From NCBI GenBank assembly GCA_031213475.1, contig JARUPZ010000010.1:11889917-11953916 (forward strand): a stretch of DNA of 64,000 nucleotides, in the 5' to 3' direction. The notes beneath the pieces were generated by a model. That model was not told where the DNA came from and did not search any database. It saw only the letters and a program-made list of their open reading frames with translations. Below, piece by piece: positions 1 to 64,000 of the stretch. Source of the stretch: Nereocystis luetkeana (Eukaryota; Sar; Phaeophyceae; Laminariales; Laminariaceae). Positions within the stretch are counted from its first letter, which is position 1; each line of letters starts with the position of its first letter. Position numbers and translations under genes: made by a program.

Positions 1-63
1 TTCTGAGATGGCGTGGGGGACGATTGTGCCGTTGGCCGGAACTACTGCCGACGGAGACGATAG
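1..63 (+). CDS. Polycystin exon 1 of window (partial)
   Basis: Open from the left edge in the frame that reads EMAWGTIVPLAGTTADGDD, ending in phase 2 at AG|GTGGGG. The split codon AG+C gives Ser and keeps the frame into the exon at 1394. The donor is immediately followed by a G run. Short, so it is supported mainly by phase and position. Confidence 0.45.
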
Positions 64-1053
64 GTGGGGGGGGGGGGCATCGAGGTGTATCATGGCTGCG
101 GTACGGCAAAGCGGGTATAGGCGGGGAAGTGGGGTACTTCATGTCATGCATGGGCGTAGTCGTATGACCACAGACCCTCGCATGCCTACAAAGCCGGGAC
201 AGAACGCGCCGATTTTTCACCGACTAGGCGGAGAGGCTTGGGGCGACGGTCGGAATGTTGCGGGAGGAAGACCTTATCGTTTCGGCACCGTCGCACGAAG
301 AAAAAGGGGTTTGACCCTTTTAGAACCGTAGTCCCATTTTGGGGACAAACCAGTCAAATTTCGAGTAAGTTGTCCCCAAAACGGGACTGCAGTGCTAAAA
401 GGGTTAAAGCGTTCAGGAACCGCTGTTGGGGCAAAATACTTGGAGACAGAGTCAGATTTTCTGGTACATGTACAGTGCGGTACTTAAAGGGCTACGTAAT
501 GCGCTCCATACTTCACACTCCGCACTTCAGGATACCTGTTGGCAGCAAATGACACTTTTTTCGTATGTTTCTGTGCGCACTGAGAGTATTTGCTCTAGAG
601 ATTCATGGCGTTGGTGTCGTCCTTTGAGAGAGATCTTGGTCGTCATTCTGTTGGTATTACGGGGGACCATAGTTAATAGGACCTATGGTAGACATAAAAA
701 CCTATACATTTACCGATTTTTACTAACAATATTTGGTCCTATTAACTATGGACCCCCGTAATAGTTTCGGTGGGGGTGCTGTATTCCATGGCGGCGGAAG
801 AGCGCAGATCCCTTTTCTCGTAGTGCTTATACTACCGTTGCAACTACGTACTGCCACGACACCATTCTGTTGTTTTTTCGGTAGGAGGGTTACATTTCAT
901 AGCATCGATGGAAGATCCCGGTTCCTGCTGCTGCAACTACTGCCTACAATACAAAATACCTGGTACTGTACATGCAGCTGCTGCTACTATTAATACTACT
1001 GATACTAGTGTATTGTCACGAGCACTGTATATAGCTGCTATTAACAGTAATAA

Positions 1054-1107
<54 letters not shown>

Positions 1108-4100
1108 CGCTCCTCCTGCTACTACTACTACGGCTGCTGCTACTACTGCTACTATCGAGCCGCTGCTACTCTGTGTGGTAGTACTGCTTCTACTACTACT
1201 GCCACTACTACTCCCACTTCTACTACAATGCTGCTATGTTTTATTCTGCATCAGTATTACTCCCCGTCCACGCTGTTGCCGATTGATGCGAGGGTCTATG
1301 GTCATACGACTACGGCCATGCATAGTAATGGGTACGCCCCCCCCCCCTCCCGCTTTTGGTCTTTGTGGATGCTTCTCTCCCCCTCGATGGCAGCAGTTTC
1401 GTCTACGAGTTCGATAGCTGCCCGCTGTGCTACGGCACCGAGCGGGATACGGTTCTGGACGGGGGCGAAGTCGGGGTGGAGTTCTGTGAGATGTGTTCCG
1501 GCATGGAGTGAGTCTGACCCGTTTGAGCATTTGTTATATAATAGCCATGCAATTTGTCTGGTCTGTGCTTGTACTGCGTTTCGTTTCCCTTAAGGTTGGC
1601 ATTGCGTTGGCGGTGTATTGTCTCCGTCGCGTTATTTGTGGTCACATCGACCTGAGATGGTACTTGTCTACGGGGAAAAATCAGCTCGGAGACTGACTGG
1701 ATGTGCTCTACGTCGATGGGTGAAAAGGAAACGATTTCATGTGAAAAGACACACACAAACTTAACGAGAATGAAGGCCATCACGAACACGTGAACGAATG
1801 GACGAACTTGGTAGCATGAACGATAAGGCCGTTTCCTATGCGGTTCGATTTTTGAGCTTCCGATTTTGACCCGACCGCATTTTCAAATGTGAACTTGGCA
1901 AATCGAAACAGTCTTCCTATGCGGAAAAATCAGATTTATTGAGTGTGTAGAGATTCGAGCAAACGCCGAGACCAACTGCTGTTTTTGTGGTTTGGCGCCG
2001 CAAAGAGACGCGCTGGGTGCGCTGCCCTGCGCGTAGGACCCAAGCGTGCGAGCCAAGGCTGACTGCCTCTGGTCTGGCGGCAAAGAGACGTGGCGAGTGA
2101 GATAGAGCGAACTTGTCTTGGTATTTTGTGTTCCATTTTGTGGCTGACTGCTGCTGCTGCTGTACAGCAGTGTAGTCTACGAGTACTCGTACGTATCCAC
2201 GGAGAGGTGCGTGCCGAGTGCGCTTCTCTTGGTCTTCAGGCCCGAGCCCACGCCAGGCGACTGGAGTCTGGCCACGGAGGGTCGGGCCGCCCGAGCATTG
2301 GGCGCGAAGCAACGTCACTATACCGCTCTGTCACCATCCAACTCATCGATCGTTTTGCTGCTGCTGTTTGCTGTCATGGATAACATCTTGAATTTAGTGA
2401 GCATGCCATTTTTCGATTTGAAAAGCTGATGACCCAGGTCGTCGGATTTTGGGCCAAAATTCGACGACTTGGGTCATCGGATTCTCAAATCGAAGAATTG
2501 CCCGTCGGATTTTGCATAATTGGACTGCATAAGGAGGGTCATTCGTTTTTGAGATCGAAAAACACAAACCTGAAGTTCGAAATCGAACCGCATAGGAAAC
2601 AGCCTAACGATACGTATTAAATAGCTCTTGCGTAAATATAACGATTAAAGACAGCTACTATATATGACGATGGTGATGGACGATCAAAAAGACGGTAGCT
2701 CTCGCAGGAAGTTGTAACTTGCTTCAACTGCCGTGTGTGCTGGCGAAAGTATTAAAACAAAGTCGATCGGACGGCGCGGACCTCTGACTTGATGTTTTAT
2801 TGAGCATCTCAGGCTTCATGCATTATTCTTCACCCAGCTGGAAAATAAGGCATCAAGGCTGTTTCCTCTGCGGCTCGATTTCGAGCTTCAGATTTGAAGT
2901 TTTCGATTCCAAAAATGAAAACATCTGCTTATATCCGAAGGTGCAAAATCGAACCAATTTCTTTTTCGATTTGAGAATCCGATGGCCTAAATCGGCCAAA
3001 ATCCGACGACAAAATCCGACGACTTGGGCCATCAGATTTTCAATCCGAAAGTATGGCATGGTCTCTAAATTCAAGTTTTATCCACGCAAGCAAGCAGCAG
3101 CAGAACGATCGATGAGTTGTCTGGTGACGCAGCGACGTTGCTTCGTGCCCGACGCGCAGTCGGCGGTCGGCGCGTCTCTCCGTGGCCAGACTATAGTCGG
3201 CTGGCACAGGCTCGAGCCCAGAGACCAGGAGAAGCGCATTCGGCGTGCACCTCTCCGTGGATACGTACTCGCAACTACAGCAGCAGCAATCAGTCAGTCA
3301 GTCAACGTGCTCGTCTCGGATGGTTCATCGGGTCAAAATACAAAATACCGAAACAGGTTGACTCGAGCATACTCGGCACGTCTCTTCGCTGCCAGACCAG
3401 AGGCAGTCAGCGTGGGCTTGGACGCTTGGACCCTACGCCCAGTGCAGCGCACTCGGCGCGTCCTTCCGCGGCGCCAGACCGCAACAAAAGCATTTGGTCT
3501 CGGCGTTTGCTCGAAACTCTGCACGCACGATTAATCCGATTTTTTTGCGTTTGGAACACTGTTTCGATTTGCGAACTTCACAGCTGAAAATGCGATCGGG
3601 TCAAAACTTGAACCTAAAAATCCGAACCGCATAGGAAGCAGCATGAGGCTTGCCCTCTATTTTTGGCAGCCGTGTAAAGCAGCAGCTCGCTTTGCCCGTG
3701 AGAATGATTGACAAATGCGATTAACGATAACGATTTGCATGTCGGAAAGATCATCTGCCGATAGATCATGTAGGTCTTAGCCTGCCGTTATGAGATGCTG
3801 TGCAGGACATGTAGAGTACAGATCGAACCGAGCATACATGTGCTCTACCATGCAGGTGATACGGCTCCCACGCGACAACTTTTGCTAGATCATGCAGATA
3901 ATATTTTCCCTCCCCTGAATGATCTAGATCATCAAGTGGGGATCGATTTTCTGTCCGACATGTGTATCGATTAGCGATAACGATTCACGACCACGACTAG
4001 CGATAGCGATTAACTCTAACGATTAACAACCATAACGATACCCACAACGATAGCTACGGTGGGCGATGTTATCACGGTAAACAGTCGCTGGAACGGTTGT

Positions 4101-7100
4101 AGAACCGCCGACGAAACCGTTACAGAAGTATATGAAGTACCGTCGCAGCGGTCGCGGGTAAGCACAATATTTTTCTTGTTTTTTTTTGTCGTGATGACAA
4201 AAACTGCATATTATACCGCAGTATCATTTGATTCGTACCAGTATGTGGTTTTGGGTCATTGAGGCCTCTCTGCCGCGATCAGCCGGAGACCTTCACCCAA
4301 GGCTACTACTCCCGCGTTGGTTCGATGGCAATCAACGCGGCACCTCGTCACAGAGAATAGTATCTCTGGTGAAATACTCATTCAAACAAACAAACCCGAA
4401 GCCGATGCCGTTGTCGACGTATCTCGCGCACAACGATGGGCGGGCGGGATGGTCTGTTTTTCCTACCCGTGAGCTACTTTCTCGTGCTTCGCTAGGCCGC
4501 CGAGGATGCAAATGTCATTGACTTGCTCCTTTTGTACTTTCCAGGAGGATTTCTTCTCCTCCGGGGTTGCTCTTCGAGCACCCCCGGTTTGGACCGAGGT
4601 CACCGCAGTAGCATTTCGCTATAATTCGTACCTGGTGTATAGTTTGGGATTAATGTCTGCTACGGCATGATATCGCACCCATATTTGTTGGCTCTTTGCC
4701 TTTTCTCAATGCTGTAGTCAACTAGTATTTTAACCTCATTGCCGCGGAGTTTTTTGTTTTCCAGGTTATACCCGAAATTCTATGTACCCTGGCCTCTGGT
4801 GGACTCGCAGTGTATGAGCGGGCATACTGCCCGGACAGTGACAAGGCGCCCGCCTCTATGAACGTTTTTTCGCGTAACGTTTCACCCCCGCCGCGTCCTC
4901 GGACGCTGTTACCCCTGCGTATTTGCGTGCGACGATTACAGGCTCCCACTCCACGTAGTCCTGAGCCGAGCCGTCCATGTTGTGACTCGCCACCCTTCTC
5001 GCCCGGAAGGGTTGCATCGTGCACTGCTTATCCTTTATGCCAGCCTGCCGATGGGTCTGGAGGCTCAGGGTCATCTACTCCGGGATCAACGCCAGTTGCC
5101 CTTGTCACTGCCTTCTAGAACGCCCGGGAAAAGAAACCCCGACCCCTCGGCGCGTGACGATTGCCTGGGTTCCGTCGCCTGTCGATACTCGACCACAGCT
5201 GTGACTGCGCACATTTGGTGGCAGTCTGGGCTATTTCTTACCATACCCTCTTGGGCGGGACTTCGTAACGTCTTCCAGGACAGGAAATTGAAAGTGAACC
5301 CCCCGTCTCCCCTCACCCGCAACGTAAATTGGACAAGCGCTACCGACGGCAAGAAACCGCGCGTCATTGTGTGAGAAACCACGCAGTAGACGGCCGTGAA
5401 TGGTATCATTGCGATGCGTTCTGCCGCAGTGGCCAGCACCCGTTCGCGTCAGCGCGTGTCTCTCACTAGTAGATCACGCAGCCGCACTACCACCAACGGA
5501 GGTGTTTGCCCCCTCCCCCACTCCGACTCGCCACTGTTGCGCCTGAACAAGAGATAGGTAACCTCGTACTATGTATGGGTTCGCTCCCGGGTTGCCGCCC
5601 CGTTGTTATACGCGATCTCAGTTGTCGCTCCCTTCCCGGGCTGTTCCATCATGGTACCTGCCAGTCGCGGCGGGTGCCCTGTGTCTAGGAGTGTTGCAGC
5701 GTACCTCCTCTCACACTGCCCGCTGGATCGGCACGGTACGCCACTGCCCAACCCCACGCCCGGACGGCTGGCAATGCGCACCAGCTTAGTGCCGCTACCG
5801 TGCGGGTCTGCCACCACATGCACTCGGTTTCGAGATCACGTACGGGCAAAGGATGAAAACGACGCTATAATAAATTGAACTAAAGGTATCCCACGGGTGA
5901 TAAGGTGTTGAGATGACGCGTCCCCTCGGACGAGGTTCGAAACTTCGTCGATGTCGGGTAGAGTGCGAACGCAGGGCGGCACGTCCTTGGGAACATCTCG
6001 AGGATATTTACCCAAAGCCGGCATTTTCGTTGTGTGCACCCCTCAAAGCATATTTTGGAGAAAATCGGCTCTGAAATTCATTCCAGGGTGTGTGTTATCT
6101 TATGGCCCGTGTGATATCCGGTGGTAGCGCCTAAGAGAACCGAAAGTGTTCCGTCCGACGTACCGGTTCAGCTACTGCTGTCACCTAAGACAGGATCGTT
6201 CAGAGACGCGAAGAAAATACCATAATTTGCCTTGCCATCCTACTGTAGATATTTGTATGTAAGAACAGCCCACAACGGATGAACTTGCGGTCGACCGGCA
6301 GAAAAAAATATCACATGGTTTCGGCTTCACGTCGGCGGGCGATGTCGTGTTTCTCTATTCATTAAAATCCTTGTTCGTAGCTTTGTTAGACGGTGGCTTG
6401 GCCAGTGACCGCCGCCGATATTGAGTGCTTCCTGAGGTGGATTTCCCTTTGACCAGCCATGGACCCAGGACATCCACGGGGTGCCGTTTTTTGGTCAATG
6501 CCTCGGATAAGTTGTCGATCCAAGAACATTCGCTTCTAAAGCAAACTCTGGAAAGTACCAGGTAGCTCGGCAACGTCTACCGAGCACTACTTCCGAGCAC
6601 TAGAATATGTTTGTTTTGCTTCAGCCGACCCCATCGCCTCCCACCGTGTGAAGACCTTTTCGCTTTTTCTGCCGCCTCCTGATGAACTCACGGCCTGAAT
6701 GTGTTTTCCTTGACGATGTGGGTGCGCCACGGCTCAGGTATTGTTTCGAAGAAGAGTGTGCCGATTACGATGAAGTGCGCCAATTGCTTGAGGATGTGAA
6801 GGGCACCAACGACTCTTTGGTGAGGGGGGGGGGGCGGGAGAGTGGGGGGGGCGTACTCATTTGTCTGCTTGCCTTAGTCATTTGACTGTTGACCACGCAT
6901 CCCTTTAGAGACGGAGCGCCGGGGGGAAGAAATAGCATGGCGAGCTCGATGAGCCCCCTTGATCCGATCATGTGCTCATTTTTTGGTATATGGTACCCGT
7001 CACGAAGCTGTGAATGCACACAGCAGCGCAGTACGTACTTGATGTTTTCAGGGTTGGGGTGGGTTGAGTCACCTTGCGAGGTCACTCCTTGTATTAATAG

Positions 7101-7194
7101 TGTGGCAACCATGCGTTTTGGCAGTGCGCGTATAGCGTGAGAATATGGCAGTTACAATGTACTGTTGTAGTGGTATGATGGTAGTGGTATGATG

Positions 7195-7226
<32 letters not shown>

Positions 7227-7358
7227 CATGGTTATGGTAGTAGTAGTAGTAGTAGTAGTAGTAGCAGCAGCAGCAGCAGCAGCAGTTGCAGTATGAATAC
7301 ATGATGCGTATTACTAGTAGCAGTAGCAGTAGCAGTGGTAGTACTTGCAGCAGCAATG

Positions 7359-7394
<36 letters not shown>

Positions 7395-10300
7395 ATACTA
7401 TTAGTATTAGTACTACTAGTAGCCTAGTACTACTAGTAGTACTAATACTAGTAACGTCGGCAGCAGCAGGGAATAGAGAGCTGGCAATTGCGTTCATAGT
7501 TACCTATCTTACATATATTAATACAGCGAAATCACACACCCGGTATGTCGCAATAGCACCATCTGCTGAGGAACAACCGCTAGCCCAAGCTCCGGCACAA
7601 ACCAACCCCTTACCCTTCTGTGCGTACTGACGCGACTGGTCTGCCCGGCCTGCACGGCAACGACGCAAAACAGGTTAAGGTGTCTTCCAACGAGGAATGC
7701 TTGAACGCTAGCGTGTACGAGGCGGGGTTTCCAAGAGGATTCGGCGCCAGTGTCGGCATGACGAGCGTGGTTGCCTCTGGGGTACCGCTAGCAAGTGATT
7801 CGGTGACTCTCAGACCCGTCGGTCGAGGATACGTGGCGAACAAGAACAAGATGGTCGGCGCGGTAAGAGAGCGACCTCGCGGGATTCAACGCGAGGGGCA
7901 GGTTTCGAGGCGCTTCTGGTCGGGAGGGCCTGGGGGGGGGTTGGAATTTATTTCGCGGCACATGTTTTTTTCCGTACGGTAGGGTGCTGTTTCGTAACTT
8001 CCGTACGGTCGTCTTCAGGTATGTTGTTGTTGTTGTGACTTTGTGTACCATCGTAGGCAAGGGCCGAACTGCTGTAGCATTTTGTTTTGTCCGCTGCAAC
8101 TGTTTTTTTTTTGTAGTGCTGGAAGTAGAAGATAGCGTGCTGTTCCCGTCCACCGGAACGGCAAGAGCCCGGATTTCTTGGCTCCCTGTTTTCCGTCGAG
8201 TGCGTTGGTGGGCTATTGATGGGAGTTCGACGGACGTGGTCGATCCTTAACTTACGCTGCCGGGAAAACTAAGGAAACTAAGGAACGTGAGGGTGTTAAC
8301 ATGCATACGGTACCCAAGCAGTCCTTACAATCAATGCCTAAATAATCCCTACCGTTCGGACAGAGTGGGTATAAGTTACTGGGGTAAGTGAGCGACACCT
8401 CGGTCGCCCGTGCTGTGCGTACACTTCCTCGTTAATGGTGTACCAGGTAGGGTGTAAATCAGTGGCTCCTCTGCTATGTAGCGCCAGCATCAACATTGCC
8501 ATATAGTGCGTGCCGAGGGAGGCGGTGTAAACAAATTACTGCACCAACAGTACAAGGAGGCGGATTTTTTCAACGAACGGCCTGTTGGGCCATTTGAGTC
8601 ACACTACGCATGTGCCCCAACAGGTAATTCCTTCAGCGTGACCCAAGTACCGTATATCACATGTGTGATAAGATAGGTCGCCCCCTTGGACGAGTTTCAG
8701 ATATGGTTTTATTTACCACGAGGAGAGAGCAAACGCCTACATACATATAATACTTCTATGGAATTAAGTCGAAGACATCTGTCCAATGCCCTATTTTTGG
8801 TTGTGTATGCCCTCCATGATTTTGGAGAACATCGGCCCTAAAATTCGTCTGAGGGTGCATCACCCGTGTGATACGGTAGCCCTACTGGCATTCCCTCTGA
8901 ACGAACAACATATGTGGGGAAACTAGTCGGGGCAACGTAAACCCCCGATTAGCCGCCCCATTATCCGCGTATCACCTACGGTTACATTTACCAGACCTTG
9001 CTACGACTATATCCAGCAGGAGGCTCGAATTCGTCTTGTGTCTTCGACTCCTGGGAGCACGGCACGCCTGGAGATACTGTCTCTAAGTACCGAATACTTG
9101 GTATGCTTCTATTGATTCCCAGTACAGGCTGTAGATGACGGCCGTCGGCCACGAGTCAGAAGAGAAGAACGTGCTTGGGTCCACGGAAAGCGTTTCATCG
9201 TCTTCTAACGGTGACTTGTCCCCTGCTCCCCTGTCCCTCCTTGCGATTCGGTGCAATCGAATGCGGTGCAATAAAACGCGGCGAAATCACCCACGCTTCG
9301 GTGGGATATTGATCGGTTCTGATGGGACCATGACGAGAGCAGCTTTTGACGGAGTGGACCTACTACGAGGAAGCGGAGTGCGATAACACCTATAAGGATA
9401 GCTTTTACAGCAACTGCTACAGAGATTCCGGTAAATATGATGAGGTGGAAGTGCCCCTCATGAACCGCTTCGGCCTGGTCGACATTAATGAAGGTTTGTG
9501 TTTGCGGCTTGTCTACTCTGCTTGGTTGATATGTTGCAGCAAGCGGCCACCACGGGGTTACCGGAGGTGGAGGCTGTGGGCAATTCGCTGTTGAAACCGG
9601 CATCGTAGAAGTCCCACACACGATGCCGACAAAGACCGCTGTACCTTTTTGTGTGAAGTTTAACGGGGCAGATGATGGGCTACCGTATATTCACAGAGCG
9701 AAAGTCGAATTTATGAAGCCACGGCACCGTTGTGTTCGCTCAGTCACAATCCCGTCCTTCGTATGGAATGCTCATTCGACGCGGATAAGAGTGCTTTTGC
9801 GGTGCCCTTCGAGATAACGGCCTCGCCGTATTAGCCTGTACCTGACACGTTTCTTAGTACCACAATACTTGCTGCCGTAAGACTTTCCGCTTGCCGTGGT
9901 TACTGCCATCGGCCGCTTATTATTGTTTCTGCTTTCAGGAAACCGTTCGTCTCGATTCGGCGCATAGATCTCGTCGAAGGCGGTGAAAAGTTGATTCGGC
10001 GCTACTCGCAAGCATTGAGGGTTCGATCCGCGGCGCTATTCTGACTCGGCGCTACTCACAAGCATCGAGGGTTCAATCAGGCAAACTTTAGGGTAGTGGC
10101 AACCCCTTAACCCCCCCCCCCCCCCCCCCCCCCAACGCCCAATTTTTCCCGGCAGTGCGCCCCTTGTGCTCTGTATAACGCGGTATCCGATGTTTTCGAT
10201 GGGTCCGTGGTGCAATAGCGGTACCGTATTTCACTATCACACGGGCGATAGATAACACACACCCTCGGGAAGAATTTCCGAATCGATTTTCTCCGAACCG

Positions 10301-13300
10301 AGAAACGGCACACGAAACGAAAAGGGTGGGTTTGGCAACAAGCTATCGAGTTATTTGCATAGACGCGTCGCGCGGCAGTTGTACCCCCCGTCGTTATGGA
10401 GAGAACGAGGTACAGTCTCAGTGACATTCGTTCGAGGGGGTGTCCTCTTGCGTGTAGAGGTAGGACCCTGATTTCAATTACCCGGGTACCCGGCGGGTAT
10501 ACCCGTCAGGACCCTACCCGTTTGGCGGGTAGGGTACGAGCTCCTTACCCGCGGGTAGTCGGAGCCTGAAGGGTAATTGGGTCGTCGGGTACCGGGTACC
10601 CGGGTACCCGCGGCTTTTCGGGTACCCGCGGGTAGGTGGTATTCCCGGTTCATTATGCCTGTACAATCTCTGTAGGAAACCCTTTCAAAACACGCACTCT
10701 CACAAGCCAGGCACACAAACCATCAACTAGCTACATTCAACGCTCAAGGGAACGCCCACCGCACACGGCAGTATCGTCACACGGCACCAGCTGTGCACAA
10801 TGAGCCAAGAGGCGAGCGACGCTTACGCGGTCTCTCAGGAAACTGAATTGCTGGCGGGGGGCGATCTTTTCTGATAATCCTGCCGAAAGTTCCAAGCCGC
10901 CTGTCCGTGTTCGTTTATAAAGGATAGACCACTGAGCTACTAAGTCAGCGCTGACTGAGTAGCTCAGTGGTCTATCCTTTATAAACGAACAAAAGAAGTC
11001 CGGGGTTCGAGTCCCGCCAGACGTCGTATTTCCGCTTTTTCTGCCGTGGGTAGAAGAAGGGAAATCAGGTGGAGAGAACCACGATAAAAGAACACTCGAC
11101 CAGAGAGTCGGAAGTGGAGTGAACCACTTGAGTAAAAGAACTCACGACTAGGGAGGGGGACAATATGAAGGAAAAACCAGGCGCTGATTAGGGGCTTGAT
11201 CAACCCCGGAGGATGTTATCGGCGGGAGGCCGTATCGAGCCCAAAGGTACTTCTTTTGTTCGTTTATAGAGGATAGACCACTGAGCTACTCAGTCAGCGC
11301 TGACTAAGTAGCTCAGTGGTCTATCCTTTATAAACGAACAAAAGAAGTCCTTGTTCGTTTTATAAAGGATAGACCACTGAGCTACTCAGTCAGCGCTGAC
11401 TTGGTAGCTCAGTGGTCTATCCTTTATAAAACGAACAGTCCGTGCAAAGTGCAAAGCACCCTCGAAAGCGATGCAGACAGCAGCACAGCGACGGCTCTGC
11501 AGGCCCCGGCTCTGACAGCAGCAGCAGTGGAGAGTCGTATCGGAGTGTGCTTCTGTGATGCTTGGCCCTGGCCCCTCCTGAGTTCAGGGGTGTAGGTGTG
11601 GGTAGCCGCTTCTTTGCGAGCAACCATGTACTCGTTTTTTTTATGCTATTTGTTTTCTATCCGTCCACGATTCCTTCGATTTTCGAGCGCAGGCGGTCGT
11701 TGATATGTTATCGACGGTACAGGTAGTTCGGCATTTTACTAGGCTATGATACAACGGATTGTCAGTCAGCGTTACACGATCAATTATCTTGCTGACATAG
11801 TAGTGCTACTTTCCGATGCCTGCCACATAGCAGTGGGTCGAAAAATGAAAAATGGCCACAGCAGTCTTCTAAGCGGGAGACCGTCAACCATCTCGATCGT
11901 ACATATTCTCACACTTTCCGCGGATTCAAACCCAAAATATCACGCCAGCGCAATGAAGCAATACACGACACGGCAACTTTAGACGGCTTGTGTATCGAAT
12001 CAATCATAGAAACTGTTCGTACTCCTCGTTTCGGCAAGAACACAGTACTGCACACTATCCTCCACTTAAATTTTATTATTTGTGGCACTGAAAAGTTTTT
12101 GTACTCATCATGGGTCACATGTCACATGGCCTGTTTCAGGCGGTGTATTGTTAACCCTTTTAGAACTGCAGTCTCATTTTGGGGACAATCCACTCAAATT
12201 TCAAGTAGTTTGTCCCGAAATCGGGACTGCGGTTCTGAAAGGGTTAATAGGAGTTCAGCAAGCAGTAAGAGCATACCATGCGTAGCATACGTTGCTGCTG
12301 TCGGTATGTATACGAGTAGACTGCAGGCACCAACGCATCGTTCTCAATAAAACGTAGACTTGCTGTAGGACGAGTAGCAGCGCTGGCGGGGGGAGCCACA
12401 GAGCAAACAGACTTCAATAATTGGTTGTGTCGAGTACGGCGGTGTATTTATTAATAGTGCCTTCCATTAATAGTTTATACCAGCAGCGGCAGCGTACGTA
12501 CGTAATACGAGTACCGAAGAATTGCGGTGACTGCTGGGTAGATACCGCTGCTGCATGTGCACTGCTGTACCTTGCACGGCAGAGCGCCAACTGTAGAACT
12601 GCTACTGCTGTGCTGCTGTAGAACGAGTAGCAGCACTGGCGGGGGGGGGCACATCGCAAACAGAGTTCTATGAACACGTTATATTGAGCACGGCGGTGAA
12701 TTTTGTCTTCTCCAACAGCAGCAGGGAATATATATATATATATATATATATATGCGTACGAGTCTATCGTATTATGGGGGACCATAGTTAACAGGACCAA
12801 ATATTGTTAGTAAAAATGCGTAAGTATATATATTTTAAACTATGCCATAGATCCTATTAACTATGGTCCACCGTAAATAGTACCTTGTAACAAGTACGAG
12901 GACAATAATTTTGACCCAATTTGTGGTAATTTATTATTTATGGTACGCACTCGAACGAAGAAATTATTTATTTTCTGAATTCGGGGAGACGAAAATTATT
13001 TATTTTCCGGTTTGGAAATGCTATCTGACCAAAACAATTAAATAAATTGACCTCAGTTTCAATTTAATTATTTCGTACTGGAAATAGAGGTAATTCTGAA
13101 TTTTCCGTCTTCGGGCACACGAAAATTATGTGAAAAAAAACAAAAATATGGCCGGGTACCCGGTACCCGGCAAAAAAACGGGTACCCGGGTGTCCGGTCG
13201 TCAAAAAGGCATTACCCGGCGGGTAGGGTAGGGTCCGGGCTCCAAAATTTGGCGGGTACCCGTTTTTGGCGGGTACCCGCAGGGTCCTACCTCTACTTGC

Positions 13301-16300
13301 GTGTTACCTGTACACACGGTAACGCGTACTCTACGTAGTGTTTCTGACCCCCCCACCCCCCCCTCCCGCTCACTTGGAGAACCCCGACAAGCGACTTTGA
13401 TACAACGTTTTAAGCGAAACCCGATACGCAATACTCGTACTCGCAGGGTGTTTGTTTGTTTGTTTGTTTGTTTTTTTGTCCTCTGGTGGATTGGTAAAAG
13501 TGAAGCTTAAGGTCACCACACTTCCACGTTCTCGTGTCGTGTGTCAATTTAACCTATAGCTCCCGTTGCAACATCAGCACAGGCTGCTGTTGTCACTGGC
13601 GCTTGGGCACGTTGACCCGAACTGATGACCCCCGAGAGGGGCAGGTGCGGTGGGGATAGCCACCCGGGAGAGTCATCTCTCCCGGGTAGTGTGGGACTTG
13701 CGCGAGCTCACCCACTAACGTAAACCGAGGCTATGAGGCCTTCCCGCCGGACTTGGTCCAGTTACTGTCCACCCTACCCGTTGGAGCGTTGGTGTTTGCG
13801 ATAATCCATTTTGATTAGGATTTACAAACATGTGAAGCCGACAAAACGCGAGGCGCTGATTGGTTGCAGAGGTGAATCAGAAGTCGCTCCGTTTGCTAAT
13901 GAACTCGCAGAGTTACCCAGCCAAAGCATACTCGGGGGTTTAAAAATGCCATTTTGGTCACTGTTTACCCCGCAGCAATTCATTTTCGTGGGTTGGGATT
14001 GTTATGACATACTAGGTAGGAAACAGACCATCAATCCCGCGGGCTAGGGTTCTCACAATTTTTATTTTTAGAATTTTTGAAATATGCATCAGGTTCGACG
14101 TTATTGTGCAGCTCGTCAGTCACTCATGAACGTTTGGGCTGAAAGGTGTAAGCCCAATACCTGCCGCAGCACGAGTCAATGCTTCGTCCCTTTCGATGCC
14201 GGTAACGTCGGCTTAGGTTTATGTATGCCTCAAAGTTAAGTGTCGTCGGTGTGTGCTCGGTACAACGCTCCGCCTATCATACAGCGGTGGCGCTTCTTGC
14301 GGTGGTGTATGAATTAACCAACATCGGCTCGGCTGTCAAGCGTGCGCACCACTTCATGAAGTATGAACGCGGGCTGTGTCTTGACCTTACCCTGACTATC
14401 ATCTTGTTTTGTCTTGTCTTGTCTTGTTTTGTCTCATTTCGCCTATCATCTTGTTTTGTCTTGTCTTGTCTTGTTTTGTCTCATTTCGCCTATCTCTTGT
14501 TTTGTGTTGGTGTTGTTTCTCTCCTTCGCTCTTGCCTCCACTTGTAAACGAGCCAGGGCACGAAGGGGAAGGTCTAGTGTACAGTGTTACCACGGACGTG
14601 GGCCTCTTCAACGTCGGCCTTAACCTCAGCCTGTGCGGCCTGCTTGCCGTCCTCGGTGGCGGTGGCGTCATCACAGACGCTGTTCGGACGGTGTCGTTGC
14701 GGTTCAACACCTATAACGGCCAGAAGGACGGGCTGTTCTCGTCGGTCGACATCACGGCCACGTTTTCCTTGGGTAAGGGGGTGGAATACCAGACCGGAGG
14801 GGATGTTCCTCAACCCAAGATCAACCGGGGTGGGGGTGTACTCGATAGGAGATATGTACTCTGTCTCATGCATGGCCGTAGCCGTATGACCATGGACGGG
14901 CGGGGGGTGCCTCAAATGTATCGAGGACAACCGGCGGCGCTATCCCTGCCCCTAGCGTAGCGTACGACCCCTCAATTTCGGAGAATGCCCCAATATTTAT
15001 GTCTGATGGGGCGGGGAGGAAACATACGTTGTCGAATACTGCCACCATTGCGTCGAGTCGTGGCATGCAGCTTTACCACCGTGCTCTAAAAACGTGTTCC
15101 ACGTTTAAGAATGACCTGCCGATGACACGGACTTGATGGATCCCCGAGAACACATGCCGTGGCAGCCCATGGTCCCTGCTGGCGTTCTGGTTCCCTTTGG
15201 TTCTGAGGGGGGAGATGTACAGTACAGAGCGCCTACTAAGAAACAGGAAACCCGGTCCAGGCTGTATTTCTCAATTGGGAATGGGTGCGTTCTATGTACA
15301 CTAACTGCCGTATAACGACTCCCGATTTTTTTTTTTGATTCTGCGAGACTCAGCCCGACTTTCTTATTGATGGTTTTATCGTTTCGTGTACTGTATCCTG
15401 TGCTGTTTCTCGTAAGTACACACCCGCCAGTGTTGTAAGATGTACCAGTACTCCTCGGTAGCTGCTTTTCGTCGCCACATGTTTCTGTGCTCGAGATGGG
15501 GCAACAGTGCGCGTAAAGGCAGTCAGTCTCTTGTCCGAACGAACCACGGGTCTATAAATCGAAGCCCAGCTGTTGGATGCATTGGTACGCTATTTTTCCC
15601 CGCCTTCCAGCGTGTGCTGTTGAGCTTGCACGTCACCAAAGACCCCGGGCAGCGTATTCGAGCGTAACTGTTACCGTAGCTCGTGCTGGTAGTCTCCTCT
15701 GCGGTGATCAACCACGGGGGGTCAACGCCGACAATCTTTGCTCAGCAGCGTGTCCGCCTTGCTGTCCTCTCCTTGCTTCGCTGGCTCTTTACAACGCTAT
15801 ACACGTTGGTACTTTGTTTTGTGGGCTGCGCTGCTGTTAAGTAGCCCCCCTACATTATATTCATGGTATATGTATATAGATTGGGTTGGCGTCGATTGGC
15901 GACGACGCTGTAAAAACACGCCTCTCACTACGTGAGCTAGACAGCCAGGGTACATTTTTGTTTTTGGCGATCACCACGGCTGGCGGTCGAGTTAGATCAT
16001 TTTTGTGCGGGGAGAACCTGCCCTCCGCACAATGGGGATGATCGTATCACGTAGTGTGTATATAGTAAGGCACCCACGAGGCAATTACATAGTAAGCCCA
16101 TTGCTGCCTCTGGAACTGGCCACACCAGAAATTAAATCAATCAATTGACGCTGTCATCCATATGCAAGAACATCCGCCTCAAAAGCGGTTCATAGTATAG
16201 GATGCAGCTCACCCTTCGTGCGACTCGCCCAACACCTCACGGCGCTTTGCGCTTGGTGCAAACAATGTCTGCCTGGTTGGGGAGAACCCGACGTGCTCCG

Positions 16301-19300
16301 TCCCGGCATTGTAGGGATGCGAGGGTCTATGGTCATACGACTACGGCCATGCATAGTATTGAGTACACCCCCCCCCCCCCAGGTTGGGTTGGCGTCGGTT
16401 GGCAGCGACACTGTAAAACATGCCGCTCACTACGTGAGCTAGACAACCGGGGCATCCTTTTTTGTTGTTTTTGGGCGGTCGCCCACAGCTGGTCGTCGAA
16501 TTACAGTAGATCATTTGTGCGAGGTGAAGAACCTTTACTCCGCACAAGGGAATTGATCGTATCACGTAGTGTTCATGGTAAGACACCCAAGAGGCAGTCA
16601 CATTGTACTCCCATTGCTGTCTCTGGAAGTGGCTATACCGGAAAATAAATTAACTCATTGAAGCTGTCATCCATATGCAAGTCCGCCTCACAAGCGGTTC
16701 TTAGCAGGATGCAGCTCACCCTACATGCGACTCGTCGGACATCCCACGGCGCCTCGCGCTTGGTGCAAGCAATGTCTGCCTGGTCGGTGAAAACCCGACA
16801 TGCTCCGTCCCGGCATTGTAGAGATGCGAGGGTCTATGGTCATACGACTACGGCCATGCATGAGATCGAGTACATCTCTTCTATCGAGTGCACCCCTCCG
16901 TCTCAAAAGGGGTGCGTGGTCATTGATCAAACGACTAACGCAAGCAACAAATGAATACGCCCCTCCCCCCCGATTCCGCCTCCTTGTTTCTTGTGCGGTC
17001 CCCAGGAGGAGAAGTCAAAATCAACAAAGACGTCCAGGTTTTTTCTATGCCTTACTTTTTCGCGACAACCTCGAGCGTCGTTTGTCGGGCAGCCGCCGTG
17101 TTCGCCTTCACCCTCATGTTGGCGCACTACATTGGTGAGCTTCAGAACGGCGTTGGGTGGTGTGCCGTGCTGTGTTGCGTTGTGGTGGTGGGTGGTGAGT
17201 GGTGGTGGGTGGTGAGTGGTGGGGTGGGGTGGTGTGTTGGGTGGCGTGCTTTGTTGTGTAGTGCGGTGTGGCGTGGCGTGACATCGTGCTACACCCTGCC
17301 GCGAAACACCGAGGGTTGGATGAGGTGCTGGAGTCCGTTTAGTTTATGTTTAACTTGTGCGTTCTCAGTTTCCAAGTTTGAAAAACGTTATCGCTGGGAC
17401 ACCGAGAGGCTATGCAGTAACTACTGCGATCAAGGCCCAACTCTAATTTCAGGTATTTTGTCCACGAACCGCGGGTCCAGCAAAGGTCGTAATCGTGTTT
17501 CAATTCCCCTTCGCTTCTCGGTGTGTCAGAGGCACCCATGGACAACGCTGGGAAAGGCGGTCCGTAGCCTTATCCTTCTAACTGAAGGGTGTGTTGTTTT
17601 TCCCGCGTGAAGAACGCATTTTTTACACTCCATACAGTCAGCAATTGAGGGCAACAATGAATCCTACCGGTTTGTGTCTGGTATCTTAATATTCTTGCAG
17701 ACGTTCAGCATCGTTTTTTCAGGAGTTTTTTTTTTCCTCTTCACGGTCTCATTGCTGGCCGACTGTTTCGACGTATTTGGAAACACACTGTTCCGAGTGG
17801 TACATGCGGCCCGAGGCGATTCAAAGTCGACACACCATCAAACAGGAGGTGTTGTCGCATCGACGGTTGCCTTTCAGAGCCCTATATGTACAGCAACAAG
17901 GCGAGAACCCCCCCAAGACCCCCCCCCCATTTTGTACACTCATCACCACCCGGAAAAATCGACCTTCTGTCGGTCTCGGTGCCCCCACATACAGAGGGAG
18001 GGCGCCTCGCGCCCGGAGAACCACTGGTCCTCCTGCAGACCGCTGCTCCGTACGTAGATTTGTTGGTTGTATGGCACGGCCAGTGGATACTGCTGTGACT
18101 CTGCAATCCAGTGGATGATTCTATACAACCACAAAGGATGTGTCGTGAGTTCGAATCTCGCCGACTTTATTCTTGTTATTTTTTAGCGTGCCCGCTGGAG
18201 ACATCATGAATGTGGTTTTGATAGTGCGCTCCTGGATGCTGTTGTAGTGCATTACCTTGCGAGGGGATTGCCCCTGAGAACGACGTTACGAAGTCGTCGA
18301 AATCCCATGACTCGAAAACGCATGCTTTTGTGGTTTTACAGAGCACAACCCGCTGGCCTACAGAATCACGTGACTGTGTATCGGCTCAAGCTTGGTATAT
18401 CTCCGTAGCCGTGACCAGGTCATACCTGAAAATGTTGGTTGGTGTGGTTAAGCGTCCCTGACATCGGTGTAGCGTTAGTGCTGGGAGGAGAGTGATGCCC
18501 TGACGTGTCGTCTTTGGGGTTGTCGGGGTTGTGCGTTCACTCTGACGTTTTGCCATTCCAGGCCGTGGCGGTCTGCCTGAATTATTTCGTCTGTCTTTCC
18601 TCGAGGACGCACTTCTTCTGGGGACGCCTGCATTCGATGCACGCTCGAGAAACACACAATCCGGCGTCGATGTGTTCTGCTACATTTTTCAGTGTACACT
18701 ACAAAATACGTCAGCTGTGAGTTCTCCCGTCCTTTTCTGGTTTTGTTGCAATATTTTGTTGTGTTTGTGTTGTCGTTTTGTTGCGCTTTTGTTGTCATCT
18801 CGTCCCTTGCCGCCGTTTCTCTGATGCACGGCGTGCACCTTCTCTGTTCGACTCTGGTCTTTGCCAGGAAAAGACCTCAAGCACCTATTCAGGGAGTTGA
18901 AAGACGGGCGACATCGGCTCAGGATAAGCTTCAGAAGGATTCCCATCACCACGGTACGAGGCCGCGCATACCACTATTATATCGTAGCTTCGCGTGAAGT
19001 GTATGCGCGCGTGTTGTGAATGGTCGCGGATAGCCGAAGAACGGCTACCGTTGGGTGGGTTGCCCTATGGGCGGGTGTTTTCCTCCATGGTGTGTACTAC
19101 CTGGTATGTGTCCAGTGCTTGGGTGGTACCAGAAACGCGTGGTTGTGGAAAGGCATGAATGTGCGTGCGCTCATGAAGCCTGTACGTGCTGAGAAGAATT
19201 GCCTTATTCCGCCCTTTCTTGTATTTTCGATTTGCCGTATCGCGCCGCCGTCGCTCTGGAAGTTTCAGCGTGTCGAAGCATCGAACCGAGCTGTGGTCAA

Positions 19301-22300
19301 TATTTGCGTCGTTGCCAATATTCGCGGGGCGGATTATTGCATTCTCCACCGTTTCTGGCAAGAACCCTCTGTGTCTTGCAACAGGCCCTGTCCCACCAAC
19401 GCCATCGTACCATCAGGGAGGGCATGGCGAGGCCGAGGCCCCGCGCCTGTATGGCGTCTGTCCTACAGGCGCGACGTTCCTACCGCCCTCTCCACCCCGC
19501 GTTGCCCTATCCCTAGAGTATGCTATAATATGACCCTATCGGTAGGTCTGGGAGATGGGTTGACCCACAAGTCGCCGACTAGTTGTAAATCGACGATCAC
19601 GAAGTGTTGCAGTTATTGCGGGGGGGGATAGTATTCAGAGCCGACGATGGACGTAAAAACATTTATTCCGCTATTTTCTCTGTGAAATAACCCTTTTTGT
19701 TTTTTTACGCTTCCGCGCTCGGTACCTGTGCGTGGTATGATGCACTCCAACTCCGATATGCTTTCATCTCTCGCCAACCTGAAGCGATGAGCTCGTGAAA
19801 TCGTGAGAATTCACGAAGTACCTGGCCCAGCGAGCGACCGCTGTCCAGCTGCAAGCAACAGCCCTGTCTGTTCGCGTGTTCCACCAGTCTGCTAGCACCG
19901 TGCCGTGCGGTATTCACTTGGTACTCCCACAAGCGCGATCAACCAAAGAATGCCAGCTGCTGCTGTCAAAGTGAGCTACGTACTACTGATGCGTACTCAG
20001 CCAATAAATATGAACGGTAACGCCAAATTATCTCTACAACAACAAACCGCATGTTTTTATCATGTTGGTTCCTGATCCCTAACAATTTTTTCCTGCATAT
20101 TTACATTTCTATCATACGGTCCCCGCGTAATTGTTGCGTAGCGGTAAATTGCGACTGGCGTGCTTGTGGCTCGAGGTGTGTGTTTTGTGGATAAAACACT
20201 GTTTCTTGTCCTTTCCGTGCACTTTTGTTGCTGCTTGTGTTTATGCCGTTAGTGCTGTAATATGAAATATGGTAGTTAGTTGGCTGCCTATTAAAAGCGG
20301 CGGCTCTTGCGTGGTAAAATGTAGGAAAAGGAGCATCGAAACGCCTCGTCGCCTTCGCGTTATTGCGGTACCGCTCGTCCACCGTGTTTGCTTGCACGCA
20401 CGCACAAGACAATCGTTAGCCCTGTCAAGTACTGCCGAAATTTGTCCCTTGAAGCATCGTACGGTAGAGGACTGCACCAATGCATTCAGGGGCTCCTTGC
20501 TTTCGAAGAGCTCTATTCTGCTGCACCCAAAAAAGTGGCCTGGAGAAAAATCTTGGAAACGCAACCCGACGAGCAATGCCGTGGGCCTATTGCGGTGGAC
20601 CATGGTAGTCGTGGCCCCATCAAATACGCAAAAAAATATATGTTTCAGTAATTTTACGGGGCTTATTTGGTCCTGATTACTACTGTATGTTCCCCGGTAT
20701 ATAAAAGGCACATAACAAATGATGACGATGACATTCCTACGGCGTTGGATAGCCCTCGAGGGAGGAGCTTGCCTGCCAGAAACATTTTCCCCGAACATTC
20801 TGCCTCGTCCTCTGATCGTAGCACGAGTTCCCACACTAGCCCACACCAACCCCATGTAGGGTGTCTCCAAAACTGTGAGTGCATCTGTGCCAGCGTCACA
20901 AATGCGGAAAGAGAACGCCCATCAAGGATCGATTCAGAAGAAAGCCCGCTTACTTCGCTCTCGTTCGATTTCGCTCGAAGTTCAAGCAGGTCGATTTGTG
21001 TATTGCATTCGGTTGATCGACTTTGCCGAAACCGATTTGTATTGTGGAGAGCACTCTTCGCATCCGATTCACATCCGATTCACAGCCCCCCCCCCGAAAA
21101 AAACGGTACATTTAAAAAGGGCCTTTCTTGATTTGCGGTGCCCGGCGCCGTTTGTGGTCCTATCGGCAGGCGACGATCGTTCACTTCACCGGTGATGCGG
21201 TATTTGCGGCCAACCTGGTGCTCTGGATTTCCACTGCCATCAGGGCGTCCGAGTTTGTCTTGACGCCAACCCTTTCCTACAGCGACGCCTCCGAACAGGT
21301 ACGGAAACCCCAGGTCACATGTACGGAATATCCTCGGCGTGTGTGTCTGTCACCTCCCTGCATTATCCGTCCGCCTTGAGCGTTGGTGTAACCGTCAGTA
21401 TTGTCCGAACAATGTGGGGGGAGGAAACAGGGCCCGGACAAAAATTGCGACGAAACCTATTAATGGTACAAATCCGCCCAAGACTGTGCGAAAACCTTGT
21501 CAGCGCTCTCCCAAACCTGTAGATTCATGGTGCGGTGTGCGTGGCGTTAAACAGGTGCGAGCGTTCAGCGAAGACTTATCTTTCGTGGCCATTGAGCGCT
21601 GGAAACGAGACGCCGCGGCGGTCGCTGGGAGCATGATAGGCCTGGCCAGGCTTTTCATCATGCTCCGCTTTCACCCTCGCCTATCCCTCGTGACGGATGT
21701 ACTGGCAGCCTCGGGGGTTCACCTGGTCCACTTCTTCATAATGTTTTTCATGGTGGTGGGGGTGTACAGGTATGTAGGCTGCCCTCAGTTTTGTTGGTTT
21801 ACAGCAGTGCAGTTTGCGTGTTGGTTCTTCCCGTTTTTTTGGTCGCCGCCCTTGGGGGATCAAACACGTTATCGTAGAAGTACCATTTTTGTAGCTAATG
21901 TGATACTTGGAAGTGTGTATGTCGCTATGCTAACCTGTGAAGCGTCATGCGCCACTCTGTAGCGTTTAAATCACGATGCGTAACGCCCATTAACACTGTA
22001 TAGGGTGGTACTACCGTGTGCAGTATATTTTTACGTATATAGCTTTACGTGACGCAATTGGACGGCTCGTACAATAGCTATGTACGTGTAGCGCTGTGCT
22101 ATTACCTCCATGGGTTTTCTTTTTTTCAGTACAAAATCGACCAGAAACAAACGACGACAACAACAGCGGGAAAAAAGATCGAATCCCCGTCCTAAAAACC
22201 TCGACGCATCCTGCCACCGAAATAACCAACTCCCCCAACTCAAATTCGACGCCTTACGCCACCGTAGAATTGCTCGAGACTGCAGAAAATGCATTTCTTT

Positions 22301-23809
22301 CAATATTTATCTCGTACATACGTAGCGCCATTGTGTTCGCCACATGTGTTGGGAGACGGCCATTCAAGCAAAAACGCGCACCGGCCAAGGGTGTAGAGCC
22401 GAGATTTCCCGATGTACGCCCCATTAGTAGCTTGCCGCCCGTCAAGATAAAGTAATGGAGCATTGCCGTCTGCCAGGGGGTGAACGTGCCGTCTCCAGAC
22501 ATACCTGACATCTGTGGTGTCCGCCGCCCTCCGCCGATGCATTGTGTAGCAACCTGGGATGGGTCATATTCGGCCCCTCGAGCGAGCTGTTCGCCACATG
22601 GACGAATTCGTTCGTAACGATGACACGCGTCGCCCTCGGGGAGTTCGACAGCGTCTACCCCGGCATGTACACTATAAATCCAATGTCGGCGTTCATCATC
22701 ATCGCAACGTATCAGGTGGGTTTTCGGGGGAAATTATATTCACGACTACGCAGGCGAGATTTCAATCGCGACGACGGGGACGTTTAGGAGCCATCCCCGG
22801 ATTTGAGGCGTTGGCGTTTGGGGTTGGAGCTTAGAGTCCAGATTAGTTGCCGACGTTAAGGGCTTGCGAGAGCGGCAGCGACTCAGTAGCCGCGATTTAT
22901 ATCTCGCCCACGTAGTCGTGATTTTTTTATCACTCCCCGTTTTTTTTTGTCGTCACCGCTGTCTTTTCCGGTTTTTCTCTAAACGATTCTGGCGGATGGC
23001 GCAAAAATTAAACCTCAAGCTCACCAAACTCCCTACGTAAAAATGCGGGTCGTGTCGTGCGTCAACCTACCTTTGTTGTGTCTATGGTACTCCACGATTG
23101 TTGTACAGTAGTGTACTCAACGATGCTGCCGTGGCTGCACTCGCTGCGTTGATGTTGGATGTCCGTCCCATTATTTTGATGGTTCATGGTTGACGTTAGC
23201 GAATGGCAGCGATCGTAACACCTCCCTGGAAAAGAGCGCGGTACGGGCTTGATTGATAACTGCGTCTTACAACGATGGCGTGGTGCGTCGGATGGATCGA
23301 TATCGAGTAAGATGCTATGCGGTGGGGGGGGCGGTGTACTCGTATAATGCATGGCCGTAGTTGTATGCCTGGGGGGGGGGGCACGGGTAGCTCACATCCT
23401 TGGCAATGGTATTACCTGCTCATATCGCCCCCTACCCCCCCCGCCCTCCCGTGTACAATGGTTGGCGCCGCCTTTCGCAGACGCTGCAGGGCATCTTGCT
23501 GCTCAACATCGTCATTTCCATCCTCCTAGACGGCTTCCAGGTATGGTACTGCGCCGTTGCCGGTTGACCGTTTTGCATCGGTTCAATGATGACGCCAAGG
23601 TTTGCCGGGGTTTTGGGTTCCCTCCAGTCGTTCTTGCGGTTGGTCTTCTTTCGTCGGGGGACCGCACGGCCACTGGTTGATTGTTTGGTGTGTTGCAGGA
23701 GCAGGAGTGGGCCTGTATGACTCTTCGCGATGTGCTACCCTCCTGCGTTTTTCTTCATATCCTCAGAAAGCCTGGTATCAATCAACCACGTCGCGTCCGT
23801 TCGCGATAG
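1..23809 (+). CDS. Polycystin (PKD2/TRPP-type) cation channel, 5'-partial, 15 exons
   Basis: Joined exons: <1-63, 1394-1507, 4085-4157, 5279-5370, 6738-6819, 7674-7862, 9343-9493, 14557-14772, 17006-17134, 18868-18953, 21170-21298, 21555-21769, 22550-22715, 23481-23540, 23699-23809. Every junction is GT-AG and every phase matches, giving 624 codons from the window edge to a stop. The product should be a membrane cation channel. Seen: a Cys-rich extracellular polycystin (TOP) domain ending in VSLRFNTYN...DITATFSLGGEV, TM2 (FAFTLMLAHYI), an S4/S5 block with LRFHPRLSLVTDVL, a pore block with LGWVIFGPSSELF and RVALGEFD, and S6 (LLLNIVISILLDGF). This order and spacing match PKD2. TM1 is not in the window, so the N-terminus must lie to the left. 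Filter LGE differs from the animal LGD. The family is certain from these motifs; the last exon and first partial exon are less sure. No EF-hand or coiled coil is visible. Confidence 0.88.
123..236 (-). repeat. Poly-C-tailed interspersed repeat, copy 1
   Basis: Minus strand: GCGAGGGTCTGTGGTCATAC, then CATGCATGACATGAAGTAC and C runs. The core GCGAGGGTCTATGGTCATAC and end CATGCATG...GAGTACNCCCC define the family in this window. Confidence 0.7.
313..406. mobile_element. TTAA-flanked palindromic MITE (family M2), copy 1
   Basis: Arms ACCCTTTTAGAACCGTAGTC and GACTGCAGTGCTAAAAGGGT are nearly complementary, with a TTTGGGGACAA/TTGTCCCCAAA core. The ends CCCTTTTAG and the TTAA-like flank are as in piggyBac elements. 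Confidence 0.75.
656..762 (+). mobile_element. TA-flanked MITE (family M1), copy 1
   Basis: Inverted termini TACGGGGGACCATAGTTAAT and ATTAACTATGGACCCCCGTA, about 107 bp, no ORF. The flanking TA on both sides suggests Tc1/mariner-type mobilisation. Confidence 0.8.
1048..1110 (+). repeat. (TAC)n microsatellite
   Basis: About 20 units of TAC/ACT in the first polycystin intron. Confidence 0.9.
1258..1350 (+). repeat. Poly-C-tailed interspersed repeat, copy 2
   Basis: GATGCGAGGGTCTATGGTCA, then GGCCATGCATAGTAATGGGT and ACG plus about 10 C. The tail ends 44 nt before the exon at 1394. Confidence 0.75.
1394..1507 (+). CDS. Polycystin exon: Cys-rich extracellular segment
   Basis: Reads SFVYEFDSCPLCYG, then VLDGGEVGVEFCEMCSGM, between a CAGCAG acceptor and a strong GTGAGT donor. 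It has four cysteines in two CxxC pairs. It enters and leaves in phase 2. The tandem CAG leaves a 3-nt choice of acceptor. It was found by following the poly-C tail that ends 44 nt upstream. Confidence 0.75.
1825..2605 (-). mobile_element. About 780-bp TIR element (family M3), copy A
   Basis: Ends AGGCCGTTTCCTATGCGGTT and AACCGCATAGGAAACAGCCT; AACGATA is repeated at both flanks as a 7-bp target duplication. It has no transposase, so it is non-autonomous. Inside, related blocks (CGTCTCTTCG...CCAGACC, GTGCAC...CGTGG) recur, and one frame rich in ARLFAARPEAVS and GLGVCSN stays open. Confidence 0.75.
2854..3642 (+). mobile_element. M3 TIR element, copy B
   Basis: Begins AGGCTGTTTCCTCTGCGGCT and ends AACCGCATAGGAAGCAGC, in inverted orientation to copy A only 250 bp away. 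The long plus-strand ORF here (2800-3534) is the element's, not a host gene. Confidence 0.75.
3735..3965 (+). repeat. GATC-rich repeat (family M5), copy 1
   Basis: CATGTCGGA at the left and TCCGACATG at the right are inverted. Internal blocks AGATCATGTAGGTCTTAG, GATGCTGTGCAGGACATGTA, ACGGCTCCCAC. It is embedded in CGATAACGATT-type simple sequence (about 3715-4060). Confidence 0.6.
4085..4157 (+). CDS. Polycystin exon: extracellular segment
   Basis: Reads RWNGCRTADETVTEV then YEVPSQRSR. Acceptor AACAG, donor GTAAGC. It starts with one nucleotide that completes the phase-2 codon of the previous exon (GA+T, Asp) and ends in phase 0, as the next exon needs. Confidence 0.65.
5279..5370 (+). CDS. 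Polycystin exon: extracellular segment
   Basis: Reads DRKLKVNPPSPLTRNVNW then TSATDGKKPRVIV. Acceptor CTTCCAG follows a pyrimidine-rich stretch; donor GTGAGA. Phase 0 in, phase 2 out, matching both neighbours. Probably the linker at the start of the TOP domain. Confidence 0.7.
5886..6117. mobile_element. About 230-bp TIR repeat (family M4), copy A
   Basis: Family ends TCACACGGGTGATAAGATA and the reverse TATCTTATCACCCGTGTGA enclose TTTCCGAGNCGATTTTCTCC and TTGGNAACATCTCGAGG blocks. In this copy both ends are worn. Confidence 0.6.
6738..6819 (+). CDS. Polycystin exon: TOP domain, acidic helix
   Basis: Reads YCFEEECADYDEVRQLL then EDVKGTNDSL, ending in phase 0 at TTG|GTGAGG. The donor runs straight into a G-run that is the poly-C tail of an antisense LINE fragment, so the insertion abuts or forms part of the splice site. 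Confidence 0.75.
6823..6925 (-). mobile_element. LINE 3'-end fragment with poly-C tail
   Basis: On the minus strand reads APSLKGCVVNSQMTKAS, the last codons of the LINE at 50.0-52.6 kb, then GAGTACGCC and C runs. The tail is 3 nt from the polycystin splice donor at 6820. Confidence 0.75.
7195..7460 (+). repeat. (TAG)n/(CAG)n microsatellite cluster
   Basis: TAG runs at 7195-7260 and 7358-7395 and CAG at 7262-7284, in the polycystin intron 6820-7673. The ORFs across it are repeat artefacts. Confidence 0.85.
7674..7862 (+). CDS. Polycystin exon: TOP domain core
   Basis: 63 codons in phase 0 at both ends, between CAAAACAG and a strong GTAAGA donor. Its end, DSVTLRPVGRGY then NKNKMVGA, aligns in position with the ENLLLGVPR block of PKD2. 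Confidence 0.8.
8653..8873. mobile_element. M4 repeat, copy B
   Basis: TATCACATGTGTGATAAGAT at the left, CATCACCCGTGTGATA at the right; central part diverged. Confidence 0.55.
9343..9493 (+). CDS. Polycystin exon: TOP domain Cys pair
   Basis: Reads LLTEWTYYEEAECDN, then YKDSFYSNCYRD and VPLMNRFGLVDINE. The two cysteines correspond to the conserved Cys pair of the polycystin domain. Ends in phase 1. The following intron is 5.06 kb. Confidence 0.85.
9992..10080 (+). repeat. Direct repeat, 50-bp period, T-arm-like
   Basis: Two units start CGGCGCTACTC and carry GAGGGTTCGATCC and GAGGGTTCAATC, which resemble a tRNA B box. A 23-C run follows at 10111-10133. Confidence 0.5.
10235..10447. mobile_element. 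M4 repeat, copy C (truncated)
   Basis: Left end TATCACACGGGCGATAGATA and AATCGATTTTCTCCGAACC. The right end breaks off in GAGGGGGTGTCCTC where the GGTACCC array starts. Confidence 0.5.
10455..10640. repeat. GGTACCC-rich palindromic array 1
   Basis: Dense self-complementary GGGTACCCGGGTACC and GGCGGGTAGGGTA units, beginning at GTAGAGGTAGGACCCTG. Confidence 0.7.
10909..10990. repeat. tRNA-half palindrome 1, followed by a T-arm-like segment
   Basis: 82-bp near-perfect inverted repeat centred on GTCAGC|GCTGAC. Each arm contains TAGCTCAGTGG (tRNA A box) and ends TTTATAAACGAAC. At 10999-11020 follows GGGGTTCGAGTCCC, a B box. The acceptor and T-stem do not pair well, so this is not a functional tRNA gene. 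Confidence 0.7.
11249..11348. repeat. tRNA-half palindrome 2
   Basis: About 100-bp inverted repeat with the same centre and arms, extended outwards by ACTTCTTTT/AAAAGAAGT. Confidence 0.7.
11353..11436. repeat. tRNA-half palindrome 3
   Basis: 84-bp inverted repeat immediately following palindrome 2, same centre; arms end TTTATAAAACGAAC. Confidence 0.7.
12152..12246. mobile_element. M2 MITE, copy 2
   Basis: TTAACCCTTTTAGAACTGCA at the left and GTTCTGAAAGGGTTAA at the right: full TTAA at both ends. Confidence 0.8.
12770..12878 (-). mobile_element. M1 MITE, copy 2
   Basis: Termini ATGGGGGACCATAGTTAACA and TTAACTATGGTCCACCGTAA. It contains AAATATTGTTAGTAAAAAT, the reverse of copy 1. Confidence 0.8.
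12905..13130 (+). repeat. AT-rich interspersed repeat (family M6), copy 1
   Basis: AAATTATTTATTTTC motifs and a roughly 130-bp block (GGTTTGGAAATGCTATCTGA to TTCCGTCTTCGGGCACACGA) shared with 34.8-34.92 kb. Mechanism unknown. Confidence 0.6.
13145..13305. repeat. GGTACCC-rich palindromic array 2
   Basis: Same units, ending CAGGGTCCTACCTCTAC, the inverse of the start of array 1. The 2.5-kb interval holds the tRNA palindromes. Confidence 0.7.
14402..14495 (+). repeat. 47-bp tandem repeat, two units
   Basis: TCTTGTTTTGTCTTGTCTTG then TCTCATTTCGCCTATC, twice, 60 nt upstream of the polycystin acceptor at 14557; it lengthens the pyrimidine tract. Confidence 0.8.
14557..14772 (+). CDS. Polycystin exon: end of TOP domain
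   Basis: Reads LVYSVTTDVGLFNVGLNL, then RTVSLRFNTYNGQKDGLF and SSVDITATFSL. This is the diagnostic polycystin strand pair (PKD2 equivalent: FSVYNANINLFCVV). Acceptor GAGCCAG follows a TCTTG-rich tract; donor GTAAGG. Phase 1 at both ends. Confidence 0.9.
14824..14912 (-). repeat. Poly-C-tailed interspersed repeat, copy 3
   Basis: Truncated copy. Minus strand has CATGGTCATACGGCTACGG, CATGCATGAGACAGAGTAC and a C run. Its tail lies about 50 nt after the donor of the exon ending at 14772. Confidence 0.65.
15880..16885 (+). repeat. Tandem pair of about 503-bp units ending in the poly-C-tailed repeat (copies 4 and 5)
   Basis: Unit 1 (15880-16381) and unit 2 (16383-16885) both start TTGGGTTGGCGTCG, share a CACTACGTGAGCTAGACA block, a GTCATCCATATGCAAG block, GGCGC...GCTTGGTGCAA and the family end. 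Unit 1 ends in about 13 C directly followed by unit 2. The full-length element may therefore be about 500 bp, with most other copies being its 3' ends. Both lie in a polycystin intron. Confidence 0.75.
16890..16972 (+). mobile_element. LINE 3'-end fragment with poly-C tail
   Basis: Reads PPSQKGCVVIDQTTNASNK and a stop, then ATACGCCCC and C-rich DNA, ending about 33 nt before the acceptor of the exon at 17006. It directly follows a copy of the interspersed repeat. Confidence 0.75.
17006..17134 (+). CDS. Polycystin exon: end of TOP domain and TM2
   Basis: Reads GGEVKINKDVQVFSM, then VVCRAAAVFAFTLMLAHYI. It follows TFSLG exactly where PKD2 has VEFPATGG, then TM2. Acceptor CCCCAG lies about 33 nt beyond a poly-C LINE tail; donor GTGAGC; phase 1. 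Confidence 0.88.
17160..17290 (+). repeat. GT/GGT-rich low-complexity tract
   Basis: GTGGTGGGTGGTGAGTGGTG-type DNA just after the TM2 exon donor. It has one open frame but no coding signal. Confidence 0.7.
18868..18953 (+). CDS. Polycystin exon: cytosolic TM2-TM3 linker
   Basis: Reads KDLKHLFRELKDGRHRL then RISFRRIPITT, a basic stretch like the PKD2 segment after TM2 (EEILEIRIHKL). Acceptor TTGCCAG, donor GTACGA. Phase 1 in and phase 0 out agree with its neighbours. Confidence 0.75.
18954..21169 (+). other. Polycystin intron without assigned repeats
   Basis: 2.2 kb between the TM2-TM3 linker exon and the S3 exon. ORFs on both strands around 19.0-19.6 and 20.2-21.1 kb show no channel or transposon motif. 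Nothing else recognised. The 17135-18867 intron likewise holds a hydrophobic frame at 17674-17830 that the phase-consistent model does not need. Confidence 0.5.
21170..21298 (+). CDS. Polycystin exon: S3 region
   Basis: 43 codons in phase 0. Reads ATIVHFTGDAVFAANLVL then WISTAIRASEFVLTP, a hydrophobic helix in the place of PKD2 S3 (NCLDVVIVVLSVVAI). Donor GTACGG. Confidence 0.8.
21555..21769 (+). CDS. Polycystin exon: S4, S4-S5 linker and S5
   Basis: Reads GLARLFIMLRFHPRLSL, then VTDVLAASGVHLVHF and FIMFFMVVGVY. It matches the PKD family block of a basic S4/linker followed by a hydrophobic S5. Acceptor AAACAG, donor GTATGT. Phase 0 in, phase 2 out. Confidence 0.93.
22550..22715 (+). CDS. Polycystin exon: pore helix and selectivity filter
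   Basis: Reads NLGWVIFGPSSELFATW, then FVTMTRVALGEFDSVYP and a hydrophobic end. PKD2 has LAYLVFGTQVDDFSTF and FRIILGDINF at the same places. The filter acidic residue is Glu, not Asp. It completes the split codon AG+C of the previous exon. Confidence 0.94.
23319..23390 (-). repeat. Poly-C-tailed interspersed repeat, copy 6 (fragment)
   Basis: Minus strand: CATACAACTACGGCCATGCA, TTATACGAGTACACC and C runs. The only copy near an exon whose tail points away from it (exon at 23481). Confidence 0.6.
23481..23540 (+). CDS. Polycystin exon: S6
   Basis: 20 codons, TLQGILLLNIVISILLDG plus FQ, between TTTCGCAG and GTATGG, phase 0 at both ends. This is the S6 signature (PKD2: FILLNMFLAIIND). Confidence 0.9.
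23699..23809 (+). CDS. Polycystin terminal exon (tentative)
   Basis: In-frame after GTGTTGCAG: EQEWACMTLRDVLPS to a stop, 36 codons. It fits phase but has no recognised domain, and the true C-terminal exon could lie further right. Confidence 0.4.
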   Translation, partial: EQEWACMTLRDVLPSCVFLHILRKPGINQPRRVRSR

Positions 23810-24175
23810 AAAAAGTGAACGCGGGTTCGCAAGAAAAAAAACGTTGTTTTTTTGTTTGTTTGCGATGGGACGCGCTTGCGCTCGCCCTCTGCTTGCGCTT
23901 CACTTTCTCCTACTCATTACGTTGAAAGGGGCAGATCATCTACCCTCGCAGACAGTTTCGTCCCGACACTAAACCCACAACTGGTGTGCGCTCGAAACCT
24001 CTCTTTGCTCTAGAGCAAAGAGAGGGACGAACGCCAAAGACAGGTACCTACGTAGTTCCATTTTGAGCCCAAAACAGGTAAAACTGAAACCAGGTGAAAT
24101 TACACGCCACATGCGTTTTTTTTGCCACGAAAAGCGCCTTAACAGTGAGCATTCTGAAGAATGTAGACTGCGTAA

Positions 24176-24281
24176 CTACGGGGGACCATAGTTAACAGGA
24201 CCTATGGTACACATAAAACCTATATGTTTAACCATTTTTACTAACAATATTTGGTCCTGTTAACTATGGCCCCCCGTAATA
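24176..24281 (+). mobile_element. M1 MITE, copy 3
   Basis: Termini TACGGGGGACCATAGTTAAC and GTTAACTATGGCCCCCCGTA; internal TTTTTACTAACAATATTTGG. Confidence 0.8.
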
Positions 24282-25098
24282 AGTGTCGTATTCAACTACC
24301 TGGTATGTGTGTAAGTATGTGAATACTCTGATCAACTTCGTGGTCACACTCACTCTTGCTTAGTAGCCACATCATTAGCACACGTACAGGACAGTAGTAT
24401 CGGGGTTAATTTGAGGTAAAAATGCTCGCTACCCGTACCCTTTTCAGCATGCAAGCACCAGTATTTAAATGGGAAGAGACCTCGTACGCCACAGCAAAAG
24501 CCCTTCTGGCGCCCCCTGCGTTGCCAGCTTTGGAGCCTCGACCATCGTCGAGGAGCCGCTGCACTCGGCGGCTCGAAGTTGCTTCGCGGTACGGCTGTAT
24601 GTACTAAATGCGAGCCCATCTCAACGCGGGGTGTGGCAGACGAATTGCAGTCCGTTACCATCGTGCTGATATACGAGCGTATCTTAGGTGTGTCGATGTG
24701 GTAGGTCGTACGTACGCCGTGTGGTGACGTCTTCGTGTACAGCGTACAGGAGACAGTGTACGTACGTCCTCTGATTAGCTCAGAGTTTGGCAAAAACAGT
24801 GGAAAGCTTCTATTAATAGACAAGGTAGATCAATCCAGGTGTACCTGGCCTTTCAAGCCAAAATCAAGTACGATGAACAGCTGGCCCATCGCAGGGCTCC
24901 TAGTTTGTGATTTGGTTACCTGTTTTGGGTCCATAATGGACCAGGTATATACGTACGTACTCGTTATTGGCTAAAACCTAAATGTACTATATTCCATGAC
25001 GTTTTTTCTCCATTCCCTCTCGCGTTAGGCCCGTGCAAATCTTGAAACGGTGTAGTCTATTCTCGGGTTACATGCCAGGGTACACACCGTGTAACACT

Positions 25099-25328
25099 AT
25101 GACACTGGGTGATATAATAACACACCCACTGGGACGAGTTTCCGAGCCGGTTTTGTCCAAACCGAGGCGGTCGAGCACACACAAGCAAAATGGTGACTTT
25201 GGAAATGTTTCGTCGAGACCTTTCCACGAACGCGTTGCTCGTCGTATTCAGTACGCCCTCCCCGTGTCGAGACAATCAGCTTCGAAAATCGTCGAAGGGG
25301 GTGTGCTATCTTATCACCCTAGTTTGAC
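25099..25328. mobile_element. M4 repeat, copy D
   Basis: Contains CACTGGGTGATATAATAACA, TTTCGTCGAGACCTTTCCA and GGGGGTGTGCTATCTTATCA. Confidence 0.65.
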
Positions 25329-25474
25329 GTTTGACAAGTGTTGTACGTACGGTACCCCGGGTATGAACATACCTGGTACAAAAATATGTTTTGATGCCCG
25401 GGAGCAACGCCCGGAGCGTATCCCCTAATAAGCACGCGCTTGAAGTCTTGGAATAGTTCCACATCTAGGACGGA

Positions 25475-25745
25475 TCATGTACATATCATTCCCACTTGGT
25501 AGCCTACCGTACATGTATGAAGTCAGACATGGTCCTGATGGGTATGATCTGTACGATTTCATGATCTGTATGATCTAGCTCATGTTGCCGGGTGGGAGCC
25601 GTATGGTCTACATGACCCAGCACATGTTGTCTGGTTTGGATCTGTACTTTGCAGGTCCTGCACATCCTCTCACAACGGCAGGTGAGGAACTAGATCATCT
25701 AGACCATGGTCTGCATGTACATGTACATATATAGATCATGATCTG
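25475..25745 (-). repeat. M5 repeat, copy 2
   Basis: Minus strand carries ACCTGCCGTTGTGAGAGGAT, GTGCAGGACCTGCAAAGTA and ACGGCTCCCACCCGG, matching copy 1 block for block. Confidence 0.65.
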
Positions 25746-26177
25746 TAACGTTTTAGTATATTCCTTTCGTTACACTCCTGCTGTACACAGCATCTGCCCT
25801 TTTCTCCCTCTTGTAGTTGCATGCTGTACTTTCTCTCTCCACACAGCCGAAACAACAAAGAAAAAAAAACATCGGAAAAAAAATCATTAACGCAACACGC
25901 AAGGGTACACGAAGAAGGAAAATCAACACCCCACTTTTCTTGTTTTAGTCCCAGACAGGGAGGGGGGGGAAGTTACTATTATAAATAAAATCAAGTGAAG
26001 CAAACTGAATAAAAAACATGTTTTATTGATTTCTGGCGAAAATCCCAACCTGCTACGAGTATTTTGTTTTCAACTCCGACATGGTGGCCAGCGTACCTCC
26101 GTTTTCCTTCTTTTTTTCTTGTACCCACGACACCCTTTGTTTTTCTCCAGCATAACTGTCTATTGATAATGCGTTGG

Positions 26178-26420
26178 GGGTGTGACTGACGGCAATTTCC
26201 GGAGGGGAAAAATACCGTAACTACCCTCTGTACCAGGTACCTGGTAGCTTTTAGTGTGGATGGCGTCGGCCGTATGCCCGTGAGCGGTGCTCGTTTCTTG
26301 TGACGGACTCATCAATAGACATTGCGGTGGTGAGTGTCTGTTCAAGTCACAATGATGCCTAATCAACCTGGTGCCGCCTCCCCTGCCCACAGCTGTTTCG
26401 AGCCAGATTTCCTCGAATGT

Positions 26421-26458
<38 letters not shown>

Positions 26459-26896
26459 ACGTTCCGCTTCGTTCCGGTTTTCTTACCACTGCCTGCCTGC
26501 AGATGGCGCCCATCGAGAGTTTTTGTTTAAACAAGTGTTGTCCCGATATTGTCTCGAACTGTTAGGACTTTCTCAGTATGTTGCAGCCTCCCCCGCCCCG
26601 CCTCTCCCCCGCCTGCAAAATAAGGCGAAAAATGTGTACCAAGAATACCGCCGCACTTTAGGGGTGCAACGGACGGCAATTTTCGAACAGAATGCCGTAA
26701 CTTCTACCAGATCCCTGGTAACTTTCAGTGTTTTGGTGCGGTAGACGTCGGCCGTACGCGCGTGACCGGTGTGCTCGTTGCTTGTGGCAGACCCATCAAT
26801 AGGCGTCTTTGTTCTCATGTGCTGATTATTCAGTCCGATGACGATGTTGACCAATCAACGTTGCAGATGGCTCGAGCCACCAGTTTGCTCAAATAC

Positions 26897-26930
<34 letters not shown>

Positions 26931-27240
26931 TGCTGCTGCTCCTGCTGCTGCCGCCGTGCGTTATGCTTACGTTGCCATTTTCCTACAACCACCTGCCTGC
27001 AGATGGCGCCCATCGGCGTTTATTCAAATATTGTCCCGATCCGTGTCGCTATTTCTCGATATTTTTGTCGCCCCCCCCGCCCCTCCCCCGCCTGCTAAGG
27101 CAATATTAGCATTTTCAGGGTGTGATGGACGGGAAAAAATGGGGAAATGCAGTGACGGACGCTTGCTCTAGCCGTAGCTACTACCCGGTAGGTTTTAGTG
27201 CAGTGACGGGTGCTTGTTTTTCGTGATGGGCCGTCGTTTG
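26178..27240 (+). repeat. About 460-480-bp tandem array with (CTG)n core, 2.3 units
   Basis: Units at about 26178, 26660 and 27118 (partial) share GACGGCAATTT, GCGTCGGCCGTA, (CTG)n, CTGCCTGCAGATGGCGCCCA and CCTCTCCCCCGCCTGC. The CTG core is 13 repeats in unit 1 and interrupted by CTC in unit 2. Confidence 0.8.
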
Positions 27241-27914
27241 ACAACTTTGCTGCAAAAGGTGACAAGCATTACTTTTATCTCGAACATTGTTACCCCGTGC
27301 CGTCGCGATTTTCTCCCCCATTTTTTTGTGGCGACTCTTCTTTTGCCATCCCCGCGTACCAGGGTATGTAACAGCAATCTCCTCGGTGCTGTTTCTCTCC
27401 GTTCCGTCCCGTGTGACGTTCCTCTTTTGTTGCGATGTTGCACCGCCTGGAGCTGCGTACCTGCCGCTGACAACGATGTGCAAGTACACCACTGCAAATT
27501 CCTTTTTAAGTGCTTTGCACTCTCCGCCCTGTGTGTTTCCCCGATGTTGATGTTGTTCGGCCGCACGTGCCTCCAGATCGTGCTTACCATGGTACCATTC
27601 TATTTGTTTCTATTCAAACCCTTTTGTCTCTTCCGTCCCGTGACGTCGCTTTTGTTCCGATGGTATTGTTGGAGAAATGATACTCGTAGCTACACAGTAC
27701 ACGGACGAATGTGTAATTTAAACTATTTTAATACACGTGTTTCTGGTAAAATGTCGGACGGATACATGCTGCAGCTTTTGTGCCAGAATATAATTCCAAG
27801 TGCATTCGTACCAGGTATGTACCGTACCCTGATTTCCAAAACAAAATCAATATGTTCTTACCTTGGACAACTCGGACAGACCATCGATTCCCGCGTAACG
27901 ATCGAGATACGTCA

Positions 27915-28105
27915 GGGCAGATAGAACCTGGATGTGTATGATCCATAGGTCATGTTGATTTTGGGTGAGAGCCGTGTAGTCTACGCGATGTAGGGCGTGT
28001 TTCCCAGGTTGAATTGGTACCTCACAGATCCTTCGCAACATCTCACCGCGCAAGCTTAGGATTTGGAGGATCTATCTGTAGATAGATATATCATGATCTG
28101 TCCGA
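27915..28105 (-). repeat. M5 repeat, copy 3
   Basis: Ends in GATAGATATATCATGATCTG. The minus strand has GTTGCGAAGGATCTGTGAGG and TACACGGCTCTCACCC. Confidence 0.5.
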
Positions 28106-28492
28106 ATAGTGTTTTTTTTGCGTTAGTTAAGGGTTAGGGTCTAGGGTCAAAAAAAGGGTTAGGCTGGAAAATGGGAAAATCGGGCAACATAGTCCTTTTT
28201 TTTACCGTCTCCTACGTGTAGTTGGTACACCCAGGCGTGGAACTCCACCTGCTTGCGGGCGGTGCAAGAGCAGCTGTTCGCCTTGTTTTTATCGAAATGT
28301 TTTTTTATACGTCAGCTGTGAGTTCGACCGGTTGCCTGGTTTATAGTCAATTTTGGGAGCTTGCCTTTCAATTTTGTTCCGCGACCGGTCACCAGGACAG
28401 TATTCTCAACCCTGCCACTACTCAAAAGAGTATTAGAACGCTTGGGTGTGCATGCTAATATCAATAAGTTCCTCATATTTTCGGACAGAGCC

Positions 28493-28830
28493 GGCGTCCA
28501 CGGTGGCTTGGTAGGTGGTTAGCGTGTCTATGAAGATCAATTTCGTGGGTTCAAGTCTCACCGAGTGCACATGCTCGCAGGGACTTTTTCTTGAATGAAG
28601 AAATTGATAGCGGAAAGCGCAAAAGCGTGAGTTTTTAGCTACATTCGATGAAAATTGACGAGCAGTGGGAATGCTGAACCCTATGCGCGACAAAAAAATA
28701 AAGGCACGTACCGGGAGGGAGAAGGGACGACACCCGTGACCACGACTTGTCCAGAAGATCGCCGAGGGTAAAACCTCATACGAGCTACCTGGTAGGCTGG
28801 AAAGTAAAAGTGATGTTGAAAAAAAAAAAA
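28493..28830 (+). mobile_element. tRNA-derived SINE with poly-A tail, copy 1
   Basis: The head has a tRNA A box (GGTGGCTTGGTAGGTGG) and B box (GGGTTCAAGTCTC), then a non-tRNA body shared with the copies at 58.5 and 59.1 kb (blocks CGACGAGCAGTGGGAATGCT, TGACCACGACTTGTCCAGAAG) and about 12 A. Relative to those copies it has an extra CCTGGTA at 28788-28794. Confidence 0.8.
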
Positions 28831-29651
28831 GGTGGTGTGTTGTTGTTATTGTTGTTGTTGTTCGTTCTCACATCAACTCATCGCCACAATACACAATGCA
28901 GTCCGAGGTCGCAGGACAGGCTCCAATAACTCTGGAGTGGAAGAAATACCTCGGTAAAAATAAAACAAGCAAAGAATAGTACACATGATAACTGAAGCAC
29001 ATCTAGACCTCAGACAAAAAATAAAAAGTGAAGTCCGCGCATGCACGTATCAGCTACATGCGGTACGCTGTGCAAGTCGCCACAGAAACCGAGAAGACCA
29101 CATACTACCCAGAAAAAATAGACAGGATGAAAATAGACAGGATGACAATAACAACTCGACTTCGAAAAATCGAAAGCAGAATCGAAAAATCACATATCCA
29201 AAAGGGAAGAGAAAGAAAAAAAATCAATTCAGGCAAATCAGCAATAGAAAGCAATAAATCAAGAAAGGAAGCACACAAGAAAATGCGCAATTTTTCGCAA
29301 ATTCCAGGCTCTCAAGCTACGCGAGGGGTGTAGAACATAGAGGAGAACAAAAAGACAAACATACGTACGCCGCCACTAAGAACACCAGGGAAGCAAAAAA
29401 GAGACTAACAGACGAGAAACAAAAAGGAAGACAAAGCAAAGCTAAAAGCAAAAGCAGATACGAAGCGAAAGAGCAAAACAGACGTACCAGCGAAGCGAGT
29501 TTGTAGTTTGCACGACCCGCTATTCATACAGGGCATGCATGACTCTTTTGAGTTTTTTTTAAAAAATCTTGAGCCGGCGGGAGATCCACGCCGTCCGGCT
29601 GAAAAAACACGTTACCAGGTATTCTCTGTCGGCCTTCCGCCAGAGACTGTT

Positions 29652-29746
29652 TAACCCTTTCAGAACTGCAGTCCCGTTTTGGGGACAAACCACTCAAATT
29701 CCAAGTAATTTGTCCCCAAAACGGGACTGCAGTTTCTAAAAGGGTT
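29652..29746. mobile_element. M2 MITE, copy 3
   Basis: TTAACCCTTTCAGAACTGCA to GCAGTTTCTAAAAGGGTT; near-perfect foldback. Confidence 0.8.
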
Positions 29747-30104
29747 CATAGCGCCAGCGACAGTTTTACAAAAATCCACCAGCGCTACAGGACTCTTTCG
29801 AGATCGCCGAAGCCTCAAATCGACGACCGACCGAACGCTGTGGTTTCATCTCCGAAAATACAGAAGTGGGGACTTTCGTGACAAGACCGGTGAGTTTTTC
29901 GTTCAATTTGTTTTGGGTACCTCCCAAAGCACCTAAGATGACGACATTTGCAAATATCTCCCAGTGCGAGTTCCTGGCTGTAGCTGTATTGCAGTTCCCT
30001 GGTTTACGTAGGGTATCTATTAATATTAATATAAACAAAACTAAAAACTTGCCCCACTGGAAAAAAATGTCAAAAAACGGTACACCAGTGATTTTTTGCT
30101 AGTT

Positions 30105-30942
30105 TAGACCTATGCCAATGGAAACGCGAAGTTGTAAGAGTTTTTTTTCAAATATATGGCTTTCGAAAAACAGCCGAAAATTTTCTAGTACCGCCGCTGT
30201 GGGGAAAAAAGAGAAAAATGTTTGATTTTTTTTTTTTTTTTCCCCAACGGCTGCAGGCGGCGCAATTTGTGTTTTTCTGGTCGCAAATTGTCAACACGGT
30301 GATCGAAACCAGCTCGTGCGACGATCGACGCTCGATCTCGACATAGACTCAGCCCACGGCCAACCCACTCGGTATCTGGCAAGCCCAACGAGTATAGATG
30401 ACGGCCTCGAAGATATCAGGCGGATCCATGGTCTAGGGGGCGAGAGCTTGCCGGCGGCGTCCTACGGTATCTTCCCAAACCTGAAAAAAAGTCTATTTTT
30501 TGCCATTCGAGACGGATGGAGAAGTTTTGTCTTCTGTTTTGTGCAAACCAGCGGCCAAATGTTTTTTTATCACACGCCTGGTCAGCTCCCGCCACATGAC
30601 ACCGGCCATGGTGTGAAGACGGTGACCCTAGGGTGGGTCGGAGCCCCTAACGAGCGCACTCCGTTCAGAATTCGTGACGCAATCGTTGGTTTTGTTGATC
30701 GATGTCTGTCGAGGACTCGGAATCTCGCCGCTTCGAACCAAAGATCGGCCTGAGTTTTTCTCAAGCCGATGTTGGCCCAAAATCGGCCCCAGATTTGCTT
30801 TTTTCGGGCTTTCCAAAAGTTAGGAACTTTTTTTATTTTTTAGGTGGCCCATAGGAAGCGTGTTCTGAAAATGTTTGGCGGGTATCTTTGAAATTCAAAC
30901 TTTTTATTGCAACTTCGCCGTACCATTGGCATAGGTCTTACG
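30105..30942. mobile_element. Candidate DNA transposon with TIRs, about 840 bp
   Basis: Left end GACCTATGCCAATGGAAACG then CGAAGTTG; right end CAACTTCGCCGTACCATTGG then CATAGGTC, an inverted repeat of about 50 bp with gaps. TTA flanks both ends, as in Harbinger-type 3-bp duplications. Encloses a 145-codon ORF (30316-30753) with no recognised transposase. The outer flanks share another repeat (CGGTACACCAGTG, CACACCAAACCCAAGTT). Confidence 0.5.
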
Positions 30943-31319
30943 GAACAAAACATGAAAACAAGGAAATTAGGGTACACCAAACCCAAGTTCGATGACGTTT
31001 TCTGTCAGTGTATACGTTTTCTGGTGGGAATTCTATGTCCGTCGGAGTTACAAAAAATGCCAAAAACGGTACACCAGTGTATTTTTTGCCATTTTACGGT
31101 ACAAACAAAAACAAAACGAGGTCACCAGGGCACACCAAACCCAAGTTATAGATGACGTTTCCTGTTACGGTATACCTTTTTTCTGGTAAATAAGAAATAT
31201 GTGGTGTAGCTTATCATTACGAACACAAACCGCGTCAAGCGTGGAAAAAATCTTGTTTCGGTTCGTGTGCACGCGTGTACTCAGAACACGGCACCGCGGG
31301 CGAGCCCGGCGCCGTCGCG

Positions 31320-31735
31320 GGCCAGCGGATGCTGTATACTTTGTGTGTGCGTTTTGCCGCTTCTCCTGGCCGAAAATATATTTTATCATAGTAATGCCTT
31401 CCACCATCCATCCACCGAACGCACGAAGTTGACAACGATTACTATTAGCCACCAACGCGAGCTGCTACGTAGCTACATACTATATAGAGCCACGCTATCT
31501 TGTGCACTCGTATTGTGTTTTGCCGCTTCTCCTGGCCGAATACATACACATATACAATATATACCAGTATATATATATATTTATATATATATATATATAT
31601 ATAGTGATGCCTTCCACCCGGGCCTGTCGTCTGCTTGGGGTCCTATTCTACCGAGAGCTATAGACATACACCCTATCTCACGGACTCGAATTGTATATTT
31701 TTTGTGTGTTTTGCCGCTTCCCCATGCCCGTAGAT
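31320..31735 (+). repeat. Degenerate tandem repeat with TTTTGCCGCTTC, about 180-bp period
   Basis: GTTTTGCCGCTTCTCCTGGCC at about 31351 and 31516, and GTTTTGCCGCTTCCCC at about 31707, each followed by GCCTTCCACC; a TATATA run lies in the second unit. Confidence 0.6.
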
Positions 31736-34700
31736 GGTGCAGAATAGGAGCGCGAACAACTCTACGGACACCCTGCGGGAGACTGTCACCACGACTTTGG
31801 GGAGCTGGCGCATCCGCCTTTTCGTCGCGGTTTACGCCGCCACTCACCGCACGTCCCGCCCATCCCACCCCAGGTAACGCGGAAAACGGGCATCGGTGGG
31901 CGTAAGTGATTTAGGTATCCTGCGGCGCACTGAGATGCGGGGAGGTTTTTGGCTCGAGCTGGTGTAGTAATATATAGCACGCGGCCGCTGCCCGGTGGGA
32001 CATGCCCGAAGAGTACCTTTTCCTTGTTAGTTTTGTGGTAGGGGGGACGGTGACCCAGGTCCGGAGGGCATTGGTAGCAAGCAGGACAGCACGGTAACTA
32101 CTTTATTTAGCGCCGACCTTATTCCGAGAATGCAGGCCGGGGAGAGAGCGAGCAAAAGCCCAAGACGAGGGGGACGGACGACTTCCCTCCAATACGACAC
32201 GTTTATCTAATTCTACTCTGGCAAACGTTTGCGCCGTTGGAGGAACGATCTGCGTTTATATTGTAAGCAGCATCGGACGCCCGTCGGACGGGAGCAGCTC
32301 GTCCGGTGCAACCCGGGCATCGTTGTTGTTATAGATGCCGCCGTATGTGTTTCCCCTCATAGGGTGCGTGTGAGGCCCTCCTTCTCGGTTTCACGGGAGC
32401 ACATGATTCTCAGTGGTTTGTTGGTGTTGTTGTTGCTGCTGTTTCGCCATGTCAACCCCGCTACAACCGCTGTCGCTCTTTGCGGGACGAACTACTGTAT
32501 TTTCCTAGACTCGCATTTTTGGGGACAACTTCACTGTACTGTAATTCCAAACTCGCTTTTTCGGGAACACACTACGAAGTCGGAATTTGGTTTGGATTAA
32601 AAACGTTTGCGTCGTAGCGAAAAACTTTATAGCGCGAGTTGCAACCCCCCCACCCCCCCGCGCGCGCTTGCCTCCCGCCACTATCCGACAACAAACCCTC
32701 TCCACGGCGACCAGATATCGGGGCTCGATGGCACGCAGCTCCGCCCACAACACGAATCATGGAGCAAGATGGCCATCCGACAAACAGCGCCCGGCTGCGG
32801 CCGGAATGTCGACGGCACTTTCCCCGTCTGCCGCCGCCGCCATTGGTGCCCCCCGGCGTGATTCCGGGGATATGACGACAATGCCCCCCACCCGAAATCA
32901 CGCGCTGGCGTCAACACCCAATAAGCATTCGAGAAAGCGCTCCGTCGGCCCTGTCGCCGACAGGTGGGGCAGGGGTGGGCAGGACAACAGGCACAACGGG
33001 AAGGGGCTCACGAGGGGGGAGAGAATTGCCGTCTCCCACCGTCACTACGACATCAGAACCGCCGTCGAGGTGTTGAAACGGTGGCCGCTCCCAGAAAAGG
33101 CGGTATGGAGAAAAATGAGGCAGATTATCGCGGCGAGACGGGGATAAATACATATCGAAGGCGGCAAGAGAACGTAGCATCTCCGGTTGAGGTGGAAAAA
33201 CCGACAGGGTGGGAAACAGGCTTGTTTAATTTGGGGGGGGGGTTGTGCGCGACGCGATAAGCGCCGCTTTTCGATGTTCCTCCCGAGTCGGCGATCGCGC
33301 GGATTTTTAGTTGTTGTATTCTTCAACGGTCATCCGTACCAAGTGACTCAAAATCTGGAGCGCGTCCTTTGGATAGCACATGCACGCCAATTACGTCGGA
33401 TAACGATGTAAGATACTGGTACTGGTAGCGACGTTCTTTAAGATTGCGATATGGTTTCCGGTACCGTTGTGATTTGGTGCTCTACTTGCACCTTGTATGC
33501 GATCGAGCATGGACTGTATATAGACCAGCTTTTGCGCTGAGTGCTGGGCGCGCGTTTTTAGTGTGTGAGTCAGATTTGAGTGATGGGAGAAAACATGACG
33601 ATCATGTATCGCCCAGTCCGTGCTGCGCCAGCAGTATCAACTGACTAACCGTAAGATATCCCTACCAATTGGTATATACATGAAAAGCGGCAGGAGGCTT
33701 TGCACTGGTGTTGTGTCTGCGGAGGTACGTTGATGCCTCACGGAAGACGCTGTGGTTGTGATGGTATTGGTGATGGTGATGGTGATGCATGTTCTCCATG
33801 TATGCCCATCAGTAATAGTTGCGGTGGGGGAAAACGCGACTGGGGTGAGATAACCCCTCCAAGTCCCCCCCCCCACCCATCGACATGCGCTTGGTGCCGT
33901 GGTGTAGTAGTACCTTTCTTTGTGACATCTTGTCAGGTAATTCATGCCCGTAAACTACCACCTTATACAGAGTTATTGGAGCCTGTCCTGTGACCGCGGG
34001 CTTTTTTTTGGCGATGAGTTAGTGTGCTGATAACAACAAGGCTGTAACATCGTTAGCGTGGTGTATAGGGCGAAAGCCATCGCACAACCGCGTTTTTTTT
34101 TACGGCTTGCCCCCGGCGCGCGTCGACGTGAACGAACAGTTGCGCCGACGAGAGGTGCTTGTTGTCGTGCAGCACATTGTCGCCCGAGTGGAATATGGCA
34201 AGAGACAGGCCCGTCCTTCTTTTTTTCCTCCCTGCGTTCAGGTAGGACAGTACGGCGGAAACTCCGAACCCATCGGCCTCGAAAAATGCTCAATGTCGGT
34301 ATACCGGTGGCTTTACGACAATCTACGGTCTAAGCTCTGTTTTATTGGCAGCTCGGGCACAACACAACTTACGGTACACACACCCGTATCTCCCCGGTAT
34401 ACCGTTTCTGGCACCCGGGAAAATCTGACCAAAAAACGAAAAAAACACTCCCGAGATGTTTTCGAGTATTTAATCAATTCATTTGGGTGAAATCTTACTT
34501 TCAACAACCAATACCGTAAAAATCAAACTAACAATTGAAAAAATATTTTTCTTGTCTTTGTCTCACTGTCATACGTACCCTATTGGGCCAAATATGTCAA
34601 GAAACCCCGCCGCAGACCACTGCTGTTGCAGCTGCTGTGTCACCAATAATGGGAATGACAATCACGGTGGATAGATCTGTCACTTTCGTCATTCCCACTC

Positions 34701-34794
34701 TTCCAGTATAATAATATTATGTATTAGTATTAGGCTGTAAAATAATTATTTCTTGGCGCATATATCAAAATCTTCGAGGAAACTTGCTGTAGTA

Positions 34795-34927
34795 ATTATT
34801 CATTTTCCGGTTTGGAAATCGCTATCTGACCAAAACAATTAAATAAATTGACATCGGTTTCAAATTAATTATTTCGTACTGGAAATAGAGGTAATTATTT
34901 ATTTTCCGTCTTCGGGCACACGAAAAA
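34795..34927 (+). repeat. M6 repeat, copy 2
   Basis: GGTTTGGAAATCGCTATCTG to TTCCGTCTTCGGGCACACGA; only a handful of differences from copy 1. Confidence 0.65.
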
Positions 34928-37261
34928 ATCAGATGCTCCAAGTCACAAACAACGCACTTGAAAGAACCGCCCGAAGACAAATTCACAGACAAAGCACCGA
35001 CGCCGAGCGCAGTGCACACGACAAAAAAGCCTGTACGCACGTACATACCAGGTGCCTGGTATGAAAATAAGCATCAATATACTCATCATACACCAAGAAG
35101 CAGCTGCCTCATCAACCAAGAACACGCAAACATCAACACCAGCAGCACGCAGCAACGCTCGCAAGCTGCTACTCGGGACTAGTTTCATGAGGGGTGGATC
35201 TTCTCATACATACATACGGAAAAATATGGTGCAATCAGAAGAAGTAAATGTGGATCTGCTGTTCCCTAGGTGCTCCCTTAGTATGCGCGTGTATCAGGTA
35301 TGACGGTGGAGGCGGTGGAAGGCTAGAGTCCGATTGGGAACTGCCAAGCCGAACAGAAACGAGAGATAGCCAACCTCATTATGGTTGTACAGGACTGGTG
35401 GTGCGTATTCGACCCCCCCTGTATGCTGTTCATCGTTCCATCATACCTCCAGACACGAGCCACTAACTCACTGTTATTCCCCAAACCTGCTGCCTGCCTG
35501 TTCGTTGGTTGTTGCCTGCCTGTGTGGCGGTGCCTCGCGCGCAAGCACAAAACAGGTCACGACGGCACCGTAAGAGATACAGTGTGAAATCCCACGGTTC
35601 CAACTGGGCTATATCTATTTTGAACGTACCTTCATTTTTTGTCCCTTCCTCTTTTCCGTCGATTTCAGTGCTATAGCGTTCGGCTGGAAAGTAAAACAAT
35701 ACCTGGTACAAAAAAGTGATGATTCAATATATATATTAAAAAAAAAAAAAAAGTACAGAGCATCTGCTCTTCAGTTTATTGGGGTGATTTGTTGCGGAAC
35801 GTCCATGCGTGTACCATCAGACCCGGAAAAAATCCAGAAAACGGTACCTGGTACTGGTATTCCGTTTTTTGTTTTTTGCCCCGCCAGTTTTACCTCGTTC
35901 GAGCGTCCAACCGAAAAGATTATCATTAGGATATTGTTGGCGCTGCAAGGAAACGAGCACCAAGACATCGAGGCTAATGAGATACAAAATAAAACGCACG
36001 TGAAGAAAAGGACGCGGCGCAATAACAATCATGATTCGTGGAATAGAGATCGTCGCGCAAGCCACGTGATGAGGTCGCATCAAGACCGGGCGCTTATTAC
36101 TACGCATTTAAATTTTGTTGACAGCATCCCCGCCCGCATTGATCGGTGTCCGCTACAAGTACGAGAAGACCTCGCGGGCTGAAGATAAGTGAGAGTGTGA
36201 CGAGGCTTTGAGTGGGGGAGGGGATGAGAAATATGGCAGGGCGTGTGATGGTGTGATCTGTGAGCTTACGACAGTGGAAGCGGACTTGAGCTTTTCGAAG
36301 TTTGCCACATACATGTGTCCGTATCACCAGGACCTGGTACCAGGTACGGTAGGTATTTAACTTCTGGGAGCGATTTGTGGAGATCAGATGAAATATACCA
36401 GGTACATATTATATCGTTTTGGGTCTTAAACCTACCTGGTATGTCAGTTGTATTAGCGCGATGTTAGCTGCCGCTCCTGCTGGTGCTGTGCTGTTGTGTC
36501 GCTGCTGCCGATGCTGCCGCTACTCCTGTGTTGTTGTTGTTGTTGTTGTTGTTGCTGCTGCTGCTGCTGGTGGTGGTGGCGTTGCGGCGTTGTTGTGCTG
36601 TACAGTAGTAAGTAGTAGTGGTTGTGGTTGGTGACATTCTTCTGTACGTATGTAGGCAGATAATAATATGTACTCCGTATGTTCCTGGTGTGCTGTTCTT
36701 CTACCTCCTCTTCCTTCGCGGCCTCCTCTTGCCCTCTTCGCCCTTCCGGACGTTTGCCGCGTGAAAAAAATACTCTGTAGGAAACCGTGCGAGGCCAGAC
36801 CCGCGCACCGTCCATGGGGAAAATAAGTGTAGTTTAAAACCCAACTAATAATACAAGTAAAGCCGTATTCTATTATTAATAAGTGGTTTCGGGTTTTTCG
36901 TGACTATTTACGCTTCTTTCTACTGTTGAAAAAAAAAATGCCTCGGGCAATTCCTACGCGGGTTTGGCGGCCTCCGGCGACCCCCCAGGGCTCCTCCGAG
37001 GGCTCTCCAGGGACCCCTGTGGGTGCGCAACACCCTTATCCGGCCCTTCCGGACGAAATCTACATTTATTTCCGTGGTGACCTCGTCCAACCCTGATGTA
37101 TAAAGTGAAAACAGTACGAGTATACTGCTGCGGAACAACAGCAGGGCAACGCATATCGTTGGCTCTGCTCTACAGCAGTTAGTTAGTTACTGTAGTATGA
37201 TGTCTATGCTCTACAGCATTATCATCCCTCAGTTGAAAATTGAACTACTACAGTAAAGTAA

Positions 37262-37377
37262 TATTACAGGGGACCTACGATACACACAAAAAAACTTTAT
37301 ACCAGTATTTCGCTATTTTTGCTAACAATATTTGGTCCTACCTGGTACCTGGTATTTACTATGGTCACCCGTAATAT
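37262..37377 (+). mobile_element. M1 MITE, copy 4, with doubled CCTGGTA insert
   Basis: The left arm has lost about 20 bp. The right arm has CCTGGTACCTGGTA after GGTCCTA, where other copies go straight on to the terminal repeat. Confidence 0.75.
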
Positions 37378-38464
37378 TACCACCAGGTACTGGTATTAGT
37401 TACGAGTAGGTAGAGTCATGCCTCATGAGACCAGAATTTCGAGGGAGAAAACGATTCCAGACGGAAAACAACGAAAAATGAAAGAGTTTCCGTAATGGCG
37501 ACCACACACAGTAATAATACATGTTATGTGTGGAATTACAGTAATAATGAGTACTGCCAGGTGTGAAAGAATGCCGTACCACTTTTTACAGTCTTGTGTC
37601 TCATCCTACTGCTGTAGTAGTAGTAGAGAGCGTTAACGCTCACCAATTAATTAGTTTCAAGTGCGCTTTCTCCCAAGTCAAAGGGGATTACATGACTGCG
37701 TGCAGCGCCAATGGCCTGCTTTCCCCTCGTAGGAGTTCGTATTGAAGTTGAATGGAGGCATGGATTTTTCGGACTGAAAAGTAGGGCAGCGGCACAAAAA
37801 CGAAAAATACTCCACGCAGAAATCAAACCCGGTCTGGAATGGGTTGTAGTCGAATATGTAGTCACCTCGGCTGTTAGGCTTCCACTACTGACTGTTGCTG
37901 TGGGTCGTTCTATTTTGATATGTTTGACTCCATCGGGTTGTCAATTACCTGGTACCGGTATTTGATTGGTCAGACATAGATAGGGCGCTCGGAAAAAAAA
38001 GTGAACTGTCACAGCTTTTTTTTCCGCTTGACAGCGGCGGGGGGGGGGGGGGGGGGGGGGGCGGGTTACTAGGACCAAGTGAAAAAATGATAATAAGGAT
38101 AATTTTTTTCCTTCTTTTTTCTTATTCCACCATACGATCACAACCGTTGCGACGGTTTTCAATTCCGACCTCTGGGGGGGTGCTGTGTCGTTCGGTCTTT
38201 ATTCACGGACACCCCTTGTCAGATAAATCTCGAATTGGTGCTGCAACAAAGTACTGCTTCACTTGGTTAATCCGTGTGCAATATTAGACGAAAGCATGGT
38301 TGTTTCGTTTAAAGACCCCTTGCGTACAGTATTGCTACTTTCACGACTCAAACCACTTAGATACAGCATGGACCTTTTGACGACCACAACCATTTGAGTA
38401 CAAAGTTGCTCTTTTGATGACCGCAACCACTTGCGTGCAGCGTTGTTATTTTCACGATCATTAC

Positions 38465-38668
38465 TGGGTATAGGCACAATTCGATGCGAGTCGACGAGGG
38501 AAGAAAAGGCTGAAATCTTCTCGTGATAAAAATGAAGGCACGTACCGTAGCGGGAAGGGGGTAGAAGAGCCTGCTATGTGACCCCGGATCTGAGTTACGA
38601 GTCGGAAGGAGAGAGAGAAGAAGATGTGCGAAGCTAATGAATGGGATGAGCAAAAAAAAAAAAAAAAA
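38465..38668 (+). mobile_element. Diverged SINE 3' part with poly-A
   Basis: Resembles the SINE body in TTCGATGCGAGTCGACGAG, GGCTGAA and AAGGCACGTACCG, then ends in about 18 A. The head is missing. Next to it (about 38300-38460) is a short degenerate direct repeat with ACCACTT and GACCACAACC motifs. Confidence 0.4.
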
Positions 38669-40409
38669 ACACTTACTACGTACGGTATTGGAAAATCGGA
38701 CACATTCAAAACTTTCGTCACAGGGACCCTAGGTCAACACCACAATTGAAAACGCTTGCACGTGACCCCCCCCCCCCCCCCCCCCTCCTGCCGCCCCCAC
38801 TCCCTCCCACTGCCTCTCACCCTTCAACTCGTACCACTGTTCCACAAGCAGTCTTTTCCCGCTCTTACCCCTTCCAATAGAGTTCCCACGAAACGTTGGC
38901 TGCAGTCGCAAACGGGGTATGTTATAGTAAGTCGTCAGCACGACCCCGAGTCCTTTCAGACCCGGTCCAGACGCTTTGTCGTCGCGTATCACGCTGCCAC
39001 ATATAAATCCGACCCCCGAGGTGGGCACGACGTTTTCTTGTTGGTGAGTGATCTGACAGCAAACTTGATCTTCGCTGAGTTGCTACAACCGGAAAGAGCG
39101 TGCAAAAACAGACAGAAACAGTTGGTTCCGTCTCCTTTGGAAAAAAACCTTTGTGTCATTGTTGCCCTCATTAGGATGGGTGGTCTTCATAAAGTCGCCA
39201 CCGAGATGACATACTCGTACCTGCAGATGTACATGGCTCTACGCTTTTGGGCAAAAACTAAAATAAACATTCCCATGGCGTGGACGGATGGCCTTTTGCA
39301 GTAAGATCAAGACTGTCAACTCTACGACTGCTGTTGATGTACTGTAGTAGCCACTGCTACCCGGAAGTATACAATCTACCGGTACGTACGTTCGTATAGT
39401 ACTTCGTCCCACAACAGAAAAGTGGTTTGCCCGAAAAGGCAAAGTATTAAGAACACGACCAAAGTCCGATAAAAATAACGGAAAAGAGCAAAAATACAGA
39501 ATCTTGCGGTACAGCACCAGTCTCAACCAGATAGTAAAAGTCGTGCTCGAAGCTCGGCTGGCTCAACGCGGTTTTCGATCAACACCAAACCATCAGTATC
39601 CTGTCTATTACTAGTACTATTAATAGTTGAATAGCCCCTTCGGGCCGATGTACGAGTATCTGGAATCTGGACAAAGTGGACACGTTAGGTTGCGAATACA
39701 GTCTCCTCCTTCTCGCGAGGAAAATGGCTTACCACATATCTGTCCGATCAATGCGCATTTACAACTACAAAACCACATACCATACAAGCCTCTCTCTCTG
39801 TGCGCTTTTGTGCCGAAATAATATACGATTCCAGGTATATGATACGTACAAAAACGTTGACTGTTACATACAGCTCGCAGTTTGCTCGCAAGCCATCTAA
39901 GCAACCCAGGCCAAGCCAAGCAAGCGAAGCAAAGCCAAGCTATGCCAAACCCAAAACCCTAGCCGAGATAAAAGCCTACCCAAGCTTATAGCATAGCCAC
40001 GCCAGGCCATGCCCCAACTCAAGCCAACCAAAGCGAAGAAAACGCAACCGCTTGAGGATCTCTCTTTCACGAGCATCAGCAACGATTCCACGCGAGCACC
40101 CGCGAAGAGAGGACAGACGCTGCTTTTCTGGCGGGCCGTGAGACCAGGAATGCCGGCTAAGGAACATTGAAACGCTGCGGCGCGTTTCCTATTCTGCGTG
40201 TTTCAAGTACACTCGCTAACCAGTCGACGTGTAAGAAGTCGCAAAACCAATCCGTTCGGATGCAGCGCGGCAAGGAAGGAGGGAAGCGCGGCCTCTTGAA
40301 GCACAAGGCGCGTCTCAGAACTCACTCCACGAGGAAGCAGCAGCCGTAGCAGTAGTAACAACAACCCAGCAATACCAGCAACACACCACCATCAGCACAC
40401 CACCAGCAT

Positions 40410-40423
40410 CGGCAACACACCAG

Positions 40424-40455
<32 letters not shown>

Positions 40456-40515
40456 GCAAAGACAGCAGCAGCAACAGCAACAATCTACCACCACACCAGC
40501 AGCAGCAGCAGCGAA
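40410..40515 (+). repeat. CAG/CAA microsatellite
   Basis: CAGCAGCAGCAGCAGCAACA-type runs with CACCAGCAT interruptions, in intergenic DNA. Confidence 0.85.
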
Positions 40516-42370
40516 AAGAGCAAAGCCAACATAGTAGGGTGCATTACATCCCGAGCTGGACAAGCTGCCGGGGGCGCGCAATTGCGATGACGACGCCGCC
40601 ACCATATGCCAGCACCACTTGGCCGCCTAAACCGGAGACAACCGGAGATCACAGTGTGAGCAACGAACAAAAAAAAAAACTCATTTCCCAGAGGGGAAAA
40701 AAACAAAACAAACAAAACTCCGCGCGAGACAGACGGACAGACCCGGTGGGCTTACACACAAAACACGCTCGCCCTTCTCTGCCGCGCAATGAATGTCATT
40801 TCACGCGCGACACGCACCCCACACAATTGACGGAAGACCTGTATCCAGGCATAACGGAAGACCTGCATCTAGGGAATGCAATGTCATACCCAAGCGCGAC
40901 GCGAGATGCTGCACCAAAATAACGGCACAGAGGTGCTACCGTAGCAAGCATCACACCGTCCCGTTTCCGTGCCAGCCCCCTCCGGAACCCGACATGGATT
41001 CGGCCGATTGTTGACCCGCGGGCCACCCTCGAATTTCGGTTACTCGCCTCCCGTGCCCTGACACGTGGGAAGCGGAGGACAGCGGCAACAAAGGGGAAGA
41101 GCTATTAGGGTGTTTTGCCATGTATTTTACCAAATGCAGCATGGTTGGAAAAGAAAAGACACCCCTCGAACATCGAAACCCATGAACAACAAACACGAAA
41201 ACTTGGGTTGGGAACACAGTCGCAAGAATATTTTCTAGGTTTCCGAAAAAGAACCAACCTCACGAGACAAGAATAAACAAACTTGGCTGCGTGTGGGTGC
41301 TGTCGTGAACACATCGAACAACCTGGGCTAGCACCGTCACTCCTATCTACGATGCTTGCGAGAAGCCCGGTCTCCCACCGCCATCCCCAACTTCTTCGCG
41401 ATACCACACGTCATACGGTCGAGGGTTTTAGCAGCCGCGAGAAGACGCGGCGTGCACCGCACCTCGTGCGGACCTACCCGCGGGTGGGGGGCCAGCACCA
41501 CCAGCACCAGCATAGGCGGCACCCCAAAACTACCCGGCGTTGTGCTCGGCCATCGAACAGCTTCACTTTGCAGGGGCATGGCAACAACTTTGCCGGGACA
41601 TGGCAAGCACTCTACCGCTGGACGAGGTCGCCTACTATTAATAGCGAATCTGGGTAAAATATCCCAGCTGTCGCGGGAAGTGGGAGAAGCGTCGAGGAAC
41701 CCCAAAGGTTGTGGCAGCAACAGCAGCAAAACAGCGAATACATCACCGCCACCAAAATGGAGCTGCTGCCTACGCGGCGTCACATTTGAGCGACTGCAGT
41801 CCATCCGGAAACCCCGGCCAATCAAAGTTTCCCCCTTTCCCAACCAGCCAGGGGAGGGGCAAACCCAACTCACCAAAAATAGGCTTTAAAGGACAATCTT
41901 GGAAATTTTAAGCCAGTCTTAAGAAACCTTAATTTGTTGTGGGTCGGGACAATTCTAACCCAAGAAAAAGAACCAAATGTGGCGAAACGCAAGCACCCAA
42001 TCACTACTGCAGGACATCAGTTGCGCGATACACTAGGCGGCAGGAGGAGCACCTGAAGAAATAGGAGTTGAGAATTTTTCGCTCGGCGTTTCCACAAAAT
42101 CACAATAACATGTGTTCCATACATACTGAAATTGTTGAAGGGCACTACGCTACACTACGCCACGCTGCTCTACGCTACAATACGCTACACTACACTGCAC
42201 GACGCTCCACTACGCAACACTACGCAACACAAAGCTCTACTACACTACGCTCCACGATACTAAACTGCGTTACTACTCTGCGCTGCACTACGCTGCTCTG
42301 CACTACGCCGTGTGGAGTTACGCTACACCCCACCCCACCCCCATCCCCATGGAGTGAAAGACATGAGTGA

Positions 42371-45300
42371 TCAGTGGTGAAATGAATCAAGACGAGCAAC
42401 GAGTGAGTGCGCCGCCAGCAGGTGACGTCGCTCACCGGACATAGGCGATGAAGGACTGTCGCCCCCTCGGCCCGAAGACCGCCCCCCCCCGTGCCCCCCG
42501 CCTTCGGGCTTACCACGAGGGGAACTCCCATCGCTCAACAGGCCGTCGTAGCCCGCGTGCTCGGTGCTGAGAGAGGGGGGGCCGTCCCACATGCTGCGCA
42601 GCGTGCCGTCGTTGTAGGAGAGGAAGATGAACAGCCCCAGAGTGCACGGGACCAGATACAGTAGGGCGGGCTGGGCAAGGGGGAGGATGGGGATGGGGGG
42701 GGTGTACTCATTATCATGCATGGGGGGGGGGGGCGATATCATGCATGACCGTAGTCGTATGACCATAGACCCTCGCATCGCTACAATGCCGGGACGGTGC
42801 ACGTCGGGGGGGGGGGGGGCGAGGGCGCAGACTACTCGGAGTAAGCGTTGGGGCCAAGTTGACGGTACTGGAAATTACATTCGTGGGACGTAACAGGATA
42901 CCAAAAAACACTTCACAGGACGTATCCGCTGCACAATCAGCTGAAAACAGCGGGAATCATTGGCGTGAAATCGTTACATACGTACCCCGTTTGGCGTTGC
43001 ACAAAGGTAGCATGCATTGATTATGAAAGCGCCACAGCACAATCAGCTGAAAACAGCGGGAATCATTGGCGTGAAATCGTTACATACGTACCCCGTTTGG
43101 CGCTAGACAAAGGCAGGATGCATTGATTATGAAAGCGTCACAGTGGTTGCGTACTGCATATATGGCTGCACCTGACCTCTTGGTATGTTGCTCGTTTTTG
43201 CTGCGCCCTTTTCGCACCCGGTACGTTGGCATTTCGTCTGTTTCCCCCGATTAATTTAGAAACGATTCGGTCCCCTTGGCCTCAAAAATTCTGCGACCAC
43301 GAATTTTTGGAAGAAGCAGTATGCCCTGTTGCTGTCGTAGGGTACGAGAAGCAACATTTGAACGTGAAGACAACACACCTGTCCCATCGCCATGACGTAA
43401 ACCGCCATGTTAGCCATCAGCAGTCCCACCGCGTAGCCAGCCACCATATACACGAAGTAACCCCTGCTTGAACGCAGCCCCACCTGACAGAAGCAGCAGC
43501 ACAGGCAGCGGCGACACCGAGCGGAGAACGAGGTAAGGCAAGGGTAAATATTCTTCGGCGAGAACAACAAACAGCTGAAAAAACAAGCAAGCGCATAGAA
43601 GAGGTGGCACAGCACGAGACACCAATAATACATACGCCCATGCCCACGGGCCACAGACAGTCGGAAGAGAGGGGCTGCCAACGTTGGGCTTGTTCGAGTT
43701 GTTGTTGGGAGGAAAACCGCGAAACGCTCTGCACCGAATGAAGCACATTGAACCGATCTGAACCGAACCGCACCGCACCGTACCGAACCGAACCGAACCG
43801 AACCGAACCGAACCAAACCGAACCGAACCGAGCCGAGCCGAACCAAGCAAGCAGAACATAATAGAACCTCCACCGGCTATCTCACAATAACGAGTATCAG
43901 CACGAAGACCTTTGTGCTGTACACCGGTCAAAACCAAAACCCTGTCTTGAAAGCGCAACACCTCAAGACGTTGTTCCTGCACACTGCCGACACCGCCAGC
44001 ACCGCTAGAAACGCCAACACCACACTTGCAGACAACACAAGTGTACGTAGCACGTCACCGATAACACCAGCAAAACCGCTAACGGCAGCAGCAGTGCCAA
44101 CGCCATCAGCACCAACACCACCAGCAGCAACAACATCGTCCGTGACAACGCTGTCACATGCACACCACCACCGTCAACCCCATCCACCCCACCGACTACA
44201 TTAACACCGTCAACACTACCCCCAACTCCAACACCAACACCTTCAGCAGCACCAACACTACCAACAACAATACCTGCACCAACATCACCACCACCGTCAA
44301 CCGCACGTAAGCACCATTACCACCACCATAGTCAACACCACCACTAACGCCACCAGCACCACCAACATTCACGCCACCACCACCTCAACACCGCCACCAC
44401 CTCAATACCAACACGACCACCCCCCACATCACTAGCATCACTAGCATCACTAGCATCACTAGCATCACCACCAGTAACGCTTTGAAGGCCCACCGGTCGG
44501 GCCACTGTGTACGGTATGTGCTCATATGTACTCACAGACACATCGAAGCGGTGGGCAAAAGACAGCAGCAGGCCGGGGATGACGATGTCGCCGAGTCCGA
44601 GCATGGCGTATCCCCCCGTGTAGTCAAACAATCGAGGGATCTCCAGCAGCATCGGGAGGCTTTCCACCTGAAACGGGAGGCAATCGTTTTAAAACAGTTT
44701 CACCAAGGTTAATCGCTATATAAACGGCATCACCAAGGTGAATCGTTATATGTATTGTCGGAGTTCTAGATGTATCGAAGGGTTTCTGATCCGGGAATGG
44801 GGCCATATCCTCCCTGGGTGCGGCGGAACCCCGACAGTATACCTTGAACAGCATTTGTCTACGCTATTATGGAATATGGAAACAAAGTAATGAGCCCCGA
44901 ACTGTTCGACGTGTCTCTATCTAGAATAGGAACGGTGCTCCGTCTCGGAAGGGATGCGCGGCCAATGGTCAAACAACTAAGGCAAGCAACACATGAACAC
45001 ATCGCCCACCCTTCCCCCCCCTGCTACCGCGGATGAGCACATCGCCCCCCCCCTCCCCCCCCCTGCTGCCGCCTTCCTGCGTGGACAACACCACCGAATC
45101 AATCGCCACAGAAAGAAAAAACAAAAACACTACTCGAATCGTCAGTCAGTGACGACGGCGCACCTGACAGCCAGACGCGGTCGGGTATTTCTCGCAGAAG
45201 GTCGGGTCCTGCGTGATCTTGCCACCGGTGGCGACCTTAACCATAACGCTTTCGCCGAAAAGAGAAGATGAACAAAACACCCAAAAGATGTCGTACAGGA

Positions 45301-47076
45301 AGGCCAGACACAACAAGAACGTTGCCACCTGAGGTGCGGCCGGTTTCAGAACGACATCGGCCAAGTATAGACATTTCAGTACTACGAGTACGAACATCTG
45401 ATGACCATTCTACTATCACCATTTTATTATGGAGAGTATTGTTATTAATATAGAGGCTGGCATCGAGAGGAGGATGCACCGAGAGTTCGACACTCAACAT
45501 GGCAACTTTCACCCGCCGTACGGATCACGCACGATCTATCTACCTATCTATCTACTGCAGTTCATCTAGATCTTGGCGTGCCGCTATGAAATGATGTGCA
45601 CAATCTGTACACGTAGTACGGGTCGAACCCAGGAAAGCTACCGCAAGAACTCGTGCAAATTTTACGGCCCCACGCGGTACCATGAGCTAGATCATACAGA
45701 CCAGGGATACATCCGTCCTGAAAGATCTAGCTCAATGACGCGGTAATATGATACACCCGGTATATGATCTGTTCGATACGTGGATACCATAGCTTGACAT
45801 GACAGCATCATAGTGTAGTGCCTACCTTAATGCTGGGGAGGCGTATTGTGGTCAGGAACGTAGCGCAAAGGCAGCACCCAAACAGGTCCTGCAGCAATGA
45901 AAAACAACAAAGACGTCGCACACAAGCAAGCAGGCGAGTACAAACACAACATGTAACAGGCGTCGGGGGGACGGGGGGGTGGTACTCATGTTGTGCATGG
46001 CAGTAGTCGGATAATCATAGACCCTCGCATCTCTATCATGCCGGGACGGAGCACGTCGGGATTTCATCGATCAGGCAGACATTGCTTGCACCAAGCGCGA
46101 AGCGCCACGAGGTGTTGGGCGAGTCGCAGGGGGGGGGGAGGGAGAGGGGGTGAGCCGCGTCAACATCCCAGGGAAAGATGTTCCGCTTGGCGCATATTTT
46201 CCGGCAGCAGTGTAGTAACAAACAGCGGTATTTTCAAGGAGTGGCATGTAAGCTCCTACAAACGATACAAACCCGTGACTATTAATCGCGTAATAGCGTG
46301 TAGCATATGTGGCGATGCCAGAAAAGCTTTGTATTCCCGTCTGGAGGGCAGCAGTAAGAACGATATCCACTACCTGGTATACCAAGTGACGTTCATTGAG
46401 AGCAATTGATAACTGGTACCTGGTACGATTTAGTATGATGAGAGGTGATATGATATCGCAAGAGTTATGTGTCCGACGGTGATCCGTTCGGGAACAGGTA
46501 GGCTGGCACGCACCAACAAAACGCCTCCCCTCCCCCTTCCTTCGCCTCCTCCAACCTGCTACTCCCCTTCTTCCAGGCAAAACAAACAACAAAGACAGAC
46601 AACACAGCAGTGACACCACCATCAACAAACACGAGGCGACAGCCAATAGGAGGGGCATACACGACCCCCCCCCCCTCTCCTCTCCCCCTGTCCCCCCTGA
46701 ATAGTTTTGTCTGGAACTAATGAACAAGCAAGCTCTGCTCACCTGCAGCAGCCAGGCGTAGCTGGCCGTGTTTCTAACGATGAGCCACCATAAGGCTAGG
46801 CCGATGGAGGTCAGGGTAGAAGCAATCTCCAACCTCGACACCATGCCGAACGGCCAGCAGTCCACCATGCCGCCATCGCCATCTGCATAATATACCGCCG
46901 CACGTAGTAGTAGTAGCAGCAGTAGTAGTACATCAATAGTGTGTCACCAGTATTTACAGTAGTGGCAGTGGTAGTAGTAGCAGTGGTACAGCAGTCCTTG
47001 TCTTCAAATATTGACAGTATTTCATGGTAGTGGCAGTAACAGTAGTAGAAACAGTAGTAGTAACAGTAGTAGTAAC

Positions 47077-47137
<61 letters not shown>

Positions 47138-47151
47138 TTAATAGTAGTATT

Positions 47152-47207
<56 letters not shown>

Positions 47208-47358
47208 TTACGGGGGGCCATAGTTAATAGGACCAAATATTGTTAGTAAAAATGGTTAAATATACAGGTTTTTATGAATACCATAGGTCCTGTTAACTAT
47301 GGTCCCCCGTAATAGTAGTATTTAGTAGTAGTAGTAGTAGTAGTAGTAGGAGTAGTAG

Positions 47359-47433
<75 letters not shown>

Positions 47434-49020
47434 GAGTAGCGGTGACACACCGGACAGGCCACGATCTACAGTATATCACCTACAGCAGTAGGCCCTACTG
47501 TATATTTGCCGTTGTACGCAAGAACCGAACCGTACTGTGGATCGTTCAGATGGTGTAAATCAGGGACATACCTGCCCTCAAATATCTCCATCATCAATCA
47601 TCAAATGGGGATCTAATCTGTCCCGACAGGTCAGAGGCCGACAAATGGTGCGCACGTGCAAGGCTGTTCAGATTTGCACGTAAATGCAATACGGTTGTTT
47701 ATATAGCAGCAGGAGTTGTTGTAGGTATGTATGGCTACATCCTATTAATACCAAATGGGAGCAGGGTGCCAAGTGGGCCTATGGCGGCTCCTGCGGAGGG
47801 CTGATAATATTTCTGTACCACTAAGTGGAAGCAGGGTGTCAGACGGGATGAGCTCAATGCGGGGTCAAGGACCAGATGGGAACAGACTGCCAGATGGTGA
47901 AAAAATCAAGTGCGAATCTTTGCATGTACGTGCAAATTTCTCCGCTGGTGCTGACAGGTAGATACTACTGTAGTATGTAGAGTACGATACATGATCCTGG
48001 AAAGCTCACCGTTTCAGAGTTAAAACCTGAAAACATACCGATACAGCCCAAAAAAAATACTGTCAGGTACCGGGTAACTTCTACACAGTAACGGGAATAC
48101 GCGAGGGGAGGTATGAATAGCCTGTGAATTGCACCGGTAACTTGTAAACGGTAAGGACATATCAGGTAGGTGCGTGGGTGGGTATCATAGCCTACCGCTG
48201 TCGAGTACCATGTAACCTCCAAACGGTACAGATGAACTTCAAACCGGCAAGGACATCGGCAGGCAGAATAGCCTGTAATACTGTTGTATCAGTAGCTTTT
48301 AGGCCGTAAGGGATAGTCCACGTACGTATATACAGTAGGTACAGTAGGTACGACAGCCAGGTGCACTCACCATTCCAGAGGCAGCCGTAGTCGACCAGAG
48401 TCTCCCTCGCTCTGCGCAGGCCGGGCAGGATGACCACGGTGGCCGTAGCCGTAGACGCTGAGAGGCAGAACAGGAGGGTCACCGCCAGACCCAGATTGAA
48501 GAAAAAAAGAAGCATCAGCATGCCCGACGCGAACACCACGAACGCCAACGTGTGTCGAACTCCAAGCTCCAGGGTCTAATAATGAAAACGATACAATAGG
48601 GGAGGGGGTCGCGGTTTAAGAGCTATCAGACTGAGAGAAGGACGGGTTCAGCCCCTTCAAGTGCTGCACTGTAAATGTATTTATATTAGCCTATAATTTC
48701 ATGTGTTTCGTGCCTACAGTGGGAGTGCGGCCCGTAAGGCCTAAAGGGCTTAAGAGAGGTCAGACGGTCGAGGCGCGAGCATACCAAAATCTACGAGGCG
48801 AGGTACATCATGATATAAGCCCTTCCGGTAGAGGAGGCGTGCATGAGCGGGCCTGACACACCCCTCTCATTCGAACCGTGACCCACTGTACTGACACTGA
48901 TCAAAACCGTACAAAGTGCACAGGGCACACTGCTACTGTAAAAGCTAAAAGCTACCAAGTATTAGAAATATAAAAACCATCCCGGTTTAAGAAATGTCGG
49001 GTCTAATAGTACTCAAACAT

Positions 49021-49056
<36 letters not shown>

Positions 49057-52000
49057 CGATGTTCTTACACTATTAATAGGTCACTTCCCTGAAATCCTGG
49101 CTGTGATGATGAGGTCGCAAAACAGGCTGCAACAAAATGCATCTCGATGGGGGAAAACAAACGAGTACGAAGTAGTGCGCACGGCAGTATCATAACCAGT
49201 CCGCAAGGGACACGGTACTAACGAGCTGTGGTATACCACCCCGTATCACTTGCACCACATAACACCAGGAACATATCCATGGTAAGTATTATATGTACAC
49301 TAGAGCTTTATTTATTTCCAAAAGCCTGACCCCACACCCCTCTCTTGAAACTGTGACCCCCACTGTAATCACTGCAATCCCTCATCAACATCGTGCGAAG
49401 CACACAGGGTTAAGACGGTATTCGAGAGGGACGAAAGGCGGCAGGACGGGGAGTAATTGGACCAAGCTATCATGAGGCGCAACTGGGCCGAACCAACCAC
49501 GAGCGAGGAGTGATTAAGGTCCAAATAAGGAGGAAGAGTGACTACTGTAGTACGGGGGACCATAGTAAACAGGACCAAATATCATTGGAAAAAATAGCAG
49601 AATATATAGGTTTTTGTGCGTACCGTAGGTCCTATTTTTTATGGTCCCCCGTAATAGGCGAGGTTAGAACGGCAAACGAGGGCGACTACGCAGAAGTAAG
49701 GATCAGGACTGATCATGCGACGTCTGAAAGATGAAAGATTAGACGACAAACGCTATCATACGCCCCCCCCCCCCCACACACACACACTACGCCCACCACC
49801 CCCCGATTTTCATTGGGCGGTGGAAGTCTGGTCTGACATTATTCCTAAAATCCCCGACATGAGGTGCACATACCAAGCGCTAAATGAAGGGGGGGGGGGG
49901 TGGATGATGTATGACGTTAAGTCAAGATCTATTATACTCATGAAACAAACACCTTGCATTTGACCGACCGCATGACCTAAGAGAAGTAGCACCAAGCGGT
50001 ACGTGAATGTCACGCTATCTTGAAGGATAGAAGCCGGTACAAAATGTGGGGGATTTTGGCTAAGCTTTCGGCAGTGAAGCTTTCGGCAGTGAAGCTTTCG
50101 GCAGTGAAGGTCTACTCGGGAAAAAGGCACACGCAAAATATACATCCGAGCAAAACTACGACAGGGTGGGAGGAATGTGCTATAGATAGAAAAAAAGTAA
50201 AAGGGATGGTAGAGGAAGAAAGGGATATGGAAAGACGTGGCAAATAAAACGAATGAAGACTTTGAGGGCGGGATGAAGCAGGTGTGGGTAGGGATCAAAG
50301 GGATACCAGGCAAACGAGCAGGAGAGGCAGACACGGGAATGATTACTCTATTATAAATAGCACAGAACGGTAAAATGGTTAGTAGTTCGAAGGGGACAAG
50401 AGAAGTGCAAGTCGAGCATTACCGTAAGCTAGGAACACCCACAGCCAACGAAACGTTCGACGCAGAATTCGATAATGATAATCAACGCGTGGGCAGAGGC
50501 GATGTAGATGCATCAAGGGGAAGACAGTGGTTCGGAACGATTACAGAAAGGGTTCACAACGGAAGACGTAAAGAAGTGTGCAGCTGAACTTAATAATAGA
50601 AAGGCAGCAGGGGCAGACCAAATAGTGAATGAATTTATGAAGTACGGCGGAGCAGAAATGCGTATCATGCTGGTGATGTTGTATAATTGGATATGGAAAA
50701 ACGAGTACGCACCTAGGAGGTGGAGAGAAGGAGCAATACATAGCAAACTTCTTCAAGAAAGGAGATAAGGCTGACCCGGGGAATTATAGAGGGAAAACGC
50801 TACTAAGCACAGCAGGCAAAACCTTTTTTCAGTATTTTGAACGATAGAATGGGAGCGATGATTGAACGATAGAATGGGAGCGATGATGGAGGAAGACAAA
50901 ATAAGCCAAGGGCGAGCAGGGTTTAGGCCAAACCGTAGCTGCGTAGACCATGTGTACACTATAGGAATATAATCCGAGGTAGGAAAGCCGCGGGACTAAC
51001 AACATACTGTTTCTTTCTAGATGTACAGAAAGCCTACGATACAGTAGGGAGAAATGGATGAAGGAAAAAACTGTGGAAAATAGGGATCAGAGGAAAGATG
51101 TGGAAAAACGATGAAAAATATGACGGAATGTGCGGGAAGTGCTGTTATGCTGGTCGGGGATATATCGAAGGATGTTGATATTCTCCAAGGAGTTGCACAG
51201 GGGTGTACGTTGCCCCCTAACTTATTCAAGATATATACCAGGTATTAACGACCTGATAGTAGCAGTCGAAGCAGCAAGGCAGCAAGTCGCGGTAGGGGAA
51301 GATACGGTGTAGGGATTGATAGCGGGTGACTTCGTGGGGGTATCAGAAACACCCGAAGGATTGCAGAGACAAATAGAGAAGGCGCTAGAATACACTAGGA
51401 CATGGAGGGTGACGGCGAACGTCAAGAAACGCGCACTAGTTGTTTGCAACAAATATAAGGTGAACCCGATAAATTTCAGGTGGAAGTGGGGAGAAGATGA
51501 GTTGCCGATCGTACCCCAGCTCGTACCTTGGCGTAGAGATCTTAAGAGACTGCTCTTGGGATACACATATAGCAAAAGCGATAGGAAAGGGTAAAACACA
51601 CATAGGCAAGTCATCAGGATTAAGAGATGTATCCTGACGAATGTGATATTAATAGCATCAAAGCTATGCAGGAGAAGTGTGGGATGGGAACGCGAAACTG
51701 GTCAAATGGTTGGAAACAGTGAAGACGGCAGCAGCTAAAAAAGTCCTAGATGCTCAAGTACGACTAGAAATACAGTATCAAGAGCCGAGCTGGGAATGCA
51801 CCCACTCAAGACAAATAGATATATGAGAAAGTTGAATTGACAATATAAAATAAGGAACATACCAAAAAAGAGGTTGGCAGCTATAGTTGACGGAGCTGTA
51901 CGGGAGAAAGTAACAAAAGGGCGAGCATGAATAAGGTGCGATAGCGTAGTTGATAATTTTTCGAAGGATACAGGGGGAAACCAAGAAGAGGTGATATCCG

Positions 52001-55000
52001 CCGGGAGGTTTGGGAGGTACAAGGCAGAAGGGGAAGAAACGATAGAAAAAAAGGAAAGGCTAGCGCTAAGAAACAAGGTGGAATCGGAAAAATACTTAAG
52101 AGATATACGGGGGATGGAGGGAAGGAACAGGAATGCAAAGGTATTTGCACGGCCCAACGGACTTCGCGGAAACGCTGAAACTGGGCTTTCGTGTAGGTGA
52201 CCTGGACCTGCCAGAAAGAAGAAAGAGGTATACCAGTAGCCGGGAGGAGAAGAAATAGAGGCACAGATGTGCCCGTGTGGCAAAGCACTATTAGAGAGTA
52301 GAACTCACATAGTAGGAGAATGTGAAATATACGAGGAGGAACGGGATGTGTTAAAAAAATAGATGAGGGAAATGGACGCATGTGACATGGAGGAATTTGA
52401 TACAATAGATAGCAGCGAAAAAACGATCGCTATCCTAGGAGGTAGAAGGTGGCCACAGGCGGCCACACAGGAAGGGGATAAGAGTATCAAAAAGTTTCTG
52501 CGTAATATATGGAAACAGCATTATGAGCGCCCAATTGTTGGAGGTGTCTCATTAGGAGTAGCTCCGTCTCGAAAGGGATGCGTGGTCAATGGTCACATGA
52601 CTAAGGCAAGCAACAAATGAGTACGCCCCCCCCCCCCCCCCCCCTCCCTCAGCTCACCAGATCTCCCTGGTAGCCCAAAGGTAAACTTCGACGAGGGTGG
52701 CTAATGAGCGCACTAAGGATGAAGATTGATATTGCCAAAACCGACTGCTGAAATAGTAGCCGACACACACCAACATATGCCCCCGCTCCCCCCCCTCCCT
52801 CCACCGCCCACTCCTCCCACTCCCCCCTTTAGCTCACCGGAGGTTCCTCGCAGTCAAACACATGAACACAAAAACGGCAGTCGATTTTACGCCCAATTCT
52901 GCCCCCCTCCCTCTCACGGCGCTTCGCGCTCAGTGCAAGCAATGTCTGCCTTAATGGTGGCAACCCGACGTGCTCCGTCCAGGCATAGTAGGTATGCGAG
53001 GGTCTATGCTCTTACGGCTACGGCCATGCATGACATGACATGAGTACCCCCCTCCCCCCTCCTCCCCAACCCACCTCAACTCACCCCACCATATACCGTA
53101 TCCTCCCCTCCCCACCCCACACCCTCCCCGCTCCACATCCCCCCTGCCTCCACCGGCTCACCGGAGGCTCTTCGTAGTTCGCGGAGGCATAGCGTGCTGC
53201 TGAAGATCCTTCCACGGGTTTGGTAGTCCGTCTCCGGATATCGTCAGCGCTTCTCACGCTCGCCCACACGACTGTCGCTACCCCCAGCCCCCACAACAGG
53301 AATGAGCTCAGGTTTACATAGCTCCGGGGCCGATCGAATATCTGAGGTAATAGCCGCAGTGACGGTAAAAGGTACCGCGAGTTAGCTGCAATCGAACACC
53401 TTAGCGGCAATCGAACACCTGAGGTTATGATCGAAGTAGTGGTGTCAAAGGTATCGCGCGTCAGCGGCAACACGATGATGCAGTAGCGCAGCCGGACCCG
53501 ACTACCGTGTGGGGCCGTATAACCAGGGCGGTGAGATAACACACCGTACCACGCTAGGATGATAAGATAACACACTGAGCGCTCAAAAATGATAGTATCC
53601 TTGTGCCAACTGAACGCTCATTACGGCACACCAGAAATACAAAAAAAAAAATGTCCGAAAAATATAAGAAGCGTTTGTATATAACTGTTCAATCAAAACG
53701 GCCATACTAGTTCGGGACAGGGTGTAAGACACGCGCGCAGCATAGTGGCACTAGTATTGCTGCCCATTAGTGGTGGCGCTCGGGCGCTCGGCAGCATAGA
53801 ACTGCTTCCTGTAAGTCGGTGTTTTTGTCGCGACGTTTATAGACCGGGTCCTCAAAAGGCTTCACTGAATCTGTCACACGGTTGACTGGTGTCTTAAGTC
53901 GTAAGCACACGAAAATAACAAGACTACTGACCTCCAAATCGATGTTTCCCGCGTCCAGCAACACCGCCCCGTCCGCCATGGTCACGTACACCGAAGGTAT
54001 TTCCACCTTCGCGGCAAGCTCTGGGTCCGAGCTATACATGGTAATGTACAAGTCCCACGCGCAGCACACCTGAACCAGCGTTGAAACAATTTAGCTGTTG
54101 GAAAAAGTGTCAACATTACGCAGTTGGTCGTTAGAGAAGTGTGGGCATTATATAAATATCACCACCATATAGCCGTTGGAGAAGTGCTAACAGAACAGAA
54201 CCGTTGGATAATTGTCGCATTTATGTAGCCGTGGTAGGGCGCCGGGCGTTTCAACGGTACTGCTCAGGACCGGTCCAACACGTTCTGTACGATAGCACGC
54301 CTTAATCCCGCTACGAGTAGAAACACGCTCCGACGTATAACTACTGTAGTGCACGCATGCTATCTTTTGAGGCCCAAGTATTCGTAGCGACAATAAAAAA
54401 GAACGGTCTCATGTATCAAGGTCTCGGATCAGTGGCATCAGTGGGAGCGCGCAGGTGCACGGCTGGCCCACCGACACGCCTACGCACGATGACTGACTCG
54501 AGTACCACGAGGGCTACCACGCTCATTGGACACGTGATACCAAACACTGGTAGCAATAGTGTAACACCACCCCGACCGAGAATACAAACACCGTTTCGAC
54601 TTCATCATGAACACCAAACGGAGCCAATATTCCAGATCAGGGTGGTGCCATGCTACGGTACATAGGGGCATACACTATAATAATAAAATAATTATATTAC
54701 GGGGGACCATAGTAAATAGGACCAAATATTGTTAGTAAAAACAGGGAAATATACTGGTTTTTGTGTGTGCCGTAGGTCCTACCACTTGTTATGGCCCCCC
54801 GTAATATTAACTGTAGTAACTTTAGTAACTATGGGAACATTTTTCTGGGGCTTCTCACGTGAGACTCGATACTATGAACAAGTCATTACTAAGTCATTAC
54901 TTAGTCACACACAATCTGATTCTGAGAAAAGCTCAAAGTACAACGCGATGAACGATCCCAAAAGCCCATACAGGTGTATGAAGAATAGCAGTGTCGAATA

Positions 55001-55564
55001 CCACTATAGCGTCAACAACGGCATTCCAACGAGATTGGGCTAAGACGCCAGGTCAATCAGAAAAAACAAAATGGCCAAAAAGTGCTACCCTTCTATCGTA
55101 CGAGTAGCGCGCATCGTATATACTATTAATACTATTCATACTACAGTATATCAGCAGATATACTGTCGTATCATCACAAAATACGGCGCTCAATAGGCCG
55201 CAGTCGCTCGAGGAAGCAAGCGACGGTCGCTCGACGGAGCAAGCGAGCTCATGCATAACATAATACCAGGTATATTGACAAGGCGCGGAAGCAAGCAGCA
55301 GCAGCCGCTCGAGCGAGCGAGCGAGCAGCACGCTCGAGCGAGCAAGCTAGCTATGAATACCGTAGCTCGACACCGACTCACCTTACTCCCCAACGTGGCA
55401 TGGGTGTCGTTCGTCACGACGCACACCCCCGAGTCGCAGGCGTCGTTGGACCAGCAACGCTCGTCGGTGTTTGCAGGTGACCAGAGAGGCGACTCCAACG
55501 TGTTCACCCACCCCTCTCCGTTAGAGCACTCGTAGTCGTACTTGTCCGTAGCCGCCTCCTTGTC
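42371..55564 (-). CDS. SPPL: Signal peptide peptidase-like intramembrane aspartyl protease (SPPL2-type), 5'-partial
   Basis: Joined complement exons: 55382-55564, 53932-54069, 53162-53341, 48371-48575, 46743-46882, 45826-45888, 45164-45328, 44536-44667, 43379-43483, 42514-42670. All introns are GT-AG and in phase (489 codons). The family are presenilin-type proteases that cut type II membrane proteins in endosomes, lysosomes or the secretory pathway. Seen in order: Cys-rich lumenal domain with [13 protein letters not shown] (end of a PA domain), TM1, several TMs, LYDIFWVF with the first catalytic Asp, [14 protein letters not shown] with the second, and PALLYLVP. The C-terminus either reads on to a stop at 42371 or splices at 42514 or 42440. 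The signal peptide and start of the PA domain were not found. Alternatively the frame could extend unspliced to an ATG near 55660. Confidence 0.93.
42514..42670 (-). CDS. SPPL: SPPL exon: PALL motif and TM9
   Basis: Reads [19 protein letters not shown] then a hydrophilic tail ending [12 protein letters not shown]. Acceptor TTGCCCAG lies beside a poly-C tract from the interspersed repeat at 42690-42825. Read-through gives a Gly/Ser-rich tail to a stop at 42371. Confidence 0.93.
42690..42825 (-). repeat. Poly-C-tailed interspersed repeat, copy 7
   Basis: Minus strand: GCGAGGGTCTATGGTCATAC, CATGCATGATATCGC plus C run, then a second CATGCATGATAATGAGTACA and C run. The tail supplies the C-rich tract upstream of the PALL exon acceptor. 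Confidence 0.75.
42932..43143 (+). repeat. 106-bp tandem duplication
   Basis: Two units start CACAATCAGCTGAAAACAGC and end GATTATGAAAGCG(C/T)CACAG with only a few differences, so recent. Confidence 0.9.
43379..43483 (-). CDS. SPPL: SPPL exon: TM8
   Basis: 35 codons: [19 protein letters not shown] then [10 protein letters not shown]. Family blocks are YFxxxxxGYxxGL and then xxMxxxQ before PALL. Acceptor TCTGTCAG, donor GTGTGT. Confidence 0.93.
43752..43852 (+). repeat. AACCG pentanucleotide array in an SPPL intron
   Basis: (AACCG)n with C/G and A/C variants between the GLGD exon and the TM8 exon. The ACC-rich DNA at 43960-44480 in the same intron is also low complexity. Confidence 0.85.
44536..44667 (-). 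CDS. SPPL: SPPL exon: GLGD catalytic helix (TM7)
   Basis: Reads [19 protein letters not shown], then [18 protein letters not shown] and AHRFDVS. GLGD carries the second catalytic Asp. Acceptor CGTTTCAG, donor GTGAGT. Confidence 0.95.
44930..45075 (+). mobile_element. LINE 3'-end fragment with doubled poly-C tail
   Basis: Reads [17 protein letters not shown] then a C-rich tail. A second GATGAGCACATCG plus C-run follows at once. It points at the SPPL exon at 45164. Confidence 0.65.
45164..45328 (-). CDS. SPPL: SPPL exon: YD catalytic helix (TM6)
   Basis: Reads [18 protein letters not shown], then [14 protein letters not shown] and [10 protein letters not shown]. The Asp in LYDIFWVF is the first catalytic residue; SVMVxVATG follows it throughout the family. 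Phase 0. Confidence 0.95.
45545..45785 (+). repeat. M5 repeat, copy 4
   Basis: GCCGCTATGAAATGATGTGC, GTACGGGTCGAACCC, GAGCTAGATCATACAGACC. Lies just 3' of the SPPL exon at 45826. Confidence 0.55.
45826..45888 (-). CDS. SPPL: SPPL exon: TM5
   Basis: 21 codons: [19 protein letters not shown] then IK. This is the conserved DLxGxxLC...xxIRLPSLK block just before the YD helix. Acceptor TTGCTGCAG, donor GTAGGC. Confidence 0.92.
45964..46131 (-). repeat. Poly-C-tailed interspersed repeat, copy 8
   Basis: Minus strand has GACTCGCCCAACACCTCG, GCTTGGTGCAAGCAATGTC, GCGAGGGTCTATG and GAGTACCACCCCCCC. The tail faces the SPPL exon at 45826-45888, about 75 nt away. Confidence 0.75.
46743..46882 (-). CDS. 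SPPL: SPPL exon: TM4
   Basis: Reads [18 protein letters not shown], then [15 protein letters not shown] and SYAWLLQ. Phase 1 in, 0 out. Acceptor TTATGCAG, donor GTGAGC. Confidence 0.88.
47080..47440 (+). repeat. (TAG)n array split by an M1 MITE
   Basis: Long TAG/TAGTAG runs at 47080-47205 and 47314-47440 flank the MITE. Confidence 0.9.
47206..47313 (-). mobile_element. M1 MITE, copy 5, inside a TAG array
   Basis: Near-complete copy with both TIRs, sitting in the middle of a (TAG)n array so that identical microsatellite flanks both ends. Confidence 0.8.
48371..48575 (-). CDS. SPPL: SPPL exon: TM2 and TM3
   Basis: Reads [20 protein letters not shown], then [19 protein letters not shown], ending in phase 1. 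Acceptor ATTATTAG, donor GTGAGT. The preceding intron (48576-53161) holds the antisense LINE. Confidence 0.9.
49019..49057 (+). repeat. (GAT)12 microsatellite
   Basis: TGATGATGATG run in the SPPL intron 48576-53161. Confidence 0.9.
49549..49656 (-). mobile_element. M1 MITE, copy 6
   Basis: Termini TACGGGGGACCATAGTAAAC and TTTTATGGTCCCCCGTA. Lies in the same SPPL intron as the LINE. Confidence 0.8.
50020..52644 (+). mobile_element. Degenerate non-LTR retrotransposon (LINE), 5'-truncated, poly-C tail
   Basis: Pieces of one reverse transcriptase run through several frames: [19 protein letters not shown] (from about 50600), [15 protein letters not shown] (about 50770), [15 protein letters not shown] (about 50920), [14 protein letters not shown] (about 51010), [16 protein letters not shown] (about 51185), [13 protein letters not shown] (about 51325; intact LINEs have ADDF), and a C-terminal [19 protein letters not shown] (about 52270). 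It ends [17 protein letters not shown] with a stop at 52618, followed by GTACG and about 19 C. No endonuclease domain is seen. It is broken by stops and frameshifts, one being a 7-bp CCAGGTA after the TA in the LFKIYINDL motif. It lies antisense in an SPPL intron. A 15-bp unit is repeated three times at 50061-50109. Confidence 0.9.
52905..53060 (+). repeat. Poly-C-tailed interspersed repeat, copy 9
   Basis: Has CACGGCGCTTCGCGCTCAGT, GTGCTCCGTCCAGGCAT, GCGAGGGTCTATGCTC and CATGACATGAGTACCCCCC. The C-rich tail continues towards the donor of the SPPL TM1 exon at 53162. Confidence 0.75.
53162..53341 (-). CDS. SPPL: SPPL exon: TM1
   Basis: 60 codons, phase 0. Reads [19 protein letters not shown] then [12 protein letters not shown], a TM followed by a basic cytosolic stretch ending in NYEEPP. 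Donor GTGAGC. A similar end plus donor (CEEPP, GTGAGC) recurs at about 52830-52850. Confidence 0.88.
53932..54069 (-). CDS. SPPL: SPPL exon: PA-domain end
   Basis: 46 codons, phase 0. Reads [20 protein letters not shown], then [17 protein letters not shown]. The IPSVxVTMADGxxLL block is the C-terminal strand of the SPPL2 PA domain. Acceptor TGGTTCAG, donor GTCAGT. Confidence 0.88.
54695..54806 (-). mobile_element. M1 MITE, copy 7
   Basis: Termini TACGGGGGACCATAGTAAAT and GTTATGGCCCCCCGTA, in the SPPL intron between the two PA-domain exons. Confidence 0.8.
55382..55564 (-). CDS. SPPL: SPPL exon: Cys-rich lumenal segment
   Basis: 61 codons, phase 0. Reads [19 protein letters not shown], then [19 protein letters not shown]. 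Five cysteines. Acceptor ACTTTCCAG, donor GTGAGT. Confidence 0.85.
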
Positions 55565-55719
55565 CTGGAAAGTCAGGCAGGCGACAAACAAAACGACAGC
55601 GTCAGGCAGCGACCACGCGATCGACCAATCAAGCGGTGAGTCCAGCGAGCGATGAGCCAATCAAATCAGGCCATGAGTACCGCACGACACGCAGGAAAGC
55701 TTGCCCTCTGTGGTGGTTT

Positions 55720-55960
55720 TCAGAGCCGATTTCCCCCAAAAGACGCCACATAACATACAGACCCTCTGCGTTTTCGGAGCCGCTTTTCTCGAAAACAAAA
55801 AACAAAGGTGGCAAGCAAAATGAAAATCGTAGCTTTGGAAATATATCGTCAAGGTCTTTCCATAGACGCACTGCTCGGCGTTTGAACTACTCCCGCTGTT
55901 GGAAAAAACAGCTTGGAGATTCGACGGAGGGGCTGTGTGATATTTTATCATCCTTGCGTT
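55720..55960. mobile_element. M4 repeat, copy E
   Basis: Shares TATATCGTCAAGGTCTTTCC, CTGCTCGGCGTTTGAA and GTGTGATATTTTATCATCC with copies D and F. Just right of the SPPL Cys-rich exon; not part of the gene. Confidence 0.55.
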
Positions 55961-56507
55961 GTCCTATCAGACGTGTTGAACGATATTACAAGCCTACAGC
56001 GAGCCATGAGGAGGAGCCAATCACGCAATAGATTCGAGCGAACGATGGGCCAATGAAAGGCAACGAGGTCACGTAGGGTCACGTTAACAAGCCACACAAT
56101 GACACACTGCTGTACTTGAAAATTATAGAGGTGGGTTATCATTGTTGATTGTTGCAGTGAATCAATCACGGGTCAAGAAACACACGCCCAGCAAGCGATG
56201 GATCAAGCAAGCAAACAGCTTTGCCGCTCCGACGGGAGTGTACAGCAGCAGGTGAGATAGTAGGCGACACACGGTAACCCTCCGAGACCTACGCTCCCAT
56301 TGCTGGGACAAAACGCTTGGGATAAGAGTCATATTTAAGCGTCCGTATGTAACTGTACAGCTAGTGCCCTGACAAAAAGGGATAAGAAGTTGATCGTGTT
56401 TGGTCCTATTTTTTCACGAAACACAAAAAAACAAACCATGCTTTACAATTGTACTCACCGTAGTCTAGAACACACCCCACCCCCGCCATGCATAATTATC
56501 ACATGGT

Positions 56508-56672
56508 GCCGACGGTTTCGGCCGGGTCAATCATTACGCGCCGACGGTTTCGGCTGCATCAACCAATTGGCGCCGGCGGCTTCGGCTGCGTCAACCATTC
56601 AGAGCCGGCGATTTCGTCTGCGTCGACCATCCAGCGCCGATGCGATGGTTGCGGTTGCGTCAGGCCACTATG
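56508..56672 (+). repeat. About 32-bp minisatellite (GCCGGCGGTTTCGGCTGCG), 5 units
   Basis: Units of GCCGGCGGTTTCGGCTGCG then TCAACCATTCA. The same family recurs with 2-3 units at 57829-57920. Confidence 0.75.
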
Positions 56673-56806
56673 TAAGGTGTTTTTCGAAAATGATGTTTGC
56701 AGCCATTTCGCTCGGGCTTTCTTCAGTCTGTTTGCTGTGTACTAAAATGACCCCAACCCATGAAAATCTTCCTTTTGAAAAGACTTAAACCGAATCAACA
56801 ACAATT

Positions 56807-56913
56807 ATTACGGGGGAACATATTGAATAGGACCTACGGCACACACAAAAATCTACATACTCCGTTGTTTTCACCAACAATATTTGGTCCAACTTACTAT
56901 GGTCCACCGTAAT
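56807..56913 (+). mobile_element. M1 MITE, copy 8
   Basis: Termini TACGGGGGAACATATTGAAT and TTACTATGGTCCACCGTA; the most diverged left arm. Confidence 0.75.
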
Positions 56914-56955
56914 AGCACTTATAGCCTAATTGTTGCAGGGTTGGGATAAACTCTT

Positions 56956-57710
56956 GGGCGGTTTCCTATTTGGTTCATTTCGATCTCGAGCTTCAAATTT
57001 GTATTTCGATCCCAAAAATGAAAAAATCTGCTTACGCAATCCAAATGTGCAATATCCGGAAATAACGTTTCTTCGATTCGAGAATCCGATGGCCCAAGTC
57101 GTCAGATTCTGATCCAAAATCCGGCGACTTGGGTCATCGGATTTTCAAATCGAAAAATGGCATGATCTTTAAATACAAGACATTATCCACGACAGCAAGC
57201 AGCAGCAGAAAGATCGATTAGTTGGATGGTGACACAGCTGTATAGCGATGTTGCTTCGCGCCCGACGCGCGGTCGGCGGGCGGCGCGTCTCTCCGTGGCC
57301 AGACTACAGTGCTCGGGCCTAGAGACCAAGGGAAGCACACTCGGCGCGCACCTCTCCGTGGATACGTACTGGTAGACTACAGCAGCAGCAGTAGCAGCAG
57401 GCAGTTACATCGTGTCAAAATACAAAATACAGGATGACTCTAGCGCACTCGGCACGTCTATTCGCCGCCAGACCAGAGGCAGTCAGCGTGGGCTCGGACG
57501 CTTGGGTCCTACGCGCAGTACAGTGCACTCGGCGCGCCTCTTCGCGGCGCCAGACCACAGCAACGGCAGTTGGTCTCGGGGTTTGCTCGAATCTCTGCAC
57601 TCGCAATAAATCCGATTTTTCGCATAGGAAGCCTGTTTCGATTTGCGAACTTCACAGCTGTAAATACGATGGGGTCGCCATCTGAACCGCACAGGGAACA
57701 AACAGCCTTA
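56956..57710 (+). mobile_element. M3 TIR element, copy C
   Basis: Same orientation and internal order as copy B (GATGGCCCAAGTCGTCAG, GCGTCTCTCCGTGGCCAGAC, AGGCAGTCAGCGTGGGCT). Its termini are more worn. Confidence 0.7.
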
Positions 57711-57828
57711 GGCAGATTCCATGGGTTGGGGCCATCACATATAAACTGTACACAAGGTAGCAAACAGACCACAACGAAAATATATATATATATGATTCCA
57801 ACCAAATGCTTCGCAGAACACCCCATTA

Positions 57829-57920
57829 AGCGTCGACGGTTTCGGATGCGTCAAGCATCTAGTGCCGGCGGTTTCGGCTGCGTCAACGATTTACAAGCCC
57901 TCCCGGTTTTGGCAGCGTCT
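57829..57920 (+). repeat. Same 32-bp minisatellite, second locus
   Basis: GTCGACGGTTTCGGATGCGT, GCCGGCGGTTTCGGCTGCGT and a worn third unit. Confidence 0.7.
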
Positions 57921-58007
57921 ATTCTAGTTGGCTAACCCGAAACAATAGCTTACTATCCCGTCTGGGCTTGCAACTGCATTGTGGGGACAAACTACAGTAG
58001 ATGGAAT

Positions 58008-58129
58008 TAATACGGGGGACCATAGTAAATAGGACCAAATATTGTCCAGAAAAATATGTAAATATATAGAGTAGGTTTTTTGTGTGTATCGTAGGTCCTA
58101 CCTGGTATTTATTATGGTTCCCCGTAATA
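58008..58129 (-). mobile_element. M1 MITE, copy 9, with CCTGGTA insert
   Basis: Termini TACGGGGGACCATAGTAAAT and TTATTATGGTTCCCCGTA. An extra CCTGGTA follows GGTCCTA at 58101-58107, the same place as in copy 4. Confidence 0.8.
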
Positions 58130-58153
58130 GGATGGAATTGGTTTTGCAAGGAG

Positions 58154-58245
58154 TAACCCTTTTAGAACTGCAGTCCCGGTCTAGGTCTAGGGGCAAAGCA
58201 TTCAAACTCTCAAGTAACTTGTCCCCAAAACGGGACTGCAGTGCA
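58154..58245. mobile_element. M2 MITE, copy 4 (diverged)
   Basis: AACCCTTTTAGAACTGCAGT left arm; right arm CCCCAAAACGGGACTGCAGT with the terminal AAAGGGTT lost. Confidence 0.65.
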
Positions 58246-58524
58246 GTATTGAATACCACTCTGGATGGAAATGTAACCAGCACCTGGTACAAGATTTCCC
58301 TCCGGAGTGCTAGGTGTTGATTCGACAAAACAAGACAATGGGAGGTGTCGCAAGGCAATAATTCGGACAACGAGTGCAAATAAGAAAATACCAAAAGGTC
58401 CTCACGTTTCCACCCACCCGGAGTAGTCCTGGTATGCAAGTACGGTTATACCAAGTACGCAAAAAAAGGGTTTGGCCTGGACGTAACAGAGAAGACAACA
58501 CGAGAATGTTAATTGTCACGTACA

Positions 58525-58836
58525 TTTTTTTTTCTTTCTAATCATCGCTTTCCCTTTCCAGCTTAACTCGTTCGAGGTTTACCCTCAGCGGTCTTCTTCT
58601 AGACAAGCCGTGGTCACAGGAGTCGTCCCTTCTTTTCGTCGCTCATAGGGTTCACCTTCAGCATTCACACTGTTCGTCGACTTTTATCGAAGGCAGCCAA
58701 CTCACGCTGTCGCGCTTTCCACTAATCATTTTTTATGCCAAAAAAAGTCCTTACGAGTATGCACTCGGTGAGACTTGAACCCACGGAGTTGATCTTAGCA
58801 GGCACGCGGATCACCTACTAAGCCACCGGGGACGCC
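58525..58836 (-). mobile_element. tRNA-derived SINE, copy 2
   Basis: Minus strand: head GGCGTCCCCGGTGGCTTAGT and B box GTGGGTTCAAGTCTC, body, then about 9 A. It lies inside the 594-bp tandem duplication. Confidence 0.85.
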
Positions 58837-59118
58837 GGCATCATGCACTATGCCTCGTAAATAGTAGGAATGATACTCTTCGAGAATGGTGCTGGCACGT
58901 ACGTAGCAGAAGCTGCTGCTGCTGTTGTTGTGGGATGACTTTATCCAGGATAGTACGAGTACTTGAGCCAATCATCTTCTCGCATACTATATATTAATAG
59001 TAGGAATGCGCTCGTACGATGTACGTCACTTGGCAAAAGCTGCTGCTGGTACGCAAAAAAAGGGTTTGGCCTGGACGTAACAGAGAAGACAACACGAGAA
59101 TGTTAATTGTCACGTACA

Positions 59119-59429
59119 TTTTTTTTTTTTCTAATCATCGCTTTCCCTTTCCAGCTTAACTCGTTCGAGGTTTACCCTCAGCGGTCTTCTTCTGGACAAG
59201 CCGTGGTCACAGGAGTCGTCCCTTCTTTTCGTCGCTCATAGGGTTCACCTTCAGCATTCACACTGTTCGTCGACTTTTATCGAAGGCAGCCAACTCACGC
59301 TGTCGCGCTTTCCACTAATCATTTTTTATGCCAAAAAAAGTCCTTACGAGTATGCACTCGGTGAGACTTGAACCCACGGAGTTGATCTTAGCAGGCACGC
59401 GGATCACCTACTAAGCCACCGGGGACGCC
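59119..59429 (-). mobile_element. tRNA-derived SINE, copy 3
   Basis: Nearly identical to copy 2. It arose by segmental tandem duplication rather than separate insertion, because the flanks are duplicated too. Confidence 0.85.
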
Positions 59430-59629
59430 GGCATCATGCACTATGCCTCGTAAATAGTAGGAATGATACTCTTCGAGAATGGTGCTGGCACGTACGTAGC
59501 AGAAGCTGCTGCTGCTGTTGTTGTGGGATGACTTTATCCAGGATAGTACGAGTACTTGAGCCAATCATCTTCTCGCATACTATATATTAATAGTAGGAAT
59601 GCGCTCGTACGATGTACGTCACTTGGCAA

Positions 59630-60180
59630 AAGCTGCTGCTGCTACTGCTAGGTGCTGGGGTGGGATTACTCTACAGACGTAGAAACGTACTCGAGCAAGT
59701 TATTTTCTTGCGTGTACACTATTAATAGGAATGTTCATCAAATGTACGTCACGTGGCAGAAGTTGCCGCTGCTGTGGTTGGTGCCGCCGGGTGTTTTGGG
59801 GTGCTGATGTGGAGTTGACTTTAGCCAGCAGTATCTTACAGCCCCTTTTTCTGCTCGCGTGCCAAAAAATATTGGTTTTCGTCGGAACGCATAAAGAACG
59901 TGCGCCACGATAGCAGATGTTGCTGTGGCTGCTGCTGGTTGGTGTTTGGGGTGCTGCTGTGGGGTTACTTTCTCCAGCACAGTACGTAGTACTCTTTCGA
60001 GACAGCTCTTGGATTCACGTACGAACACAAAACAGTAGCAGATATGTTCATAAACGGTGCCTCGTACGCGTAGCAGAAGCTGGTGTTGGTGCTGCTGCTG
60101 CTGCTGCAGCTGTTGCTGCTGCTGCTGCTGCTGCTAAGGTGGGAAGACTTTGTCCTGCTACGAAGTATACACTCAAGGCG
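59630..60180. repeat. Degenerate minisatellite with CTG tracts
   Basis: Further, older units resembling the right part of the 594-bp duplication: TACGTCAC(G/T)TGGCA, GAAG(C/T)TG(C/T)(C/T)GCTGCTG, GGGGTGGGATTAC, recurring about every 130-160 bp. Confidence 0.6.
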
Positions 60181-60800
60181 ACATCTCTTCTTCTCGATTA
60201 TTAGTATTAATACTACAAAAATAATACAAGTAGATTGATCAAGCGGGACAAACCTTAAAACAGTGGCAGCACGTACAGCAGTAGCATTACTAGCAGAGGA
60301 GTGGTGGTGGCATCAGCCACCGCTGGCACGGCCGGTGATGCCATGTCACCCCGTAGCGAACAGGAAGGACTTGGACGCTACCAATGTGCCAGGTACAAAG
60401 TAATCCATCTGTTTCTAGACCTGGTACGCAAATACAAACCTTGAAAATACACGCAGTACTACAGGAGTATGTCGACAATCACGGCTCTCCTATGCACGGC
60501 AGTTAAAAATAGTTGGGGTTCGACGTTTGACAATCGAATTGGCTTCTCTTGCAGGAACGGGGCTGGGCGATGCCGGGGGCCTTTCTAGACCTTGGTCCTC
60601 CTTATCCATTACCATTGATAAAACGCATCTTGGAGTCAGTGCCTCTTCTCAAGTTGAGTGGAATACAACAGCAGTGGCATCGTCCCACGCCAGCTCCATT
60701 CGATACCTTTTGTCGAGCAGGGCCCCTGCACCTCACGTAAAAAGGCGCCAACTTCCTGCAGGAGAGGCCACTACCGTATTACCGTATTAACACTATTAAA

Positions 60801-61036
60801 TATCACACGGGTGATAAGATACCACACCGCCTGGAGCGAATTTCCGAGACGATTTTCTCCGAAACTAGGGGGGCGCACAGCACAACGAAAATGCTGGCGT
60901 TGGGAGCATCTCCAGGAGATATTTCCATAGACGTATGATATGTTATCGCTCGGCGTTTGCACCCTCTCCGTTATCGAGAAAGTCAGCTTAGAAATACGTC
61001 CGAGGGGGTGTGATATCTTATCAACCTAGTGTGATA
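60801..61036. mobile_element. M4 repeat, copy F (best preserved)
   Basis: TATCACACGGGTGATAAGAT at the left and GTGATATCTTATCAACCTAG then TGTGATA at the right, about 235 bp, no ORF. TIRs are about 30 bp. Confidence 0.7.
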
Positions 61037-61225
61037 GTGTCATAGGCTTATACGGTACCACTGTACTGCTCTGGTACCATATCCATGGAGGAGCTGCAGG
61101 CGGGGCTATTCAATTACAAACGCAGTGGGCAGCCCCTGCCTTGCCGCACTAGGATTCCCCCCACGGCCTTACACGCTCACGTGTATCATACCAAGCGAGA
61201 CTAACGAAGGAAAACCTAGTGGCAT

Positions 61226-61276
61226 GGTCAATAGTCAACGTATATAATAGTCAACGTATATAATAGTCAACGTATT
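61226..61276 (+). repeat. 20-bp tandem repeat, three units
   Basis: ATAGTCAACGTATATA repeated. Confidence 0.8.
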
Positions 61277-62572
61277 TTCCGAGAACGGCAACCTCCAGAT
61301 AATCTGGTACATAGGCGTAGCGTATAGTCTAGCACAATACAAAATGTTAAGACTGCTTGCACAAATCAACTTAAGCGTTCCGGCAGGCTCTGGCGTCAGC
61401 CCTTTACGTATGAAACGACCTCACGACCAAACACAATATCACTGTCATGTATGCATAAAAGGGGCTACGCCGGCAGCCTGGACGGCCGCCGGTCGCACAC
61501 TTGCGTGATCGGCGTAAAATGTAGAGGAGGGAGAGGCTGAGATTCGATGCCAAGAGATTGAGAGCGTGCGCACCTCCCCCCTCTCTGACAAGTGTGAGAT
61601 TAAGTTATTGCATGTCTTACTAATAACATTGAGTTGATACATGAATAGGGAAGGGACCCCAGCTGAAATCACGTGCGTCGTAGCTGGTAGTTACCAGGGT
61701 ATATGCGAACGGGGAAGGCATCGCTAGGGGCGCCTGAAGTTGCAGCTTGCAGCAAAGGTCGAGAAATGGTAGCATGCGGAGAACGTGGGACGTTGCGGGC
61801 TAGAGCAAGGTGGAGCAAAGGTAACGCACGGAGAACATGGCAAAGAGAGTTGAGCGCGGAAGGCAACCCTCGGAAATGAAGAGGGTGAACATTGGAAAAG
61901 GCGGCAAAACGCTGACGAATAGTTGCCGATTGACTGAAAGCGGCGAAATGCTACAAGGCGGTGTACCTAACTTCTAACTCAGGGAGTAAGCGATGACCGA
62001 CAGCGCAGCTCCGTAGAAAGGTGCCGTCACAGCAGCTGCTGCAGAAGTACTTCTGCAGCTGTGCATCTCCGCAGCCACGCAGGACAGCTCCACTGCAGTT
62101 GTCGCTGTACGATAGAGTACTGGCCGAAAGTGCTGCTGGCCGTCATAACTGCTGCTGGCTGTAGGTGACATGAGATATCTCTCATATATCCCGGCATATA
62201 TTTTTATGGATGGCAGTTTTCAACCAAGCCTGGGTGGCATGTGCTATCGGGGCGTTTCATCGATGCCCCAGATACAGCCACCCGCGCAGGCCCCAACAAT
62301 GGCGACGCCGGACGGGTAGGTGACCCTCCCCACGGGTCGGAGGTCGGAGAGGACGTGCCGGAAAGAACCACGCGGATGCATACACCTTGTCGGGACCATG
62401 GGCCAAAACACTGACAGGGTAGGGATTCTCGGAGATTTCTCCGTAGATCTCAAGAGCCGTGGTTTCACCTCGATAGTGGTTCTTTCCGGGGTTTTGGGCC
62501 GTGGTGCCTAAAGTCGACCACCCGACCCTAACCCTAACCCGAACCCGAACGCTTATGGGATGGGACCAGCGT

Positions 62573-62703
62573 TTGGATGCTGTGGCTTGTGAAATTTCTA
62601 GCTTGATTCGGCTGGCTTGGATGCTGTGCTTGGAAAGGCTCTAGGCTGATTTGGCCGGTTCGGGATGCTGTGGCTTGGAAAAACTTTAGGTTGGATGGGC
62701 CGT
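62573..62703 (+). repeat. About 45-bp tandem repeat, three units
   Basis: Each unit has GGATGCTGTG(G)CTTGG, then TCTAGCTTGATTCGGC or a close variant. Preceded by CCCTAACCCTAACCC at 62525-62540. Confidence 0.7.
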
Positions 62704-63296
62704 TTACAAAACACCCCTTAGCCAATCAGAGTGCGTAACTAGCCTACCTTGGGAAGGTCCACCATCAGGGGGCAATCACTGCTGGATCTCAACGTCAAGG
62801 CTTCACGAAGGTGCCACGGCGCGGAGCGGGCGGACCCTCCGACGCCGGGCGTTTCAGACGTGGACGGGGCACGCCCAGGCGAAGAAACCGCGGGGGAAGA
62901 CGGTCAGAGACGGGAGATATCCGCCGACTAAAAACGGATCAGACCACGCTAAGGACTAACACAGATATATTTCTATCCGCTGTCACCACCCCTTACATTT
63001 ATTGTCCGATGGTCTCGGATTCGCGATACTTTAGCGTTTAAGGCGTCAGCCGCAAAACCCTTTTATAAACAGTACAAGCCAGCTATATACCAAAACAAAT
63101 GGTACTGGTACCACAGTACAACGCTGCCGTGCCCTGAGTCCCGACCGCGACATCCTTTCTTCGGCTGGCGGAAAACCTCTACACTACAATCGTAGCATGC
63201 GCCAACTGTCTACTGTAGGTATTATGGCCTTCGTGGCTTCAAGGGAAAAAAAAGCAAAAGAGGGTCGAGAATTGGCAGGGGTGCGTATCAACGTAT

Positions 63297-63485
63297 TAAC
63301 CCTTGTAGTACAGTAGTGCACTCTTGTAGGTGTACCTAAATTTGACTCAAAATTCAGGTGTTTTGTCCCCACAATGGGAGTGCGGTCCTGAATCCTCTTA
63401 GTACTGCAGCCCCGTTCGGGGGGGCAAACTGCTTACAATTTGACTGGTTTGTCCCCAAAACGAGACTGCAGTCTCAAAAGGGTTG
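63297..63485. mobile_element. Two adjoining M2 MITE relics
   Basis: A first, more decayed unit (63297-63394, TTTTGTCCCCACAATGGGAG) is followed directly by a second (63392-63485, ending CTGCAGTCTCAAAAGGGTT). Confidence 0.65.
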
Positions 63486-64000
63486 TAGAGAGATAGAGGC
63501 AGGGATGCGTGTGTCCTCTCCTGAGCCCAAACAAATGCGGGAAACAGCCTTTTGAAGTATTCTTCATTTTTTTCCCCCCCACTACTGCCTGGTAAACAAT
63601 AAGGTCCCCTCATTCCAGTACATATATATATATGGGGGAGGGGGGGCAAAAGTGCTCATCCCCGGGTGACCCATGTGCTACATTGAGCACAAACATGATT
63701 CGTCTATGCCTCCAGGCAGCTATTTTCTATTTTCAGTAGTTTTCACTCTCCACATTGTAGTAGCAGCGGCGCAGAATGCGAGTATTGTGCTGTATTAGTG
63801 CACCTCAGTAGTATCCATCGGTTTGAGTCACTGTACGAATGTACTGGATCTTTCACTCGTTCATGCCCTCGTCGGTTTCGTCCTGCGCCCGTCCACCGAA
63901 CATGGGAAAAAACATCACCACTGCTGTATTATAGTGCTGATAGCGATCTCTGACGTACGAGTGAATATACTCATGTTGCGAGGTAAATCAGCAAATGAGC

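Follow-up and report, generated by a model that had tools for sequence, protein, structure and literature searches.

Transposon excision footprints have mostly been examined in small numbers. The footprint of Sleeping Beauty and Tc1 elements consists of the target TA and the 3-nt element ends joined over a central mismatch, giving TACWGTA. The internal eliminated sequences of ciliates are likewise bounded by TA and are cut out by transposase-related enzymes, their excision restoring one TA. For Stowaway MITEs and plant mariner-like elements, the available parts of one study (PMC1925063) describe footprints that retain 1-4 bp of the element ends and that vary among themselves at a wheat locus, and they note that palindromic MITEs are unstable. 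Excisions in rice left complex patterns and were perfect in 8 of 94 cases, according to the available parts of a second study (PMC4423477).

The DNA analyzed here (the window) is a 64,000-nt stretch of the genome of the brown alga Nereocystis luetkeana. Two motifs of this genome, TACCWGGTA and TATTAATA, are both best read as excision scars in which three bases kept from either end of the element have been joined again. We consider it very probable that TACCWGGTA marks the healed excision sites of a group of cut-and-paste transposons whose visible member is a short MITE, M2. This reading is based on an exact 7-bp gain at TA, on the presence of the required element ends, and on a target profile common to M2 and the scars and not found in another MITE family, M1.

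Abundance of TACCWGGTA and the 7-bp gain at TA

The window contains 24 copies of TACCWGGTA, compared with a mean of 0.52 and a maximum of 3 in 100 shuffled sequences. Genome-wide (465-Mb assembly, 1,987 contigs), 182,395 copies were counted versus 1,744 for the reversed pattern, an approximately 105-fold excess, with a mean density of one copy per 2.5 kb. The heavy over-representation claimed in the original prediction thus holds at both scales. The two spellings of the motif, TACCTGGTA and TACCAGGTA, are reverse complements, and hence the W tells only the strand. Single exact motifs are located at 957-965, 8441-8449, 19098-19106, 24297-24305, 25370-25378, 27809-27817, 28786-28794, 29613-29621, 35700-35708, 35845-35853, 36338-36346, 36396-36404, 36433-36441, 37946-37954, 46371-46379, 46417-46425, 51236-51244, 55264-55272, and 58099-58107, whereas two sites are doubled, at 26231-26246 (starts 26231 and 26238) and 37339-37354 (starts 37339 and 37346). 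All 23 of these starts had been listed before and are exact; the list was incomplete, as it omitted the site at 6556-6564. The AT skew of the window flips its sign, ranging from about -0.03 to -0.14 at positions 1-28000 and from about +0.16 to +0.26 at positions 40000-56000.

The window was compared with further loci of the genome. Twenty 10-kb loci spread by position (L001-L020) contain 58 TACCWGGTA sites. An exon of L020, used as a protein query, matched 63 proteins, the best at 83%, while the others were distant and mixed. Four others (L021-L024) were picked for dense scars, which makes the 304-kb sample scar-enriched; the ratio of scars to M2 copies was taken from a 264-kb set. Many CTA-triplet repeats are present in L013, and L006 contains tandem copies with many inverted matches; both loci were left out of the flank backgrounds, of the M1 and TATTAATA comparisons, of the profile correlations, and of the held-out test, and were excluded as queries in the insertion tally that follows.

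Among 2,113 alignments between repeat copies, 7-bp insertions were observed at 31 places; TA is duplicated in 11 of them, and 10 of these 11 insertions are CCWGG, in agreement with the predicted change of TA into TA-CCWGG-TA. Other TA-duplicating insertions in this tally are a single A (5 places), a single C (4 places), AA (3 places), and TTAA (3 places), and a doubled 7-bp unit was found at one place. Further 7-bp gains at TA between repeat copies occur in L008 and L018. Doubled sites are genuine, and in one repeat family the same TA carries zero, one, or two units (L023 positions 7582, 7029, and 6425, respectively). Within the window, the gains after TA that had been reported for M1 and SINE copies are seen in comparison with sibling copies lacking the scar: at 37339/37346 (doubled) and 58099 within M1 MITEs, and at 28786 within a SINE-like repeat. 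The scar at 51236, in a LINE fragment, breaks the reading frame by its 7 bp, and the flanks joined across it read LFKIYINDL in one frame, the motif that it was said to interrupt.

The 119 scars of the 304-kb sample that have enough flank fall into only 92 flank clusters, and thus part of the scars were copied along with their host repeats. For the whole genome, the extent of this copying is underestimated by the 92-cluster figure of the sample; the number of independent scar events genome-wide is probably large.

M2, M1, and their target preferences

Clustering of the sequences that begin with TACC yielded a small group starting with TACCACTCTGT, and part of this group turned out to derive from the termini of a MITE of 79 bp located in L019. 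A genome search with this copy produced 154 candidates, of which 40 were scored, each covering at least 78 of 84 bases; these were taken as the M2 set (39 fetched copies aligned with the query copy), which comprises the closest matches to one copy. The length is 79 bp in 33 of the 40 copies; 34 copies start with CCA and 35 end with TGG, while CCACT is found at the left end in 33 copies and, reverse-complemented, at the right end in 34. TA is present on both sides of 23 copies and on one side of most of the others. M2 fits the Tc1/mariner superfamily (Stowaway group) in its TA target duplication and terminal inverted repeats, and its sequence is nearly palindromic. Scans of the sample revealed no TA-flanked elements beginning with CCWGG, the ends having turned out to be CCA.

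Two decayed M2-like MITEs of the proposed source family are located on the reverse strand of the window, at 53653-53724 (M2 profile, E=1.5e-6) and 54567-54646 (E=1.4e-5), a correction to the earlier statement that no element with the supposed ends (CCT...AGG) is visible there. A weak match on the forward strand, at 58254-58297 (E=0.1), is possibly half of such a MITE. With respect to a transposase, no match to PF13358 was found in the genome (controls were positive in 3 of 14 genomes), and PF01359 gave no match in the genome, an uninformative result, its control being silent as well. In L064, the 1.2 kb that separate two M2-type ends contain no open frame longer than 175 aa.

A scar adjoins M2 in 5 of the 40 copies, and in three of these the common TA is intact. 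One such M2 copy (L038) lies beside a scar inside a SINE. The TA at this place is uninterrupted in the SINE copies from L002, from L011, and from the window (at 28701), and two other SINE copies of the window read TT there. Among different repeat copies, no site was found where the same TA carries M2 alone in one copy and a scar in another.

The control family, M1, is a 105-bp MITE with a TA duplication and the ends TTA...TAA. Its inverted ends delimit window copies at 655-763 and 47206-47314 (both with TA on both sides), 54695-54806, and 56806-56914, and, with approximate bounds, at 37259-37379; the bounds of a further copy, at 58008-58130, are approximate and derive from alignment and ends. 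The motif TATTAATA, which the sequence comparison suggests is the excision scar of M1, was found 63 times in 304 kb (1.7 expected). Exact matches in the window are located at 988-995 and at 19 other starts (7092, 7516, 12449, 24811, 30018, 30024, 36874, 39618, 41636, 45443, 47136, 47743, 49071, 51647, 55124, 58992, 59585, 59720, and 60205), part of which may be simple repeat.

Scars and elements share their target preferences family by family. When both sides of the TACCWGGTA scars are pooled, T occupies TA+6 in 84 of 164 flanks (36.9 expected) and A occupies TA+7 in 85 of 164 (39.4 expected). The frequencies in 62 M2 and 242 scar flanks are, respectively, 0.06 and 0.07 for A at TA+1, 0.52 and 0.50 for T at TA+6, and 0.53 and 0.51 for A at TA+7. 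Scored with a matrix built from scars only, 59 M2 flanks have a mean of 0.48 versus -0.68 for 31,820 TA flanks of the sample, and the top of 20,000 random means (-0.06) is below the M2 value. M1 prefers G, T, and A after TA (0.50, 0.56, and 0.52; 52 flanks; scar-matrix score -0.86), and the flanks of TATTAATA carry the same profile (0.50, 0.57, and 0.67; 113 flanks; score -0.66). The profile of the 59 M2 flanks correlates with that of 216 CCWGG-scar flanks at r=0.77, a value matched by none of 2,000 random sets (flanks beginning with CCWGG were dropped in scoring, so that 216 of the 242 scar flanks were kept). For M1 and TATTAATA, the correlation is r=0.67, matched by 2 of 2,000 random sets (48 and 113 flanks, respectively, were kept after removal of triplet-repeat flanks). 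The crossed pairs of element and scar give -0.25 and -0.02. M2 and M1 each fit their own scar and not the other's, which constitutes a double dissociation.

The genome-wide number of M2 ends (3,080 + 3,104 versus 204 + 211 for the control) was rejected as an estimate of copy number: all 20 fetched matches (L065-L084) belong to one composite repeat, which contains half an M2 with a fixed flank and is also found at L011:8924 and L016:8903. These 20 loci have one common flank, with T at TA+6 and A at TA+7 in none of them, and a mean scar-matrix score of 0.22, still above random. The held-out test of M2 is void, because all 20 loci fetched for it are copies of this repeat.

The scars greatly exceed the recognizable M2 copies. 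The 264-kb set contains 82 scars and 7 M2-like stretches (E<0.05), a ratio of about 12 to 1 that is based on small numbers; the M2-like count omits the composite repeat, and the best match to reversed sequence has E=0.41. This imbalance, together with the fact that an element contributes just its three terminal bases to a scar, is what would be expected if the scars were left by another TA-targeting element, unseen or extinct, that matched M2 in its terminal bases and in its target preference; M2 would then be a side branch served by the same transposase. On the other hand, scans of the sample, which needed well-kept ends, detected no other TA-flanked element beginning with CC, and we regard such an origin as rather unlikely.

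Join spectrum and proposed excision mechanism

The bases of the scar are those of the M2 ends, CCA and TGG giving CC-W-GG. Among the M2-type joins in 304 kb, CCWGG was observed 121 times (3.5 expected), CCGG 9 times (5.5 expected), CCATGG twice (0.3 expected), and the 3-bp join 54 times (43.8 expected). The M1-type joins include, in addition to the 63 cases of TTAA (1.7 expected), TTA (77 versus 26.4 expected), TTWAA (11 versus 1.2 expected), and TTATAA (0 versus 0.1 expected). The excess of TTA is perhaps partly simple repeat, and M1 sites may be healed by more than one route. A 6-bp form, CCAGGG (TACCAGGGTA), was found 11 times in 304 kb (1.0 expected), including window positions 27357 and 61692; it fits neither simple join, is unexplained, and counts against the M2 model, as do the excess TTA and TTWAA joins of M1.

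Under the mechanism that we propose, a TA-targeting transposase of the mariner type would cut three bases inside each element end. The departure of M2 would leave TACCA and TGGTA, whose joining across a single A:A mismatch would yield TA-CC-A/T-GG-TA, whereas the M1 ends TTA and TAA would merge over two matched bases into TTAA, i.e., TATTAATA. Each departure would leave two TAs open to further insertion, and re-use of TA after excision would produce both the doubled scars and the M2 copies beside scars. The 3-nt overhang is inferred from the scars of two families, and a join across a single mismatched base would be unusual chemistry, which counts against the model. A two-base overhang with an added A was also considered and rejected, since it predicts TTWAA (11 seen) and not TTAA (63 seen) as the scar of M1. 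The original prediction of a TA-targeting, mariner-like element that leaves three nucleotides per end and a central mismatch is supported in these respects; the matching element, M2, has the ends CCA...TGG instead of the supposed CCT...AGG, and these imply an A:A mismatch in place of T:T.

The join spectrum also bears on whether a transposase took part at all. M2 is nearly palindromic, and the instability noted for palindromic MITEs in the available parts of PMC1925063 suggests that M2 palindromes could have been lost through hairpin-driven replication slippage. However, slippage between the two TAs would be expected to bring back just one TA, and any other slippage to produce varied ends, whereas CCWGG dominates the joins (121 versus 3.5 expected); this explanation is thus very improbable. 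Least probable of all is that TACCWGGTA, a palindromic, very abundant, and at times tandem motif, spreads in another way, e.g., as a functional site for binding or cleavage that is inserted or duplicated 7 bp at a time; this predicts neither the target profile of M2, nor the pairing of M1 with TATTAATA, nor the agreement between scar bases and element ends. The case also illustrates that a palindrome in strong excess may be a residue of mutation and need not be a functional site.

The proposed excision record and known systems

Returning to excision of M2-group elements as the preferred reading, two measures bear on the age of the record. The mean divergence of M2 copies from their consensus is 10.9%. 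Sequences with one mismatch to TACCWGGTA number 100, whereas 11 of 12 control palindromes average 34 (the remaining control, with 104, coincides with triplet repeats and was excluded), and from this excess the decay of scars is estimated at roughly 9%. The two values are similar, and the excision activity looks old.

On this reading, a single assembly suffices to count past excisions, which are normally invisible, and to read from them the choice of target, the preferred repair, and the relative age. Scar and target preference together separate two families, as TATTAATA shows. Somewhat speculatively, the near-uniform record might represent possibly on the order of a hundred thousand departures of one small transposon group, outnumbering recognizable copies by about 10:1 and healed by one stereotyped end-joining reaction, unlike the varied repair in plants. 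If so, this could stem from excision at a stage of the life cycle when no homologous template is available or, alternatively, from near-obligate stereotyped excision.

No account of such an excision record was found in the literature searched, mostly without subscription journals. Searches for both motif strings returned no transposon-related titles among the matches listed, and no paper was found that links the motif to a footprint, mariner, a brown alga, or Phaeophyceae.

In comparison with the described systems, Sleeping Beauty and Tc1 leave three bases between the TAs, whereas five are left here, and the excision of ciliate internal eliminated sequences restores one TA, whereas here 7 bp stay behind. 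M2 is similar to Stowaway MITEs and plant mariner-like elements in being short and non-coding and in its TA duplication, and its ends, compared by eye, may resemble the Stowaway-derived primer tactccctccgtcccagaaag given in the available parts of PMC3660474. In contrast to the varied footprints of the wheat locus (PMC1925063, available parts), one form dominates here and is counted in hundred thousands. The excision chemistry looks to be of a known, mariner-like kind, while its uniformity and abundance look unusual.
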